A stretch of 64,000 nt of DNA, taken from Streptomyces sp. CB09001. Its GTDB lineage: Bacteria > Actinomycetota > Actinomycetes > Streptomycetales > Streptomycetaceae. The notes under the pieces are model-generated. The model made no database searches. It saw only the letters and a program-made list of their open reading frames with translations, and had not been told where the DNA came from. Both the position numbers and the translations under genes were made by a program. Location of the stretch: NCBI RefSeq assembly GCF_003369795.1, contig NZ_CP026730.1, forward strand, positions 124,001 to 188,000. Reading direction: 5' to 3'. Each line of letters starts with the position of its first letter. The first letter of the stretch is position 1. Shown here piece by piece: positions 1 to 64,000 of the stretch.

Positions 1-110
1 CGGATCAAGAAGGCCGGCCAGACCGACATCCCCGACGGGATGGTCGTCTACGGCCTGCGGCACTTCTTCGCATCCAACTGCCTCACCCACGGCATCCCGA
101 TCACCGACGA
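1..110 (+). pseudogene. Tyrosine recombinase C-terminal fragment (cut by window edge and by IS)
   Basis: Frame 1 reads a short piece of a phage-type integrase. It contains GLRHFFASNCLTHGIPI, which matches the HxxR box (LRHxFAS) of tyrosine recombinases. The normal continuation toward the catalytic Tyr (the LGH-S-TTxxYxH stretch) is missing: after ITD at about 110 the reading frame runs into codons of an IS5-type transposase. The gene is therefore broken here; its 5' part lies outside the window. It probably marks an old integrated element at this place. Family assignment rests on one motif. Confidence 0.6.
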
Positions 111-165
111 GCGCCTGGACCTGACCGATGAGCAATGGGCACGCCTGGCGCCCTGCCTTCCCCGC
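111..165 (+). pseudogene. IS5-type transposase N-terminal remnant
   Basis: About 18 codons read LDLTDEQWARLAPCLP, the characteristic start of IS4/IS5-type transposases of Streptomyces (LTDEQWxRLxPLLP). The frame is lost at about 165 at a CCCCGC-ACT-GCGGGG hairpin and a run of eight G. This is where the IS110 element seems to begin. Nothing recognisable as the rest of this transposase was found on the far side of the IS110 element, so the remainder was deleted or rearranged. Confidence 0.5.
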
Positions 166-240
166 ACTGCGGGGGGGGTGCCTCTATGTCCTTCGTCAAG
201 GCGCCCCTGTCGGGTTTGGGGTGATTCGGTCTTGCTGGGG

Positions 241-1458
241 TCATGCCGCGAGCTCGACGCCCGCGGGCATGCGGGATTCGTAGAAGGTGCCGTCTCGGAG
301 CATGGCGAACAGGACGCTGATGCGTTGGCGGGCGAGGCGGAGGAGGGCCTGGGTGTGGGTTTTGCCGCGGGCTCGCTGGCGGTCGTAGTAGGTGCGGGAG
401 GCGGGGTCGGCGTTCATGCAGGCGAAGGCGGACAGGAACATGGCGCGTTTGAGCTGGCGGTTGCCGCCTCGGGGCGCGTGTTCGCCGTGGATCGAGGTAC
501 CGGACGACTTCGTGGTCGGGGCGAGTCCGGCGTAGGAGGCCAGGTGGGCGGCGGTGGGGAAGCTGGTGCCGTCGCCGACGGTGACCAGCAGGACGGCGGC
601 GGTCCTGACGCCGACGCCGGGCATCGACGTCAGGACCGGGGAAAGAGGGTGGGCCTCCAGCAGGGCGTTGATCTGGGCTTCCAGGGCCCGGCGCTGTTCG
701 TGGACAGCGGCGAGAGAGCTGGCCAGGGAGGGCACGACGATGTCGAGGGTGCCGGTTCCCGGGACCACGACGGTCTGCTCGTCCAGGGCGTCGAAGATGT
801 CGTCGATCAGCCGCTGGGCCATGCGCGGGGCCTTGGGCCGGACGAGCTCGACGAGCCTGCGGCGTCCGGCTTTGCGCAGTGCGGCCGGAGAGCCGTAGCG
901 CTCCAGCAGCCAAGTGACGGCCTGGTGGTCGAGGCGGGGGCCCAGGACGCGCTCCAGCGAGGGGTGGAACTGGGTGAGCAGGCCGCGTATCCGGTTGGAG
1001 GTGCGGGTGGCCTCGGCCGCGAGGTCCTGGTCGAAGCCGACGAGGACCGAGAGCTCGGCGGTGATCTCGTCGGTGAGCTCCAGGGAACGCAGGGTGTGCG
1101 CCATCGTGCGGGCCGCGTCCGCGATGACCGCTGCGTCCTTCGCGTCGGTCTTGGCCTCGCCGGGATACAGGTCGGCGATCCGCCGCATCGCCAGGCCGGG
1201 CAGGTAGGCGACCTTGCAGCCGGCGTCCCGGGCGACCGTGAGCGGGAGGGCGCCGATGGAAGCGGGCTGGTCCACGATCACCAGGACCGTGCCGAACTTC
1301 GCGGCCAGCTTGTCGAAGACGGCCCGCAGTCTCGGCTCGCTGTTGGGCAGCTGCTTGTCGAGGACCTTCTTCCCGGCCGGGGTGAGTCCGTGGCCGTGGT
1401 GAGCGGTCTTGCCGACGTCCAGGCCGAGGAACACGCCCACGTCTTCGGTGCCGAACAT
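241..1458 (-). CDS. IS110-family transposase (DEDD/serine recombinase)
   Basis: A 405-residue protein of full length for the family. The N-terminal RuvC-like DEDD domain is visible: GLDVGKTAHH near residue 12, then IVDQPAS near 60, and KTDAKDAAVIADAAR near 103 carrying the conserved DxKDA. The C-terminal Tnp2 domain has SMPGVGVRTAAVLL and SYAGLAPTTKSSG, with ARGGNR-like APRGGNRQLKRAMF, and the catalytic serine belongs to this part of the family (S of GTSIHG or of FLSAF; not certain). No frameshift or stop, so the element could be active. Upstream non-coding DNA is long and structured, as expected when a bridge RNA is encoded there. Confidence 0.92.
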   Translation of the reverse strand: MFGTEDVGVFLGLDVGKTAHHGHGLTPAGKKVLDKQLPNSEPRLRAVFDKLAAKFGTVLVIVDQPASIGALPLTVARDAGCKVAYLPGLAMRRIADLYPGEAKTDAKDAAVIADAARTMAHTLRSLELTDEITAELSVLVGFDQDLAAEATRTSNRIRGLLTQFHPSLERVLGPRLDHQAVTWLLERYGSPAALRKAGRRRLVELVRPKAPRMAQRLIDDIFDALDEQTVVVPGTGTLDIVVPSLASSLAAVHEQRRALEAQINALLEAHPLSPVLTSMPGVGVRTAAVLLVTVGDGTSFPTAAHLASYAGLAPTTKSSGTSIHGEHAPRGGNRQLKRAMFLSAFACMNADPASRTYYDRQRARGKTHTQALLRLARQRISVLFAMLRDGTFYESRMPAGVELAA

Positions 1459-1544
1459 CGCGCCCTTTCAGGTGAGTTGCACGTGCCGGCCTCGGCAGTG
1501 GTGTCGTACGCGCGCATCCACGTTATGCAGACCTGCCGCCCGCG

Positions 1545-1680
1545 AGCTGTCCGGCATTGCGCCGGACCAGGCGGTGGCCGGACCTCTCATCAGCGTCTCC
1601 GACGGCACCTCCCGGGCCCGGTGACACCACCCCCCAGGTCATACCTTCGACAGGGGGACACAGTCATGCCGGGCCCGGAG
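1545..1680 (-). ncRNA. Candidate IS110 bridge RNA region
   Basis: The stretch upstream of the transposase start holds two strong hairpins. One pairs GTCCGGC (1549-1555) with GCCGGAC (1561-1567). The other is nested: CCGGGCCCGG (1612-1621) with its copy at 1669-1678, TGAC (1622-1625) with GTCA (1663-1666), and CCCCC (1630-1635) with GGGGG (1653-1657), leaving a 17-nt loop. IS110-group elements are known to encode a bridge RNA between the element end and the recombinase gene. That this region is such an RNA is my inference; the target- and donor-binding loops were not identified. Confidence 0.4.
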
Positions 1681-1748
1681 GCCAGCGGCCCTCTTGCAGG
1701 ACCGCGGAAAACATAACGGGGACAGGACGTTGGTGACGGGGAGGCGGG

Positions 1749-2180
1749 TCACACCTGCCGCCGGCTGGGATCAACGTGGACCTGATTGAACCCCTGGTCC
1801 AGCAGGGCTGGGCGGTCCGCGTTCCCGTCCGATCGGGCCCACTGGCTGGATACAGCGTCGAGCACAGCCGTGGCGGCGTTGGTGAGCAGATCCGCGGTGT
1901 ACGGGTCGAGGTCGGTCCCTGGCCGATCTTGGAGCGCGTCGCTGACTCGCCTGCGCCACTCGGTTCTGCGCTGGTGGAGTCGCCCAGCCAGTGCGGGCGT
2001 TGCCTCGATCAGGCGGATGGTTGCGAGCGCCTGCTCACTGGCGTGGATCTCCTCCTGCCAAGCCTGCAGGACCTGGTGCAGGCACTCCCACGGCCCTTCG
2101 CCCGCTGGTCGCATTGCGATGTCGGCGACGACGCTCTCTCCGGTGAGGTCGATGCCGTCGAAGACGACGTCTTCCCGAGC
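1749..2180 (-). pseudogene. TetR-family regulator, C-terminal two thirds, 5' end lost
   Basis: Read from 2180 the frame starts REDVVFDGIDLTGES, matching the YFPSKEDVV stretch that follows the HTH in TetR regulators, and continues through a ligand-domain ending DLLTNAATAVLDAVSSQWA. The stop is at 1749. The DNA-binding HTH is absent because the sequence switches to hypF at about 2172. An internal ATG at 2114 could start a 121-residue remnant, but without the HTH it could not act as a repressor. Assignment is by the typical TetR C-terminal pattern only. Confidence 0.6.
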
Positions 2181-3102
2181 GCCACCTTCGCGCCCTTACC
2201 GGCGTGGCTCCCGTCCTGGTCGCGGCCGACCGGCATCCCGGCTACCGGTCGCGGCGTGGGCCCGCCGGTACGGGCCGCCCGTCCGCCTGGTCCAGCATCA
2301 TCACGCCCACGTCGTCTCAGCCATGGCCGAGCACGGCGTACGGGAGCCGGTGCTGGGCGTTGCCTTCGACGGCACCGGCTACGGCGACGACGGAGCGGTC
2401 TGGGGCGGCGAGATCCTCCAAGCCGGCCTCGCCGGTTTCCGGCGGCTCGCCCATCTGGCGTACGTGCCTCTCCCGGGTGGCGACGCGGCCGTGCGCAACC
2501 CGTACCGCATGGCACTGTCGCACCTGCGCTCGGCGGGCATCGCGTGGACTCGTGACCTGCCGTGTGCAGCCGCCGCGGACGATGGTGAGTTCGCATTGTT
2601 GCGGAAGCAGTTGGACTGCGGTGTGCAGTGCGTCCCGACCTCCAGCATGGGCAGGCTCTTCGACGCCGTCTCGTCCCTGACCGGACTCTGTCACCGGGTG
2701 GACCACGAGGCCCAGGCCGCCGTGGAGCTGGAGGCGGCTGCTCTCACGGCGGGCGAGGTCGACGAGGGCTATCCGTTCACTCTCGACCGGCCCGGGCGTC
2801 TGTTGACCGCGGTCGTCGCGGACCTGCGGTCGGGCACGCCGCCCCAGCTGATCGCCGCTCGCTTCCACCTGGCGGTGGCGGACGCCGTGTGCTCGGCCTG
2901 CCGCACGGCCCGCCGGCACACGGGGATCGGCACAGTGGCCCTCACCGGTGGGGTCTTCGCCAACGCATTGCTGGAGCAGCTGTGTGCCACGGCTCTGCAC
3001 GCTGCGGGGTTCACGGTGCTGAGACACAGCGTCGTGCCACCGGGCGACGGTGGTCTCGCTCTGGGACAGACAGTGATCGCAGCCCGAGTCGGCAGCGACT
3101 GA
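2171..3102 (+). pseudogene. hypF: HypF C-terminal (Kae1-like) fragment with frameshift
   Basis: HypF makes the thiocarbamoyl/cyanide ligand for [NiFe]-hydrogenase by carbamoyl transfer. Only the C-terminal Kae1/TobZ-like domain remains: LVAADRHPGYRSR, then VQHHHAHVVSAMAEH, GVAFDGTGYGDDGAVWGGEI, TSSMGRLFDAVSSL and TGGVFANALLEQL. The acylphosphatase, zinc-finger and YrdC domains, about 400 residues, are missing. The reading frame also shifts near 2262: SRxWARRYG needs one more base. It lies 19 bp before hypC and points the same way, so it was the first gene of the hyp operon. Non-functional unless another hypF exists. Confidence 0.85.
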
Positions 3103-3121
3103 GCGAACGAAGGAGAAGCAC

Positions 3122-3421
3122 ATGTGTCTCGCGGTGCCGGGGCAGGTGGTGGACATCCGGCAAGAGGACGGAATCCGCATGGCCAGCGTCGACTTCGGCG
3201 AGGTCGTCAAGGAGGTGTGCCTCGACTACCTGCCGGACATCACGACCGGCGAGTACGCCATCGTCCATGTGGGCTTCGCGATCCAGCGGCTCGACGAGGA
3301 GTCGGCTCTCGCGACCCTGGGCCTCTTCAAGGAGATCGACGCGCTGGACGAGGAGTTCGGAGATCCGTGGGCCCGAGCGGCGGCGGAGGCGGGTCAAGCA
3401 CCCGAGGAGCCCGACCAGTGA
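3122..3421 (+). CDS. hypC: Hydrogenase maturation chaperone HypC
   Basis: A 99-residue HypC/HupF protein. It starts [10 protein letters not shown], with the invariant Cys2 that binds the iron-cyanide unit together with HypD, and has the usual small beta-barrel followed by an acidic tail. HypC carries the Fe(CN)2CO group between HypD and the large-subunit precursor. GAAGGAGAA lies just before the ATG. The stop overlaps the GTG of hypD by 3 bases (GTGA), so the two are translationally coupled. The family and start are clear. Confidence 0.96.
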
Positions 3422-4539
3422 GATACATCGACGAGTTCCGGGACTCCGGGCTGGCCCGGCGGCTCCTCGACGACATCACCCGGTCCCTCACACGGCCCTG
3501 GTCCCTGATGGAGGTCTGCGGCGGCCAGACCCACTCGATCATCCGGCACGGCATCGACCAGATGCTGCCGGACGGGATCGAGCTGATCCACGGTCCGGGC
3601 TGCCCCGTCTGCGTCACCCCGCTCAACGTGATCGACAAGGCCCTGGACATCGCCGCCCGCTCCGACGTGGTCTTCTGCTCGTTCGGCGACATGTTGCGGG
3701 TCCCCGGCAGCCATCGCGACCTGTTCCGCGTGAAGAGCGAGGGCGCGGACGTCCGCGTCGTCTACTCACCGCTGGACGCGCTGAATGTCGCACGGCGGGA
3801 GCCGAACCGACAGGTGGTGTTCTTCGCGGTCGGGTTCGAGACGACCGCCCCGGCCATCGCCATGGCGGCCCGGCAGGCCCGGAGGCTGGGCCTGAGCAAC
3901 TTCAGCCTTCTGGTCTCGCACGTCAGGGTGCCCCCGGCCATCGAGGCGGTCATGCGGTCACCGGGGTGCCGGGTGCAGGCGTTCCTCGCGGCCGGACACG
4001 TGTGCAGCGTGATGGGGACGGCTGAATACCCGGCCCTCGCCGACGCGTACGGGGTACCGATCGTGGTCACCGGCTTCGAACCGCTGGACATCCTGGAGGG
4101 TATCCGCCGAACGGTACGTCAACTGGAGCGCGGCGAGCACCGGGTGGAGAACGCCTACCCGCGGGCCGTGCCCGCACAGGGCAACCCGGCGGCGCTCCGA
4201 ACGCTGCGCGAGGTCTTCTGCACGACGGACCGCTCCTGGCGCGGCATCGGCGTGATTCCCCGCAGTGGTTGGCGTCTGCGGGACGCCTACCGTGATTTCG
4301 ACGCGGAGCACAGGTTCGACGTCGAGGACCTGACCGTCGAGGAGTCACCGGAGTGCCGCAGCGGAGAGGTGCTGCAGGGACGGCTGAAACCGCACGAGTG
4401 TCGGGCTTTCGGTACCACCTGCACCCCTCGGACTCCCCTCGGCGCAACCATGGTCTCCAGTGAGGGCGCCTGCGCCGCCTACTACCTGTACCGACGAGTC
4501 ATCACGCCCGATGCCAAGGAGACGGTCGCCCATGACTGA
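3418..4539 (+). CDS. hypD: Hydrogenase maturation protein HypD
   Basis: A 373-residue protein that builds the Fe(CN)2CO group with HypC and HypE. Family motifs are intact: [16 protein letters not shown] near residue 36, [16 protein letters not shown] near 64, [10 protein letters not shown] near 141, and the C-terminal cysteines that hold the 4Fe-4S cluster. The start is GTG at 3418, overlapping the hypC stop; this gives the expected RYIDEFRD N-terminus. The gene overlaps hypE by 8 bases at its end. No disruption is seen, in contrast to hypF just upstream. Confidence 0.96.
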
Positions 4540-5593
4540 CGGCACCACGGACCTCGCCGACTGGTCCTGCCCGGCCCCGCTGCGCGACCATCCGGTCGTG
4601 GTGATGGGCCACGGCGGCGGAGGGGCCCTCTCGGCGGAGCTGACCGAGCACCTCTTCCTCCCGGCCTACGGCGGTGAGGTCCTGGCCGGTCTCGCCGACT
4701 CGGCCGCCGTGACCATGGGCACCGCACGGCTCGCCTTCTCCACCGACACGTACGTCGTCCGGCCGCTCGCCTTCCCCGGTGGCGGCATCGGGGATCTGGC
4801 GGTCAACGGCACGGTCAACGACCTCGCCATGAGCGGGGCGGTACCGGCGTACCTGTCCTGTGCCTTCCTCCTGGAGAAGGGCACGCCCATGAGCACGGTC
4901 GGCCGGGTCGCGGACCAGATCGGTGCGGCGGCGCGGGCGGCGGAGGTCCAGGTGGTCACCGGCGACACGAAGGTCCTCGACTCGGGGCACGGCGACGGCG
5001 TGTACGTGAACACCTCCGGGATCGGGCTCATCCCCGACGGGGTCGACATCCGGCCCGGGCGGGCCCGGCCGGGAGATGTGGTGATCCTCAGCGGTCCCGT
5101 CGGCCAGCACGGCATCGCGGTGCTCAGTGCGCGTGAGGGTCTCTCGTTCGGTACGGAGATCGTCAGCGACACCGCACCGCTGCACGGCCTGGTGCGGGAG
5201 ATGCTCCTCGTCACGCGCGACATCCACGTCCTGCGCGATCCGACCAGGGGCGGTCTGGCAGCCTCACTCAACGAGGTCGCACGGGCGTCCGGCACCGGAG
5301 TGGTGCTGGACGAGAGAGCGGTGCCGGTCCCCGAGCCGGTGGCCGCCGCCTGTGCCTTCCTCGGCCTGGATCCCCTGTACGTGGCCAATGAGGGACGCCT
5401 CGTGGCATTCGTCGCCCGGGAGGACGCGGACGCGGTACTGGAAGCGATGCGCGCGCACGTCCTGGGCCGCGACGCCGTCGTCATCGGCGGGTGCGTGGCG
5501 GAGCATCCGTCCGTGGTCGTGGCCAGGACCGCGTTGGGCGCAAGCCGGATCGTCGATCTGCCGCTCGGTGAGCAACTGCCGCGCATCTGCTGA
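4532..5593 (+). CDS. hypE: Carbamoyl dehydratase HypE
   Basis: A 353-residue PurM/AIR-synthase-like protein. HypE accepts the carbamoyl group from HypF on its C-terminal cysteine and dehydrates it to thiocyanate. Motifs: [17 protein letters not shown] near residue 27, [44 protein letters not shown], and the required C-terminal PRIC. The ATG at 4532 overlaps hypD by 8 bases. A GC-rich hairpin follows the stop at 5595-5620. The protein looks functional although its partner HypF is truncated here. Confidence 0.96.
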
Positions 5594-5594
5594 A

Positions 5595-5620
5595 CCGGGC
5601 CGTCGGTGCGCGAGGCCCGG
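5595..5620. terminator. Hairpin between convergent hypE and PNPOx genes
   Basis: CCGGGCC (5595-5601) pairs with GGCCCGG (5614-5620), loop 12 nt, starting one base after the hypE stop. There is no T run, as is usual in Streptomyces. It lies between two convergent genes and could serve both. Confidence 0.5.
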
Positions 5621-5676
5621 AGATCCGCGTCGGACACGATGGGCCAGTGGCGGGGGTCGGCGAAGAGGCGCGACGC

Positions 5677-6393
5677 CTACGTCTCCCGCAGTGGCTGGAT
5701 GACGCGGCCGCTGACCCGGTGCGGCAGGACTCGGACCCACAAGTCGCGCTTCCCCCCGGCCCAGGGGCCGGTACCGAGCCTTCGTTCCAAGACCTCCAGC
5801 GCCTCGCGATCGGCCGGGTGCTCGGCGGTGCCCGCCAGCAGGACGCTCCAGCCCAGGCCGGTCTGCTCGTCGACGTGGTCGGCCTCGAACGCGATCGCCT
5901 CTCCGACACGGACGCCCGCCGCGCCGGCTGAGTCCGTCCGGTAGACGACGCTCCGCCCTTCCACGAGGAAGTTGACCGGCACCACCACCGGAGCCTCCCT
6001 GCCCGGGTCGACCGTGAAGGAGATGCGGCCGATGCCGTGCGTTCCCAGCCGCTGCCAGCACTCCTGCTCGGACAGCCGCACCAGGACGGGACGCTGGGCC
6101 GGACCTCCCCTTCCAGGCGGCGCGTCCGTCCGCCCGGCCGTCAGCTCCTCGTAGGGCATCTCCAGCACGACCGCGAGCCGCGCGAGCGCCCCGGGGTCGA
6201 AGTCGCCGGCCCGGCTCTCGACTTCCCCCAAGTATGTCGTGGACATGCCCGCTCGCCGCGCCAGCTCGTCGCGAGACATGCCCAGCTGCCGGAGCCGCAC
6301 CGCCATCCGGTCGGCCATGCGGCCGGCCTCGGAAGAGGGCTCAGCCCCGTCACCTGACCGTTCTGGATCGGCGTGCACGACTGTCCCCTCCAT
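5677..6393 (-). CDS. XRE-type HTH fused to pyridoxamine-oxidase-like domain
   Basis: About 238 residues. The N-terminal third is a Cro/C1 helix-turn-helix (MAVRLRQLGMSRDELARRAGMS, then YLGEVESRAGDFDPGAL). The C-terminal part is a flavin split-barrel domain of the PNPOx_2 type (CWQRLGTHGIGRISFTVD, VVPVNFLVEGRSVVYRT, AFEADHVDEQTGLGWSVLLAG). Probably a DNA-binding protein whose barrel binds flavin, F420 or haem; the ligand cannot be told from sequence. The ATG at 6393 has GGAAGG upstream; an in-frame start at 6465 is possible. Divergent from the nitroreductase at 6748, with possible OsdR boxes between. Confidence 0.88.
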   Translation of the reverse strand: MEGTVVHADPERSGDGAEPSSEAGRMADRMAVRLRQLGMSRDELARRAGMSTTYLGEVESRAGDFDPGALARLAVVLEMPYEELTAGRTDAPPGRGGPAQRPVLVRLSEQECWQRLGTHGIGRISFTVDPGREAPVVVPVNFLVEGRSVVYRTDSAGAAGVRVGEAIAFEADHVDEQTGLGWSVLLAGTAEHPADREALEVLERRLGTGPWAGGKRDLWVRVLPHRVSGRVIQPLRET

Positions 6394-6747
6394 TCCTTCC
6401 GCCTTCCTCCAGAGGAGCAGATGCACCGTCCGTCCGCCAGCGCAGCGAACCGCGGCGAAGCCCACCGAACAGCGTCCGGCCGGATCCGTGCCGGGATCGG
6501 GGCTCGTTCGAGTCGAAGGTCCCGCGGGTCTGGGCCGAACGAAACCGATGGGCGGCCTGTACGGCCCTCCCCGCGAACGGCGCGCTCGATGGACACTGGA
6601 GGTGGTGGACGAAAGTCGCGCCGAGACGACCGTGACGGGGTCTCGCGAGCGCCGCGATCACAGAACGGAGGCCCACGGAAGACAACCTCAGCACCCGGGT
6701 ATCCGGCCCAGGAGCCGGACCGCCGGTGGGGTCACTGGGAGGGCTCC
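6394..6747. other. 354-bp divergent intergenic region
   Basis: Lies between the divergent HTH-PNPOx and nitroreductase genes. The only structure seen is a set of GGGNC-type half-sites at about 22-bp steps (6510-6523, 6532-6536, 6563-6567). Long open frames across it are GC-driven and show no family signature. Confidence 0.5.
6510..6523. promoter_or_regulatory. Possible OsdR/DevR-like box
   Basis: GAGTCGAAGGTCCC fits GGGNC-N4-GNCCC with one mismatch. Its reverse complement shares the core GGGACCTTCGAC with the perfect site at 16054. A matching half-site GGGCC follows at 6532. Position: between divergent PNPOx and nitroreductase genes. Confidence 0.4.
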
Positions 6748-7740
6748 ATGGTTCAGGTTCAACTCGACCGGCAGACGGTGACCACCTTGGTGGCCGAAGC
6801 CACGACCGCCCCATCCATGCACAACGCGCAACCGTGGCGCTTCCGGTTCCTCGCAGCCGAACGCCTCGTACTGCTGCGCGCCGATCCCGAGCGGGCCATG
6901 CCCCGGTCCGATCCGGGGAACCGGGCGCTCCACATCGGCTGCGGCGCGGCCCTCTTCAACCTTCGCGTCGCCGCGGTGCACGCGTCCCTGGTACCCCGTA
7001 CCCACTTGCTTCCCGACCCGCGGGACTCTCTGCTTCTCGCGTCCGTCCAGCTGGCCGATCTGTCGGAGGCACCGCAGGAGAGGGATCTGTGGCGGCTGCA
7101 CCCGGCGATTCGACAACGACGCACGAGCCGTCACCCGTTCTCCGAGAGAGACATCCCCGAGGACGTCCGGGCCACGTTGCAGGCGACCGCGGCACGAGAA
7201 GGGGCGACCTTGCTCTTCCCCGGTCTGTGGCACGTCGAGACTCTGCTCGCACTGGTCCACGATGCCGAGAGTCGCGACCTGCTGCGGGCGGAGGGGAATG
7301 AGGACATGGTGCGCTGGACCAGGCTCGGCGGTGAGGTGGACACCGCTGTCGACGGCGTCCCCGCGTACGCCTTCGGTCCGCGCAAGAGGGACGGCAAGGC
7401 CCCGGTGCGCGACTTCTCCGGACGCAGGCCGGTGCCCGACCGGGAGAGCGCGGCCTTCGAGCGCACTCCCCATCTGGCCCTGCTCGGTACCCGCAGTGAC
7501 GGCCCCAGGGACTGGCTGATGGCCGGACAGGCTCTGGAACGCGTTCTTCTGGAGAGCACCCTGGCGGGTCTGTCCACGTCCTTGACCTCGCATCCGCTGG
7601 AGGACCGGGAGCTCCGCCTCCTGGCTCGGGATCCCGGTTCGGGCGTCGGCCACGTACAGATGGTGCTTCGTCTGGGGTACGGGCCGAAAGGGCCGGCCAC
7701 GCCTCGACGGCCCGTACCGGATGTATTGAGTATCGGCTGA
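6748..7740 (+). CDS. Acg-family nitroreductase-like FMN protein
   Basis: A 330-residue protein of the Acg/Rv2032 group: a nitroreductase fold whose two halves sit in one chain. TTAPSMHNAQPWRF at residue 15 is the group signature, followed by RALHIGCGAALFNLRVA and IRQRRTSRHPFSERDI. In mycobacteria relatives belong to the dormancy regulon, bind FMN and have lost usual nitroreductase activity; a storage or sensing role has been proposed. Start ATG at 6748 has GGGAGGG 4 bp upstream. Its placement in the stress island beside an OsdR-like box fits that role. Confidence 0.88.
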   Translation: MVQVQLDRQTVTTLVAEATTAPSMHNAQPWRFRFLAAERLVLLRADPERAMPRSDPGNRALHIGCGAALFNLRVAAVHASLVPRTHLLPDPRDSLLLASVQLADLSEAPQERDLWRLHPAIRQRRTSRHPFSERDIPEDVRATLQATAAREGATLLFPGLWHVETLLALVHDAESRDLLRAEGNEDMVRWTRLGGEVDTAVDGVPAYAFGPRKRDGKAPVRDFSGRRPVPDRESAAFERTPHLALLGTRSDGPRDWLMAGQALERVLLESTLAGLSTSLTSHPLEDRELRLLARDPGSGVGHVQMVLRLGYGPKGPATPRRPVPDVLSIG

Positions 7741-7848
7741 GGGCCGCTCTCCCCCACGCGGGCCGGCCGGCACGGGCGACGCGCTGGGCCAGCCACGCCC
7801 GGATGCAGCACGAAGGGCGATGAGGTACCCCTCAAGGGAGAACGCAGC

Positions 7849-7931
7849 ATGTTCACACAGAGCGGAGGCTGCCTGTGATGACGTCAACCGTCGGTGCGGG
7901 CCCTGCCGTACGAAAGGGTCGCTGTGCCTGA
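7849..7931 (+). other. Two tiny coupled reading frames before the kinase gene
   Basis: MFTQSGGCL (7849-7878, GGGAG upstream) is followed through a TGATG overlap by a 17-codon frame MTSTVGAGPAVRKGRCA (7878-7931), which ends inside the first codons of the next gene. They may be a leader, or the second may be the true N-terminus of the kinase separated by an indel. No homology was recognised. Confidence 0.25.
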
Positions 7932-9450
7932 GCCGGGGCGCCGCGAGGATCCGGCCGTGGCACAGCGCGCGGACGTCCGCGAGACGCACACTGCGGTGGT
8001 CTTCTTCGTGGAAGATCGCGTGTACAAGCGCAAGAAGCCGGTGGATCTGGGGTTCCTGGACTACACCACCCTGTCGTCGCGTCGCGCCGTGTGCGAACGC
8101 GAGATCGAACTCAACCGGCGGTTCTCTCCGGACGTGTACATGGGCCTGGGTGAGCTCCGTACCCCGGGTGAGCAAGCGGCCGAGCCACTCGTGGTGATGC
8201 GGCGCATGCCCGATGATCGCCGCCTGTCTCACCTCGTACGGACGGGAGCACCCGTCGACGACGCCCTACGGGCCGTCGCCAGGCAACTGGCCGCATGGCA
8301 CGCCACCGCACCCCGGGGCCCCGGCATCGCGGAACAGGGCACACGGGACGCCCTGGCGTCGCGCTGGGAGGCCGGCTTCGCGCAGGTAGACGCCATGGCG
8401 GCCGAGGGCCCGACGCCGGGCGAGACGGCGGAGGTCGAACGGCTGGTCCGCCGCTATCTCGAGGGACGCAAGCCCCTGTTCGACCTCCGTATCGAACAGG
8501 ACCGAGTGCTCGACGGGCACGGCGACCTCCTCGCCGACGACATCTTCTGCCTCGGCGACGGGCCGCGGATCCTTGACTGCCTGGAGTTCGACGACCGTCT
8601 CCGGTACGTCGACGGTCTCGACGACGCCGCGTTCCTGGCCATGGACCTGGAGCTGCTCGGTGCACCCGAATCCGCAGCATTCTTCCTCACCCAGTACGGC
8701 GAATACTCCGGTGACCCCGCACCGCCGTCCCTGTGGCACCACTACGTCGCCTACCGTGCCTTCGTCCGAGCCAAAGTGTCCCTGATCCAGGCGCGGCAGG
8801 GCGCGCCCGGCGCGCAGGCGGCGGCGCGACGGCTCGTCCTGATCGCGCTGCGCCATCTGAGGGCCTCAGCCGTCGGCCTGACACTCGTCGCCGGACTTCC
8901 CGGCAGCGGGAAGTCCACGCTGTCCGGCGCGCTTGCCGACCGTCTCGGAGCGGTGCTGCTCAGCAGTGACCGTGTGCGCAAGGAGTTGGCGGGGCTCTCC
9001 GTGCAGCAGAGCGCCGCGGCCGACTACGGCGAGGGGCTGTACACCCCCGAGTGGACGGCCAGGACCTACGCCGAACTACTGGACCGGGCAGCAGCTCTCA
9101 TGGCTCGGGGCGAATCCGTGGTTCTGGACGCCACGTGGATCGACTCGGCCCAGCGCGAGGCGGCACGGCGCACCGCCGAAATCACCGGCGCCGACCTCGT
9201 GGCCCTGCACTGCCACGTGCCCAGCGACGTGGCAGCTGCCCGCCTGAACACCCGTACCTCCGGCTCGTCCGATGCCGACCTCGGCGTGGCCGACGCCATG
9301 GCGGCCGAAGAACAGCCGTGGGCCGAGGCGGTCGGCGTCGACACCAGCGGCTCCCTGGGCTCCGCGGTCGCCCAGGCTCTGGCAGCTGTCCGGCCCTGGG
9401 GCTCGGACCAGGCCAAGGTGTTCCGACGTCCCTACATGGAGCCGGGCTGA
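7924..9450 (+). CDS. APH-like protein fused to P-loop kinase (AAA_33)
   Basis: About 508 residues in two parts. The first resembles the aminoglycoside-phosphotransferase fold: DRVYKRKKPVDLGFLDY near residue 30, and HGDLLADDIFCLGD near 200 as catalytic and metal loops (HGDLxxxxI). The second, from about 325, is a P-loop kinase with LVAGLPGSGKSTLSGALAD (Walker A) and VVLDATWID. Such fusions occur beside universal stress proteins and PPK2 in actinobacteria; the substrate is unknown. GTG at 7924 has AAAGGG at good spacing; GTG at 7894 is an alternative. Confidence 0.88.
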   Translation: MPEPGRREDPAVAQRADVRETHTAVVFFVEDRVYKRKKPVDLGFLDYTTLSSRRAVCEREIELNRRFSPDVYMGLGELRTPGEQAAEPLVVMRRMPDDRRLSHLVRTGAPVDDALRAVARQLAAWHATAPRGPGIAEQGTRDALASRWEAGFAQVDAMAAEGPTPGETAEVERLVRRYLEGRKPLFDLRIEQDRVLDGHGDLLADDIFCLGDGPRILDCLEFDDRLRYVDGLDDAAFLAMDLELLGAPESAAFFLTQYGEYSGDPAPPSLWHHYVAYRAFVRAKVSLIQARQGAPGAQAAARRLVLIALRHLRASAVGLTLVAGLPGSGKSTLSGALADRLGAVLLSSDRVRKELAGLSVQQSAAADYGEGLYTPEWTARTYAELLDRAAALMARGESVVLDATWIDSAQREAARRTAEITGADLVALHCHVPSDVAAARLNTRTSGSSDADLGVADAMAAEEQPWAEAVGVDTSGSLGSAVAQALAAVRPWGSDQAKVFRRPYMEPG

Positions 9451-9480
9451 CGTACGACGATGCCCGACCGTCCCCGTGGG

Positions 9481-9494
9481 GGGCCGATCGTCAC
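9481..9494. promoter_or_regulatory. Possible OsdR/DevR-like box
   Basis: GGGCCGATCGTCAC fits GGGNC-N4-GNCCC with one mismatch, 75 bp before the P-type ATPase start. A second GGGGC half-site follows about 23 bp later. Confidence 0.3.
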
Positions 9495-9568
9495 TGGCCC
9501 AGGGGGGCACGCCGCGCTTCCATGGAGGGAGCGACCGACGTTGCCGCGCCGCACGGACCGAGGTGCCC

Positions 9569-11898
9569 ATGAACCGCTTGCTCCTCGTCGCGCGACTGCG
9601 CCGCTCAACGGCGGCCATCGCATCCCCCCGACTCGAGCACGGCCTCCTCGCTGTCACGACCGCGGCTCTGGTGGGTGGAGCCGTCGCCCACTTTCTCGAC
9701 GCCACCGGCCTGGCAGACCTCTTCTGGGGGCTGGGCACCCTGGCCGCCGTTGTTCCCGCGGTGGGCTGGGTACTGGTCGCACTCCGGCGCGGGCACGCGG
9801 GCGTGGACCTGATCGCCGTACTCGCGCTCGGCGGCACCCTGGCCGTCGGTGAGTACCTGGCCAGGACCCTGATCGCGCTCATGCTGGCCACGGGCCGCAC
9901 GCTGGAGGAAGCTGCTCAGCGCCGCGCCTCCCACGACCTGCACGCCCTGCTCGCGCACGCGCCCCGCTCGGCACGACGTCGCACCGACGAAGGCGTGGTC
10001 AGGGTGCCGCTGGGAGAGGTCGCTGCCGGGGACGCACTGGTAGTCGGCCCGGGTGAGGTCGTCCCGGTCGACGGCCGCGTCGAAAGCGCCGAAGCGGTCC
10101 TCGACGAGTCGGTGCTCACCGGTGAACCGCTCCAGGTCACGCGGCACCGGGATGAGGGGGCACGCAGTGGCGCGGTCAACGCCGGCGGCGCGTTCGACCT
10201 GCGCGCCACCGCTACCGAACAGGACAGCACCTACGCCGGCATCGTGCGGCTCGCCCAGCAGGCCGGCGCGGAATCGGCGCCGGTGGTGCGGCTGGCGGAC
10301 CGGTACGCCGCCTGGTTCCTTCCGCTGGCACTCGTCACGGCGGCACTGGCGTGGCTGGTCAGCGGCTCCCCGGTGCGCGCGGTCGCCGTACTGGTGGTCG
10401 CCACTCCCTGCCCCCTGCTGCTGGCCGCCCCGGTCGCCGTCGTCTCCGGTCTCTCCCGTGCCTCCCGCCGCGGTGTGGTCGTCCGGGACGGTGGAGCACT
10501 GGAGAACCTGGGCCGGGCCCGCACCCTCCTGCTGGACAAGACGGGGACCCTGACCGTGGGCCGTCCTTGTGTCCTGGACGTGGTGGCCGCCCCGGGTCGC
10601 GTGCCGACGGAGGTCTTGCGAACGGCCGCCTCGCTGGACCAGTTCTCGCCCCATGTGCTGGCCCAGGCCATCGTCGAGACCGCTCGGACTCGAAGGCTGG
10701 AACTGTCGGAGCCGACCGAGGTGACGGAGGAGCCGGGCCGGGGGCCCGGGGCGTCGTCGAGGGTCACCGCGTCTTCATCGGTCGCGACGACGCCGCCCGG
10801 GCACGGCCGGCCTGGGCGAAGGCGGTCGACAACCGCGCCCTCCTCGACGGGGCGACCGTGGCATGGCTCGCTGTCGACGAGCGCCTCATCGGTGCCGTCC
10901 TACTGCGTGACCCCCTGCGCCGCGATGCTCCGCACGCCGTGCGTCGGCTCCGGGACGCCGGCATCGGACGACTGGTGATGCTCACGGGCGACCGGGCGGC
11001 CACGGCTCAAGAGGTGGCGGCCGTTCTGGGACTCGCCGGCGTCCGCGCCGGACTCGGTCCTGCCGACAAGGTGGCCGCCGTGCGCGACGAACGCAGTCAC
11101 GCCGTCACGGTGATGGTCGGAGACGGGGTCAACGACGCACCCGCCCTGGCCGCTGCGGACATCGGTGTCGCCATGGGTGCCCGGGGCTCCACGGCTTCCT
11201 CCGAGGCCGCCGACATCGTGCTCACCACCGACCGCGTCGACCGCCTGGCCGACGCCGTTGTCATCGCTCAACGATCGCGCCGTATCGCTGTGCAGAGCGC
11301 CCTCAGAGGCATGCTGCTGTCACTGGCCGCCATGGTCGCGGCCGCTCTCGGCCTGATCCAGCCCGCCGTCGGCGCCCTGCTGCAAGAGGGCATCGACGTC
11401 GCGGTCATCCTCAACGCCCTGCGGGCCCTGCGCGCCGGCCGTGCCGAGCAAGTGGTCCTCGCACCGGCCACCGAAGCCCTCGTCCACCGGTTCGCCGCCG
11501 AGCACGACGACCTGCAGGATGTCCTCCAGGCGGTGCGTGCCGCCGCGGACCGCCTTTCCGGGGTTCCCGAGCCGTCGGCACTCGCGAGCGTCGAGGAGGC
11601 GCACCGGCTGATCACCGAGCGACTGCTGCCGCACGAGTACGCCGAGGAGCATCAGCTCTACCCGGCTCTGGCACCGGTGCTCGGTGGCCCGGAGTCCACC
11701 GCGACGATGAGCCGCGCGCACACCGAGATCGGACGTCTGTCCCGCCGCATCGCCACCCACCTGCAGCTCGCCCGTGCGAACGGCGGCCTGGCCTCCGAAC
11801 AGCTGGACGACCTCCGCTCCTGCCTGTACGGCCTCAACACCGTGCTGCGCCTGCACTTCGCCCAGGAGGAGGAGAGCTACTTCTCCCTGGCCCCGTGA
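9569..11898 (+). CDS. Heavy-metal P-type ATPase with C-terminal hemerythrin domain (frameshifted)
   Basis: A P1B-type metal pump of about 776 residues if one frameshift is repaired. No N-terminal metal-binding domain. Seen: TGEP in VLTGEPLQVT, the membrane metal site ATPCPLLLAAP (CPL, not CPC), the phosphorylation site DKTGTLT (Asp323), MLTGDRAATAQ and GDGVNDAPALAAADIG. After the last membrane segments a hemerythrin-like domain follows (FAAEHDDL, LLPHEYAEEHQLYP, SRAHTEIG, LRLHFAQEEESY), a likely di-iron site. Frame shifts by one missing base within the GC run 10735-10755, just before VVEGHRVF. Either a pseudogene or a sequence error. Metal unknown. Confidence 0.85.
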
Positions 11899-11965
11899 CA
11901 CGGGCCCCATGCCGGTGGATGCCGGGCTCGCACGCGGCGACGGCCTCGACGATGTAACTCCTCAC

Positions 11966-12210
11966 TCACCCTGAGACGGGTCGCGCAGCCCGCGTGGCCG
12001 CGATGTCGCGCTCGGCGATGTCCAGCAGTTGCTGAGCGATGTTACGCAAGCCGCGTCCTGCGGCCGGCTCGTCGCCGATCTCCGGCACGTTCGCGTCGGC
12101 CGGTGGCGATGTGCGGTCCCACGACCGGTGAGCGCCGTGGTACCGGTTCCAGCACCACGTGCGCCTTGGTACCTCCGTCGTCGACCTTGCCGTCCCCTGT
12201 CCGCGCCTCA
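11966..12210 (-). pseudogene. DUF1876 small protein remnant with two frameshifts
   Basis: DUF1876 proteins are about 90-residue actinobacterial proteins of unknown function. Pieces lie in three frames in the right order: TGDGKVDDGGTKAHVVLE, then TGTTALTGRGTAHRH, then ADANVPEIGDEPAAGRGLRN and a tail ending at 11966. No single open frame covers them, so two indels are needed. The piece VPEIGDE..AAGRxLxxxAxQLL is the strongest match. The rest of 11899-12446 holds nothing I recognise. Confidence 0.6.
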
Positions 12211-12446
12211 CGTCACCAGGTCTCGCGAGGCGTCGCTCGTTGCTTCATGGTGGTGGGAGGGGGGCGGCGGCCCAGCTCCCGCGGCTCACCCGCCAGTGTG
12301 TTCCTCGTGGCTCTTCCCCGCACGCAGTGAGGACGGTTCTTCTGCCTCGCCGTGACGTCGATATCGCCAGGAAGATCAACCTTGGTTCCCTCCCCCGCCT
12401 CGGGAAACACCCCCGCCCCGGTGGCATGCACGCGACCCGAGTGCGG

Positions 12447-12845
12447 TCAGGACCCGGCAGGTGTGAGGGAGCTCAGTGCCGCGTCGAGGCGGCGACCGGC
12501 TTCCTCGGCCACGGGCGTCATGGCGTCGACGCCCGTGAGGGTGACCATGGTGCCGGGGTCGATGGCCTCGACGACCACTCGGTCGCCGTCGCCACGGACC
12601 ACGACGTTGCAGGGCAACAGAAGCCCTACGGACCGGTCGGCTTCCAGGGCTCGGTGCGCCAGAGGCGGATTGCAGGCTCCGAGGATCAGGTAGGGCTCCA
12701 TGTCCTCATCCAACTTGGCCTTGAGAGTCGCCTGTACGTCGATCTCGGTCAGGACTCCGAAACCCTGGTCGGCCAGGGCCTCACGGACGTCGTGCTGCAC
12801 CTGATCGAACGGGCCTTCCAGCTTGACGGTACGACCGTAACGCAT
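12447..12845 (-). CDS. DUF302 protein
   Basis: 132 residues, the full length of a DUF302 domain. Recognisable parts: GPFDQVQHDVREALADQGFGVLTEID and LKAKLDEDMEPYLILGACNPPLAHRAL, then LLLPCNVVVR. DUF302 folds as a small alpha-beta protein; its function is unknown, but it often occurs with CBS and USP genes. The conserved ACNPP..A..AL and LLPCNV cysteines suggest ligand or metal binding. Start ATG at 12845 follows GGGGAGGAAGC. Oriented opposite to the membrane protein gene at 13072. Confidence 0.9.
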   Translation of the reverse strand: MRYGRTVKLEGPFDQVQHDVREALADQGFGVLTEIDVQATLKAKLDEDMEPYLILGACNPPLAHRALEADRSVGLLLPCNVVVRGDGDRVVVEAIDPGTMVTLTGVDAMTPVAEEAGRRLDAALSSLTPAGS

Positions 12846-13071
12846 GGTGCTTCCTCCCCGCTTCTGAGGCTACCGGGGTACCCGGCGGGCGCACTCTTCA
12901 CGCGCTCCGCGAGGGAAGGCCGCGAGGTTGCGCGTCACTCGACTTCTTCTGCTTCGGCCGAGCCCGTCGGTGCCGGGCAACGGGCGGTCTGATTCCGTAC
13001 TTCCCGCTGCGGCGCATCTCCTAGGATCGCAGGAACCGTACGGGAACGAGCGGGAGGGGCTGCGGGGGCCT

Positions 13072-14031
13072 GTGACTCTTGACGGAGAGACGTACCACCG
13101 GAGACCGGAGCAGGAGCCCGACGGGCGACTCCCCCGCACGATGTCGAAGCAGGACGCATACGGGGTGGTGCTGGACTGCCTCTCCCGGACACCCGATGAG
13201 GTGCCCCGCACCCGTGCGCTGGTCCGGGCGGGAGAGACGAAGCCTTGGTGGTTCACCCCCCTCAGTCTCTTCATCGCCGTGCTCGGCACCTATGGCGCGT
13301 TCTTGTCGGGCGCGGGGACGTACTTCGTGTTGCGGGACGCTCCGCCTGCGGTCGCGATCGCCTGTGGTGTCTGCGCCGCTCTGGCCGTGTACCTGCTGTT
13401 GCTCGTATCGTCCGCGTGGTTCGACCGGACCGGACGGCGAGAAGGGCTGGTACACAGAGGCACCGACGCGGTGATCGCCTGCGTTCGTGCCCTTGAGGCG
13501 CCGGAAGCAGATCGTGCCGGCCTCCTTCAGGAGGTCGACGCCCTGTATCGCCGGATCGAGCCTCTCGTGCTGCGCGCCCACCGGACCCGCGGCACCATGG
13601 GGAGCTCCTCGCCACGGCGGACTGTCGCGCGTCAGCACGCGGAACTGGTGGCGGGCGCGCTCCGCCGCGACCTTTGCCGCGTGGATGCCGAGCCGCGGGA
13701 GGCGCTGCGAGATCTGGCGGGAAAGCTGGTCACGGTCTGCGAGCGTTACGCCGAGGGTCGGGTGGGTCGGCTACTGACCGAGGTCGACCTGGAAGGCGTG
13801 GAACCGGTCACCCTCGCTCGCGAGAGGCTCCGGGAAACGGCGCACATGACGGCGGTGGTCCTCGCGATGTTCTGCGGAGCGCTTGCCGCATGGCTGGCCT
13901 GCCGGGCCGCCGGCCTGCCGAAGGGCCTTCCCTTGGAAATGGCGCCGGTGGTGGGGATGGTGCTCGGCGGACTGCTGGCTGGTGGCTGGCAGCGCATGGC
14001 ACGGGTGGCGGAACTGCTGCCAGGACGGTAG
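13072..14031 (+). CDS. Unknown four-helix membrane protein
   Basis: No family recognised. About 319 residues from GTG 13072 (purine-rich GGGAGGGGCTGCGGGGG before it); an ATG at 13141 is the alternative. Two membrane helices lie near residues 60-115 (FTPLSLFIAVLGTYGAFLSG and VAIACGVCAALAVYLLLLV) and two near 260-310 (MTAVVLAMFCGALAAWLACR and PVVGMVLGGLLAGG). Between them is a basic, helical cytoplasmic stretch of about 140 residues. A -10-like TAGGAT lies at 13022-13027. Lies between DUF302 and PPK2 genes. Confidence 0.7.
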   Translation: MTLDGETYHRRPEQEPDGRLPRTMSKQDAYGVVLDCLSRTPDEVPRTRALVRAGETKPWWFTPLSLFIAVLGTYGAFLSGAGTYFVLRDAPPAVAIACGVCAALAVYLLLLVSSAWFDRTGRREGLVHRGTDAVIACVRALEAPEADRAGLLQEVDALYRRIEPLVLRAHRTRGTMGSSSPRRTVARQHAELVAGALRRDLCRVDAEPREALRDLAGKLVTVCERYAEGRVGRLLTEVDLEGVEPVTLARERLRETAHMTAVVLAMFCGALAAWLACRAAGLPKGLPLEMAPVVGMVLGGLLAGGWQRMARVAELLPGR

Positions 14032-14218
14032 CGCCGCCACAGGGAGGCCGTGCTCCGGGGCAGCACCTGTCCGGTGCGCGGCGACGGCCACGCGGTCGCA
14101 CGGCCCACCGCGTGCCCTGCGGGTACGGGGATACCGACCGACGTGCGCATGCGCTGCTCGCGACCGACCAGTACCGTGCTGACACGGAGGGCATCGGAAC
14201 GCGGGGGCTGGAGGTCGC

Positions 14219-15022
14219 ATGGCAGGCAAGGAGCTCCGGACGATCTCACGCAGAACGTACGAGACGGAGTTGCTGCGCTTGCAGACCGAACTGGTGAAAC
14301 TCCAGGAATGGGTTCTGACCGGAAAGAAGCGCGTTGCGGTGGTGTTCGAGGGCCGGGACGCGGCCGGTAAGGGCGGCGCCATCAAGCGGCTCACGGAACA
14401 CCTCAACCCCCGAGTGACGCGTGTCGTGGCACTGCCCCGACCGACCGAGCGGGAACGCACACAGTGGTACTTCCAGCGGTACGTGGAGCACCTGCCCGCG
14501 GGCGGCGAGATCGTTCTCTTCGACCGCAGCTGGTACAACCGGGCCGGGGTCGAGCGCGTCATGGGGTTCTGCACCGGCGAAGAACACCGTCGGTTTCTGC
14601 GACACTGCCCCGTCTTCGAAAGGATGCTCGTCGAGGACGGGCTCCTGCTGCGGAAGTACTGGTTCTCTGTGAGTGATGTGGAGCAGCAGGACCGCTTCCG
14701 GCGTCGCCTCGAAGACCCGCTGAAGCGCTGGAAACTCTCGTCGGTGGATCTGGAGTCGATCACCCGGTGGGAAGCCTACTCCCGCGCCAAGGACGAGATG
14801 ATGGCGGCCACGGACACTCCCGAGTCCCCGTGGTACGTGGTGGAGAGCGACGACAAACGTCGGGCCCGGCTCAACATGATCGCCCACTTCTTGGACTCCG
14901 TCGCCTACCGCGACGTGCCGCCCCCCTCACTCACCCTCCCGGAGCGCCCACCGCCGACCGGATACACGCGCTCGCCCAGGGGACTGCAGACGTACGTCCC
15001 GGACCACGCGGCTCGCTTGTGA
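14219..15022 (+). CDS. ppk2: Polyphosphate kinase 2
   Basis: 267 residues, a single-domain class I PPK2, which uses polyphosphate to phosphorylate nucleoside diphosphates (usually GDP or ADP). Walker A is VVFEGRDAAGKGGAIKRL near residue 42. Walker B and lid follow: VLFDRSWYNRAGVERVMGF near 97, then LRKYWFSVSDVEQQDRF and SPWYVVESDDKRRARLN. Complete. Together with universal stress proteins and pyruvate phosphate dikinase it would help keep ATP/GTP supplied in slow-growing or hypoxic cells. Confidence 0.96.
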   Translation: MAGKELRTISRRTYETELLRLQTELVKLQEWVLTGKKRVAVVFEGRDAAGKGGAIKRLTEHLNPRVTRVVALPRPTERERTQWYFQRYVEHLPAGGEIVLFDRSWYNRAGVERVMGFCTGEEHRRFLRHCPVFERMLVEDGLLLRKYWFSVSDVEQQDRFRRRLEDPLKRWKLSSVDLESITRWEAYSRAKDEMMAATDTPESPWYVVESDDKRRARLNMIAHFLDSVAYRDVPPPSLTLPERPPPTGYTRSPRGLQTYVPDHAARL

Positions 15023-15071
15023 CAGGTGATGGGGCGAGGCCACCGGCACCGACGTCGTGCAGCGAACCCCG

Positions 15072-15950
15072 TCACGTGACCTGTGGCACCACTACGACCG
15101 GGCAGGACGCGTGCTGCAGCAGCGTATGGGTGACCCGCCCGAGCTGAAGGCCGAAATGGCCCGACCGGTGACGGGCCCCGACGACAACGAGGTCGGCTGC
15201 GGCCGTCTGATGGACCAGCACCTTGCGGGCAGGCCCTTCGACCGTCCGCTTGCGCAGCCTCACGCTCGGATACTCTGCCGCGACTTCGGCCACCAGTGTG
15301 TCGATCAGAGCGGAAGCTCGTTGCTGGTGCTGGTACTCGGAGTCCTCACGTGACGTCCCGTCGTCGGCGTTCTCGTACGCCGGACACCGCCAGGCCCGCA
15401 CGACGTCCAGCTCGCAGCCCCGTACGTCGGCCTCTCGAAAAGCGAACCGCACGGCCTCGCCGCTGGTGTCCGGGTCGCCGGCGCCGAGCAGGACGCGGGC
15501 GTGGGAGCCGGACAGCGCCGACTTCTCACCCCTGACGACGATCACCGGGCAGTCGGCCCGAGAGGCGACGGCCAGGCTGACAGAGCCGAGGAGGGCGCCC
15601 TTCAGCTCCCCACGGCCTCGTGATCCGGTGACCACCGCTGTGGCGTGCCGGCCTTCGGCCAAGAGCGCGGACACCGCTTCCGCGGGAACCGTGTCGGTGT
15701 CGACCGTGAGGCTGGCATCGTATCGCCGGACACGCTCTGCAGCGGTGCCAACGATGTTCTCAGCCATCACCTGCTCCGAGGGGCGTTCTCGGCCCGCCGT
15801 CGGCAGTGCTCCCTCATACCGCTCCCAGAGAGAGGCGTACACCAGACGCAGCGAGAGCCCTCGGCGTTGTGCCTCGTCCACCGCCCAGTCGATGGCAAGA
15901 AGGCTGCCGTCCGACCCGTCGACGCCCACAACCAGGGGGAGTGCCATCAT
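15072..15950 (-). CDS. Universal stress protein, two USP domains
   Basis: About 292 residues with two UspA domains. Domain 1 starts LPLVVGVDGSDGSLLAIDWA and ends with the ATP-binding glycine loop TGSRGRGELKGALLGSVS. Domain 2 has ARVLLGAGDPDTSGEAVRFAF but its loop is GARHRSGHFGLQLGRV, degenerate, so only the first half probably binds ATP. Start at MMALPL (15950) is chosen because GGGTAGTGGGG precedes it; 15983 is possible. Two boxes of the OsdR type 21 bp apart lie 83-117 bp upstream. Confidence 0.9.
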   Translation of the reverse strand: MMALPLVVGVDGSDGSLLAIDWAVDEAQRRGLSLRLVYASLWERYEGALPTAGRERPSEQVMAENIVGTAAERVRRYDASLTVDTDTVPAEAVSALLAEGRHATAVVTGSRGRGELKGALLGSVSLAVASRADCPVIVVRGEKSALSGSHARVLLGAGDPDTSGEAVRFAFREADVRGCELDVVRAWRCPAYENADDGTSREDSEYQHQQRASALIDTLVAEVAAEYPSVRLRKRTVEGPARKVLVHQTAAADLVVVGARHRSGHFGLQLGRVTHTLLQHASCPVVVVPQVT

Positions 15951-16032
15951 CCCCACTACCCTTCTCTCTTGGTGCCGGTTCACGCAGCAGGGCTGCCACC
16001 TTCACGGTGGCATCGGGCGCCCGGGTTCGGCA

Positions 16033-16067
16033 GGGGCGATTGGGCCCGTACAAGGGACCTTCGACCC
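16033..16067. promoter_or_regulatory. Tandem OsdR/DevR-like boxes, 21-bp spacing
   Basis: GGGACCTTCGACCC (16054-16067) matches GGGNC-N4-GNCCC fully. GGGGCGATTGGGCC (16033-16046) matches with one mismatch, exactly 21 bp apart (two helical turns). Located upstream of the USP gene starting at 15950. Confidence 0.55.
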
Positions 16068-16432
16068 CACCCGCCCAGGCCGTCTCGGCCTCGTCCCGAG
16101 GGCCGGTGTCCCCATGGCCTGCGCAGTGGCGAGGGGTGAACATGAACAGAGGGGGTATCGCGAGACGAGGCGATCGTCATGGAACGGATCCAGGTGACAA
16201 GGCGACCGCGCCCTCCACGGCGGCCGGATCTTCCCGACCTGCGCACACCGTCGGGACGTCCCATGCCCTATTAGGCGCTGTCCGGGCGATCACATGACCG
16301 CTCACTCCCTGGTGCGTTGTTGTGGCCCTGGCGGACTGCGGCTCACGCACCGTGTGCGCTTCCCCTGATTCCGTAGCGCAACGCGTCCGGCGCCCTGAGG
16401 TCGTACGGCGCGTGCGGCGGCGCTCCCGTCCG

Positions 16433-16467
16433 GGGCCGACGGTCCCTCGTCAGTGCCCGGGAGGCCC
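16433..16467. promoter_or_regulatory. Tandem OsdR/DevR-like boxes, 21-bp spacing
   Basis: GGGCCGACGGTCCC (16433-16446) is a full match. TGCCCGGGAGGCCC (16454-16467), 21 bp on, keeps the second half perfectly and has two mismatches in the first. Located 118-152 bp before the gene at 16585. Confidence 0.5.
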
Positions 16468-16584
16468 ATGGTGCCCGGGGGCTCACCCGTTGCAGACTGG
16501 TACCAGGGAGGCGGTCGCACCCGGCCGCCGCCCAAGACACTTGCTCGCCCCGACGGACCGCAGGAAGTGGAAGGAGACAGAACA

Positions 16585-17043
16585 ATGACCTCCACGACTA
16601 CGCTCCCCATAGCCATGCCGGCAGAGCACCGCGAACGTCTGCTGCGGCTCGCACGCCAGGTCTCGTTCCCGTCGGGTGCGCGGCTGTTCGAAGAGGGGCG
16701 ACACGCCGATCGCTTCTGGATCATCCGCACGGGAACCGTCGTTCTTGACATCCGTCTCCCGGGCCGACGCAACGCCGACATCGAGTCGCTGGGCCACGGA
16801 GAACTGCTCGGCTGGTCCTGGCACTTCCCCCCGTACCAGTGGCACCTGGGCGCCGAGGCACTCAGCCCGGTACGGGCCTGGGAATTCGATGCGGAGACCG
16901 TCCTGGCCATGGGCGCCGAGCACCCGGAGTTCGGCCGGGCGATCGCGTCCTGGGTCGGACAGGTGGTGGCCGACCGCCTGCAGAGGACGCGCATCCGTCT
17001 GCTGGACCTGTACGCGCCTCATGGCAGCGGAATCCTGCCGTGA
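16585..17043 (+). CDS. Cyclic-nucleotide-binding-domain protein without HTH
   Basis: 152 residues, a single Crp-type beta-roll: LARQVSFPSGARLFEEGRHADRFWIIRTGTV, then IESLGHGELLGWSWHFPPY. The arginine and glutamate that bind cAMP phosphate in Crp (RTAxVxA) are not in place, so a cyclic nucleotide ligand is doubtful. There is no DNA-binding domain; the family's usual regulator length is about 230. GGAAGGAGA before the ATG at 16585. It is followed after 29 bp by a CBS-BON gene and is probably co-transcribed with it. Confidence 0.85.
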   Translation: MTSTTTLPIAMPAEHRERLLRLARQVSFPSGARLFEEGRHADRFWIIRTGTVVLDIRLPGRRNADIESLGHGELLGWSWHFPPYQWHLGAEALSPVRAWEFDAETVLAMGAEHPEFGRAIASWVGQVVADRLQRTRIRLLDLYAPHGSGILP

Positions 17044-17072
17044 GTACAGCTCCTCGGGGCGAGGAGGAAGCC

Positions 17073-17735
17073 ATGCTCAACAGCCCTCACACCGTAAGTG
17101 ACGTGATGACGCACACGGCTGTCGCCGTGGGTCCACAGGCCCCGTTCAAGGACGTCATCGCGCTCATGGACCAATGGAAGGTCAGCGCTCTGCCCGTACT
17201 CGAGGGCGAGGGACGGGTGGTCGGTCTCGTGTCCGAGGCCGACCTGCTGCCCAAGGAGGAGTTCCGGGACAGTGACCCGGATCGGTTCACTCAGATGCGG
17301 CGCCTGACCGATCTGGCCAAGGCCGGTGGCCTGACCGCGGCGGACGTGATGACGGCCCCGGCCGTCACCGTCCATCCCGACGCCACCCTCGCCCAGGCCG
17401 CGCGCATCATGGCGCAGCGCAAGGTCAAGCGGTTGCCCGTCGTCAACGCCGAGGGACTCCTCGAAGGCATCGTCAGCCGGGCCGACCTGTTGAAGGTCTT
17501 CCTTCGCACGGACGACGACATCGCCGACGAGGTCGGCCAGGACGTCGTCGCCCCGCTCTTCCGCTCACTGGCGGACAACGTCCGGGTGGAGGTGTCGGAC
17601 GGTGTCGTCACCCTCAGGGGGCGGGTCGAGGACACCTCGCTGGTTCCCGTCGCCGCCCGCTTGGTGCGCGCCGTGGAAGGTGTCGTCGACGTCCGGTGGA
17701 ATCCGGCGGACGCCGACACGCTTGACGAACGGTGA
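17073..17735 (+). CDS. CBS-pair and BON domain protein
   Basis: 220 residues. Two CBS motifs: VSDVMTHTAVAVGPQAPFKD...VVGLVSEADLL, and AADVMTAPAVTVHPDATL...LEGIVSRADLLKVFLR. A BON domain closes the protein (VRVEVSDGVVTLRGRVEDTS..ARLVRAVEGVVDV). CBS pairs bind adenine nucleotides and BON domains often bind lipids or membranes, so an energy-sensing role at the membrane is plausible but unproven. GAGGAGG precedes the ATG at 17073. One of four paralogues in the window. Confidence 0.92.
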   Translation: MLNSPHTVSDVMTHTAVAVGPQAPFKDVIALMDQWKVSALPVLEGEGRVVGLVSEADLLPKEEFRDSDPDRFTQMRRLTDLAKAGGLTAADVMTAPAVTVHPDATLAQAARIMAQRKVKRLPVVNAEGLLEGIVSRADLLKVFLRTDDDIADEVGQDVVAPLFRSLADNVRVEVSDGVVTLRGRVEDTSLVPVAARLVRAVEGVVDVRWNPADADTLDER

Positions 17736-17755
17736 CGGACTCACTGACTGCCCAC

Positions 17756-17959
17756 CTACTCCGTCGCGAATGCATCGACCGCGGTTCCGTAGCCGCCACC
17801 GCCTGGGGTGACCAGGACGAACACGTCACCGGCCTGCACCGCAGTGGAGCCACAGGCCGCCATGGGCACAACAATGCCCTCGCGTTCCACGCAGTGGTGG
17901 TCGAGAACGCCCACCCTTACGGCGCACCCGGGAAGCGCTGCCGGGCGTTCACACTCGCG
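17756..17959 (-). pseudogene. Hydantoinase B/oxoprolinase C-terminal remnant
   Basis: A 67-codon open stretch on the minus strand, without start codon and closed upstream by TGA, ends VQAGDVFVLVTPGGGGYGTA. GDVxVxxTPGGGGYG is the typical C-terminal signature of HyuB / 5-oxoprolinase B subunits. The rest of the gene, over 500 codons, is gone. The remaining part of 17736-18151 contains nothing I recognise. Confidence 0.55.
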
Positions 17960-18151
17960 TCACACATCACCAGTATTCACCCGTCCCCGCCCCATCCCAT
18001 CGCCGCCCACGCCACCGTGCGTCGCGGTCGTCCATGAGACGCCGCCTCGCTTCACACCAGCCCGGTGCCGTTGCGCGACCGGCGGCACGTACGGGTGTGC
18101 GGCCACGCCCGCCGCGAGCCGCACACCCTGTTGTGCAAGCACCTGCCTCAC

Positions 18152-18565
18152 TCAGGTGCGTCGCACCGGAATGGTCCGGGTTCCCGCCTTCGGGGTCGGA
18201 ACCGGGACCGTGATGGTCAGTACACCGTCCTCGTACTCGGCAGTCGCCTTGTCGTCCTGTGCTCCGGCCGGAAGCCGGACGGAACGGGCGAAGGTGCCGT
18301 AGCGGAATTCGGTGCGGTGCTTCTCCTTGGTCTCCTCCGTGCGCTCGGCGCGCACTGTCAGCAGACCGTCCTCGACGGCGATCTCGACGTCCTTGTCGGG
18401 GTCGATGCCCGGAAGCTCGGCCTTGAGGACGTACACGTCGTCCGTTACATGCTCCTCAACCCGGATGCCGTGCAGACCGGGGGCGACGGGTGCTCCGGGA
18501 AGTCCGGTCTCGACCCAGCCGAACAGGTCGGGCCAGCCCGGCAGCCGCTCCAGCACGCTGCTCAT
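18152..18565 (-). CDS. Hsp20 / alpha-crystallin small heat-shock protein
   Basis: 137 residues, normal length. An alpha-crystallin domain spans about residues 38-130: DDVYVLKAELPGIDPDKDVEI, GLLTVRAER, FRYGTFARSVRLP, and the closing DGVLTITVPVP. The C-terminal I-P-V tail (TIPVRRT) needed for oligomer contacts is present. It is an ATP-independent holdase. AAAGGAGGG before the ATG at 18565. Lies 20 bp after the CBS-BON gene on the same strand, so the two should form one transcript; small heat-shock proteins are dormancy-regulon members in mycobacteria. Confidence 0.95.
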   Translation of the reverse strand: MSSVLERLPGWPDLFGWVETGLPGAPVAPGLHGIRVEEHVTDDVYVLKAELPGIDPDKDVEIAVEDGLLTVRAERTEETKEKHRTEFRYGTFARSVRLPAGAQDDKATAEYEDGVLTITVPVPTPKAGTRTIPVRRT

Positions 18566-18585
18566 ATGACCCTCCTTTCCACCAT

Positions 18586-19326
18586 TCAACGATCGCTCCG
18601 TCGAGCACTGCGTGGAAGGGCCGAACGACCCAGCCGGTCTGCCGGAGGAGCTGCGTTCTCCGACTCTCCTGCCGGACGGTGCCTGGGGCCCGTCAGCGCG
18701 CACCGCACGTCCACGACGCCCTCGACCGAGCGCACCAGCCGTTCGGCCAGCGGAACGAACGAGGTGTCCGGCACCCGGCCGGTGAGTGTGACCACTCCCT
18801 CGTGCACCTCCACGCGGACCGATTCGAGCCCTTCCGGGAACCGGCCGCCGACGATCTCCCGACGGACTTCCTCGGCGATGTCGAGGTCGGACCGCAGGAA
18901 AACCCTGAGCAGGTCCGCGCGGCTGACGATGCCCTGCAGTACGCCGTCGCGGTCGACGACGGGGAGACGCTTGACCTTGCGACGTGCCATGGCGCGGGCT
19001 GCCCGGGCCACAGGGGCGTCCGGGCGGACGGTCACGGCGGGAGTGCTCATCAGGTCCTCCGCGGTGACAGCCCGAGCCTTCACCAGCGCCTCGGGGATCC
19101 GGCTCCGGGGACCGCGCTCGTGGTCGGTGTCACGGAATTCCTCCTTGCGCAGCACATCGGCCTCGGAGACGACACCAATCACGTGGTTTCCCTGATCGAT
19201 GACGGGAAGTGCACTGATCCGTTGTGTCTCCATGGTCCGGACGATGTCCTTGAACGTCGCTCCACCGGCCAGGGCGATGACTCTGCGGGTCATGACGTCC
19301 TCGACCCTGTAGACGTGGCCGTCCAT
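18586..19326 (-). CDS. CBS-pair and BON domain protein
   Basis: 246 residues. CBS1: VEDVMTRRVIALAGGATFKD...HVIGVVSEADVLRKEEF. CBS2: AEDLMSTPAVTVRPDAPVARAA...LQGIVSRADLLRVFLR. BON: VRVEVHEGVVTLTGRVPDTS. Close paralogue of the protein at 17073 (shared KEEFRD and VKRLPVV blocks), on the other strand. A short arginine-rich tail is extra. GGGAGGAAGCC precedes the ATG at 19326. First gene of a two-gene unit with hsp20; the divergent pncB lies beyond a possible OsdR site. Confidence 0.92.
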   Translation of the reverse strand: MDGHVYRVEDVMTRRVIALAGGATFKDIVRTMETQRISALPVIDQGNHVIGVVSEADVLRKEEFRDTDHERGPRSRIPEALVKARAVTAEDLMSTPAVTVRPDAPVARAARAMARRKVKRLPVVDRDGVLQGIVSRADLLRVFLRSDLDIAEEVRREIVGGRFPEGLESVRVEVHEGVVTLTGRVPDTSFVPLAERLVRSVEGVVDVRCALTGPRHRPAGESENAAPPADRLGRSALPRSARRSDR

Positions 19327-19396
19327 GGCTTCCTCCCACCCGGGTGGTGAGTGTCCCGACACCTACAGAGTGTGTCACCGGCTCGGCGGACGCATG

Positions 19397-19431
19397 GGGC
19401 CCAGTGGCCACAAGGACTGACCGGCCGGCCC
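19397..19431. promoter_or_regulatory. Tandem OsdR/DevR-like boxes, 21-bp spacing
   Basis: GGGCCCAGTGGCCA (19397-19410) has one mismatch to GGGNC-N4-GNCCC. TGACCGGCCGGCCC (19418-19431) keeps the second half and has two mismatches in the first. Spacing is 21 bp. Located between the divergent CBS-hsp20 unit and pncB. Confidence 0.45.
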
Positions 19432-19503
19432 TTCCTCATGCCCCACTACCAGGTGCAGATTTGTTCTTGACCGGGCACGAGCGGCTACGGGCAGGTGAGC
19501 AAC

Positions 19504-20823
19504 ATGTCGGATGTGACGACCACGGACCTGTACGAGGTCACGATGGCCCTGTCGTACCTTCTCGAAGACATGAGCCGGCCCGCGACGTTCAGTCTGTTCG
19601 TGCGTGACCTGCCTTCCGAACGTGGATTCCTCGTCAGCGCGGGCATCGAACCGGCGCTCGACTACCTCAGCGCCTTCCGCGTCACCTCGGCGGACGCGGA
19701 GGACTTCGCCTCCGCTCTGCACCGTCCGTACGCCGACCTCTCCCCGCTCTGTGGCATGACATTCACCGGCGAGGTGCGCGCCGTGCCCGAGGGACGTGTG
19801 GTCTTCGCCGGAGAACCACTGCTGGAGGTCACCGCGCCGCTCGCGGAGGCTCAGCTCGTGGAGACCTTCCTGCTCAACCAGGTCTCGCATCAGACGGCCG
19901 TGGCGTCGAAAGCGGTGCGGTCCGTCCTGGCCGCCGCGGGGCGTCCGGTGGTCGACTTCTCCCTGCGCCGCACCCACGGGACCTCCGCCGGAATGCAGGC
20001 CGCGCGCACGGCGGCGCTCACGGGTTTCGCGGGGACCAGTAACGTGGCGGCGGCGGTCCGCTGGGGGCTGTCCGCGTCCGGGACGATGGCGCATTCGTAC
20101 GTCGAGGCGTTTCCAGACGAGGAGGCCGCTTTCCGCGCCTTCGCCCGCGCCCACCCGGGGCCCGTGACGTTCCTGGTGGACACGTACGACTCGGTACGCG
20201 GGGTCCGTACCGCGGCTCGTGTCCTGCGCGACCTGGGGCGGGGGCCGGGGTGTGCCGTACGGCTGGACAGCGGTGACCTCGGTGATCTCGCCCGTCGTGC
20301 GCGCGCCGAACTGGACCGCGCCGGCCTTCCCGGCGTCCGTGTCGTCGCCAGCGGTGGCCTGGACGAGTACGGCGTGGACAGCCTCGTCCGTTCCGGGGCG
20401 CCCATCGATGTGTACGCGGTCGGCACCCGTGTGGGCACCTCCGCCGACGCTCCGTATCTGGACTCGGCCTACAAGCTGGTGGAGTACGACGGGCGCCCGG
20501 TAATGAAATTGTCGTCCGCCAAGGTGACGTCGCCGGGACGCAAACAGGTCTTCCGCCGTCAGGGGGGTGACGACGTCATCGCCCTGTGGGACGAGCCGGG
20601 GCCGGCCGGGGCGGAGCCACTGCTGCGTACGGTCATGCGTGACGGACGGCGGCTCCGGCCACCGGACACCCTGCCGGAGGGACGCGCGCGCCTCACGGCA
20701 GAGCTGGCGACCCTGCCGGCCGACGCACTGCGTATCCGGGCTCCCCGGCCGAGCCGAGCCGTGTGCTCCGAACGGCTGTCCGGACTGACCGCGGACCTTC
20801 GCAGGCGCCTCGGTTCGTTCTAG
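19504..20823 (+). CDS. pncB: Nicotinate phosphoribosyltransferase
   Basis: 439 residues, the usual length. It joins nicotinate and PRPP (with ATP) to give nicotinate mononucleotide in NAD salvage. Landmarks: TTDLYEVTMALSYL at the N-terminus, DFSLRRTHGTSAGMQAARTA with the catalytic His region, FVDTYDS-like FLVDTYDSVRGVRTA, VRLDSGDLGDLARRAR, and VYAVGTRVGTSADAPYLDSAYKLVEY. ATG at 19504 fits AGGTGAG spacing better than GTG 19495. NAD supply under hypoxia would explain its place in the stress island; mycobacterial pncB2 is likewise dormancy-regulated. Confidence 0.96.
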   Translation: MSDVTTTDLYEVTMALSYLLEDMSRPATFSLFVRDLPSERGFLVSAGIEPALDYLSAFRVTSADAEDFASALHRPYADLSPLCGMTFTGEVRAVPEGRVVFAGEPLLEVTAPLAEAQLVETFLLNQVSHQTAVASKAVRSVLAAAGRPVVDFSLRRTHGTSAGMQAARTAALTGFAGTSNVAAAVRWGLSASGTMAHSYVEAFPDEEAAFRAFARAHPGPVTFLVDTYDSVRGVRTAARVLRDLGRGPGCAVRLDSGDLGDLARRARAELDRAGLPGVRVVASGGLDEYGVDSLVRSGAPIDVYAVGTRVGTSADAPYLDSAYKLVEYDGRPVMKLSSAKVTSPGRKQVFRRQGGDDVIALWDEPGPAGAEPLLRTVMRDGRRLRPPDTLPEGRARLTAELATLPADALRIRAPRPSRAVCSERLSGLTADLRRRLGSF

Positions 20824-20937
20824 TCTCCTCGCCCCGGGCTCGGTGCGCGCAGTCCGACGGGCGTCTCTCCGCTGGCGCGGTGGCGTGGTAACGGGCAGCG
20901 TGGACAGTGGCGGACGACGCTCATGAGCGAGGTGACC

Positions 20938-21396
20938 ATGCAATCCTCTGATTCGGCAGCACGGGTGGTCGTGGGAGTGGACGGGTCCGCGTCCTCCTAT
21001 GCCGCGCTGCGCTGGGCCGACCGGTACGCACGCTCCGTCGGTGGTGTCGTGGAGGCGATCCACGTCTGGGACACACCGTCCGCCGTCGGTTTCGCCGGTC
21101 CGGCCATCGACCCCGATTTCGACCTGGAGCAGGCGCGTGAGCGTTTCACGGCGGAGCTGAACGCCATCTTCCCCGAGGAACGGCCGCCGGGTTTGCGGGA
21201 GGTCCTCGTGGAGGGCGACCCGTCCGAGACCCTCATCCGCGCTTCCCAAGGGGCCGAACTCCTCGTGGTGGGCCGCCGGGGCAGGGGCGCCTTCGCGCGG
21301 GCGATGCTTGGTTCGGTGAGCCAGCGCTGTGCTCAGCACGCGGCCTGCCCCGTCGTCGTCGTTCGCCAGGAATCGGAAGCCGACCCGGTTCACTGA
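20938..21396 (+). CDS. Universal stress protein, single USP domain
   Basis: 152 residues, one UspA domain. It has RVVVGVDGSASSYAALRWA at the start, VEGDPSETLIRASQGAELLVV, and the ATP-binding loop VGRRGRGAFARAMLGSVSQR followed by CPVVVVRQ. It is the only single-domain USP in the window; the other six are tandem. ATG 20938 is preceded by GAGGTG; ATG 20923 is a possible alternative. A hairpin after the gene (21526-21554) separates it from the convergent osmC-like gene. Confidence 0.93.
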   Translation: MQSSDSAARVVVGVDGSASSYAALRWADRYARSVGGVVEAIHVWDTPSAVGFAGPAIDPDFDLEQARERFTAELNAIFPEERPPGLREVLVEGDPSETLIRASQGAELLVVGRRGRGAFARAMLGSVSQRCAQHAACPVVVVRQESEADPVH

Positions 21397-21525
21397 CCCG
21401 TCTCCCCGCTGGCCGCCCGCCCTGGGCTGCTTTGCGACGCGCGGGGCCATCGTCTGCATGGAACAGAGGGCATCGCACCCGTACGACGAGTGAGACGCAC
21501 GGAGGCGTTGACGGCAGGGCGCCCA

Positions 21526-21554
21526 CGCCGGGGCCAAAGACGGCGTCCCCGGCG
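21526..21554. terminator. Hairpin between convergent USP and OsmC genes
   Basis: CGCCGGGG (21526-21533) pairs with CCCCGGCG (21547-21554), loop 13 nt, immediately before the end of the minus-strand OsmC gene. Could act in both directions; no T run. Confidence 0.45.
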
Positions 21555-21558
21555 GCAC

Positions 21559-22215
21559 TCATCGCTGAGTCGTCTCCGTGTCCCGGACCGTCTCCCCGGA
21601 GACGGCGCTGCGCACCGCCAGCACCACCTCCGGCGCCTGGGCCAAGGTGTTCGTGACGGTGCAGTGGGACACAACCGCGCGCAGGGCGGCCTGCTTCTCT
21701 GCCGGCAACGCGGGAGCCGTCACGGTCAGGTGCAATGTCGCTACGCGCGGCGGCCGGTCGTCCGCCATCTGGAACTCGGCGCGGACGGAGAAGCCCTCCC
21801 GGCCGGCACCGTGCCGGTCCAGGAAGCGCCCGGCGTAGTGCGCGGCGCACGCGGCCACCGCTGCCACGAACAGCTCCACGGGTGTGGGGGCGGTGTCCGT
21901 TCCTCCTTCGGTGAGCGGTTGGTCGACGGTCAACTCATGCCCACGGACCCGGATCGCGTAGGCGTCCCCGGCGACCGACACCGCCTCGACGACTCCGGGC
22001 ACGGCACGGGGCCCCGATTCCACAGCGGCTGCCTGGAGCAGCAGCAGACCGGCCAGACGCCTGGCCTCCTCCGCCGTGAGCGACGTCCACAGTTCGTCCT
22101 CGTCGTAGGAGGCGAAGGACGTGTCCAGGACGACGCGGCTCATCCGCGTGGGCAGCCCCTCGGGAGTGAACCGGGTGACATTGAGCGTACGGCCACAGCG
22201 TGTGTGCAGTTTCAT
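21559..22215 (-). CDS. OsmC-family protein with N-terminal extension
   Basis: 218 residues. The C-terminal 140 are an OsmC/Ohr fold with both redox cysteines (AVAACAAHYAGRFLDRHG and VVSHCTVTNTL), so thiol-based peroxide reduction is likely. The first 75 residues (MKLHTRCGRTLNVTRFTPEG, then LDTSFASYDEDELWTSLTAE) are not part of the OsmC domain and resemble a small separate actinobacterial module of unknown function. A perfect OsdR-like palindrome lies 84 bp upstream. Confidence 0.88.
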   Translation of the reverse strand: MKLHTRCGRTLNVTRFTPEGLPTRMSRVVLDTSFASYDEDELWTSLTAEEARRLAGLLLLQAAAVESGPRAVPGVVEAVSVAGDAYAIRVRGHELTVDQPLTEGGTDTAPTPVELFVAAVAACAAHYAGRFLDRHGAGREGFSVRAEFQMADDRPPRVATLHLTVTAPALPAEKQAALRAVVSHCTVTNTLAQAPEVVLAVRSAVSGETVRDTETTQR

Positions 22216-22298
22216 CTCGTCTCCCGTCGAGTTTCGGCCGACCTCACCGCGTCGACCGGTCCTGGTCCGGTCCGTCGCCGTCGTGGCACGTGCTTACG

Positions 22299-22312
22299 GG
22301 GCCGGACGGCCC
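22299..22312. promoter_or_regulatory. OsdR/DevR-like box, perfect palindrome
   Basis: GGGCCGGACGGCCC matches GGGNC-N4-GNCCC fully and extends to a 16-bp GGGGCC/GGCCCC dyad. Located 84 bp before the OsmC-family start (minus strand) and just after the end of the HTH-PNPOx gene. Confidence 0.5.
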
Positions 22313-22342
22313 CTCCTCGCGCGCCGTGTGAGCGCACACCCC

Positions 22343-23251
22343 TCACGGGGCTGGGACGGAAGTGATGCGGCGCCCTGTCAGGCGTTCCATCTGCACGGCA
22401 AGCCACATGGTGCGTCCTCCGCCGGCCCACGGCTCGGTAGGCGCTCTTTCGGTCAGCCAACGCGCCTTCTCCGGATCCGTCACGGTCCGGCACCGGCCGA
22501 CCACGAGGACGCTCCATCCCTGGCTCATGGGGTCGTCGATGTGGTCGACCTCGAAGGCGACCTCACTGTCCGCGGCTGCGGCAGTGGCCGCTTCGGGGGC
22601 AGTGCGGAACGCGATGGTTCCCTCCGACACCACGTAGTTGAGGGGGAAGACCGCCGGGCCGTCCGGCGTGTTCAGCGCGAGGCGGCCCACTCCGTGTGCG
22701 GAGAGGAGGGCGCGGCACTCCTCCTCGTCGAGGTCACGCAGCACGGGGTTGCGAAGTGCCACTCCCTGGCCCGGCGGGCGGTCGGCGCCGCCTCCCTGCA
22801 GTTCGACGTATGTCGTGCCGAGGGCGTCAGCCAGTCGCACGAGGCTGCCGAATCCCGGGTCAGCGGTGTGCGTCTCCAGGTAGGCCAGGTACTGCGGTGC
22901 CATCCGGGCCCGCTGGGCCACCTGCTCCAGGCTCAGGCCCTTGCTTCGGCGCGCCGCGGCCAGGCGTCGGCCGACGTCGCCGGCTTGGGCGGCGACCGGC
23001 GCGGAGCCCGCCGCTTCGCCACGGGGTACGTCCGGATTCGTTCCTGCCGAAGCCGTCGTCTCTTCTGCCCCGTGGTCCACGCGCGCGTCCGGGTCGGGGA
23101 ACACCAGAGTGACGTCCCCGGTGTCGGACCAGCGCACGTCGTACGGCGGAGTTCCGTCGTCGTGGTGGAGTCCGACGATCTCCCCGTCCCGACGGGTGAC
23201 GCCGGTGGACGGGCTTTCGACGATCAGACGGTCGCCGAGGTGTGCGTACAT
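22343..23251 (-). CDS. DUF1918 + XRE HTH + PNPOx-like three-domain protein
   Basis: 302 residues in three parts. Residues 1-60 are DUF1918 (MYAHLGDRLIVESPSTGVTR..GEIVGLHHDDGTPPYDVRW..TLVFPGPD-like). About 90-155 is a Cro/C1 HTH (VGRRLAAARRSKGLSLEQVA, then MAPQYLAYLE). About 165-300 is a flavin split barrel (ECRALLSAHGVGRLALNT, VFPLNYVVSEGTIAFRT, EVAFEVDHIDDPMSQGWSVL). Probably a transcription regulator with a redox or cofactor input. Same HTH-PNPOx pairing as 5677, with DUF1918 added. Divergent from a CBS-BON gene across tandem OsdR-like boxes. Confidence 0.9.
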   Translation of the reverse strand: MYAHLGDRLIVESPSTGVTRRDGEIVGLHHDDGTPPYDVRWSDTGDVTLVFPDPDARVDHGAEETTASAGTNPDVPRGEAAGSAPVAAQAGDVGRRLAAARRSKGLSLEQVAQRARMAPQYLAYLETHTADPGFGSLVRLADALGTTYVELQGGGADRPPGQGVALRNPVLRDLDEEECRALLSAHGVGRLALNTPDGPAVFPLNYVVSEGTIAFRTAPEAATAAAADSEVAFEVDHIDDPMSQGWSVLVVGRCRTVTDPEKARWLTERAPTEPWAGGGRTMWLAVQMERLTGRRITSVPAP

Positions 23252-23319
23252 GACCGTGCCCTCTCCGTCGAAGGGGTCCCTGCACTCCAGCCTCGCGCGG
23301 AGACGCCATGCCCACCATG

Positions 23320-23354
23320 CGGCCGACGGTCCCGGTGGGAGTGCCGAACGGCCC
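23320..23354. promoter_or_regulatory. Tandem OsdR/DevR-like boxes, 21-bp spacing
   Basis: CGGCCGACGGTCCC (23320-23333) and GTGCCGAACGGCCC (23341-23354) each match GGGNC-N4-GNCCC with one mismatch and are exactly 21 bp apart. They lie between divergent genes, 69 bp from the HTH-PNPOx start and 122 bp from the CBS-BON start. Confidence 0.55.
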
Positions 23355-23475
23355 TCGTCGTCGGCCCGAAGGACTCAGGCCGGGGACAGCGCCGAGCAGC
23401 ACGTTGAAGGTGAGGAAGTGCGGACTGTCGCGACATCGGTGATCCGCAGCGGCTCGACGCCCGGAGGAGGCTGTC

Positions 23476-24144
23476 ATGCAGCACCGAACGATAGGTGATC
23501 TCATGACCCGGCCCGTTGTCCACGTCCGGACGGACACGACGTTCAAAGCGGTCGTCGCGACCCTTGCCCACAACGATGTCACCGCCGTACCAGTAGTGGA
23601 CGACATCGGCCGCCCCGTCGGTGTCGTCTCGGAGGCGGATCTGGTCCGCAGAATCGCTCAGCGCCCCGACCCCGCCGGCCCGACCCGGCTCCCCGAGCCG
23701 ACGGACCGCTCCACCGGTGAGAACGTCACGGTCGAGGAGCTGATGACCACACCCGCGGTGTGCGCACGACCGGAGTGGACCGTTGTGGAGGCCGCGCGGA
23801 TCATGGTCGCTGAGGGAGTCAAACGCCTTCCCGTGGTCGACGAGGCAGAGCGTCTCGTCGGCATCGTCAGTCGTGGCGACCTCCTTCGGGTGTTCCTGCG
23901 CCGCGACGACTCCCAGCGGGAGGAGATATCTCGCGACGTCCTGGTTCGAACGCTGGGCCTGGCACCGGCCGACATGACGGTAGAGGTGGATGAAGGCCAG
24001 GTGACCATCGCGGCTCTCCTGGACGATGCCCAGCTCGTTCCGGTCGTCGAACGGCTGTGCCTGGGCGTCGACGGCGTCGTCTCGGTCGACATGCACGTGT
24101 CCGGCCGAGGAGCCGGCACAGGCCCTGTCGGCACCCGCGATTGA
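23476..24144 (+). CDS. CBS-pair and BON domain protein
   Basis: 222 residues. CBS1: IGDLMTRPVVHVRTDTTFKAV...PVGVVSEADLVRRI. CBS2: VEELMTTPAVCARPEWTVVEAAR...LVGIVSRGDLLRVFLR. The BON domain is shortened (MTVEVDEGQVTIAALLDDAQ, then VERLCLGVDGVVSVDMHV). Third CBS-BON paralogue. GGAGGAGGCTGTC precedes the ATG at 23476. Faces the divergent HTH-PNPOx gene over the 23320-23354 boxes. Confidence 0.92.
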   Translation: MQHRTIGDLMTRPVVHVRTDTTFKAVVATLAHNDVTAVPVVDDIGRPVGVVSEADLVRRIAQRPDPAGPTRLPEPTDRSTGENVTVEELMTTPAVCARPEWTVVEAARIMVAEGVKRLPVVDEAERLVGIVSRGDLLRVFLRRDDSQREEISRDVLVRTLGLAPADMTVEVDEGQVTIAALLDDAQLVPVVERLCLGVDGVVSVDMHVSGRGAGTGPVGTRD

Positions 24145-24251
24145 ACCGCCGCCACGACCGAGGGAGACGCCGTGGGACAGCGATCCGATGGTCCACGCGG
24201 GGCAGGTCGGCACCCGCCGCGCCCTTTTGGCAGTCCGGCCCGACGAGGTTC

Positions 24252-24299
24252 GGGGCCGTTCGACCCCCTCGGGTCCCGAGTGGGTGCCCGAACGGCCCC
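24252..24299. promoter_or_regulatory. 48-nt nested dyad containing a perfect OsdR-like box
   Basis: GGGGCCGTTCG (24252-24262) pairs with CGAACGGCCCC (24289-24299). Inside, ACCC (24263-24266) pairs with GGGT (24282-24285), and CTCGGG with CCCGAG around one T. The left part also reads GGGCCGTTCGACCC (24253-24266), a full match to the box. Located between a CBS-BON gene (ends 24144) and a membrane protein (starts 24355). Terminator or operator; perhaps both. Confidence 0.5.
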
Positions 24300-24354
24300 T
24301 GGACCGCGAATCGCCGCGGCGTGAGGCTGAAGGGGACAGCCGGAGGTGGTCACA

Positions 24355-24936
24355 ATGCGCGGAGGCACAACCATTCGGCGGTCCCTGTGGCGTTGGCGCC
24401 GCAATCCGCTGCGCCGCCGCGAGGACGTGCTCGAGGCCTGGATCCTCCTGGTCGTCTGGTTCGTCATCGCCGTCGCCGGCCCCGTGGCCGGGGTGTTGGC
24501 ATCCCACGCCGCGGCACACAGTGCCGCAGAACGGCGTGTGGAGCGGCACCCCGCAACCGCCACACTCGTGTCGGACGCATCCAGCAATCCCCTGGCCACG
24601 GGGACGACCGGAGGCCGGGTCGACGCGTCCGTGCGGTGGACGGCACCTGACGGCACGCGGCACTCGGGCAGGATCCCCGTCGACGAAGGGATGAAGGCCG
24701 GCTCGCGAGTGACGGTCTGGACGGACTCCCAGAACCAGCTGACGACGGCGCCGCCATCCGCCACCCAGGCAGGGGTGGACGCGGCGTTCATGGGTGCCGC
24801 GTCCTCCTTCGCCGTCGTGGCGGCGGCAGCCGCCGGCTACTACGGCGCGCGAGTCGTCCTCAACCGGCGTCGCCGCGCCGCGTGGGCGCACGAATGGGAG
24901 GACGTCGGTAGCCAGTGGGGACGAGCGTCCAACTGA
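24355..24936 (+). CDS. Rv1733c-like two-helix membrane protein
   Basis: 193 residues. An arginine-rich N-terminus (TTIRRSLWRWRRNPLRRRED) leads to a membrane helix at about 27-48 (AWILLVVWFVIAVAGPVAGV). An outside domain of about 90 residues follows, with VRWTAPDGTRHSGRIPVD and AGSRVTVWTDSQNQLT. A second helix is near 145-165, and the C-terminus is basic. This layout is that of the Rv1733c family, whose mycobacterial member is dormancy-regulated; function unknown. ATG 24355 has GGAGGTG upstream. Confidence 0.85.
   Translation: MRGGTTIRRSLWRWRRNPLRRREDVLEAWILLVVWFVIAVAGPVAGVLASHAAAHSAAERRVERHPATATLVSDASSNPLATGTTGGRVDASVRWTAPDGTRHSGRIPVDEGMKAGSRVTVWTDSQNQLTTAPPSATQAGVDAAFMGAASSFAVVAAAAAGYYGARVVLNRRRRAAWAHEWEDVGSQWGRASN
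24918..24931. promoter_or_regulatory. Possible OsdR/DevR-like box
   Basis: GGGACGAGCGTCCA has one mismatch to GGGNC-N4-GNCCC and lies at the very end of the membrane-protein gene, 96 bp before the first gene of the three-USP array. It may drive that array. Confidence 0.35.
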
Positions 24937-25026
24937 GTCCGGGCGCCTCGTTGCGGTCCCTCCCGGCACTGTTTCCAGCGGTTCCCGGGGCAGTGAGAAG
25001 CCCTTCGGGGGACAGAAGGAGGACGG

Positions 25027-25896
25027 ATGAACGGCTTCATGGTCGTGGGCGCCGACGGTTCCGCGCCGGGTCTCGAAGCCGTCGGCTGGGCCGCACGTGA
25101 GGCGGAAGTCCGCAACGTACCGCTTCAGGTCGTGCACGCGCTGGCCCGGCCGGCACATCTGCCGCTGGATGCCGCCCTGCCCAGGTCGGTCCGAGAACGT
25201 TTCCGGGTGACGGCGGATGCCGTGGTGGAGGAAGCGCTCCTGCGGGCTCGCGCCGAGGCGCCGGACGCCGACGTTTCGGGCCTGGTCATTCCGGGCGAAC
25301 CGCTTCCGGTGCTCTTGGCGCGGGCTCGGTCCGCCGCGATGGCCGTCGTGGGGCACAGGGGTCTCAACGCCTTCCCAGGAACACTTCTCGGCTCCGTCGC
25401 GACCGGGCTCGCCGCCCACGCCGAGTGCCCCGTCGTGGTCGTACGCGAGCCGGCACGACCGGCGGGTCCCGTGGTGCTGGGCGTCGACGGATCGGCAGCC
25501 GGAGCGGCAGCCGTCCGGTTCGCCTTCCAGGAGGCTTCCCAGCAGGGCACGGGCATCACCGCCGTGCACGCGTGGACGGCCTGGAACGCGCCGATGCCGC
25601 CTCCCACGGACGAGACCGAGCCCTACGCCTACGGACCCGGCATGCTCGCGGCGGAGGAGGAGCGACTGCTGGCCGAGACGCTTGCCGGCATGCGCACCCG
25701 GTATCCCGACGTGAGAGTGGAACGCAGCACCGTCCACGGACCGGCACGGCCGGCATTGATCGAGGCGAGCCGCACGGCGCGGCTGACGGTGGTCGGTTCC
25801 CGGGGCCGCGGAGGCTTCACCGGCCTGTTGCTGGGCTCGGTCAGCCAGGCGGTCCTCCACCACGCGCACAGCCCGGTCGCGGTCGTACGGGCCTGA
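25027..25896 (+). CDS. Universal stress protein, two USP domains
   Basis: 289 residues, first of three tandem USP genes. Domain 1: FMVVGADGSAPGLEAVGWAA, loop VGHRGLNAFPGTLLGSVATG. Domain 2: GPVVLGVDGSAAGAAAVRFAF, loop VGSRGRGGFTGLLLGSVSQA, then HSPVAVVRA. The second loop G-x2-G-x9-G(S/T) is intact, so ATP binding is likely. GGAGGACGG before the ATG. A gap of 50 bp separates it from the next USP gene, so the three are probably one operon. Confidence 0.94.
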   Translation: MNGFMVVGADGSAPGLEAVGWAAREAEVRNVPLQVVHALARPAHLPLDAALPRSVRERFRVTADAVVEEALLRARAEAPDADVSGLVIPGEPLPVLLARARSAAMAVVGHRGLNAFPGTLLGSVATGLAAHAECPVVVVREPARPAGPVVLGVDGSAAGAAAVRFAFQEASQQGTGITAVHAWTAWNAPMPPPTDETEPYAYGPGMLAAEEERLLAETLAGMRTRYPDVRVERSTVHGPARPALIEASRTARLTVVGSRGRGGFTGLLLGSVSQAVLHHAHSPVAVVRA

Positions 25897-25946
25897 CGAC
25901 GACGGCGGCAGGGCCGCCCAAGACCTCTGGAGTGGAGGCGCAGACC

Positions 25947-26831
25947 ATGCGCACCGAGATGAAGTCGTCCCCCATCGTGGTCGGCGTCGATGCCGATACC
26001 GAGAGGCGCGCGGCTCTTGCCTGGGCCGCCGACGAGGCCCGGCGTCGACGGCGGCCACTGGCCCTCGTACACGCCCAGGGTGAACCGCTTCCGGGGAGCA
26101 GGCAGGATCCCAGTCTCCCCTCATGGCAACAGTGGCGCGACGAACCGCACGCCAAAGGAAACGCCGTGCTCGAGGACGCGCTGGCTTTCGTCGAGAAGCG
26201 CTGCCCCGGCGTCGCGGCGTCCGCGCTGCTGGCCGAGGGACATCCCGCGTGGGTTCTGGCCGAACAGTCGCGTCATGCGGCGCTGGTGGTGGTCGGCTCA
26301 CGGCACCTGGGAGCCGCACGTGAGCTGTTCTCCTCCGCCGCTGTGGCGCTGCCGCTGAGCGCGCGGTCGGCATGCCCGGTCGTCGTTCTGCGCGAGGACG
26401 AGCACACGACCCGACAGCCGCCCCATCTGGTCGTCGGCGTGGACGGCAGCCCGAACTCGGCGGCGGCCGTGGACTTCGCGTTCGAGGAGGCCGAACTGCG
26501 CGGCGCGAACCTGCGCGCCCTGTATGTCTGGCACACCCCTCTGCTCGGTGCCTTGGACGAACGCGCCGCACTGCAGGAGTGCCGGCGGGTGCTGGCCGAG
26601 ACGACGGCGGGGCGTACCGCGGCCCGTCCGAGCGTGGAACTGCACCACGAGGTGGTCGAGGGGCACCCGGTCCAGGAACTGAGCAGAGCCGCTGCGGATG
26701 CCCTCGGTCTGGTCGTGGGCACCCGAGGGCGCGGCGGCTTCCGCGGCATGCTGCTGGGCTCCGTCAGTCAGGGCATTCTGCATCATGCGTACTGCCCGGT
26801 GTTCCTCGTCCCCCACCGGCAACACCAGTGA
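25947..26831 (+). CDS. Universal stress protein, two USP domains
   Basis: 294 residues, second of the tandem set. Domain 1 begins SSPIVVGVDADTERRAALAWA; its loop VGSRHLGAARELFSSAAVAL is degenerate and may not bind ATP. Domain 2 begins PHLVVGVDGSPNSAAAVDFAF with an intact loop GTRGRGGFRGMLLGSVSQG, followed by YCPVFLVPH. ATG 25947 follows AGTGGAGGCGC. Divergence among the three tandem copies suggests old duplications rather than recent ones. Confidence 0.93.
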   Translation: MRTEMKSSPIVVGVDADTERRAALAWAADEARRRRRPLALVHAQGEPLPGSRQDPSLPSWQQWRDEPHAKGNAVLEDALAFVEKRCPGVAASALLAEGHPAWVLAEQSRHAALVVVGSRHLGAARELFSSAAVALPLSARSACPVVVLREDEHTTRQPPHLVVGVDGSPNSAAAVDFAFEEAELRGANLRALYVWHTPLLGALDERAALQECRRVLAETTAGRTAARPSVELHHEVVEGHPVQELSRAAADALGLVVGTRGRGGFRGMLLGSVSQGILHHAYCPVFLVPHRQHQ

Positions 26832-26868
26832 TCCTCCGGAAGCTCACGCTCAGGGAAGGTGCTCGGTC

Positions 26869-27759
26869 ATGACGCAAACCGTGGTGGTGGGAGTGGACGG
26901 CTCCCCGTCGAGTTCGAGAGCGGTGAGGACAGCGGCCCGGGAGGCGGAACTGCGTGGTGCCGGACTGCGGCTGGTGCATGCCTTCGGATGGCCGATGCCG
27001 CACGTGCCGCCAGGCGGCCCGCCCTGGAATCCGGACACCCGGGACGTGCGCGAGCTGGCCGACGGCACACTGGCCGATGCGGAACGGCTGGCGCGCGAAG
27101 TGGCTCCGCGTGTGGAGACCACCCGCCACGTCACCGTGGGCGAGCCGCTGATGGTGCTGGAGATCGCGTCTCGCACGGCTTCCGTCGTGGTGGTCGGCAG
27201 TCGCGGCCTGAACGCCTTCACCAGCCTGCTGCTCGGCTCCACCGCAGGGCATCTGGCGGCCCACGCCCGCTGTCCGGTGCTGGTCGTCCGCGGGCGGGGC
27301 GACCCCAACGGCCCCGTGCTGCTGGGAGTGGACGACGCACCCGCATGTCGGGAGGCCGTGCGCTTCGCCTTTTCCGAGGCCTCCACGCGCGGCGCGGAGT
27401 TGCTCGCTGTACACGTGAGCGGGTCAGGAAGCGTCGACGCGTACGACGGACCCGCCGACCCGCCCTTCGTGACGCGAGACGCGAGGCGTGAGCGAGTCCA
27501 CGCCGAGCACGTGCTCGATTCAGTGCTGGCAGCCCCCGCGGACGAGTACGCCCATGTCACGGTGCGTCGTATGCCCGTCGTCGGCCGGGTGCGCCCAACG
27601 CTCGTGGAGGCCAGCGCCGACGCCCAACTTCTTGTGGTGGGTGCTCGTGGCAGGGGCGGGTTCGCCGGCCTGCTGCTCGGTTCCGTCAGCCAGGCTCTCC
27701 TGCACCATGCGCAGTGCCCCGTCGTCGTCGCCCGCCACGCCGGTCCTCCAGTGCCGTGA
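26869..27759 (+). CDS. Universal stress protein, two USP domains
   Basis: 296 residues, third of the tandem set. Domain 1: TVVVGVDGSPSSSRAVRTAA, loop VGSRGLNAFTSLLLGSTAGH. Domain 2: GPVLLGVDDAPACREAVRFAF, loop VGARGRGGFAGLLLGSVSQA, then QCPVVVARH. ATG at 26869 has GGGAAGG upstream, 37 bp after the previous stop. A strong hairpin at 27766-27796 ends the unit. Most like the protein at 25027. Confidence 0.94.
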   Translation: MTQTVVVGVDGSPSSSRAVRTAAREAELRGAGLRLVHAFGWPMPHVPPGGPPWNPDTRDVRELADGTLADAERLAREVAPRVETTRHVTVGEPLMVLEIASRTASVVVVGSRGLNAFTSLLLGSTAGHLAAHARCPVLVVRGRGDPNGPVLLGVDDAPACREAVRFAFSEASTRGAELLAVHVSGSGSVDAYDGPADPPFVTRDARRERVHAEHVLDSVLAAPADEYAHVTVRRMPVVGRVRPTLVEASADAQLLVVGARGRGGFAGLLLGSVSQALLHHAQCPVVVARHAGPPVP

Positions 27760-27765
27760 GCCGGG

Positions 27766-27796
27766 GGCCCGGACTCTGTTCGCCGGAGTCCGGGCC
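27766..27796. terminator. Strong bidirectional terminator hairpin
   Basis: GGCCCGGACTC (27766-27776) pairs perfectly with GAGTCCGGGCC (27786-27796), loop 9 nt. It sits in the 41 bp between the convergent USP and CBS-BON genes. Confidence 0.75.
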
Positions 27797-27800
27797 GCCG

Positions 27801-28496
27801 TCAGATCTCGGTCAGTAGATCGTCCACCTCGCTGACGTCGGCGATGCGCTTCACGGCATCGGTCAGAGCAGCGATACGCGCCGCGTTGAGTGCGCCCGTG
27901 AGCGTGACGACACCGTTGCGTACCCGCACCCTCACCTGAGAACTCGGGATGTCGAGTTCACGCAGGACGCGGTCCGCGATCTCGTCGTGGATGGCGCTGT
28001 CGTCGCGCACCAGGGCATGCAGCAGTTCGTTCCGGGTGACCACTCCCACGAGCCGGTCGTGGTGATCGGTGACGTAGATCTGCCGGACCCTTGCCCGCGC
28101 TGCCGTCCGTGCTGCTTCGATCACGGCCGTCCATGGCCGGACCGTGACCACCGGTGCAGTCATCAGCGCGGCCGCTGTCTCCTTCGCGACCGGCACCTTC
28201 GCTTTCGGGAACAACCGGACGGGCCCGGTGCCGCCCTTCGGCCCGGCGAGCGTCGCGGCACGGGCCAGCAGATCGGATTCCGCCACCACACCGATGACGC
28301 GCCGGTCGTCGTCCGTCACGGGCATGGCCTCCGCATGCCTGCGTGCCATCGCGCGAGCGACGTCCAGAAGCGGGGTCCCGGCGGTAACGGTCGGCACGGC
28401 GCCCGAGCGCCGCATGATGTCGGACACCCGGAGGTCCGCGACCACCCGCGGCCGCGCCGCCCGCCAACGTGCGTCTCCGCCCCGCTGCCCCTCCAT
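27801..28496 (-). CDS. CBS-pair and BON domain protein (N-terminus uncertain)
   Basis: 231 residues from ATG 28496. CBS1: VSDIMRRSGAVPTVTAGTPL...RVIGVVAESDLLARA. CBS2: AALMTAPVVTVRPWTAVIEAA...LVGVVTRNELLHALVR. BON: VRVRVRNGVVTLTGALNAA. It is the most divergent of the four paralogues. The ATG at 28496 has no good ribosome-binding site, whereas an ATG at 28606 in another frame has GGGAGG at ideal spacing and opens MSDQAQRTLQHRQEHMVRYL. An indel between the two may have cut off the real N-terminus. Perfect OsdR-like tandem boxes lie 67 bp above 28606. Confidence 0.88.
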   Translation of the reverse strand: MEGQRGGDARWRAARPRVVADLRVSDIMRRSGAVPTVTAGTPLLDVARAMARRHAEAMPVTDDDRRVIGVVAESDLLARAATLAGPKGGTGPVRLFPKAKVPVAKETAAALMTAPVVTVRPWTAVIEAARTAARARVRQIYVTDHHDRLVGVVTRNELLHALVRDDSAIHDEIADRVLRELDIPSSQVRVRVRNGVVTLTGALNAARIAALTDAVKRIADVSEVDDLLTEI

Positions 28497-28672
28497 GGGA
28501 GAGGCTCTCCTCGGGCGGCCTCAGCCGAGTGGGATGCCATGGCCTGCAGATAGCGCACCATATGTTCTTGCCGGTGTTGCAACGTCCGTTGCGCTTGGTC
28601 GCTCATGGCAACCTCCCACACTCCGGTTCACGTCTCCCACTCCACCGTCTCTCGGGCACCGGGCCGAGCCCA

Positions 28673-28707
28673 GGGTCGCCCGGCCCCGTCCTCGCGCCGA
28701 TCGGCCC
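28673..28707. promoter_or_regulatory. Tandem OsdR/DevR-like boxes, 21-bp spacing
   Basis: GGGTCGCCCGGCCC (28673-28686) is a full match and GCGCCGATCGGCCC (28694-28707) has one mismatch; spacing 21 bp. They fill the short gap between the histidine-kinase gene and the CBS-BON gene downstream of it, giving the latter its own promoter. Confidence 0.6.
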
Positions 28708-28709
28708 GG

Positions 28710-30473
28710 CTACGCCGGCGTTGCTTCCTCTCTCCCCTGTCCCTCCGCGGTATCCACCGGTGCCCACCAGACGAGGCGTGTGCCGTCGCCTTCCCGAGCC
28801 TCCAGTTCGAGCTCTCCCCCGCATGTCCGCGCCCGCTCCTCCATGTTCCGCAGACCGCTGCGGCGACCCCCAGGAGCGAAACCCACACCGTTGTCACTTA
28901 CCGTGAGCCGCACCTTCTTGCCGTCCGTCTCCAGAAGGACGTCGACATGGTCGGCACGCGCGTGCCCGGCGACGTTGGCGAGCGCCTCTGACAGGACGGC
29001 CAGAATGTGGTCCGCGATCTCCCCGGCCACGTGCGTATCCAGCAGGCCCGCCATGCGAACGCTGGGAGCGAAGCCGAGAACGGCCACCGCATCTCCCACC
29101 GCTCCCACGGTCCGGGTACGGAGACCGGGGGTCGCTTCGTCGTCCCGGGAACGCAGGCCGAAGATCGTCGATCTGATGATCTTGATCGTCTCGTCGAGAT
29201 CGTTCACTGCCCGCAGCACACGCTGCCGGGCCTTGTCGTGGTCGATCAGCTTCCCGGCACTCTGCAGCGTCATAGCGGTGGCGAACAAACGCTGGATCGC
29301 GAGATCGTGCAGGTCACGGGCGATCCGGTCTCTGTCCTCCAGCACAGCGATCTGTTCCGCGTCACGGCGACGATCGGCCAACTCCATCGCCACGGCCGCC
29401 TGAGCAGCGAAGACCTGCAAGGACTCGGTCTCACGATCACTGAAGGAAACACCGCCGCCCTCGCGCGCCAGGAGCACCACGCCACGCACGCCTTCGCTCG
29501 ACCCGATGGGCACGGTCACCGCCGGGCCCAGCCCCTCGAACCGCCGAGGGCCGGCCGAGATCCGCTGGTCCCGGGACACGTCCGGGCTGCTCACCGGCAC
29601 ACCTTGCACGAAAGCTTCGCCGACAAGCGTCCCCTGAACGGGCAGGACCATCCCGCGCAGCACCTCGGCCTCCTTCCCGATGGCGAGTTCCACCGCCAAT
29701 GAGTCGGTGCCGCGGACCGGGATGGCCACCACCCCCAGCGCCGCGGCGGTGATCTCTCGACTCCGTTGCGCGATCAGCTCCAGAACGTCGCTCTGCTCAG
29801 CACCCGACATGAGCGACTCGGCGATCTCCGCGTTCGCCTGGAGCCAGCGCTCACGCAACCGGGACTCCTCGTAGAGCCGCGCGTTGTCGATGGCCACACC
29901 GGCAGCAACCGCCAGCGTCGACAACACTGACTCGTCGTCCTCGTCGAACTGCAGACCACCACGCTTCTCGGTGAGATACAGGTTGCCGAAGACATGGTCG
30001 CGTACGCGGATCGGCACTCCGAGGAAGCTGTTCATCGGGGGATGGTTCGCCGGGAAGCCGTACGAAGCCGGATGCTGGGAGAGCTTCGGGAGCCGCAGCG
30101 GCTCCGGGTTTCGAATCAGCTCACCGAGGATCCCGTGTCCTTCAGGGAAATGACCGATGCGCGCGATCTGCTCGTCGTCGACACCCACCGTGTAGAAGGC
30201 GGACAGGCTCCGGCCGTCCGGGCCGATCACGCCAAGTGCCGCATATTCCGCGTCAACGAGAGTCGCCGCAGCTTCGACGATCGTCCGGAGGGCTTGTTCC
30301 AATTGCAGATCACGCCCTACAAGAAGCACGGCTTCCAGGAGGCTGTGCACGCGGTCCCGCGTTCCACGGGCCGCGTCCAGACGGGCCTGCAGTTCCCCCA
30401 ACAGCTCGTCGAGTCTCAGCTGCGGCAGCTGCACAGACGCGTCCCGGGCCTCTTCGGAGCTTCCCACTGCCAT
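28710..30473 (-). CDS. osdK: DosS/DevS-like GAF-GAF histidine kinase (OsdK type)
   Basis: 587 residues: two GAF domains (about 55-200 and 225-370), a HisKA_3 dimer box with the phosphorylated histidine in RIARDLHDLAIQRLF (His389), then HATPase with DNGVGF and GLRNMEERA. GAF-A keeps the haem ligand of mycobacterial DosS (H of FPANHPPM, His144) and the distal tyrosine 22 residues on (FGNLYLTEK, Tyr166), so it should be a haem-based gas or redox sensor. GGAGG is too close to ATG 30473; GTG 30467 is a likely true start. The symbol follows S. coelicolor by similarity. Its probable partner regulator is 11 kb away at 41366. Confidence 0.9.
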   Translation of the reverse strand: MAVGSSEEARDASVQLPQLRLDELLGELQARLDAARGTRDRVHSLLEAVLLVGRDLQLEQALRTIVEAAATLVDAEYAALGVIGPDGRSLSAFYTVGVDDEQIARIGHFPEGHGILGELIRNPEPLRLPKLSQHPASYGFPANHPPMNSFLGVPIRVRDHVFGNLYLTEKRGGLQFDEDDESVLSTLAVAAGVAIDNARLYEESRLRERWLQANAEIAESLMSGAEQSDVLELIAQRSREITAAALGVVAIPVRGTDSLAVELAIGKEAEVLRGMVLPVQGTLVGEAFVQGVPVSSPDVSRDQRISAGPRRFEGLGPAVTVPIGSSEGVRGVVLLAREGGGVSFSDRETESLQVFAAQAAVAMELADRRRDAEQIAVLEDRDRIARDLHDLAIQRLFATAMTLQSAGKLIDHDKARQRVLRAVNDLDETIKIIRSTIFGLRSRDDEATPGLRTRTVGAVGDAVAVLGFAPSVRMAGLLDTHVAGEIADHILAVLSEALANVAGHARADHVDVLLETDGKKVRLTVSDNGVGFAPGGRRSGLRNMEERARTCGGELELEAREGDGTRLVWWAPVDTAEGQGREEATPA

Positions 30474-30784
30474 GCCTCCGTGCCCTCGGGCTCTCGACCG
30501 GCCAGACACTCTCTTGCCACAGTAACGGCTCACGTTGGGAGAGCAACGCCGACGAAGCACGGAGCCGGAAGCAGACGCGTGTGGCGTACGCCTTCCAGCA
30601 GTACACGGGTTCGCGGGCATTTGACCATCCGCCGTGAACCGCTCCGTGCAGCAGCGGTCGCGACGCACCGCGCGGCGTAGCGAAAGTACTGAGATGCTGG
30701 AGGTGAAACAGCGCTGTCCGCGGGTGTACCTCGACAACCCGGTAGGGAACCGACGACCGGGTCCTGGCCGGACGGAGGACGGAA
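30474..30784. other. 311-bp divergent intergenic region
   Basis: Between the sensor kinase (minus) and the SHOCT membrane protein (plus). No OsdR-like box, terminator or gene was found here; TTGACC at about 30621 has no clear -10 partner. Confidence 0.4.
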
Positions 30785-31237
30785 ATGGACGCACAAACCT
30801 ACCTTGCGTACGACTACCCGCTGCTCGGAGCCTTCTGGACGATGCTGATGATCTTCCTGTGGGTCATGTGGTTCGTCCTCCTGTTCCGCGTTGTCATCGA
30901 CGTCCTCAGGGACGACGAACTGAACGGCTGGACGAAGGCCGGGTGGCTGGTGTTCTGCATCGTCCTGCCTTTCCTGGGTGTGCTCGTTTACGTGATCGTC
31001 CGTGGCAGGGACATGGGCCGCAGGGAAACGACCCGGGCCCGTGCGCAGCAGCAGGAGTTCGACGCCTACGTCAGAAAGACAGCGGCCGGAGGCTCAAGCA
31101 GCGTCGACGAACTGGCCCGGCTTTCCGAGATCCGGGACCGGGGTGCCATCACGAACGAAGAGTTCCGCAGGGCCAAGGAGCTTGTTCTCTCTGGTCACGG
31201 TCCGGCAGAACGGGCCGGTGATGGAGAGACGTCATGA
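30785..31237 (+). CDS. PLDc_N-type two-helix membrane protein with SHOCT domain
   Basis: 150 residues. Two membrane helices: about 12-36 (LLGAFWTMLMIFLWVMWFVL) and 52-72 (GWLVFCIVLPFLGVLVYVIV), the PLDc_N cardiolipin-synthase N-terminal type. A charged linker leads to a SHOCT motif near 118-135 (VDELARLSEIRDRGAITNEE, FRRAKELVL). Likely a small membrane-remodelling or oligomerising protein; function unknown. GGAGGACGGAA before the ATG. Overlaps the next gene by 4 bp (ATGA). Confidence 0.9.
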   Translation: MDAQTYLAYDYPLLGAFWTMLMIFLWVMWFVLLFRVVIDVLRDDELNGWTKAGWLVFCIVLPFLGVLVYVIVRGRDMGRRETTRARAQQQEFDAYVRKTAAGGSSSVDELARLSEIRDRGAITNEEFRRAKELVLSGHGPAERAGDGETS

Positions 31238-31497
31238 CTCGGACCAGCACGGACAAGGCGCACGGATCGTTCCTTTCCCGCCCCGGCGTCCGCCGTCTCA
31301 TACCATTCGCGGTGATCACCGCGATCGCGCTGATCTTCATTTTCGAGAACAGCGCGAGTGTTGAGATCCGTTTGCTGATTCCGATCGTGACCATGCCGCT
31401 GTGGGGCGCGCTCTTGATCGCCTGGGCACTTGGCATGCTCGCCTGCCTGTTCACCCTGCGGCGACGGCCGAATCGGCACTCACGTCGGGCGGACTGA
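31234..31497 (+). CDS. LapA-domain (DUF1049) membrane protein
   Basis: 87 residues. Two membrane helices at about 20-36 (RLIPFAVITAIALIFIFENS) and 48-70 (IPIVTMPLWGALLIAWALGM), with the ENSxxVxI turn between them that marks LapA/DUF1049 proteins, then a basic tail. Translationally coupled to the SHOCT protein through ATGA, so they are likely partners in the membrane. A role in lipid or envelope assembly is known for E. coli LapA but cannot be assumed here. Confidence 0.82.
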   Translation: MTRTSTDKAHGSFLSRPGVRRLIPFAVITAIALIFIFENSASVEIRLLIPIVTMPLWGALLIAWALGMLACLFTLRRRPNRHSRRAD

Positions 31498-31603
31498 CCC
31501 CGGCCCTCGGCCATGCACGCGCAGAGCGGCGGTCACCGCCCCTGCCCGGTCCGACCAGCCCGCGGCAGTCAACACCGCCGCTGGGCTCGGCGAGTCATCG
31601 GCA

Positions 31604-31617
31604 AGGCCGAACGGCCC
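31604..31617. promoter_or_regulatory. Possible OsdR/DevR-like box before ppdK
   Basis: AGGCCGAACGGCCC matches GGGNC-N4-GNCCC with one mismatch, 112 bp before the pyruvate phosphate dikinase start. A second GGGAC half-site lies at 31626, 22 bp on. Confidence 0.35.
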
Positions 31618-31728
31618 ACCCTTCCGGGACCGGTGGGCTTCGCATCGGGCCGGCCGGTGAAGGGACGCTGGAAGCGGCATACCGTGCCGGAACCGGCACA
31701 CAGTCCTCCGAGTCGAGGAGCGGGAGAC

Positions 31729-34434
<2,706 letters not shown>

Positions 34435-34601
34435 AACCTCATGCCCTTTCTGTTCCCCGGGATCTCCCGCCGTGCTGCCGCACGTCTCCGACGGAGTGTC
34501 GAAGCTCATGAATTCGGGTTCGCCACGTGTGTGCCGTCGGCTTCGGGGGGCGGTCATTCCTCCAAACCGGGAAGGAGCGGTTCATGGCCCCGTCCGGCCC
34601 G

Positions 34602-35042
34602 TCACGAGGACGGGCGCACGCCGTACACGGTCCGTCCCGCGAGGAGTTCGCGACCAGTGACGATCTCGGGGGCGATGCGGACGAATACCTCGTCCGGCCA
34701 CGGCACCCACGAGCGTGGGCCGATCACTGTGAGACGGTCCCGCTCAACGGGGTCCGCTGTCACGGAGGCGACTCCGGTGACGACGACGCTCCAGCCGGCG
34801 TGTGTCGCCGCGTCGACTTGGTCGGCCTCGAAGGCGACGACGGCCCCGTCGACCGCGCGGACCATCTCGGACGCCGCCGAGGTGCGCAGCAGCACGGCAT
34901 CGTCCTGGTCCAGGCAGAAGTTGACCGGGAGGACTGCGGGCAGGGCGTCGCGTGTGAAGACGACCCGGCCCACATCCGCCGTTGACAGTCGCTCAAGGCA
35001 TTCCTGCCGGTCCAGTTCGCGGAACCCGTCGTTGTCGTACAT
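34602..35042 (-). CDS. Pyridoxamine 5'-phosphate oxidase-like (PNPOx_2) protein
   Basis: 146 residues, a single flavin split-barrel domain: LDRQECLERLSTADVGRVVF, then LPAVLPVNFCLDQDDAVLLR, VVAFEADQVDAATHAGWSVV and PDEVFVRIAPEIVTGRELL. It corresponds to the C-terminal domain of the two HTH-PNPOx proteins (5677, 22343) but has no HTH. Ligand (FMN, F420 or haem) unknown. ATG 35042 is taken because homologous text begins there; an earlier frame start at 35147 adds only low-complexity residues. A weak OsdR-like site with two mismatches is at 35102. Confidence 0.88.
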   Translation of the reverse strand: MYDNDGFRELDRQECLERLSTADVGRVVFTRDALPAVLPVNFCLDQDDAVLLRTSAASEMVRAVDGAVVAFEADQVDAATHAGWSVVVTGVASVTADPVERDRLTVIGPRSWVPWPDEVFVRIAPEIVTGRELLAGRTVYGVRPSS

Positions 35043-35198
35043 CAGCCGCCACCCGTATCTCGCGTGTGCGTACTCGTGATCACGGCCTTCTCTCTCCGGT
35101 CGGGACGGAGATCCACACCGCGGACTCCGCCCCTGCTTGATGATCATTCGGCGGGCGACCGCCGACGCGTCCGGCGGCGTACGTGTCCGACGCGCGGC

Positions 35199-35218
35199 CC
35201 GCCCGACGGACCGGGCGG
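35199..35218 (-). terminator. Hairpin after the alcohol dehydrogenase gene
   Basis: CCGCCCG (35199-35205) pairs with CGGGCGG (35212-35218), loop 6 nt, two bases after the dehydrogenase stop on the minus strand. Probable terminator. Confidence 0.5.
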
Positions 35219-35220
35219 CG

Positions 35221-36291
35221 TCACACCGCGTCTGCGGCGACGACTCCGCTCTGGGAACTGCCGAGGACCACCTTCAGTGCTCCGGTGTCCGCGGCGCCGG
35301 AGAAGACCTCGTACGCCTCCTCCATGCGTTCCAGTGGGAAGGTGTGGGTGACCAACTGGGCGGTGGGAAGCCGTCCGGAGGCGGTCATGCGCAGCAGCGT
35401 GGGTGTGGACCGGGTGTCGACCAAGCCGGTGGTGATCGTGACGTTCTTGATCCACAGGTCTTCCAGGTGCAGGGACGCCGGCTTGCCGTGCACGCCGACG
35501 TTGGCGACGTGCCCGCCCGGACGCACCATGCGGGTGCACATCTCGAACGTCTCCGGTACGCCCACGGCTTCGATGACGACATCGGCGCCGAGTCCCCCGG
35601 TCAGGTCGGCGACCAGTTGCTCCGGTTGCTCGCGGGCGTCTGCCACGGCGTCGGCCCCGATCTTCCTGGCGGCCTCCAACCGGGCGGCGGCCAGGTCCAC
35701 GACGACGATCCGTTCGGGCGCGAACAACCGTGCCGTGGCGACGGCGGCCAGTCCGATGGGCCCGGCGCCCACCACGACGACCGTGTCCCCCGGGCGGACG
35801 TGCCCGTTGAGCACACCCACCTCGTAGGCCGTCGGGAAGATGTCGGCCAACAGTACGGCGTCCTGGTCGGCGACCGCACCAGGCAGGGGGTGCACGGAGA
35901 GGTCCGCGTACGGAACGCGTACATACTCCGCCTGGGTCCCGTTGATCAAGTGGCCGAGGATCCAGCCGCCTCCGCCGAGGCACTGGCCGTACACGCCCTC
36001 ACGGCAGTAGCGGCACCTTCCGCAGGCGGTGATGCAGGACACCAGGACGCGGTCTCCCGGACGTACGGTGCGCACGTCCGTGCCGACCTCGACGATCTCG
36101 CCCACCGCCTCGTGGCCGAGGACGGTTCCGGGGCGCACCTCGGGGACGTCCCCCTTCAGGATGTGCAGGTCCGTGCCGCAGATCGTGACGGCGTCGACCC
36201 GGACCACCGCGTCGGTGGGCTCCTTCACGTCGGGGTCGGGTGTGTCCTCCCACCCGGACCGGCCCGGCCCGTGGAATACGTAGCTCTTCAT
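35221..36291 (-). CDS. Zinc-dependent alcohol dehydrogenase (MDR family)
   Basis: 356 residues. Catalytic zinc ligands are in ICGTDLHILKGD (Cys38) and GHEAVGEIVEVG. The structural-zinc lobe CGRCRYCREGVYGQC is complete. The Rossmann loop is VVVVGAGPIGLAAVATARLF, followed by IVVVDLAAARLEAARKIGAD; the Asp after the second strand favours NAD over NADP. Substrate unknown; a neighbour of universal stress and dormancy genes in S. coelicolor too. Tandem OsdR-like boxes are 136-170 bp upstream, so hypoxic induction for NADH re-oxidation is plausible. Confidence 0.93.
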   Translation of the reverse strand: MKSYVFHGPGRSGWEDTPDPDVKEPTDAVVRVDAVTICGTDLHILKGDVPEVRPGTVLGHEAVGEIVEVGTDVRTVRPGDRVLVSCITACGRCRYCREGVYGQCLGGGGWILGHLINGTQAEYVRVPYADLSVHPLPGAVADQDAVLLADIFPTAYEVGVLNGHVRPGDTVVVVGAGPIGLAAVATARLFAPERIVVVDLAAARLEAARKIGADAVADAREQPEQLVADLTGGLGADVVIEAVGVPETFEMCTRMVRPGGHVANVGVHGKPASLHLEDLWIKNVTITTGLVDTRSTPTLLRMTASGRLPTAQLVTHTFPLERMEEAYEVFSGAADTGALKVVLGSSQSGVVAADAV

Positions 36292-36426
36292 CGCGATGCT
36301 CACCCTCTCTGTGCTCGGGAGCCTCCGGGGCCTGGTGACCGGTCTGCACCGAGTGGGCCCACGACCGCCGGTTCGACGGGGATCGCCCCACAACTCCAGC
36401 CTGTCCACGGCAACGCGCCCACGCTT

Positions 36427-36461
36427 GGGCCGGTCGGCCCTCGCCTGTCGCCTGTCGGCCC
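36427..36461. promoter_or_regulatory. Tandem OsdR/DevR-like boxes before alcohol dehydrogenase
   Basis: GGGCCGGTCGGCCC (36427-36440) is a full match and identical to the site before the regulator gene at 42125. TCGCCTGTCGGCCC (36448-36461), 21 bp on, repeats GTCGGCCC with two mismatches in its first half. The rest of the 341-bp gap 36292-36632 holds only the hairpin at 36547. Confidence 0.6.
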
Positions 36462-36546
36462 TGGGTTGGGCAGGTTCGTGGTGCTCGCTCGTGAGGGTTA
36501 CGGCGAGCGGCCGCGAGCCCATACGCGGCGGGCAGTAGGGGCCTGT

Positions 36547-36565
36547 CAGGGGCGTTGCGCCCCTG
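36547..36565 (-). terminator. Hairpin after the GNAT-Pat gene
   Basis: CAGGGGCG (36547-36554) pairs with CGCCCCTG (36558-36565) around a 3-nt loop, 68 bp after the minus-strand stop at 36633. Ends the USP-USP-Pat unit and isolates the alcohol dehydrogenase promoter. Confidence 0.6.
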
Positions 36566-36632
36566 CAGGGAGAGCCGTGGAGCATGGGCGGTTCACCTTC
36601 CGTCGGGAATCGTCTGCCGCCCAGTCCCCTCG

Positions 36633-39323
36633 TCAGCGGAGTCGGCGCAGATACGGGTCCTGCGGACGGCGCGGCAGCAGGCGAACTCGGGCATCCAGGA
36701 CCGAGAGCCCGCCGGATGTCGCGAGAACCGGGTTGAGGTCGGCCTCGGCAAGTTGCGGCACGTTCTCCGCCATCCATGAAAGCCGGTGGAGGAGTTGCTC
36801 CAGGGCGTCAATGTCGACCGGATCCGAGCCGGAGGCTCCGAAGAGCAGCGAAGCGCAGCGCGGTGAAGCGATCAGGTCGTGCACGTCCAGATCGGTGAGG
36901 GGAGCGAGCCGAGCCGCCCGGTCGGCGAACACCTCCGTGGCGGTGCCGCCCAGTCCGAAAATGATCAGCGGTCCGAAGACCTGGTCCTGGACGACACCGG
37001 CGAGCAGTTCGGTACCGCGTCCAGCCAGCGACTGCACGACGACCCCGGTCATCAGTCCGTCGAAGCGTGCCCGAAGATCCTCGTATGCACTCCGTACCTG
37101 GCCTGCGCCGATGAGATCAAGACACACGGCATGCTGGTCACTCTTGTGCACCAGTCCCGGCCAGTAGGCCTTCAGTACGACCCGGCCGTCGGGACCGCCC
37201 AGACGCTCGGCGGCGCGTATGGCTTCGTCCTCCGTCTCCGCCCAGGCCCACGGGACTTGTGGGATGCCGTAGCAGCTCAGGAGTTGGGCACGGGTCCGCG
37301 GCCCGAGCCATCCTCCTTCCGGGTGCGCCGCAAACCAGTTGTCTGCCACGGCACGCGACCGGCGCGTGTCGATCCTCTCGGGAATCCTTCTGATGCCGGG
37401 TGGGCGGGCCAGCCAGGCCGTCCGGCGGGCGGCGTGGGCCAACGCGCGTGCCGCCGCGTGCGGTTCGGAGTACGAGGGGATCACATTCCCCCCGGTGGCC
37501 GGCAGCAGACGGACGGACAGGCCCTGTTCCATACGGACCAGCACTGTTGGACCGCGCCGTCCGGCGGGCCCCTGCGTGACGGCTCTTACGAGGTCGTCGC
37601 CGGTCGCGGCGGCCACCGCCGTGGGTACGAGGGCGACCACGACGGCGTCGACACCGCGGTGGTCGGTGAGCAGGTCGAGGCAGGCACGCAGTTCGTCCTC
37701 ACCGACAGCGGCGGTGACATCCACCGGGTTGCCGACGGCCGCTCCGTCGGGTAGCACCGCCGACAGGTCCTCGCCCAGGTCGGAGGCGAGCGCGGGCAGC
37801 GCGAGTCCCGCTTCCACACATGCGTCTGCGGCCAGTACGCCGGCCCCGCCCGCGTTGGTCACGATCGCGACCCTGGGGCCGGCGGGCAGCGGTTGGGCAT
37901 GGAACAGGGCGGCCGCCTCCAGCAGTTCGCCGACCGAGCGGGTCGCGGTGATGCCGGCCTGAGTGAACAGGGCATGCCTCGTCAGAGTGCTGGTGGCCGC
38001 GGCGGCACTGTGCGAGGCGGCAGCCCGACGCCCCGCGTCGGTGCGTCCTGCGTCGACGGTGAGCAACGGCATCCGTCGGGTGACACGCCGGGCGGTGCGC
38101 GAAAAGGCCCGCGGGTTGCCGAAGGACTCCAGGTGCAGCAGGGCGAGGCGGGTCACACCGTCGTTCTCCCACCACTGAAGCATGTCGTTGCCACTGACGT
38201 CGTACTTGTCGCCGAGCGAGGCGAACGTCGACACCCCGATGCCCAGACGGGACAGTCCTTCGAGCAGGGCGATACCGACGCCACCGGACTGAACGCCGAT
38301 GCCCGCGGATCCGGGGCGCGGGTGTCCGGCGGCGAAGGTCGCGTCCATCCGCAGCGCCGGGTCGGTGTTGGCGACACCGAGGCAGTTGGGGCCGACAAGG
38401 CGCATTCCATAGGTGCGGCAGGCAGTGAGCAGCGCCTGCGCCTGAACGGAGTCGAGACCTGCCGACACCACCGCCAGGGCGCGTACACCGGCCTTGCCGG
38501 ACTCCTCCGCCACGGTGGGCACGGCGGGGGCGGGGGTCGCGACAACCACGAGGTCGGGCGGGAAGGGCAGTTCAGCGACTGCCGGGTACGAGGGGACACC
38601 GAGGAGTGCATGAGCGTGAGGATTGACGGCGAACAATCGACCGGTGAAGCCGCCGGTGATCAAGTGCCGGAGCACGGCGCGTCCCACGGACCCAGGTCGT
38701 CGGCCGACCCCGACCACGGCGACTGCCCGGGGCCTGAACAGAGGTTCCAAACTCGCCAGGTCCGCGGTACGGCCACGGTCCTCCACCGCCCTGAGGTAGG
38801 CGTCGTCCTGGTCGAGCGTGATGGTGCAGCGCGTCTCGGGTCCGTCTGCTCGACGGGTGACTCGCAGCCCCAGATCGGTGAAGAGACGCATCACTTCCCG
38901 GTTCTCACTGAGGGCGTCGGCCCGGAAGAACGTGATGCCGTCGGCCCGGGCCGCGCACGCCAGGTGCTCGACGAGCAGTGTGCCGACGCCGCGATGGTGC
39001 AGGCCTTCCGCGACAGCGACGGCCAGCTCCGCCGACCCTCGCTCGTCGCCCGCGTCGTACTCGGCGAGGCCGATGATCCGGCCCTGTAGCTCGGCTACCA
39101 GGGCCCGGCGGCCCGGCCTGGCCGGTTCGCATGCGTGGTCTGCGGCGAGGGCGGCGGAGCCAGGGCTCACGGCGAAAAAGCGCATGCGCAGGTTCTCGGG
39201 CGACATCTCCTCGTAGAGCCTGTGCAGTTGATCACGATCCTCGGGTTCCACGGCGCGAATGCGAACGGTGGTGCCGTCCGCGAGCAGGGCGTGGATAGCC
39301 GGCCTTGCCAAAACCGCTGTCAT
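36633..39323 (-). CDS. GNAT acetyltransferase fused to NDP-forming acyl-CoA synthetase-like protein (Pat type)
   Basis: 896 residues. An N-terminal GNAT domain (about 15-170; VRIRAVEPEDRDQLHRLYEE, VAVAEGLHHRGVGTLLVEHL) is followed by a CoA-binding domain (FRPRAVAVVGVGRRPGSVGR), succinyl-CoA-synthetase-like domains (IGVQSGGVGIALLEGLSRLG, IVTNAGGAGVLAADACVEAG) and a C-terminal ATP-grasp part (VVLKAYWPGLVHKSD, LIIFGLGGTATEVFADR). This order, GNAT first, is that of Streptomyces SlPatA rather than enteric Pat. The usual catalytic His of the synthetase is hard to find, so it is probably a lysine acyltransferase regulated by CoA metabolites. GGAGAG before ATG. Confidence 0.92.
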   Translation of the reverse strand: MTAVLARPAIHALLADGTTVRIRAVEPEDRDQLHRLYEEMSPENLRMRFFAVSPGSAALAADHACEPARPGRRALVAELQGRIIGLAEYDAGDERGSAELAVAVAEGLHHRGVGTLLVEHLACAARADGITFFRADALSENREVMRLFTDLGLRVTRRADGPETRCTITLDQDDAYLRAVEDRGRTADLASLEPLFRPRAVAVVGVGRRPGSVGRAVLRHLITGGFTGRLFAVNPHAHALLGVPSYPAVAELPFPPDLVVVATPAPAVPTVAEESGKAGVRALAVVSAGLDSVQAQALLTACRTYGMRLVGPNCLGVANTDPALRMDATFAAGHPRPGSAGIGVQSGGVGIALLEGLSRLGIGVSTFASLGDKYDVSGNDMLQWWENDGVTRLALLHLESFGNPRAFSRTARRVTRRMPLLTVDAGRTDAGRRAAASHSAAAATSTLTRHALFTQAGITATRSVGELLEAAALFHAQPLPAGPRVAIVTNAGGAGVLAADACVEAGLALPALASDLGEDLSAVLPDGAAVGNPVDVTAAVGEDELRACLDLLTDHRGVDAVVVALVPTAVAAATGDDLVRAVTQGPAGRRGPTVLVRMEQGLSVRLLPATGGNVIPSYSEPHAAARALAHAARRTAWLARPPGIRRIPERIDTRRSRAVADNWFAAHPEGGWLGPRTRAQLLSCYGIPQVPWAWAETEDEAIRAAERLGGPDGRVVLKAYWPGLVHKSDQHAVCLDLIGAGQVRSAYEDLRARFDGLMTGVVVQSLAGRGTELLAGVVQDQVFGPLIIFGLGGTATEVFADRAARLAPLTDLDVHDLIASPRCASLLFGASGSDPVDIDALEQLLHRLSWMAENVPQLAEADLNPVLATSGGLSVLDARVRLLPRRPQDPYLRRLR

Positions 39324-39415
39324 CGGGCTCTCCTCTCGCCAGTACCGATAGCGCTGACCGATGCCGCGTTACCCGGCCGACCGGTCCCGGCCGGCTGCGT
39401 GGCCGCGCAGTGCGC

Positions 39416-40273
39416 TCACGTCCGCTCGGGCACGACGACGACCGGGCAGGCCGAGCGGTGCAGGACGGCGTGGGCGACCCGGCCGAGCCGCCCGTGGACG
39501 CGGCGGCCGATCACCAGCAGGCCTGCGTCCGCCGAAGCGGCAGGCAGCACGGCGCGGGCCGGGCCCTCGACGGTGTGCCGCCCCACGGCGACATCGGACG
39601 GTGCGTCTCCCAGGGCTGTTTCCAGCTCCTTGGCTGCGCGCTCCTCGTACAGCCGGGCGGGTTCTCCCGTCAGCAGTGGGTGATCGACCGTTTCGTGGGC
39701 GGGGCAGCGCCAGGCCCGTACGGCTGCCAGCGGCACCTGGCGCAGATGCGCTTCGGTGAAGGCGAGCCGCAGGACGGATGCCGACGTCTCGCCGGCACCG
39801 ATGCCGACGACAATGCGGTCGTGTCGTCCTCCGAGGGCCCGGTTGTCGTGGTTGCCGCGTACGACGACGACCGGGCAGTCGCTCATGGCGGCCACGGTCC
39901 GGCTGACGGAACCCAACAGCCTGTCGGCCACACCGCTCCGACCTCGGCTGCCCACAATGATCATGGACGCGTTCCGTCCCGCGCACACCAGGGCGTGCTC
40001 GGCCTCGTCGGGCGCCGTCTCAGTGGTGACCACGAGGTCGGGATGCCACTGCCGGGCACGCCGGGCTGCGGCCTTGAGGATGTCGTCAGCCTTCATCTCG
40101 GTGGACGGCCTGCCCAGCTCGCGGGCGAGCGCGGCACCTTCGTACCGCTCCCACAGGGTCCCGAAGACCACGAGGAGCGGGACTTCGTGCAGGTCGGCCT
40201 CGTCGGCCGCCCAGTCCACAGCCCGCAGACTGGACTCGGATCCGTCTACTCCGACCACCAGAGGCAGATACAT
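39416..40273 (-). CDS. Universal stress protein, two USP domains
   Basis: 285 residues. Domain 1: LPLVVGVDGSESSLRAVDWA, FGTLWERYEGAAL, and loop VGSRGRSGVADRLLGSVSRT (ATP-binding type). Domain 2: RIVVGIGAGETSASVLRLAF, loop IGRRVHGRLGRVAHAVLH, degenerate. The closest relative in the window is the USP at 15072 (same LWERYEGA block). It follows the USP at 40300 by 26 bp and is followed after 92 bp by the GNAT-Pat gene; in mycobacteria and S. coelicolor USPs are acetylation targets or neighbours of Pat, so a functional link is plausible. Confidence 0.93.
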   Translation of the reverse strand: MYLPLVVGVDGSESSLRAVDWAADEADLHEVPLLVVFGTLWERYEGAALARELGRPSTEMKADDILKAAARRARQWHPDLVVTTETAPDEAEHALVCAGRNASMIIVGSRGRSGVADRLLGSVSRTVAAMSDCPVVVVRGNHDNRALGGRHDRIVVGIGAGETSASVLRLAFTEAHLRQVPLAAVRAWRCPAHETVDHPLLTGEPARLYEERAAKELETALGDAPSDVAVGRHTVEGPARAVLPAASADAGLLVIGRRVHGRLGRVAHAVLHRSACPVVVVPERT

Positions 40274-40299
40274 GACGCCTCTCCTCTCGACGGGACGCG

Positions 40300-41205
40300 T
40301 CAGGGATGCGCCACGACGGCGACGGGTGCGGTTGCATGGTGCAGCACCGCGTGCGTGACGGCGCCGATGTGCACGCCCAGCGGGTTGCGCCGAATGCGCC
40401 GCCCGACGACCACCAGGGACGCGTCGTGCGACACGTCGACCAGATGGTTGGCGGGGCTGCCGGAGCGGGACACCTCGATGACCTTGACGCTCGGGTACTT
40501 CTGCCGCCAGGGCAACAGCACGCGGGTAAGGTCGGCCGCTTTCCTACGGGCCACCCCTTCGTTCAGTGAGGCGTCCGCGGCCAGTCCATAGGGGGAGTAG
40601 GCCGGCAGGTGCCAGCCACTGACCACGCACAGCGTCGTCCTGCGGCACCGTGCCTCCGCGAAGGCGAAGTCGAGCACATCGTCGTCAGAGCTGCCGATGT
40701 CGAGTCCGACGACGACCGGACGGAAGTCAGTGGCTGCGGACGGGATGCCGACGGGGTCCATGACGTGCTCGTCGGCCGCCTGCTCACCGGCACGTACGAA
40801 GATAACGGGAGTCTCGGTGTGGACGATCACCGATTGACCTACCGAGCCGACCAGAAAGCCGCCGAGTCCGCTCAGGGCGCGCGAGCCGAGGACCAGGAGT
40901 TCCGCCTCGTCGGCGGCCTTGACCAGGGTGTCCGCCGGTGGGCCCGACCGCTGGTCACTGGTCACCACGACACCGGGATGACGCAGTCGGAGCCCTTCGC
41001 CGGTCTCCCGCGGGACACGCTCGGTCCAGTACCGGTGCGTCTCGGCACCGAGAATCGGATCCTGGGTCAGGGCTGCGGGGGCCGGCTCCCACACGTGCAG
41101 GAGTCGTACGGGCAGGTCACGCAGATCAGCCTCGCGGGCCGCCCACTCAGCGGCGGCGTGGCTCTGAGGAGAGCCGTCGATCCCTACGGTGATCGTGCGG
41201 GTCAT
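40300..41205 (-). CDS. Universal stress protein, two USP domains
   Basis: 301 residues. Domain 1: TRTITVGIDGSPQSHAAAEWA, HVWEPAPAALTQDP, loop LGSRALSGLGGFLVGSVGQS. Domain 2: PVVVGLDIGSSDDDVLDFAF, loop VGRRIRRNPLGVHIGAVTHA, degenerate. ATG at 41205 has GGGAGG close by. First gene of the USP-USP-Pat transcript; two OsdR-like boxes lie 65-98 bp upstream, beyond the regulator gene's stop. Confidence 0.93.
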   Translation of the reverse strand: MTRTITVGIDGSPQSHAAAEWAAREADLRDLPVRLLHVWEPAPAALTQDPILGAETHRYWTERVPRETGEGLRLRHPGVVVTSDQRSGPPADTLVKAADEAELLVLGSRALSGLGGFLVGSVGQSVIVHTETPVIFVRAGEQAADEHVMDPVGIPSAATDFRPVVVGLDIGSSDDDVLDFAFAEARCRRTTLCVVSGWHLPAYSPYGLAADASLNEGVARRKAADLTRVLLPWRQKYPSVKVIEVSRSGSPANHLVDVSHDASLVVVGRRIRRNPLGVHIGAVTHAVLHHATAPVAVVAHP

Positions 41206-41269
41206 GCCTCCCACCTCCCGTGTCGGTCCTTCTGACTTCAGCATTGCTCGCAACAGGTGGACGGGGTAG

Positions 41270-41303
41270 GGGCTGCTCGTCCCGGAACACGGACGAGGGT
41301 CCC
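41270..41303. promoter_or_regulatory. Pair of OsdR/DevR-like boxes before USP-USP-Pat
   Basis: GGGCTGCTCGTCCC (41270-41283) and CGGACGAGGGTCCC (41290-41303) each match GGGNC-N4-GNCCC with one mismatch; spacing is 20 bp. They lie 65 bp before the USP start at 41205 (minus). Confidence 0.45.
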
Positions 41304-41365
41304 TTCGACGGACTGCCGGAGCCGACCGGGCCGGGCACACGGCAAAACGGTGGTTGTGCCGCCGC

Positions 41366-42055
41366 TCACTCCCTTTCGTCCCGCAGACGGTCCTCCGCGT
41401 GGGTGGCGATGACGGCGGCCTGGACGCGACGCTCCACGCCCAGCTTGGCGAGCAAGCGGGAGATGTGGTTCTTGACCGTCTTCTCGGCCAGGTACAACCG
41501 CTGGCCGATCTGTCGGTTGGTCAGCCCCTCGCCGATCAGTGCCAGGATGTCCCGCTCCCGCTCGGTCAGACCGGGCAGCGCGTTCGACTCCTGCTCCCGG
41601 TCCTGACCGCCGCGCAGGCGTGCCATCAGCTTCGCGGCGGCGGCCGGGTCCAGCAGTGACTGGCCACGGGCCACCGTGCGTACGGCCGAGACGAGGTCCG
41701 AGCCCTCGATCTGTTTCAGGACGTATCCGGCCGCGCCCGCCATGATCGAGTCGAGCAGCGCCTCCTCGTCGTCGAACGAGGTCAGCATCAGACAGGCGAG
41801 GTCCGGCATGCTCGACCGCAGCTCCCGGCACACGGTCACCCCGTCACCGTCCGGCAGCCGTACGTCCAGCACCGCGACGTCCGGACGCAGCGCAGGGACG
41901 CGCACCAGGGCCTGCTCGACGGTCGCCCCCTCGCCGACCACGGTGATGTCGGGCTCGTCGTCCAGCAGGTCGTGCACCCCTCGCCGGACCACTGCGTGAT
42001 CGTCCAGAAGAAAGACTGTGATCGCGGTCACGCGGTCGGGCTGCTCGCTGTCCAT
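41366..42055 (-). CDS. osdR: LuxR/NarL-type response regulator (OsdR/DevR type)
   Basis: 229 residues. The receiver domain has the acidic pocket FLLDDH (Asp18, Asp19), the phosphorylated Asp64 in [13 protein letters not shown], Thr in MLTSFDDE, and Lys in GYVLKQIEG. The C-terminal HTH is [20 protein letters not shown] with [20 protein letters not shown], closely resembling mycobacterial DevR (DosR). Probably the partner of the GAF kinase at 28710, whose gene is not adjacent. Its own promoter carries a perfect box at 42125, which suggests autoregulation. Symbol by similarity to S. coelicolor. Confidence 0.9.
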
Positions 42056-42124
42056 CGTCGATCGCTCCTCGATGAGGCGTCCTGCCCACAGTGCCAGTCT
42101 TCTTCCAGCAGGGACCGAATGCCA

Positions 42125-42138
42125 GGGCCGGTCGGCCC
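42125..42138. promoter_or_regulatory. OsdR/DevR-like box, perfect palindrome, before the regulator gene
   Basis: GGGCCGGTCGGCCC, identical over 14 bp to the site at 36427, 70 bp upstream of the response-regulator start (minus). A GGGAC half-site lies next to it at 42111. Confidence 0.6.
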
Positions 42139-42197
42139 TCTTCCAGCCGTCCGCCCGGCTCGCGGCTCCGATGCCCGGCAGCCGACGGCCTCCTCGT

Positions 42198-42935
42198 TCA
42201 GCCGTTGCCGGACGTCCAGGTCTGTCCGTCCGGCATCACCGCGAACGCGGCGACGCCGGGCAGGGTGCCCAGCCACCCGTGGGCTTCGGCGCCCATGCAG
42301 TACGCAGCCGTCGCGAGCATGTCGGCCTCCGTGAGCGAAGATGCGGTCACGGTCAGCGAGGCGAGGCCGTCCGTGGGCGGCGCGCCGGTGCGCGGGTCCA
42401 CGATGTGGCATCCCCGCTCGCCGGGCCTGGACGTGGCGATTGCCAGCGGGCCTCCGGGCGACTCGACCACCGCGGCGCAGGAACCGGGCCGGAGGGGATG
42501 GGTGATGCCCACGCGCCAGGGCCCGCCGTACAGTTGCACGTCCCCTCCCCCGTTGAGACACACGTGCTCCGCCCCCGCCTCGCGGAGCAGAACCGCAGCA
42601 CGCTCCACCGCCCATCCCTTGACGAGACCGCTCGGGTCGAAGACGCCCGAGTGCCACGCCGCGAACCGGCCGCCGGTGCGCCGGTGGGCGTCCGCACACA
42701 GGGCGAGGATTTCACGCAGTTCCGGCTGCCACTCCTCGGGCACGGGCCGCCCGTCCCTGACGCGACTGACGGCGCTGTCCGGCCGGAAGGGCGAGAAGAC
42801 CTCGTCGACGTGGTGCAGCAGGCCTTCGGCCGCGTCGAGGGCCCGGCGGAGGCTGGGCGTGGGTTCGGCACGCACCGTGCAGGAGAACGCCGTGCCCATC
42901 GTGTGCACCACGCGGTGCAGTTCCGGCTCAGGCAC
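42198..42935 (-). CDS. apbE: FAD:protein FMN transferase (ApbE)
   Basis: 245 residues, compact for the family. ApbE moves FMN from FAD onto a Thr/Ser of exported proteins. Seen: [14 protein letters not shown] at the start, [16 protein letters not shown] near 125 (family DLGGIAKG), [11 protein letters not shown], and the metal-binding end [20 protein letters not shown]. No signal peptide or lipobox, so unlike many ApbEs it appears cytoplasmic or needs another anchor. Starts 8 bp inside the FMN-binding protein gene, its obvious substrate. Confidence 0.93.
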
Positions 42936-43371
42936 GAGCCTGGTCCAGCGCGCTCTGCAGAGAGCTCATGTAGCCCTCGCTCGTGTAGGTCGCGCCCGAG
43001 ACCGCGTCGAGGTGGGCGCTCTGGGCGTCCACCGTCTCCTTGATGAGAGCGGGCACCGCCGAGGCGTTGATCTGCCGGCTGCGGGGGTCGCCGCCGGGAG
43101 ACTGCACGGCGCGCGCGGCGACGATCCGCGAACCGTCGAGCGTGAGCTGCACCTGAACGGGTCCGTAGCGGGTCTGGACCGTGGGACCTGTGACCGTACG
43201 GGTTCCCGAGGAGGTTCCCCCCGTGCCGGTGCCGCTGCTCGGCGTGGGCGTCGTGGCGGGCGGCAGGGCGCCGACCGGCGGATGGTGAGGCTTGAGGGAC
43301 AGCGCGAGGACCGTCACGGTGACGGTGGCGGCGCAGGTCAGCGCGGTGCGGCGGACGGGGTGGGCGCGCAT
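42928..43371 (-). CDS. Exported FMN-binding domain protein, flavinylation target
   Basis: 147 residues. An N-terminal signal or anchor (RTALTCAATVTVTVLALSLK), a Thr/Ser/Pro/Gly-rich linker, then an FMN_bind domain of about 80 residues with TVQTRYGPVQVQLTLDGSRI and the flavinylation motif DAVSGATYTS. The Thr of SGAT is the residue that ApbE modifies in NqrC/RnfG-type proteins. The gene lies between ferric-reductase-like and apbE genes with 8-bp gap and 8-bp overlap, so the three form one operon. Confidence 0.92.
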   Translation of the reverse strand: MRAHPVRRTALTCAATVTVTVLALSLKPHHPPVGALPPATTPTPSSGTGTGGTSSGTRTVTGPTVQTRYGPVQVQLTLDGSRIVAARAVQSPGGDPRSRQINASAVPALIKETVDAQSAHLDAVSGATYTSEGYMSSLQSALDQARA

Positions 43372-43379
43372 GGCGGGGC

Positions 43380-44750
43380 TCACAGTTCGAAGGACTCGTG
43401 GTGGATGCGGGACGCGGGCACCCCGGCGTCCCGCAGGGCGTCGTACACGGCCAGGGACAGCCCCCTCGGCCCGCACAGGTACACGTCGTGCCGGTCGACG
43501 TCCGGCACGATCGCCCTGAGCCGTTCCGCGGTGATCCGGACGCGCGCGCCGTCCGGGTTGTTGAGGACGTACACGAGACGGGCTCCGCGTGCGGCGGCGA
43601 CGGCTTCCAGTTCCCCGCTCAGCGCCAGCTCCTGCGGGGTGCGCGCCCGGTAGAGCAGCGTCAGGTCGCCGGGCGCGGCGGGCAGCGTCTCGAACAGCGT
43701 GCGCAGCGGGGTGATCCCGGTGCCGCCCGCGATCAGCAACACCTTGCGGCGGCTGCGTCGTGCCGCGGTGAGGGCTCCGTACGGCCCTTCCGCCCACACC
43801 CGGGTGCCGGGGCGGAGGGCGGCGACGGCCGCACTGTGATCGCCGAGCGTCTGGACGGTGATGCGCATCAGGTCGTCGCGCGGCACGGCCGAGAGCGAGT
43901 ACGGATGGCTGGCGCCCCGCATGCCGGGGGTCAGGAAGCGCCAGCGCAGGAACTGCCCGGGCCGGGCGTCGAGCCGGTCGAGCCGGCGACCCTGCATCCA
44001 GACGGAGTACACACCGGGCGCCTCGGGCACGACGGCCTCGACATGGATCCGGTGCCGGAGATTGAGCCGCACCGGGATGAGGACACGGAAATACAGGACC
44101 AGGCAGGCCACGGAGACGTACAGCGTGTACCAGGCGGCGCGAGCGGGCGGGTTGCTCACGAAGTCGGCGCCCAGGGCCAGCTGGTGCGAGAAGCCGAGGA
44201 AGACCGCCGCGTACGTGAACAGGTGCAGGTGGTACCAGGTCTCGTAACGCATCCGGCGGCGTACCGCGCGCGCCGAGGTGTAGCCGACGGCGAGCAGTAT
44301 CAGGGCGCCTGCCGTGGCTTTGAGCATCTCCGGCAGATCGAACACGATCGTGCCGAGTTCTCTCAACGCCCCCACCTGTGCCTGTGCCGCGTAGCCGAGG
44401 ACGATCAGCAGGATGTGTGCCAGGAGCAGGCCGATGGTCCAGCGACCCGCCGAGGCGTGCCAGCGCGCGGCACGGTCGCTGCCCACCCGGCTCTCCAGCC
44501 ACGGCACCCGCGCCATCAGGGCGACCAGCAGGGCACACATGTATCCGCACAGGAGCCCCGTGATGCGCCCGGCACCGGTGAGCCAGCCGGCCGCGCCGAC
44601 GACCGAGCCCGTGTCCCTCCACCACAGCGCGAGTACGGCGATGCCTCCGGCCCACGCGGCCGCCTGGAGCGCCGCGGCCGGTGACGCCCGCCACGGCGTG
44701 GCGGGGGCGCGGTGCCGCGCCGGGGGCGGTCGGTCGGTCACGGTAGCCAT
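43380..44750 (-). CDS. Ferric-reductase-like flavocytochrome
   Basis: 456 residues. About six membrane helices in the first 230 residues with histidines for two b haems (RWHASAGRWTIGLLLAHIL and YHLHLFTYAAVFLGFSHQL), a ferric-reductase-like transmembrane domain. Then a cytoplasmic FAD/NAD(P)H module: HPYSLSAVPRDD for FAD, VWAEGPYGALTAAR, LIAGGTGITPLRTLFETLP for pyridine nucleotide, and YLCGPRGLSLAVYDAL. It should carry electrons from NAD(P)H across the membrane to the flavinylated partner encoded next. Divergent from a two-component system across a repeat-rich operator. Confidence 0.92.
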   Translation of the reverse strand: MATVTDRPPPARHRAPATPWRASPAAALQAAAWAGGIAVLALWWRDTGSVVGAAGWLTGAGRITGLLCGYMCALLVALMARVPWLESRVGSDRAARWHASAGRWTIGLLLAHILLIVLGYAAQAQVGALRELGTIVFDLPEMLKATAGALILLAVGYTSARAVRRRMRYETWYHLHLFTYAAVFLGFSHQLALGADFVSNPPARAAWYTLYVSVACLVLYFRVLIPVRLNLRHRIHVEAVVPEAPGVYSVWMQGRRLDRLDARPGQFLRWRFLTPGMRGASHPYSLSAVPRDDLMRITVQTLGDHSAAVAALRPGTRVWAEGPYGALTAARRSRRKVLLIAGGTGITPLRTLFETLPAAPGDLTLLYRARTPQELALSGELEAVAAARGARLVYVLNNPDGARVRITAERLRAIVPDVDRHDVYLCGPRGLSLAVYDALRDAGVPASRIHHESFEL

Positions 44751-44793
44751 GGACGTCTCCTCGGGCAGGGGCTGTCCACTGTGGCGCCGCGAC

Positions 44794-44870
44794 CTCTGAG
44801 CCGGCTCTGAGCCGCACCCCGGCCGCGACGGTACGCGGGGCGCAGACGACGTTCAGAGGAAATCCAGAGG
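44794..44870. promoter_or_regulatory. Two oppositely oriented heptamer pairs, 11-bp phased
   Basis: TCTGAGCCG occurs at 44795-44803 and 44806-44814. On the other strand sense, TCAGAGG (44853-44859) and CCAGAGG (44864-44870) repeat with the same 11-bp step. CTCTGA is the complement of TCAGAG, so one pair faces each divergent gene. Such one-turn direct repeats are typical binding sites of OmpR-type regulators. Confidence 0.5.
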
Positions 44871-44894
44871 GTTACGGGGGATGCTGGGACGGCC

Positions 44895-45626
44895 ATGACC
44901 ACACCCAGCGCAGTCCTGACCCGTGCCGACGGCACCCCCGTGCGCGTCCTCGTCGTCGACGACGAACCCGATCTCGCCGAGGTCGTTACCGGGGCCCTGC
45001 GCTACGAGGGCTGGGATGTCCGCGCGGCGGCCTCGGCGGATGCCGCCGTCCGCGAAGCCCGCGCCTTCCGGCCCGACGCCGTCGTCCTGGACATCATGCT
45101 GCCGGACCGCGACGGGCTGTCGGTCCTGCGCGACCTGCGCGCCGAGCAGCCGCACGTGTGCGTGCTGTTCCTCACGGCGCGGGATGCCGTCGAGGACCGC
45201 ATCACCGGGATCACGGCGGGCGGCGACGACTACGTGACCAAGGCGTTCAGCCTCGGGGAGCTCGTCGCGCGACTGCGCGGCCTGCTGCGCCGCGCCGGGA
45301 TGACGCGCGAGCGGGCGACCGACTCCCTGCTCGTGGTCGGGGACCTGGAACTGGACGAGGACGCGCACGAAGTCACCCGGGGCGGCGACCTGATCGACCT
45401 GTCGCCGACCGAGTTCCAGCTGCTGCGCTGCCTCATGCGGCACGCTCGTCAGGTGTTGAGCAAGACGCAGCTTCTCGATCTGGTCTGGTCCTACGACTTC
45501 GGAGGCGGTGCCCACGTCGTCGAGCTGTACATCTCGTACCTTCGCAAGAAGATCGACTCGGGCCGCACCCCGATGATCCACACGGTGCGGGGCGCCGGGT
45601 ACGTCCTGAAGCCGGCGCCCCAGTGA
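44895..45626 (+). CDS. OmpR/PhoB-type response regulator
   Basis: 243 residues. Receiver: VLVVDDEPDLAEVV, phosphorylated Asp66 in VVLDIMLPDRDG, Thr in FLTARDAVEDR, Lys in DDYVTKAFSLGELV. Winged-helix DNA-binding domain: LSPTEFQLLRCLMRHARQVL and VELYISYLRKKIDSG, ending VRGAGYVLK. Shares a GTGA overlap with the kinase gene behind it. It faces the flavocytochrome operon across the 44794-44870 repeats, and probably controls that operon and itself. Confidence 0.95.
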   Translation: MTTPSAVLTRADGTPVRVLVVDDEPDLAEVVTGALRYEGWDVRAAASADAAVREARAFRPDAVVLDIMLPDRDGLSVLRDLRAEQPHVCVLFLTARDAVEDRITGITAGGDDYVTKAFSLGELVARLRGLLRRAGMTRERATDSLLVVGDLELDEDAHEVTRGGDLIDLSPTEFQLLRCLMRHARQVLSKTQLLDLVWSYDFGGGAHVVELYISYLRKKIDSGRTPMIHTVRGAGYVLKPAPQ

Positions 45627-47090
45627 GGTGGCCGCGCCTTCGTACGCTGCGCGCCCGCCTGACCGCCGGACTGCTCGTGCTGCTCGCCGTCGCGTGCGCC
45701 ACGGTGGGCGGGGCGGCCGTACTTGGAACTGAACGGGTTCCTCACCGACCGCCTCGACCAGCAGCTGGCCGACACGGGCAGCGCTTTCGCGGCGAGTCTG
45801 GAGCACCCGGACACGGACCACGACGACCACGACGGAGACGAACGCGGTGACACCCGCCGCCAGGCCGCCGAGACGCTGGGGGTCCGGATCGCGGACGGCC
45901 GGGTGACCAACGCCGCCGTGGTCCGACAGGGCGACGCACCGGCTGACGTGGTCACCCTCGAGGTCGACGCCGACGACGCCCGGGCCCTCGCGGCTGTGCC
46001 CACGGACGGACAGGGCCACAGCGTCGAGCTGACCGGCCTCGGCGACTACCGAGTGATGGCATGGCAGGGGCGGGACGGCGACACACTGATCACCGGCCTG
46101 CCGCTGGAGCCGGTCGAAGCGGCGGTCCACCGGCTCGAACTCGTCGCGGGCGGCGTCTTCGGGCTGGCGCTCGTCGGTGCCGGCGTCGCGGGTGCGCTCT
46201 GGGTGCGCTGGTCCCTGCGCTCCCTCAGCCGCATCGCCGACACCGCGACCCGGGTCAGTGAGCTTCCCCTCGCGAGCGGGACGGTCGCGCTGCCCGCGCG
46301 CGCCCCCGACACCCGGCCGCGCAGCGAGGAGGTGGACCAGGTCACCACCGCGTTCAACCGGATGCTGGGCCACGTGGAGCATGCCCTGACCCAGCGCCAG
46401 CGCAGTGAGGAGCGTCTGCGCAGCTTCTCCGCCGACGCCAGTCACGAACTGCGCACCCCCGTGGCCTCGGTGCGCGGTCACGCCGAGCTGGCCCTGCTCC
46501 ACCCCGGCCCCCTGCCACCCGAGGTGGGCCGCGCGCTGGAGCGGATCGCCGCGGAGTCGGCCCGGATGGGCGCCATGGTCGACGACCTTCTCCTGCTCGC
46601 CCGCCTAGACGCCGGCCGCCCCCTGGAGGACGAACCCGTCGACCTGACGCGGCTCGTGCTGGACGTGGTCGACGACGCGCGCGCCGCCGGTCCGGATCAC
46701 CGGTGGTCCCTGGAACTGCCGCGGGAGCCGGTCATCGTGTCGGGCGACCGGCACCGCCTTCACGAGCTTCTCGCGAACCTCACGGCCAACGCCCGGCTGC
46801 ACACACCTCCCGGTACCGCGGTGACCGTGGGTGTACGACGGGACGACGAGGGCACCGCCTGCCTCACGGTGACCGACGACGGGCCGGGTGTCCCGCCCGC
46901 CCTGCGCGACCACCTCTTCGACCGATTCGTCCACGGAGACGGCCCCCGCGGCGCCGACGGGGGCGGCACGGGCCTCGGGCTGTCCATCGTCGCCGCGGTG
47001 GCCGCCGCACACGGCGGCACCGCGACCGTCACCGGCGGCCCGGGCACCACCACGTTCACCGTGCGCCTGCCGCGACGACCGCCTGGATAG
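45623..47090 (+). CDS. Two-component sensor histidine kinase (frameshift near 45722)
   Basis: About 488 residues after repairing one extra base. GTG 45623 opens RWPRLRTLRARLTAGLLVLL, a first membrane helix; the frame then slips at about 45722 (VL-GTE versus VLELNGFLTDRLDQQL), where one T too many would explain it. Next come an outside domain rich in His/Asp (HPDTDHDDHDGDERGD), a second helix, HAMP, the H-box ADASHELRTPVASVRGHAEL, and HATPase with NLTANARLHTPPG, DDGPGVP and GGTGLGLSIVAAVAAAHGG. The H/D-rich loop could bind metal. Partner of the regulator at 44895. Confidence 0.9.
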
Positions 47091-47122
47091 CCTCGGCCGG
47101 CATGGGACTGGAGCGTCGCACT

Positions 47123-47139
47123 GGCCACGGACCGTGGCC
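47123..47139. terminator. Hairpin after the histidine kinase gene
   Basis: GGCCACGG (47123-47130) pairs with CCGTGGCC (47132-47139) about one central A; the stem must open at the tip. Located 33 bp after the kinase stop. Confidence 0.45.
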
Positions 47140-47255
47140 GTCGGGGTGCACCGGACGTGCTGGGGATCCACTCTGGAAAGGAAACCGGCAGTGATTCCGT
47201 CAGGCACTCCGCCGGGCTTCCGGCGCGTGCCCTCCACCGACTTCAGGAGGCGGCC

Positions 47256-47789
47256 GTGAATGCAACAGCGCACAGTGTCGACCCCGTCGACGTGGCCCGA
47301 GCAGCGTTCCGGTCCGTGGCCGCCGGACATCTGGACCACTTCACCGAACTTCTCCACGAGGATGTCGTCTACGACATCGTCCCCGTGGGTCGGCGCCGGG
47401 GCCGACAGGCTGTGCGGCGGTACTTCGAGGAGGTCCGCCTGGCCATGCCCGACCTGGTGATGACCATGGAACACGCCGTCGGAGACGACCGGTACGCAGC
47501 GGTGGAATGGCGCATGACCGGTACCTTCGACGGAGCGCCGTACCAGGGTCTCGCCCCCACGAAACGGCACATCGCCCTGCAGGGTGTCGACTTCGTCGAA
47601 GTGGACACCGGACGCATCCGGCGTTCCCGAACCATCTTCGACGGCGCCGAACTGGGCCGCCAGATCGGCCTCCTGCCCTCCCGCGGTTCAGCGGCCGACC
47701 GTGCCGCGACCAGGGCGTTCAACGTGAAGACGCAGCTGACCGACCGCTGGCGGGAGCATCACGCGCGTCAACGCAGCCACGCTCCGTAG
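47256..47789 (+). CDS. SnoaL-like nuclear-transport-factor-2 fold protein
   Basis: 177 residues from GTG 47256, chosen for GGAGG at ideal spacing. The fold is SnoaL/NTF2: ARAAFRSVAAGHLDHFTELL, HEDVVYDIVPVGRRRGRQAV, RRYFEEVRLAMPDLVMTMEH, WRMTGTFDGAPYQGLAPT and VDFVEVDTGRIRRSRTIFDG. Some relatives are polyketide cyclases, most have no known function. The C-terminal 25 residues are an extra basic tail. No clear link to its neighbours. Confidence 0.88.
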   Translation: MNATAHSVDPVDVARAAFRSVAAGHLDHFTELLHEDVVYDIVPVGRRRGRQAVRRYFEEVRLAMPDLVMTMEHAVGDDRYAAVEWRMTGTFDGAPYQGLAPTKRHIALQGVDFVEVDTGRIRRSRTIFDGAELGRQIGLLPSRGSAADRAATRAFNVKTQLTDRWREHHARQRSHAP

Positions 47790-47828
47790 CCCCCGCCTGG
47801 CGCCTTGGCCCCGCGCGCGGACCGGCCG

Positions 47829-48431
47829 TCAGCGCATCCCGTTCCTGGGAGGACGCCGGGCGGGTGATCGTGGTGCCCTCGCGCCCTCGGGGCCCTGTCC
47901 TGCGGGCAGAGCGTGCCCGCCCCGTTCCGCGTCCGGCAGGGCGGCTGCCGCCTCTCGTTCCCGAGCCGCCTGCTCGGGATGACGACGCTGCCAGTAGGGG
48001 TTGTCGTGCGACAGCTTGCTGGACACCCGGCCGTACATGCCGAACGTGGCGATGGCCAGTCCCATGACGAAGCTGAAGATCACGTTGGTCATCCCGAAGT
48101 CGAGGACGTTGGCGCGACGGTCCAGTACGAAGACGTGGAAGAACCCGCTCAGGACGAAGAGCGCGCCGACCGTCATGTTGAGGACCGAGGCGAAGTTGCC
48201 GCCGACCGCCGCGCCGGCGAGCAGCGTCAGACCGACGACGGCGGAGATCACGCTGAGCGCGACGTTGGTGGTCATGCCGGCGATCGTGTCGCCCGCGGTG
48301 TCGAACGGGCTCAGCGCGTCCGCGAAGCCGAGACATGCGAAGACCAGCAGGACCAGCCCGCAGAAGCCCGCGCCGTAGCGATAGACGGTGGCCAGATGGT
48401 GATCGACGGGCATTTCGTCTTTTAGCCTCAT
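47829..48431 (-). CDS. DUF4383 four-helix membrane protein
   Basis: 200 residues with four membrane helices: about 20-40 (GAGFCGLVLLVFACLGFADA), 55-80 (NVALSVISAVVGLTLLAGAA), 85-105 (SVLNMTVGALFVLSGFFHVF) and 115-135 (TNVIFSFVMGLAIATFGMYG). This is the DUF4383 pattern; function unknown. The C-terminal 60 residues are hydrophilic, Arg/Ala-rich and likely disordered. ATG 48431 or 48413 could be the start. Divergent from the AfsA-like gene over a repeat-rich region. Confidence 0.85.
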   Translation of the reverse strand: MRLKDEMPVDHHLATVYRYGAGFCGLVLLVFACLGFADALSPFDTAGDTIAGMTTNVALSVISAVVGLTLLAGAAVGGNFASVLNMTVGALFVLSGFFHVFVLDRRANVLDFGMTNVIFSFVMGLAIATFGMYGRVSSKLSHDNPYWQRRHPEQAAREREAAAALPDAERGGHALPAGQGPEGARAPRSPARRPPRNGMR

Positions 48432-48534
48432 GTCCGTTGTTTCCGCGTGTGCGCTTACTTCGGATGCATGTCCGGAAACAGGGCCCCGGGCCGGTACCGC
48501 AGCGTGCATCCGCCGCGGGCCCTGTATCCGAAGT
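48432..48534. promoter_or_regulatory. Dense set of overlapping inverted repeats upstream of the AfsA-like gene
   Basis: Four inverted repeats of 8-9 bp: TGTTTCCG (48438-48445)/CGGAAACA (48473-48480); ACTTCGGAT (48457-48465)/ATCCGAAGT (48526-48534); CGGATGCA (48461-48468)/TGCATCCG (48505-48512); ACAGGGCCC (48478-48486)/GGGCCCTGT (48517-48525). CATGTCCG is also directly repeated at 48429 and 48467. Several arms overlap, so the pairings exclude each other. Confidence 0.5.
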
Positions 48535-48596
48535 GGGCAGTGACGACCTGGTGCGGGCAGCGGCCGCACCGCCCGGCCTGCCGGCAGGAGACGCTC

Positions 48597-49535
48597 ATGC
48601 ACGAGGTGGCGACGGACCAGGCGTTCGACGCGTACGGCCGGCGGCACGACGACGGCGTCGGTGGCCGTCCGGCGCGGGAGCCGGTGGTACGGCAGGTACC
48701 GCTCACCTGGCGCGGCCTGGGTCTGGACACGATGGCGTCGCTGCTGGTGGAGTCCTTCGGCCGCCTCGGCAGTCGCTGCTTCGCGGCCCGTTGCCAGTGG
48801 CCCCGCCTGCATCCGCTGAACGAACGCGCGCTGGGCGCGGTGGCGCACCATCCGCTGATCATGGCGGAGTCCACCCGGCAGCTCGCCCTCGCACTGGAGT
48901 ACGGCCGTCCTCCGGGAGCGGTTCGTGCTCGGCTCGAACCCGTCTCGGTCGGCCTGGGACTGCGGCTGCGGTCGTGGCCCGTGGAGCGGGACGGCGCCAC
49001 CGACGTGGACGTGCGGATGAGCGTGAGCGATCTGGTGACCGTGGCCGGTCGGCCCGTGTCCCATCGCGTCACGACCGAGTTCCTGCACACGGGGGAATCC
49101 TTCGGGTCGTGCACCATGCGGTTCACCCGCCCGGCGGGCTCGGCGGTACCCGTGGAGGGAGCACCGCTTCCGGGTCTGCTGCATCCCCCGGCGGCCGCGG
49201 TCGGTGCCACGGCCGCCGGCGACGTGATGCTGGCGCGGACCCCTCGGGAACGACTGGTGACCGCCCCGCGCGACCCCGGGCACCCGGTGCTCCTGGCAGG
49301 CCGGCCGGCGCGCATGCCCCTGTTGGCGGTCCTGGAGGCGGGGCGGCAGGCGGTTCTGCTGGAGAGTGGGATGACGGCTGCCGCGGTGATCGGGCTGCGG
49401 GCGGACGTGTGCGCACCGGTGCCGTCGGGCGGTGCCCTGATCGAGACCTTGGCGGAACCGGGCGGGTCCCGGTTCCTGGCCACGGCCGGGGGCCGCCCCG
49501 CCGCGACGGGCGCGGTGACGTTGTGGAGCAAGTGA
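48597..49535 (+). CDS. AfsA/ScbA-like hotdog-domain protein
   Basis: 312 residues from ATG 48597 (GCAGGAGACGCTC before it). Two AfsA-type hotdog repeats: the first contains HPLIMAESTRQLALALEYGR, the signature of A-factor-biosynthesis proteins, and FLHTGESFGSCTMRFTRPAG; the second contains MPLLAVLEAGRQAVLLESGM. AfsA proteins condense a beta-keto acyl-ACP with dihydroxyacetone phosphate to make butyrolactone signals. Catalytic ability here is uncertain; no butyrolactone receptor gene is nearby. It starts the plus-strand run that leads into photolyases and crt genes. Confidence 0.8.
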   Translation: MHEVATDQAFDAYGRRHDDGVGGRPAREPVVRQVPLTWRGLGLDTMASLLVESFGRLGSRCFAARCQWPRLHPLNERALGAVAHHPLIMAESTRQLALALEYGRPPGAVRARLEPVSVGLGLRLRSWPVERDGATDVDVRMSVSDLVTVAGRPVSHRVTTEFLHTGESFGSCTMRFTRPAGSAVPVEGAPLPGLLHPPAAAVGATAAGDVMLARTPRERLVTAPRDPGHPVLLAGRPARMPLLAVLEAGRQAVLLESGMTAAAVIGLRADVCAPVPSGGALIETLAEPGGSRFLATAGGRPAATGAVTLWSK

Positions 49536-49582
49536 TCGGAAGTCCCGGCAAGGTGTGGTGAACGGACCGGAAGGAAAGAGCC

Positions 49583-51154
49583 GTGGCGGCGAACGGACGG
49601 CAGGACCAGGAACGACTGCTCTCTCTGGTGACCGGCGCCTCCGGGTACGTCGGCGGACGCCTCGTGCCGGAGTTGCTGGGGGCCGGTCACCGGGTGCGGT
49701 GTCTGGCCCGCACCCCGGCCAAACTCCGTGACCAGCCCTGGGCGTCCGATGTCGAGAGCGTGCGGGGAGACGTCACCGACCCGCGTTCCGTCGCCGAGGC
49801 CATGCGCGGCGTCGACGTCGCCTACTACCTGGTGCACGCCCTCGGGTCGGGCTCCGGCTTCGAGGACACCGACCGTCGCGCGGCGCGCGTCTTCGCCCAA
49901 CAGGCGTACAAGGCGGGCGTGCGGAGGATCGTCTACCTGGGTGGTCTGACTCCGCGGGGCGTTCCCGAACGCACGCTCTCCCCTCATCTGCGGTCACGCG
50001 CGGAGGTCGGCCGCATCTTCCTCGACGCACCCGTGCCCGCCACCGTGCTGCGGGCCGCTGTGGTCATCGGATCGGGGTCGGCGTCCTTCGAGATGCTGCG
50101 CTACCTGACCGAGCGGCTTCCCGTCATGGTGACGCCCAGTTGGGTGCACACCCGTACCCAGCCCATCGCGATCCGCGACGTGTTGCACTACCTGGTCGGG
50201 TCGGCCACCATGCCGGACAACGTCGACCGCGCCTTCGACGTCGGAGGGCCGGGCGTGCTCACCTACCGCGAGATGATGCGCCGCTACGCCACCGTGAGCG
50301 GGCTCCGGCGGCGGGTCATCGTGCCCGTTCCGGTGCTCACTCCCGGGCTGTCCAGCCACTGGGTCGGCCTCGTCACCCCGGTCCCGGCCGCCCTCGCCCG
50401 GCCCCTGACGGAGTCCCTGCGTCATGAGGTGGTGTGCCAGGAGCACGACATCGCCCGGTACGTCCCCGACGCTCCCGGCCGGCCCCTGCCGTTCGACGAA
50501 GCCCTGGCGCTGGCCCTGCGTCGGGTCCGGGAGGCCCAGGTGGCCACGCGCTGGTCGTCCGCCTCGGTCCCCGGGGCCCCCAGTGATCCCCTGCCCACCG
50601 ACCCCGACTGGGCCGGCGGCAGTCTGTACCAGGACGAGCGGGAACTGCGGGTCGACGCGTCTCCGGAAGCCCTGTGGAAAGTGGTGGAGGGCATCGGCGG
50701 GGACAACGGCTGGTACTCCTTCCCGCTGGCCTGGGCCGTCCGCGGCTGGCTGGACCGGTTCGTCGGCGGTGTCGGGCTGCGCCGCGGCCGGCGGGACGCC
50801 CAGCACCTGCGGGTCGGCGACTCGCTGGACTTCTGGCGGGTCGAGGAGATCGAACCGGGACGGCTGCTGCGGCTGCGTGCGGAGATGCGGCTGCCGGGAC
50901 TGGCGTGGCTGGAGATGCACGTCGAGACGGACGCGGAAGGCCATACCCGCTATCGGCAGCGTGCCCTGTTCCATCCGCGTGGGCTGCTCGGCCACGCCTA
51001 CTGGTGGTCGGTGTCCCCCTTCCATGCCGTTGTCTTCGGCGGCATGGCGCGCAACATCGGTCAGGCCGCCGCCAAGGGCCTGACCGCCCGCAGGAGTGAT
51101 GACCGATCGGGGCGCATCCGGCGTCGACGCAGCCCGCGAAGTGTGGAGCACTGA
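49583..51154 (+). CDS. NAD(P)-binding SDR-type protein with DUF2867 domain
   Basis: 523 residues from GTG 49583 (GGAAGGAAAGA upstream). The first 300 are an extended SDR / NmrA-like Rossmann domain: SLVTGASGYVGGRLVPELLG at the start, VRGDVTDPRSVAEAMRGVDV, AYYLVHALGSGSGFEDTDRR. From about 350 a DUF2867/START-like domain follows: YQDERELRVDASPEALWKVV, and the end WSVSPFHAVVFGGMARNIG. Such proteins accompany photolyases and lycopene or carotenoid genes in Streptomyces; the reaction is unknown. Ends 48 bp before the photolyase gene. Confidence 0.88.
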   Translation: MAANGRQDQERLLSLVTGASGYVGGRLVPELLGAGHRVRCLARTPAKLRDQPWASDVESVRGDVTDPRSVAEAMRGVDVAYYLVHALGSGSGFEDTDRRAARVFAQQAYKAGVRRIVYLGGLTPRGVPERTLSPHLRSRAEVGRIFLDAPVPATVLRAAVVIGSGSASFEMLRYLTERLPVMVTPSWVHTRTQPIAIRDVLHYLVGSATMPDNVDRAFDVGGPGVLTYREMMRRYATVSGLRRRVIVPVPVLTPGLSSHWVGLVTPVPAALARPLTESLRHEVVCQEHDIARYVPDAPGRPLPFDEALALALRRVREAQVATRWSSASVPGAPSDPLPTDPDWAGGSLYQDERELRVDASPEALWKVVEGIGGDNGWYSFPLAWAVRGWLDRFVGGVGLRRGRRDAQHLRVGDSLDFWRVEEIEPGRLLRLRAEMRLPGLAWLEMHVETDAEGHTRYRQRALFHPRGLLGHAYWWSVSPFHAVVFGGMARNIGQAAAKGLTARRSDDRSGRIRRRRSPRSVEH

Positions 51155-51163
51155 GCCTTCGTC

Positions 51164-51185
51164 CAAGCACCACTCAAGCACCACT
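51164..51185. repeat. Perfect 11-bp tandem repeat before the photolyase gene
   Basis: CAAGCACCACT occurs twice back to back (51164-51174, 51175-51185), ending 17 bp before the photolyase ATG. One-turn spacing is compatible with a regulator site. Confidence 0.45.
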
Positions 51186-51202
51186 GCGCCAGGAGTGACG
51201 TC

Positions 51203-52576
51203 ATGACCGTCGCGGTCGTCCTGTTCACCTCGGACCTGCGTCTGCACGATCACCCGCCTCTGCACGCCGCGCTCGAGGCGGCGGACGAGGTGGTGCCGCT
51301 GTTCGTCCTCGACGCCGGCATCCACGCGGCGGGGTTCGACGCCCCCAACCGCAGGGCCTTCCTCGCCGACTGTCTCGGCGACGTCGACTCCTCGCTGCGC
51401 CACCGCGGTGGCCGGCTCGTGGTCCGCAACGGACCGGTCGTCCGGGAGGTCCGCGCGGTCGCCGCCCAGTGCGGGGCCGCCGAGGTGCACGTGGCCGCAG
51501 GTGTCACCGCGTACGCCCAGCACCGCGAGGAACGGCTGCGCGAGGAACTGGGCGAGGACGGCGTCGCACTGCGCGTGCACGAGACGGTGATCACCGCCGT
51601 CGCCCCGGGGGCGGTGACGCCCTCCGGCTCGGACCACTTCGCGGTGTTCACTCCCTACTTCCGCCGCTGGTCGCAGGTCTCGTCGAGAAAGCCCCTGGCC
51701 GCTCCGCGCACCGTGCGTGTGCCGGACGGAGTCCGCGGCGAGCCGCTGCCCGACCGCGCGGACGTGGCCGGTGCCTCGCCCGGTCTTCCGGCCGGAGGGG
51801 AGACGGCCGGGCGCGACCGGTTCGCACGGTGGTCGCGCTCCGGACTGTCCCGCTACGAGGAGCGGCACGACGACCTCGCGGACGATGCCACGTCCCGGCT
51901 GTCGCCGTACCTCCACTTCGGTGCGCTCTCCCCGCTGGAACTCGTCCACCGGGCCCGCGCGCACGGCGGGCCCGGCGCGGAGGCGTTCGTCCGCCAGGTG
52001 TGCTGGCGGGACTTCCACCACCAGGTGCTGGCGGCCCGGCCCGAGGCGTCGGTGAAGGACTACCGCACCCGGCACGACCGCTGGCGTGACGAGGAGGACG
52101 CCGCCGAGGACATCGTCGCCTGGCGGGGCGGACGGACGGGTTACCCGGTCGTCGACGCGGCCATGCGCCAGTTGCGTCACCAGGGCTGGATGCACAACCG
52201 GGCACGGTTGCTGGTGGCGAGTTTCCTGACCAAGACGCTGTACGTCGACTGGCGGATCGGCGCCCGGCACTTCCTGGACCTCCTCGTGGACGGCGATGTC
52301 GTCAACAACCAGCTCAACTGGCAGTGGGTCGCCGGCACCGGCACCGACACCCGCCCCCACCGCGTCCTCAATCCGCTCGTCCAGGCCAAGCGGTTCGACC
52401 CGGACGGCATCTACGTACGGCGCTGGGTCCCCGAACTCAGGAACGTGACCGGCAGGAAGGTGCACGAACCCTGGCGCCTGTCGGCAGCGGAACGAGGAGA
52501 ACTCGACTACCCGGACCCGCTCGTCGACCTCGCCGACGGGCTCGCGCGCTTCAAGCACGCCCGCGGCCGGGACTGA
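51203..52576 (+). CDS. phr: Deoxyribodipyrimidine photolyase (CPD class I)
   Basis: 457 residues, normal length. It repairs cyclobutane pyrimidine dimers with blue light and FAD. Antenna domain: VAVVLFTSDLRLHDHPPLHA. FAD-binding domain: LSRYEERHDDLADDATSRLS, YLHFGALSPLELVHRAR, VCWRDFHHQVLAARPE, RTGYPVVDAAMRQLRHQGWM, NRARLLVASFLTKTLYVDWR, and DGDVVNNQLNWQWVAGTGTD. The Trp residues for FAD photoreduction are in place. GGAGTGACGTC before the ATG. The next gene, also a photolyase, begins 11 bp after its stop. Confidence 0.96.
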   Translation: MTVAVVLFTSDLRLHDHPPLHAALEAADEVVPLFVLDAGIHAAGFDAPNRRAFLADCLGDVDSSLRHRGGRLVVRNGPVVREVRAVAAQCGAAEVHVAAGVTAYAQHREERLREELGEDGVALRVHETVITAVAPGAVTPSGSDHFAVFTPYFRRWSQVSSRKPLAAPRTVRVPDGVRGEPLPDRADVAGASPGLPAGGETAGRDRFARWSRSGLSRYEERHDDLADDATSRLSPYLHFGALSPLELVHRARAHGGPGAEAFVRQVCWRDFHHQVLAARPEASVKDYRTRHDRWRDEEDAAEDIVAWRGGRTGYPVVDAAMRQLRHQGWMHNRARLLVASFLTKTLYVDWRIGARHFLDLLVDGDVVNNQLNWQWVAGTGTDTRPHRVLNPLVQAKRFDPDGIYVRRWVPELRNVTGRKVHEPWRLSAAERGELDYPDPLVDLADGLARFKHARGRD

Positions 52577-52587
52577 GGGGACGCGTC

Positions 52588-54084
52588 GTGCACTGGCTCT
52601 TCGGTGACCAACTGGGTCCGCACTTCCTCACGCCGGGCGAAGGGGGACCCGGACCGGAAACCCCGTTGCTCATGATCGAGGCGCGCTCCGTCTTCCGGCG
52701 GCGCCGATTCCACCGGGCCAAGGCCCACCTGGTGCTGTCCGCGATGCGCCACCGCGCGGCCGAACTGGGCGACCGCGTCACGTACGTGCGTGCCGACACC
52801 TACCGTCAGGGCCTCGAACGGGCGGCGCGCGGGCGCCCGGTCGGCGTCCACCACCCCACCTCGCACGCGGCCCTGCGCCTGGTGCGCACCCTGCCCGGAG
52901 TGACGGTGGGCCCCGCCCGCGGCTTCCTCGTGCCGATGGCCGACTTCACCGCCTGGGCCGACGGCCACGGCGGCAGGCGCCTGCGGCAGGAGGACTTCTA
53001 CCGCTGGGTCCGCCGCGGGCACGACCTGCTCATGGACGGCGAGCAGCCCGCGGGAGGACGGTGGAACCTCGATCACGACAACCGGGAACCCCCGCCCCGC
53101 GAGGCCACCTCACTCCAGGTCGGCCGCCCGTACCGGCCCCGCGAGGACGGCATCGACGAGGAGGTCCGCCACGACCTCGACCGCTGGGAGCGCGACAGTG
53201 ACGTCTCCTTCGTCGGACGGGACGGGCCCCGCCTGTTCCCCGCCACCCGGGCGGAGGCGCGACGGGCACTGCGGCGTTTCGTCGAACACCGGCTCGCCAC
53301 GTTCGGCCCCTACGAGGACGCCATGCTCGTCGGCGACCCCGCGATGAGCCACAGCCTTCTCTCGTCCTCCCTGAACCTCGGCCTGCTCGACCCTGCCGAG
53401 TGCGTCGAACGGGCGGAGCGCGCCTGGCGCGGGGGTCTGGCGCCGCTGAACAGCGTGGAGGGCTTCGTGCGGCAGATCGCCGGCTGGCGCGAGTACGTCT
53501 GGCAGGTGTACTGGTACTTCGGCGAGGACTACCGGCGCTCCAACACGCTCCGGCACACCGCGCCGCTGCCGGACTGGTGGAGCGGCCTGGACGCGGACGC
53601 CGTGCGGGCGAACTGCCTGCGCACGGTCTTGGCCCAGGTGCGGGACACGGGCTGGACGCACCACATCCCCCGACTGATGGTGCTCGGCAGTCACGCGCTC
53701 CAGCGGGGCTGGGACCCCGCCGCCGTCACGGACTGGTTCCACCGCTGCTTCGTGGACGGCTACGACTGGGTCATGCTCCCCAACGTCGTCGGCATGTCCC
53801 AGTACGCCGACGGCGGCCGGATGACCACCAGGCCCTACACGTCGGGCGGCGCGTACGTGAACCGCATGAGCGACTTCTGCGGCCCGTGCGTCTACCGGCC
53901 CGGCGACCGCACCGGCGAGCACGCGTGTCCGTACACCGCCGGCTACTGGGCGTTCCTCGACCGGCACCGGGAACTGCTGGCCGGCAATCAGCGCGTGGCC
54001 CGGCCGGTACGGCAGTTGGACCGGCTCGCCGGCCTTCCGGAGGTACGCGACCAGGAGCATGCGCGGGGTGACACACCCCCTTGA
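52588..54084 (+). CDS. Iron-sulfur photolyase / cryptochrome (FeS-BCP, PhrB type)
   Basis: 498 residues from GTG 52588 (GAGGGGACGCG). It belongs to the Fe-S bacterial cryptochrome/photolyase group, whose best known member repairs (6-4) photoproducts: HWLFGDQLGPHFL at the start, LSSSLNLGLLDPAECVERAE, FVRQIAGWREYVWQVYWYFG, HIPRLMVLGSHALQRGWDPA, WVMLPNVVGMSQYADGG. The four cluster cysteines are present (NCLRTV, then FCGPCVYRPG and HACPY). Adjacent to a CPD photolyase, so the pair covers both main UV lesions. Confidence 0.95.
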   Translation: MHWLFGDQLGPHFLTPGEGGPGPETPLLMIEARSVFRRRRFHRAKAHLVLSAMRHRAAELGDRVTYVRADTYRQGLERAARGRPVGVHHPTSHAALRLVRTLPGVTVGPARGFLVPMADFTAWADGHGGRRLRQEDFYRWVRRGHDLLMDGEQPAGGRWNLDHDNREPPPREATSLQVGRPYRPREDGIDEEVRHDLDRWERDSDVSFVGRDGPRLFPATRAEARRALRRFVEHRLATFGPYEDAMLVGDPAMSHSLLSSSLNLGLLDPAECVERAERAWRGGLAPLNSVEGFVRQIAGWREYVWQVYWYFGEDYRRSNTLRHTAPLPDWWSGLDADAVRANCLRTVLAQVRDTGWTHHIPRLMVLGSHALQRGWDPAAVTDWFHRCFVDGYDWVMLPNVVGMSQYADGGRMTTRPYTSGGAYVNRMSDFCGPCVYRPGDRTGEHACPYTAGYWAFLDRHRELLAGNQRVARPVRQLDRLAGLPEVRDQEHARGDTPP

Positions 54085-54220
54085 ACCTCTCACCGTTGCG
54101 CCGGTGGGGTGAAGTCGGACCGGACCCTGCGCCGGAGCGGGCAGAAGTCAGTGCATCCGCAACAGGGCGCCCGGTGGAAGCAGTGGCGTGCGGACAACCA
54201 AGAGTGAGAAGGGGCTGCGC

Positions 54221-55363
54221 ATGCCTGGACTGCCGCCGATGGTGGCCCCACCGGCCGAGCCGGTCGACGACCCCCTCACCGCGTCCGACGCGGCGAACGC
54301 GGTCGGCACCGTCCTCGAGGAGGTACTGGACGAACGACTGCGGCACTCCCGTGCCGTCGACCCGGTCTTCGCCCGGGAGTTGGCCGACCGTCTCGCGGCG
54401 CTGACCGCGCGGGGCGGAAAGCGGTTGCGTACCGCGTTCGCCCACTGCGGCTGGCGCGCCGCGGGCGGCTCGGGAGACGCCACGGCCGTCCTGCGAACGG
54501 GAGCCGCACTCGAACTGCTCCAGGCGTGTGCTCTCGTCCACGACGACGTGATGGACGGCTCGGTGCGGCGACGAGGTACACCGGCCCTGCACGTCGACCT
54601 GGCCCGCAGGCACTGGGCCGCGGGCAGGCACGGCTCGTCGGAGTCCTTCGGCACCTCGGCCGCCGTCCTGACCGGTGACCTGGCCCTCGCCTGGGCGGAC
54701 GACCTGCTGGCCGAGACGGCACTCGGTACGCCGCACGGCACGCGCCTGCACGGCGAGTGGCGGGCGATGCGCACCGAGATGGTCGCCGGGCAGTACCGCG
54801 ACCTGCACGCCCAGGCCGCCCGGTCCTCCGGCGTCGACGAGGCGCTGACCATCGCCACCTTGAAGAGTGCCCTGTACACCGTCGCGCGGCCCCTCGCGCT
54901 GGGAGCCGTGCTGGCCGGAGCCGAAGAGGAAGCACTGGACGCGCTGCGGGCGGCCGGCCGGTGCGCCGGGCTGGCCTTCCAACTGCGCGACGACCTCCTG
55001 GGCGCCTTCGGCGACCCCGCGCTGACCGGGAAACCGGCCGACGACGACCTGCGCTCCCGCAAGCTCACCTACCTGCTCGCCGTCGCCGTCCGGCTCGCCG
55101 ATGCCGCCGATGACCACTTGTCGGCCGCGGCGCTGGCTCCGGACGCGGACCCGAAGTCCGACAGGGCCGTCCGGCAGGTGCGGTCCGCGCTGGTGCGCAC
55201 CGGTGCCCGGGACCTGGTGGAGGCGAAGATCGGGGAGCTGACGGACATGAGCCTCGTGCACTTCGACCGCTGCGGCGCGCGCCCGGCCGTGCGGCACGAG
55301 TTCGCCGCGCTGGTCGGGCGGGCCACGGGCGCGGCCCCGCGTGGTGACGGGGAGGTCGCGTGA
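54221..55363 (+). CDS. crtE: Polyprenyl (geranylgeranyl) diphosphate synthase
   Basis: 380 residues. Supplies C20 geranylgeranyl diphosphate for carotenoids. First Asp-rich motif LVHDDVMDGSVRRRG (DDxMD) near residue 108 and second LRDDLLGAFGDPALTGKPAD near 255; ARGGKRLRTAFAHCGW precedes them, as in the family. GAGAAGGGG before ATG 54221. First of four overlapping plus-strand genes (4-bp GTGA overlap with crtI). The 136-bp gap before it presumably holds the light-controlled promoter, but I could not identify it. Confidence 0.94.
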   Translation: MPGLPPMVAPPAEPVDDPLTASDAANAVGTVLEEVLDERLRHSRAVDPVFARELADRLAALTARGGKRLRTAFAHCGWRAAGGSGDATAVLRTGAALELLQACALVHDDVMDGSVRRRGTPALHVDLARRHWAAGRHGSSESFGTSAAVLTGDLALAWADDLLAETALGTPHGTRLHGEWRAMRTEMVAGQYRDLHAQAARSSGVDEALTIATLKSALYTVARPLALGAVLAGAEEEALDALRAAGRCAGLAFQLRDDLLGAFGDPALTGKPADDDLRSRKLTYLLAVAVRLADAADDHLSAAALAPDADPKSDRAVRQVRSALVRTGARDLVEAKIGELTDMSLVHFDRCGARPAVRHEFAALVGRATGAAPRGDGEVA

Positions 55364-56931
55364 AGCGGGTACCAGGGCCGACCGACCACGTCGTCGTGGT
55401 CGGGGCCGGGCTGTCCGGACTGGCGTGCGCCCTGCACCTGCTGGGTGCGGGCCGCAGGGTCACCGTCGTCGAACGGGACGCCAGCCCCGGCGGCCGGGCC
55501 GGCCGGGTGCGGCGGGCCGGCTACGCGATGGACACCGGTCCCACGGTGCTGACCATGCCGCACCTGGCCGACGAGGCGTTCGCCGCCGTCGGGGACAGCC
55601 TCCACCGCCGCGTCGAGTTGACGGCTCTGGATCCGGCCTACCGGGCCTGTTTCGCGGACGGGTCCTCACTCGACGTGCACACCGACGGCGAGGCGATGGA
55701 GGCCGAGGTGCGCCGCTTCGCCGGACCTGCGCAGGCGGCCGGTTACCGCGACCTGCGGCAGTGGCTCGAACGGCTGTACCGGGTGCAGATGCGCCGTTTC
55801 ATCGACACCAACTTCGACTCTCCCCTCCAGTTGCTGCACCCGGACCTGGCCCGGTTGGCGGCACTGGGAGGATTCGGACGCCTGGACGGCCGCATCGGCC
55901 GCTTCCTGTCCGACGAGCGCCTGCGCCGCGTCTTCTCCTTCCAGGCGCTGTACGCCGGGGTGGCCCCCGCCCGCGCACTCGCTGCCTACGCGGTGATCGC
56001 CTACATGGACACGGTGGCGGGCGTCTGGTTCCCCAAGGGTGGCATGCACGCACTGCCCCGAGCCATGGCCGACGCGGCGGCGGACGCGGGTGCCGATCTG
56101 CGCTGGACGGCCGAAGTGGACACGCTGGAGCGGTCCGCGGGCCGGGTACGGGCCGTCCGCCTGGCCTCCGGCGAGCGCATCGCCTGCGACGCCGTGGTGC
56201 TGACGTGCGAACTGCCCGCCGCCTACGGGCTGCTGGGACGGGCACCCCGGCGTCCGGCACGGCTGCGGCACTCACCGTCCGCCGTGATCCTGCACGCGGG
56301 CACCGACCGCACCTGGCCGCACCTCGCCCACCACACCATCTCCTTCGGCGCCGCGTGGGAGCGCACCTTCGAGGAGCTGACCCGTACCGGAGAGCTGATG
56401 AGCGACCCGTCCTTGCTGATCACCCGCCCCACCACGCACGACCCGGCCCTGGCACCGCCCGGGCGCCACCTCCACTACGTCCTCGCGCCCTGTCCCAACA
56501 CCCACGTCGGTCCGGAGGCAGCCACGTGGCGTGACCTCGGCCCGCGCTACCGCGACAGCCTGGTCGGCGTACTGGAGAAGCGGGGGCTGGAGGGATTCGC
56601 GGACAGTGTCCAGGAGGAGCTCCTGGTGACGCCGCTCGACTGGGACGCGCAGGGCCATGCGGCGGGCAGCCCCTTCTCGGTCTCCCACACCTTCGCCCAG
56701 ACCGGCCCCTTCCGCCCGCGCAACCTCGTACGAGGGCTGGACAACGTGGTGCTCGCGGGCTGCGGGACCACCCCGGGAGTCGGCCTTCCGACCGTACTGG
56801 TCAGCGGCAAACTCGCCGCCGCGCGTATCACCGGCGGCGCCCGCTCCCGGCCCGCCCGAACGCGTCGGTACCCGGCCGTTCCCGCCGCGTATCCCGCCCC
56901 CGCCCCGGCAGGTACCGATGAGCCGTCGTGA
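55360..56931 (+). CDS. crtI: Phytoene desaturase
   Basis: 523 residues. FAD-dependent desaturation of phytoene to lycopene. Dinucleotide fold [20 protein letters not shown] at the start with [66 protein letters not shown]; and the C-terminal bacterial-type signature [21 protein letters not shown] Pro/Ala-rich tail of about 35 residues is extra. GTG start overlaps the crtE stop by 4 bp; the end overlaps crtB by 14 bp. Confidence 0.95.
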
Positions 56932-57913
56932 ACTGGACGCGGCGGGGATCACCGATCCCCCGCTGCGCGCCGCCTACACCCGGTGCCGCCGGCTCAACGC
57001 CCGCCACGGCAAGACCTACTTCCTGGCCACCCGCCTGCTGCCACTCGAACGCCGCTCCGCCGTGCACGCCCTGTACGGCTTCGCCCGCTGGGCGGACGAC
57101 ATCGTGGACGACCTCGACCGGCACCGCACGCCCGAGGAACGCGACCGGTTGCTGCGGCGCCTGGAGAGCGACCTGGCCGACGGGCTGCTCACCCGGGCGG
57201 GCCGCGAACCCGTGGTCAGGGCCGTCGCTGACACCGCCGGCCGGTACGGCATCGATCATGCGCTCTTCGCCGACTTCCTGTCCTCGATGCGGGCCGACCT
57301 GACCGTCACCCACTACCCGACCTTCGCCGATCTGCAGGGGTACGTGCACGGTTCGGCGGCGGTCATCGGCCTGCAGATGCTGCCGGTCCTCGGCACGGTC
57401 ACGGCCCGGGAGGAGGCAGCGCCGCACGCGGCGGCGCTCGGCGTGGCGTTCCAGCTCACCAACTTCCTGCGCGACGTCGGCGAGGATCTCGACCGCGGGC
57501 GGGTCTACCTGCCCGGTGATCTGCTGGCCGCGCACGGCGTGGACCGGCCCCTGCTGGAGTGGAGCAGGCGTACCGGGCGCCGCGACCGCCGCATCCGGGC
57601 CGCTCTCATGGCGGCGGACGCCATGACGCGGCGCGTGTACCGGACGGCGGAGCCGGGCATCACCATGCTCGATCCGCGGGTGCGTCCCTGCATCCGTGCC
57701 GCGTTCACCCTCTACGGCGGGATTCTCGACGCGATCGCCGAGCAGGATTACAGCGTGCTGCACCGTCGTGCGGTGGTGTCGCGTCGGCGTCGGGCGGCAA
57801 CGGCCGCTGCCGGGGTGCTGCGCGTAGCCGGTGCCCGGTTGCGTGCTCGTACGGAGGACCGCGTGGCACGGGCAGGAGCGTCGGCAGTCGAACGGAAGGG
57901 TCCGGTGCGGTGA
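56918..57913 (+). CDS. crtB: Phytoene synthase
   Basis: 331 residues. Joins two geranylgeranyl diphosphates to phytoene. Trans-isoprenyl synthase motifs: [33 protein letters not shown] (first DxxxD), [40 protein letters not shown] (second DxxxD). ATG 56918 lies inside the crtI tail. The C-terminus is Arg-rich. Its stop overlaps the GTG of the Rieske gene. Confidence 0.95.
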
Positions 57914-58920
57914 GTGGTCGAGGGAACGGCAAGCGGTGGTCGCCACCCTTGCGCCGACGTGCTTCCGGTCCCCACTGGGCGGCTCAGACTCCGACGTGGC
58001 GACAGGCACGTCCCGCGCTCATCGCCGACGCGCTCAAGAGGGCGTCCGCCCGTCCGTCCGGCAACTGGTTCGTGGTCGGCGCCTCCCGGAACGTGCGCGC
58101 GGGCGACCGGCCCTACGGCCGGACGGTCGGTGGTGTGGAGGTCGTGCTGTGGCGGTCGGAGGACGGCGAGCCCCATGCCGGTGAGGGCAGCTGCCCGCAC
58201 CTGGGCGCTCCGCTGCGCGACAGCCGGGTGGTGTGCGGCACGCTGGTCTGCCACTGGCACGGGCTCGCCCTGGACGGTTCCGCGTCCGCCGGCTGGCGGC
58301 CGTTCCCCGTGCACGACGACGGCGTACTCGTCTGGGTGCGGCTGGACGAGGTGAGCGGCGAGGAGCCCGGCGAGCGGCCCGTCGTGCCCGCCCGGCCTCT
58401 GACGGGCCGTGGGGTGGACGCGGTGTTCACGGCGGTGGGGCGGTGCGAACCGCAGGACGTGGTGGCCAACCGGCTCGATCCGTGGCACGGCTCGTGGTTC
58501 CATCCGTACTCGTTCGTCGACCTTTCGGTGGTGCGTGAGCCGCAGGGGGACGAGGACGACGCCTTCGTCGTCGACGTCTCCTTCCGGGTGGCTGGGCGGC
58601 TCGTGGTGCCGGTGCGGGCCGAGTTCACCGCGCCGGAGCCGCGCACGGTCGTCATGCGCATCACCGACGGGGAGGGCGCCACGTCCGTGGTGGAGACGCA
58701 CGCGACGCCGCTGACCGGGCCGGACCACGAGCGTCCGCGCACCGCCGTGGTCGAGGCGGTCGTCGCCGCCTCGGACCGGCCCGGCTTCGCCGTGGCCCGG
58801 GCCGCGGCCCCCGTGCTGCGCCCGCTGATGCGCCGTACGGCCGGACGGCTGTGGCGCGACGACCTTGCCTACGCCGAACGGCGCTGGACGTTGCGCAGCA
58901 CCGGTCGGTTTCCCGGCTGA
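57910..58920 (+). CDS. crtV: Rieske-type [2Fe-2S] protein of the crt operon (crtV position)
   Basis: 336 residues from GTG 57910 (GTGA overlap with crtB). A Rieske domain near residues 95-130 has both ligand pairs ([10 protein letters not shown] and [10 protein letters not shown]). The remaining 200 residues ([20 protein letters not shown], ending [18 protein letters not shown]) form the DUF5914-like part with no mononuclear-iron motif that I can see. It holds the fourth place of crtE-I-B-V operons, hence the symbol, by position only. A role in carotenoid ring or end-group modification is inferred. Its stop is 13 bp from the convergent crtU stop. Confidence 0.82.
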
Positions 58921-58933
58921 GGGCGGCCGCCGG

Positions 58934-60502
58934 TCAGGGCGCCGAGTGGCGCCCTGCGGCGGCCGCGAGCGCTCGCAGCACGGGCGACCGCCCGGTCCGG
59001 GGAACCGTCCACAGGGTCTGGCCGCGCACTCCACGGTCGGCGAGCAGGGCGTTCGCGGCCAGGAAGCCGGTGGTGGCGGCGCGTTCCATGAGGGCGACGG
59101 GCAGGTCGCAGCGGATTCCGTCGCCGGCCAGGGTCAGCCACGGGTGGGGGGTGCGCACGGCGGGGCGCCGCCGGTGGGAGCCGACCTCGAACAGCGGGCA
59201 GTCCGAGCGCCACTCGTGCCGGGCGTCGACGACGCGCGCCTCACGGGTTTCCGGGTACACCTGGTGCAGCCGGTCGGCGAGTTCGTCCTGCACCTGCTTC
59301 GGTTCGGCCGCCGGGTCCACGGCGTAGGCGTGCAGTTCCACGACCGATCCCCCGTTCCGCGCGGCCCAGCGGGCGGCCTCGCCCTCGTACCGCTCCAGGA
59401 CGCTGACGTTGTCCAGTCCGTCGTAGCCGCTGGTGCCGAGGAACCCGGGCCGGTCGGCGTCGACCGGCCGGTCGAGCCAGAGCCGCGAGACGAGGAACGG
59501 CGGCGCGGTGCGCAGGGCGGCGATGGCGTCCCGCCAGGCGTCGGTGCCCAGGCCGGGTGACGCTGCGACGGTCTGCCGCAGCCCCGCGGTGTCGAGGGCC
59601 AGCACCACCGCCTGGTGGCGGTCGGCATCGGTGTCCGTGATCACGTCCGCTCCCCCGCCGTCGCGCGGAAGGACCCCCTGCACGGGGGTTCCGGTGCGCA
59701 CGTCCACTCCGAGGCGCCGGAGGTAGTCGCCCAGCGGGTCCCACAGTGCCTGGGGGAAGGGTTCGGCCGGTACGTCGAAGAGCAGGCCCTCGGCCGATCC
59801 GAGGAAGTAGATGTGGAACATCAGCAGCAGTTCCGCGGCGGACAGCCGCCGCGGATCGGCGAAGAAGCTGCGGGAGAACACCTCGAAGGCCAGGTGGTGC
59901 GCCGCTTCGGGGAAGCGCACGCCTTCCAGGAAGCCGGTGGCGGTGACGGTGTCGAAGCGTTCGTAGACCTCGGGCACGCGCACGTCGAGGAGCGGCAGTG
60001 CTGCCCGCGCGTCCATCGCGGCGAGGTCCCGCCACCCGAAGGTGGGACTGAGCGCGACGAAACCGAGCGCGCTGAACGGCGGGGTCCGCGGGACACGGGC
60101 GAAGCTGTCGGTCAGACCGCCGCTGTGCCGCAGTGGGTAGTCGGGCAGCGGAGTGAGGCGCTCCAGGCCGGGGTCCGTGCGGCGGAGCAGTCCGCGGAGG
60201 TTGTAGTACTGGCGGAAGAAGGCATGGAACCCTCGGGTCATGGTCACGGCGCTGCCGTCCGCCAGTGTGGTGCGCCGGCCGGAGAGCCGGCCACCGAGTG
60301 AGTCCCCTTTCTCGTACAGGGTCACGCGGGCGCCGCGTTCGGCCATGAGCGTGGCCGCGGCCAGGCCGGCGATCCCGCCGCCGATCACCGCGACCGACGG
60401 CTCGTCACCGCGTCGGAGTCGGTCCGCACCGGGTGCGGGGAAGACGATCTCGGCCTTGCGGTCGCGGCCCCGTCGGGCGGCGGTGGTGCGGTGGGCGGTC
60501 AC
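58934..60502 (-). CDS. crtU: Carotenoid phi-ring synthase (desaturase/methyltransferase)
   Basis: 522 residues. Converts beta-carotene rings into aromatic phi-rings, giving isorenieratene. FAD fold: SVAVIGGGIAGLAAATLMAE, YEKGDSLGGRLSGRR. Diagnostic CrtU stretch TRGFHAFFRQYYNLRGLLRR, then FFADPRRLSAAELLLMFHIY and LERYEGEAARWAARN, ending with WLTLAGDGIRCDLPVALMER. GTG 60502 overlaps the crtT stop by 4 bp, so it is chosen over other starts. Last gene of the minus-strand crt operon. Confidence 0.94.
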   Translation of the reverse strand: MTAHRTTAARRGRDRKAEIVFPAPGADRLRRGDEPSVAVIGGGIAGLAAATLMAERGARVTLYEKGDSLGGRLSGRRTTLADGSAVTMTRGFHAFFRQYYNLRGLLRRTDPGLERLTPLPDYPLRHSGGLTDSFARVPRTPPFSALGFVALSPTFGWRDLAAMDARAALPLLDVRVPEVYERFDTVTATGFLEGVRFPEAAHHLAFEVFSRSFFADPRRLSAAELLLMFHIYFLGSAEGLLFDVPAEPFPQALWDPLGDYLRRLGVDVRTGTPVQGVLPRDGGGADVITDTDADRHQAVVLALDTAGLRQTVAASPGLGTDAWRDAIAALRTAPPFLVSRLWLDRPVDADRPGFLGTSGYDGLDNVSVLERYEGEAARWAARNGGSVVELHAYAVDPAAEPKQVQDELADRLHQVYPETREARVVDARHEWRSDCPLFEVGSHRRRPAVRTPHPWLTLAGDGIRCDLPVALMERAATTGFLAANALLADRGVRGQTLWTVPRTGRSPVLRALAAAAGRHSAP

Positions 60503-61239
60503 CGGACGCGCTCCTCTGTCGTCCTGGGCTCGCCGTTGCGGGCGAGGAAGGTGTGCACGATGCCCGTCTGCCATCCGGCGACGGGGGCGACGCGCACCGA
60601 GCTCAGGCCCGCCCGCCTCAGCCGGGCGGCGAACTCGGGTGCGGTGTCGAAGGCGACGACGCCGTGCCGGAGATGGCGGTAGAGGGTGCGGTCGCCGGTG
60701 AGCGTGCCCGCGGGGACGACGAGCCCGCTGCACACCGCCGACCACAGGGCCCGGTGCACCGGTGAGCCGCTGAGGCTGTACTCGTGGGCGGCGAAGCGTC
60801 CGCCCGGCCGCAGGAGTCCGCGGACGCTCCCGAGGACCGCGTCCGGGTCGGTGACGTTGCGGAACAGGTAGGCGGCGAAGACCGCGTCGAAAGGGCTCTC
60901 GCCCTCGCGGGCCGCACCGACTTCCTCGGCGGTCAGGTGGAGGAAGCGCACGCGTGCGGGCCACGGTTTGGCAAGTGCTCGGCGCAGCATACCGGCGGAC
61001 GCGTCCACGGCCGTGATCCGGGCCCGTGGGGCGGCCCTGAGCAGAGCCCGGGTGGAGGCGCCGGTGCCGCATCCGAGGTCGAGCAGGTGCAGTCCGGTCC
61101 CGTCGTCCGGGAGCGCGAGGCGTCGCGCCGAGCGCAGGAGGCCGGTGCGGTGGCCGGGGTTGAGGGCCGTGAGGCGGTCGTAGGTGTGGGAGGCGTGGTC
61201 GAAGGCGCGGGCCAGGTCGTGGTCGCGCAGGAGCGTCAT
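60499..61239 (-). CDS. crtT: SAM-dependent methyltransferase CrtT
   Basis: 246 residues, UbiE/class I methyltransferase: FDHASHTYDRLTALNPGHRT, SAM-binding LHLLDLGCGTGASTRALLRA, ITAVDASAGMLRRALAKPWP, and FDAVFAAYLFRNVTDPDAVL. Similar genes sit between crtY and crtU in Streptomyces crtYTU operons. What it methylates is not known. ATG 61239 overlaps the crtY stop (ATGA); the 3' end overlaps crtU by 4 bp, so all three are coupled. Confidence 0.9.
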   Translation of the reverse strand: MTLLRDHDLARAFDHASHTYDRLTALNPGHRTGLLRSARRLALPDDGTGLHLLDLGCGTGASTRALLRAAPRARITAVDASAGMLRRALAKPWPARVRFLHLTAEEVGAAREGESPFDAVFAAYLFRNVTDPDAVLGSVRGLLRPGGRFAAHEYSLSGSPVHRALWSAVCSGLVVPAGTLTGDRTLYRHLRHGVVAFDTAPEFAARLRRAGLSSVRVAPVAGWQTGIVHTFLARNGEPRTTEERVR

Positions 61240-62456
61240 CGGGTGTGTCCTCCGGTTCGGTCGGCGGGCCGGGAGCGGCGCGGGAGAAAGGGCACTTCGG
61301 CCGCGGTGCGCAGCATCGGCCGGACGGGGGTGCGCAGCCCGATGCCCCACTCCTCCCGGAGCGAGGTCGTGCCGTCGAGGAACCTCAGCAGACGCTCGGC
61401 CGGGACCCGGCGGAACAGGTCCGTGAAGAAGCGCGGCCCATCGATGCGACCGGTGTCCAGGGCGCGCAGCAGGATCGCGTCCATGGCCAGTGCCCGCAGC
61501 CCGTGCGGTGCCGGGAAGCGGTCGTGTCCGTCCCGCAGGGCAGCGGCGATGGCCCTGCTGTGGCGTTGCACCGCGGCGAAGGTGTAGCCGGTGGCGGGAC
61601 GAGTGGCACCGCCTGCGGTCCCGATCCGGAACACGGCGTGCCCGGCACGCCGTGGAAAGCGGGCGTCGGTCATGGGGATGACGCCCTGCTCCGTCCGTTC
61701 CACGGTGAGTCGGCCGAGTCCGAGGATGTCGCGGCAGTAGTGCCCGAGTGCCGACTCGTACGCCGCGGTGGTCAGCACCTCGCGGGAGAACTCGGTGTAC
61801 TCCACGAGCGCCCGGTCCGGCGCCAGCGGCAGGACGTAGCCGAAGGCGAGCCCGTGGGCCGGCTGCGGAACCCGGAAGTCCATCAGATCCGCGACCGCGG
61901 GATCGAACCGGTCGGTGTCGGTGCGCACGAACCAGCCGCGGAAGTGCTGGAGCAGCCGCGTACGCGCCGGCGGCAGACCGGGCAGCGGCCGCGAGTCGAA
62001 GACCCTGCGGGCGTGCAGCGTCAGAAACCGGCCTCCCGGCAGCGCGCACCGGACCTCCGCGCCCGCGGGTACGGCGCGCACCGCTTCCGCCGTCCCTCGC
62101 AGAAGGCGCGCACCCTCCGTACGGGCCAGGCGGCCGTGGACCAGTCGCTCGAAGTCCGCGGAGCGCACCATGCGGTAGGTGAACGGGGCCGGATCGACGG
62201 TGACCGAACCGCCGACCGCGCCGTGCAGACGCAGTACGGACCAGGAGGCGCTGACCGCCTCTTCGAGGCCGTCGGTGCCCGCCCCCCAGTAGCACCAGGT
62301 GCGCTCCGCGGGGCGCAGCGGGCCGTCCGGCGGCTCCACCAGGGTCACGGCGGTGGCCGTGCCGCTCTCCGTCAGCCGGTGAGCGAGGCTGAGACCGGCC
62401 GCACCGCCACCGAGGACGAGCACGCCAGAGTCCTCGGTGCAGCGGGGTGTCACCAC
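61236..62456 (-). CDS. crtY: Lycopene beta-cyclase
   Basis: About 406 residues. Makes beta-carotene from lycopene. FAD fold GVLVLGGGAAGLSLAHRLTE; cyclase motif ERTWCYWGAGTDGLEEAVSA near residue 52; MDFRVPQPAHGLAFGYVLPL; YTEFSREVLTTAAYESALGH; IPMTDARFPRRAGHAVFRIG; GGATRPATGYTFAAVQRHSR; FLDGTTSLREEWGIG. The start is uncertain: GTG 62456 or 62453, without a good ribosome site. A gap of 236 bp upstream shows no box or gene that I recognise. Confidence 0.93.
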   Translation of the reverse strand: MVTPRCTEDSGVLVLGGGAAGLSLAHRLTESGTATAVTLVEPPDGPLRPAERTWCYWGAGTDGLEEAVSASWSVLRLHGAVGGSVTVDPAPFTYRMVRSADFERLVHGRLARTEGARLLRGTAEAVRAVPAGAEVRCALPGGRFLTLHARRVFDSRPLPGLPPARTRLLQHFRGWFVRTDTDRFDPAVADLMDFRVPQPAHGLAFGYVLPLAPDRALVEYTEFSREVLTTAAYESALGHYCRDILGLGRLTVERTEQGVIPMTDARFPRRAGHAVFRIGTAGGATRPATGYTFAAVQRHSRAIAAALRDGHDRFPAPHGLRALAMDAILLRALDTGRIDGPRFFTDLFRRVPAERLLRFLDGTTSLREEWGIGLRTPVRPMLRTAAEVPFLPRRSRPADRTGGHTR

Positions 62457-62692
62457 GGTCGGCGTCCGACGACCGGGCTGCCGTCGGGGCCCGGGTGCCG
62501 CAGTCCGCCGTGCACCTCGGAGCCGGTGGCCGGCGTGCCGGGACAGGTTCCTGCCGCTCCTGCCGCCAGGACACGCGCGACAAGCACACCCCTCGGATCC
62601 ACGTTTCACCCCTCAGTACGGACAGCGATTCCGTCCGGTCGCCATGGCTTCGGGACCTAGGCCGTCCATGGATGCGGCCGGACTCCACTTCA

Positions 62693-63952
62693 TCACTGGC
62701 GTCGCCCCTGCGCTTCCAGGTCCGCCCGTACCTCCCGCGCCGCGCGCGTACCCGATGCCAGGGCACCCTGCACGGAGCCGGTCGCGCGGTGGTCCCCGCA
62801 CACGTACCTCCCGGGGCCGAGGCGGGTGGTTCGGCTCAGCGGCCACGGCGGAAGCATCGCGGGCAGCGCGCCGTCGACGGTGCGGGCGGCCACCTGCTCC
62901 CAGCCCCTCGTGTCGGTCCCGTACAGCTCGGCCAGCCGCCGGAGCAGCGCCTGTGCCCTGCCGGGGAGGTCCGTACCCAGCACGGAGGTGGAGACCAGTG
63001 CGGTGCCGGGGGGCGCGTACGTGGGAGCGACTTGGCTGAGGACGCAGGTGTTCAGGATCGCTCCGGTGCTGTCCACCATGAGGATCGGTTCGGCCGTCGG
63101 CGGACTGTCGGTGGCGTGGTAGTAGGTGGTGACGGTGCGCGTGGCCGGAACGGACAGGTCCGGGAGCAGGCCGGCGGCGGTCGCCGGGTCCGTCGCCACC
63201 ACGACCGCCCGGGCCGGCACCTCGCCACCGTCGCCGAGCAGCGCTCCGGCGTCCGTGATCTCCGCGACGGGCGTACCGAGGCGCAGGACGCCGTCGGGCA
63301 GGCCGTCGGCGAGCTGGGCCGGTACGGCGCCGATGCCCTCAGCCGGCAGGCACAGGGACCCTCGGGCCATGCTCCGCCAGACGAGGTGGAAGAACCGGGC
63401 GGAGGTCTCGAGCCGGTCCTCCAGGAAGACGCCGGACAGGAACGGCCGCAGAATGCCGGCGATCGCGGCGTCCGACAGTCCCGCCCCGGACAGGGCTGCC
63501 GCGGTGGAGCGGTCCCGGCGTCGTCGAGTAACGGACACGGGCAGTACGGCGTCCCGTGCGGTGAGTGCCGCCAGCGCGGTCAGATCGCGGGCCGACAGGG
63601 CCCGCCCCGGTAGCAGCGTCCCCGCCGCACGGGGCTCCCTGGTCGGATCGGCGAGGCGGACGGGCCCGCTCGGAGTGTGCGCCACGACGCCCGCAGTGAA
63701 CGGCCTCAGTCGCAGGCCCTTCAGGGCCATACGCCGCTTCACCTGCGGATAGGAGGTGTTGAACACCTGGAACCCACGGTCCAGCAGGAAGCCGTCCCGC
63801 CGGTCCGTGCGCATCCGGCCCCCGACACCGTCGGACGCCTCCAGGAGTGCCACCCGCCATCCGGCACGGCACAGGTCGAGGGCGCAGGCCAGGCCTGCCA
63901 GCCCCGCACCGACGACGACCACGTCCGCTGCCCGGCGATGTCCGTCGCTCAT
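62693..63952 (-). CDS. FAD-dependent amine-oxidase/desaturase-like oxidoreductase
   Basis: 419 residues. [20 protein letters not shown] and LLEASDGVGGRMRTDRRDGF mark the FAD fold; FLLDRGFQVFNTSYPQVKRR, LSGVFLEDRLETSARFFHLV, PAEGIGAVPAQLADGLP, and the closing GRYVCGDHRATGSVQGALAS. It is related to protoporphyrinogen-oxidase/phytoene-desaturase proteins that commonly precede crtY in Streptomyces; the substrate is unknown. GAGGAGACAG precedes ATG 63952. It is likely part of the minus-strand carotenoid unit though 236 bp separate it from crtY. Confidence 0.9.
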   Translation of the reverse strand: MSDGHRRAADVVVVGAGLAGLACALDLCRAGWRVALLEASDGVGGRMRTDRRDGFLLDRGFQVFNTSYPQVKRRMALKGLRLRPFTAGVVAHTPSGPVRLADPTREPRAAGTLLPGRALSARDLTALAALTARDAVLPVSVTRRRRDRSTAAALSGAGLSDAAIAGILRPFLSGVFLEDRLETSARFFHLVWRSMARGSLCLPAEGIGAVPAQLADGLPDGVLRLGTPVAEITDAGALLGDGGEVPARAVVVATDPATAAGLLPDLSVPATRTVTTYYHATDSPPTAEPILMVDSTGAILNTCVLSQVAPTYAPPGTALVSTSVLGTDLPGRAQALLRRLAELYGTDTRGWEQVAARTVDGALPAMLPPWPLSRTTRLGPGRYVCGDHRATGSVQGALASGTRAAREVRADLEAQGRRQ

Positions 63953-63960
63953 CTGTCTCC

Positions 63961-64000
63961 TCACTCGACGTCATGTCCGTGCTGTCCAGGCGCTGCGGGC
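63961..64000 (-). CDS. Possible C-terminal end of a gene cut by the window edge
   Basis: On the minus strand a frame reads PAAPGQHGHDVE and stops at 63961, 8 bp before the FAD-oxidoreductase start. The tight spacing suggests an upstream gene in the same operon. Only 12 codons are visible and no family can be named. Confidence 0.25.
   Translation of the reverse strand, partial: PAAPGQHGHDVE

Follow-up and report, generated by a model that had tools for sequence, protein, structure and literature searches.

The palindrome GGGNC-N4-GNCCC recurs in front of dormancy-type genes in a 64-kb stretch of DNA from Streptomyces sp. CB09001 (the window), and this raises the question of whether it serves as an operator and, if so, of which regulator. 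Sequence comparisons support an identification of the recurrent palindromes as the OsdR box of Streptomyces, the counterpart of the mycobacterial DevR box. The genes concerned lie at positions 6300–42300 of the window (36 kb; the island), which were compared with 74 control stretches of the same genome totalling 1.48 Mb; two stretches (L132 and L133) were left out of the controls because they had been chosen for a second regulator and kinase. Genes were called with our own codon-usage script, so that gene starts and coding labels are approximate.

The window contains 14 full matches to the loose palindrome, compared with a mean of 8.9 in 100 shuffled windows, five of which reached 14. The count of this motif alone is therefore weak evidence, in keeping with a sequence-only reading of this DNA that had called the number only moderately enriched. 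Matches with one mismatch show a deficit and no enrichment (127 in the window against a shuffled mean of 182), and counting the loose pattern by itself was set aside as too weak. Seven full matches listed in that reading (16054, 16433, 22299, 24253, 28673, 36427 and 42125) all occur at these positions, and the seven absent from its list (8463, 17129, 18618, 39101, 42744, 46881 and 55475) all lie in DNA called as coding. Position had been put forward as a stronger point than number, and this is borne out: seven matches fall in 6,446 intergenic bases of the island and four in 29,554 coding bases (Fisher p = 0.001), and the density in the island gaps exceeds that in the control gaps (p = 0.0005), the controls having 34 matches in 178 kb of intergenic and 103 in 1302 kb of coding DNA. 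Equal density inside genes, named beforehand as the outcome that would speak against the idea, is thus not what was found, the intergenic bias being strong in the island and much weaker in the controls. The control gaps are themselves somewhat richer in the motif than the control genes, with a bias far smaller than that of the island.

Two 16-bp weight matrices, both made with the window excluded, were used to score sites. The first was built from osdR-upstream boxes of 78 loci of other species; it does not represent a discovery from scratch, because the input boxes were preselected for at least 10 of the 12 core bases of the published consensus, identical boxes being counted once. The second was made from 26 boxes that Urem et al. 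(2016; PMC5069765) give in their Table 1. The matrix comparison of intergenic and coding DNA that had been proposed gave, for a score of at least 11 with both matrices, nine sites in the island gaps (6.4 kb) and three in the control gaps (76.4 kb); in coding DNA, the island has two (first matrix) or one (second matrix) in 29.5 kb and the controls have 21 or 15 in 603.6 kb. The informative version of the motif is GGGCCGNNCGGCCC, in place of the loose GGGNC-N4-GNCCC. Exact matches to GGGCCGNNCGGCCC occur at 24 places in the 7.79-Mb genome, three of them in the island and one 8 kb to the left of the window. The published consensus of OsdR, the gel-shift-tested 16-bp operator AGGGCCGATCGGCCCT, is present in the island both upstream of targets and upstream of the regulator gene. 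A composite score was also formed from the proximal box, an optional distal box at 20–23 bp and the −10 element.

The candidate regulator and its candidate kinase are both encoded in the island:

41366–42055, minus strand: osdR, NarL/LuxR-type response regulator gene (Pfam Response_reg and GerE), DevR/OsdR orthologue.
42124–42139, minus strand: single near-consensus box of osdR (scores 21.0 and 20.1, composite 28.2), with a predicted −10 (A at 42100, T at 42096).
28710–30473, minus strand: osdK-like sensor kinase gene, with two GAF domains, HisKA_3 and HATPase (Pfam), frame open to 30794, no box in front.

The product of 41366–42055 has DevR as its best PDB match (3c3w, E = 3e-77), and counterparts with 76–89% identity occur, among the matches listed, in 80 loci of Streptomyces and its kin that were kept from at least 534 relatives. 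These matches, together with the fit of the sites to the OsdR consensus, bear out both the earlier comparison of the palindrome with the DevR box and the earlier choice of this gene as the regulator, whose binding is predicted. The segments VLDVRLPDG and EKTVKN, presumably the regions of the phosphorylation aspartate and of the recognition helix, are kept in the window regulator when it is aligned with 3c3w. The box of osdR is the best-scoring of the window and has 12 of 12 core bases; a box with all 12 is found in 48 of 79 osdR upstream regions (that of L053 was too short to be included) and before 6 of 1211 control genes. A partner box is present at one of 20 osdR promoters against 33 of 75 promoters of the other island families, so that pairing looks like a feature of the targets and not of autoregulation.

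The first GAF domain of the kinase matches five GAF chains of DevS and its relative 2vzw, presumably DosT (E = 8e-51 to 4e-46), and the histidine of its FPANHPPM segment aligns with HPPM of DevS, in what is presumably the heme-ligand region of DevS-type GAF domains. The kinase is 74–75% identical to those directly behind osdR in three loci (L016, L032 and L041), compared with a 44% match to the next kinase of its own genome, and is therefore very likely OsdK. It lies about 11 kb from osdR, and the two do not share an operon. Such a separation is not unusual: an osdK homologue directly follows osdR in only 20 of the 80 loci, on the same strand in 16 (the contig ended in two loci and osdR was uncalled in one), and hence an osdR–osdK operon does not define the system.

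The box of osdR is one of 13 places in the island, the others being the following:

6531–6568, plus strand: twin boxes (22 bp) with a predicted −10, before the Acg/Rv3131-family FMN oxidoreductase gene 6748–7740 (NF047509); composite 21.7.
9460–9495, plus strand: twin boxes (20 bp), before a P-type ATPase frame from about 9.5 kb (Pfam); scores 8.6 and 15.1, composite 23.2; standard-place −10 poor (−0.6).
16032–16068, minus strand: twin boxes (21 bp) with a predicted −10, before the universal stress protein gene 15072–15950; composite 24.3.
16432–16447, plus strand: single box, no standard-place −10, before the cNMP-binding (Crp-like) gene 16615–17043; scores 11.9 and 13.7.
18617–18632, minus strand: box in the 3′ end of the CBS/BON gene 18586–19326, with a predicted −10, its centre 60 bp before the Hsp20-type gene 18152–18565; scores 15.4 and 13.0, composite 17.7.
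22298–22313, minus strand: single box, no standard-place −10, before the OsmC-like gene 21559–22215; scores 15.4 and 16.0.
23319–23355, no strand assigned: twin boxes (21 bp) between the divergent genes 22343–23251 (DUF1918/HTH/PNPOx) and 23503–24144 (CBS); scores 6.8 and 17.6, composite 22.4 both ways.
24252–24299, plus strand: two boxes 32 bp apart, the proximal one with a strong predicted −10 (−10 score 10.5), before the Rv1733c-family gene 24355–24936 (NCBIfam NF050032); scores 12.7 and 9.2.
28672–28708, minus strand: twin boxes (21 bp) with a predicted −10, directly behind osdK and towards the CBS/BON gene 27801–28445 (Pfam, start uncertain); composite 28.1.
31603–31618, plus strand: single box, no standard-place −10, before the pyruvate phosphate dikinase gene 31729–34434 (Pfam); scores 13.5 and 15.0.
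36426–36462, minus strand: twin boxes (21 bp) with a predicted −10, before the zinc alcohol dehydrogenase gene 35221–36303 (Pfam); composite 31.9, the best of the window.
41269–41304, minus strand: twin weak boxes (20 bp) with a predicted −10, before the universal stress protein gene 40300–41205; composite 22.6, −10 score 8.8.

A −10 at the standard distance is predicted at eight of the 13 places. As a caveat to the layout, the dikinase, OsmC-like and Crp-like genes, the pair 23319–23355 and the ATPase pair, five of the 13, are without a good standard −10. The pair 23319–23355 has none at the standard place in either direction; towards 22343–23251, an AGGCT stands one base beyond it, at +33. 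Several island genes, including osdK, have no box in the matrix and composite scans of the window.

The ten one-mismatch sites listed earlier fared unevenly. Four (9481, 23341, 28694 and 31604) score at least 10 with both matrices, and three (23320, 41270 and 41290) score below 10 but have a partner at 20–21 bp. The remaining sites, at 6510, 24918 and 19397, are the only ones of the 17 listed that find no support at the cut-offs used: with the second matrix, 6510 scores 0.4 and lies 22 bp from a weak box at 6531, 24918 scores 4.0 and lies in coding DNA, and 19397 reaches 1.0 and has a 6.7 partner 21 bp away, below the cut-off. These single weak sites may be due to chance. Sites at 6531/6553, 9460, 16032, 18617 and 24284 were added to the list. 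The composite score raises the weak pair 41270/41290, which has a good −10, to 22.6 and supports 28673/28694 (28.1), 16054 with 16032 (24.3), 6531/6553 beside 6510 (21.7) and 23320/23341 (22.4, without a standard −10), with no support for 24918 or, at the cut-off, for 19397.

At a composite score of at least 20, the 36-kb island has eight places, the remainder of the window has none and the 1480 kb of controls have one, in coding DNA; at a threshold of 16, the corresponding numbers are 11, none and nine (six of them coding). Pairing, the other feature that the sequence-only reading had stressed, is thus meaningful, because the layout of box, partner and −10 gives eight island places against a single control place, and the island is set apart from the rest of the genome more clearly by these elements combined than by the box alone. 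The first 34 control stretches had yielded three composite rows of at least 16, all in one gap, and the resulting impression of no false matches was discarded as too good when 74 stretches gave nine places. One of the control places is flanked by two divergent genes, protoporphyrinogen-oxidase-like and lipoprotein-like, and resembles SCO6041/SCO6040 of the published S. coelicolor target list, the genes being matched by eye.

The same geometry was examined in other species using the unidirectional upstream gaps of the 80 loci, with convergent gaps and those no longer than 60 bp left out. Removal of promoters more than 62% identical over 80 bp left 159 non-redundant promoters with a box score of at least 10 (totals vary slightly, 158–163, with differing cuts at the gap ends). 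A partner box with a score of at least 3 stands at 20–23 bp in 64 of the 159, compared with 0–8 in five other 4-bp bins tested. In a per-position count over 244 non-redundant gaps, which include the window and flanks, the partner rate is 3–8% at 20–23 bp and does not exceed 2% at any of the remaining distances between 8 and 80 bp. Small rises in spacing are seen near 33, 44 and 50–56 bp in these gaps. A spacing of 20–23 bp corresponds to two helix turns and the same face of the DNA, and it recurs across species far above chance.

In 79 of the 159 promoters, a predicted −10 of the form A-N3-T begins 31 or 32 bases downstream of the centre of the proximal box; counted by position, +31 and +32 have 39 and 42 matches in about 157 promoters, 81 in total where 5.1 were expected. 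With an identity limit of 50% instead, 61 promoters are left, of which 25 have the −10 and 28 a partner. Divergent gaps, which played no part in finding the rule, give 32 and 23 matches at +31 and +32 (55 of 189 orientations) and 0–6 at other offsets, except for 15 and 13 at 53 and 54, a rise that fits with a missed proximal box. Among 20 decoy matrices with permuted columns, 19 gave 2–12 matches at +31/+32; the exception, the decoy that most resembled the real matrix, had 40 of 153 −10 matches and 32 pairs in 159. Aligned, the −10 element reads G/C-A-G-G-C/A-T-G. If its A is taken as −11 and its T as −7, the box centre falls at −42.5 or −43.5, and a box near −42.5 is predicted to occupy the class II activator position over the −35 region.

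The base preceding the A is T in 2 of 97 and 2 of 55 cases. TANNNT, which occurs at 80.4% of mapped S. coelicolor starts according to the accessible part of PMC4895711, was not found at a fixed distance from the box in the promoters of other species, and it was rejected as the −10 of these promoters, the alignment having shown A-N3-T without the leading T. Because A-N3-T is seldom preceded by T in the unidirectional gaps generally (7.2%, against 4 of 152 here; p = 0.013), the claim is limited to T-12 being unused. The depletion is mild; strong counter-selection was dropped as an interpretation, avoidance of T-12 is weakly indicated, and what is kept is that T-12 is not selected for.

Conservation of the boxes was also followed at homologues of the island genes in the sampled loci. 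Among homologues with an upstream gap, a box is present in 32 of 55 for the universal stress protein gene 40300–41205 and in six of seven for the zinc alcohol dehydrogenase gene; the values are 12 of 14 for the Crp-like gene, seven of ten for the universal stress protein gene 15072–15950, 10 of 19 for the Acg/Rv3131-family gene and 11 of 50 for osdK. None was found at the three OsmC-like and two Hsp20-type homologues in these loci. Overall, 152 of 292 homologues of island genes have a box, compared with 142 of 580 genes of the same loci without a homologue in the window. Since these other genes are also boxed, family-level conservation is only about twofold above the neighbours and was set aside as stand-alone evidence.

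Very probably, then, the palindromes are the operator of the OsdR encoded at 41366–42055, which, phosphorylated by OsdK, would act as a class II activator of the island genes. A chance origin, with palindromes arising freely in 71% G+C DNA and the gap sites picked out by the earlier reader, would account for the modest excess of full matches over the shuffles, for one-mismatch matches below expectation and for the seven coding matches missing from the first list; it is nevertheless highly improbable given the strong intergenic bias of the island, which is much weaker in the controls and is also seen with window-free matrices, and given the preferred spacing of both a second box and a −10-like element. 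Nor is it easy to regard the sites as RNA hairpins (terminators or attenuators) instead of operators. GGGCCGNNCGGCCC could form a short hairpin, but wherever a −10 is predicted (eight of the 13 places) the boxes precede it and would therefore fall outside the transcript, the window has no Rfam match at gathering thresholds, and DNA binding of the same sequence is reported in the accessible part of PMC5069765. On the box position and the lack of an Rfam match, this reading was rejected as scarcely conceivable.

A different possibility concerns the identity of the reader of the boxes, which could be mainly, or in common with OsdR, a second DevR-like regulator. The protein that most resembles OsdR elsewhere in this genome shares 66% identity with it (G000, 3472456–3473097); its recognition helix, EKTIKNYVSSLL, is very similar to the 12-residue counterpart in OsdR, a full twin-box promoter (composite 22.8) stands directly behind its gene, and OsdK of S. 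coelicolor partners with another regulator, SCO3818, according to the accessible part of the literature. Against this, osdR is itself an island gene and is preceded by the best-scoring box of the window, and the box with 12 of 12 core bases is kept in the 48 of 79 upstream regions of osdR orthologues, so that a main or shared role of the second regulator is considered unlikely.

In the mechanism proposed for OsdR, the OsdK-type kinase of the cluster would phosphorylate the regulator, which would then likely bind the boxes and recruit RNA polymerase as a class II activator. A-N3-T would be the −10 element, which would place the box at about −42.5, where a −35 element would be; two OsdR dimers would bind cooperatively, a weak box could work beside a strong one, and osdR, with its one near-perfect box, would be autoregulated. 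The signal could be low oxygen or nitric oxide, by analogy with reports for S. coelicolor. It further seems rather likely, with real room for doubt, that the OsdR-type regulons of Streptomyces and its kin share one promoter code. In this code, a box at −42.5 or −43.5 would commonly be joined by another at a distance of two helical turns, and the −10 (G/C-A-G-G-M-T-G) would retain A-11 and T-7 but lack the T-12 of most streptomycete promoters, so that these promoters would be silent without the activator; the regulator gene would have one near-perfect box and the targets often phased pairs.

These results place a known dormancy regulon in another streptomycete, with likely targets that can be predicted down to single promoters. 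Should the lack of T-12 be borne out, it would provide a simple explanation of how such genes could be kept silent in the absence of their activator, and a ready-made plan for an oxygen-dependent Streptomyces reporter.

The island families identified by profile matches (universal stress protein, Acg/Rv3131, Rv1733c, CBS and Hsp20) are presumably families of the DevR regulon; some island members may fall outside the mycobacterial regulon. DevR (DosR) of M. tuberculosis resembles the island system in its regulator family, its GAF-type kinases and its palindromic GGG-N-C...G-N-CCC box, whereas the streptomycete box has G/C-rich arms (GGGCCG...CGGCCC). The accessible part of PMC3029386 describes cooperative binding of DevR to neighbouring primary and secondary sites and a proximal site that overlaps the −35 element, both of which match the proposed layout; in the accessible parts of PMC6448022 and PMC10034137, DosR motifs are given and no such geometry was found.

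The OsdR (SCO0204)/OsdK (SCO0203) system of S. coelicolor has an orthologous regulator and the same 16-bp consensus, and it has in common with the island the universal stress proteins, zinc dehydrogenase, pyruvate phosphate dikinase, the Crp-like gene, a nitroreductase-type gene and osdR as targets. One difference is that osdR and osdK form one operon in S. coelicolor and are about 11 kb apart here. Nitrate reductase genes (narG2) are also among the S. coelicolor targets. As reported in the accessible part of PMC5069765, gel shifts and mutated probes show that OsdR binds the consensus, the phosphorylated protein binding better; the targets around osdR include the Crp-like gene, universal stress proteins, zinc dehydrogenase and pyruvate phosphate dikinase, the gap SCO0207–SCO0208 (dikinase) being a gel-shift-tested target, and expression is lost in a regulator mutant. 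The box at 16432–16447 is identical in all 16 letters to a SCO0168 box in Table 1 of that paper. The same table holds one box pair 20 bp apart, before SCO0517; no discussion of twin spacing or −10 distance was found in the accessible part of the text, or for OsdR among the titles listed, in searches that covered few of the subscription journals. Since the consensus and targets have already been published for S. coelicolor, the island palindromes are a new instance of a known regulon. The layout principle is likewise not new, because the cooperativity of DevR and the −35 overlap were already known; what may be new is how regularly it recurs across the streptomycete regulon, together with the unusual −10.

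Directly behind the twin-box promoter at 28672-28708 (two putative OsdR operators and a predicted -10) lies a short reading frame whose ATG is preceded by GGGAGG, resembling a ribosome-binding site. This frame may represent a small leading gene, with the CBS gene following it.

28316-28621, minus strand, short reading frame

The P-type ATPase is split by domain content into two overlapping frames, and the break between them near 10.7-10.8 kb is apparently a frameshift or an assembly error.

9272-11898, plus strand, P-type ATPase, both frames
9272-10978, plus strand, frame 1, E1-E2 and the start of the HAD domain
10351-11898, plus strand, frame 2, the remaining HAD domain and a C-terminal hemerythrin domain

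At the left edge of the window, the hydrogenase maturation set looks truncated on its left side. Beyond the HypF piece come hypC, hypD and a hypE-like gene (region 241-5593).

241-1458, IS110-family transposase gene
2323-3102, HypF piece, C-terminal part only, next to the transposase gene

To the right of the island, the genes at 48.5-64 kb resemble, on visual inspection, a light-linked carotenoid cluster, with photolyase-like and phytoene-type enzymes among their products.

Elsewhere in the same genome, a second DevR-like regulator is 66% identical to osdR. Immediately 3' of its gene is a complete predicted twin-box promoter (composite score 22.8), pointing into a short gene.

Contig C1, 3472456-3473200 (stretch L132), second DevR-like regulator together with the twin-box promoter behind it
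Stretch L139, 6842-6864, OsdR box, score 17.7

The L139 box has a protoporphyrinogen-oxidase-like gene on one side and a divergent lipoprotein-like gene on the other; with genes matched by eye, it is apparently the counterpart of the SCO6041/SCO6040 target published for Streptomyces coelicolor (Urem et al., 2016; PMC5069765).
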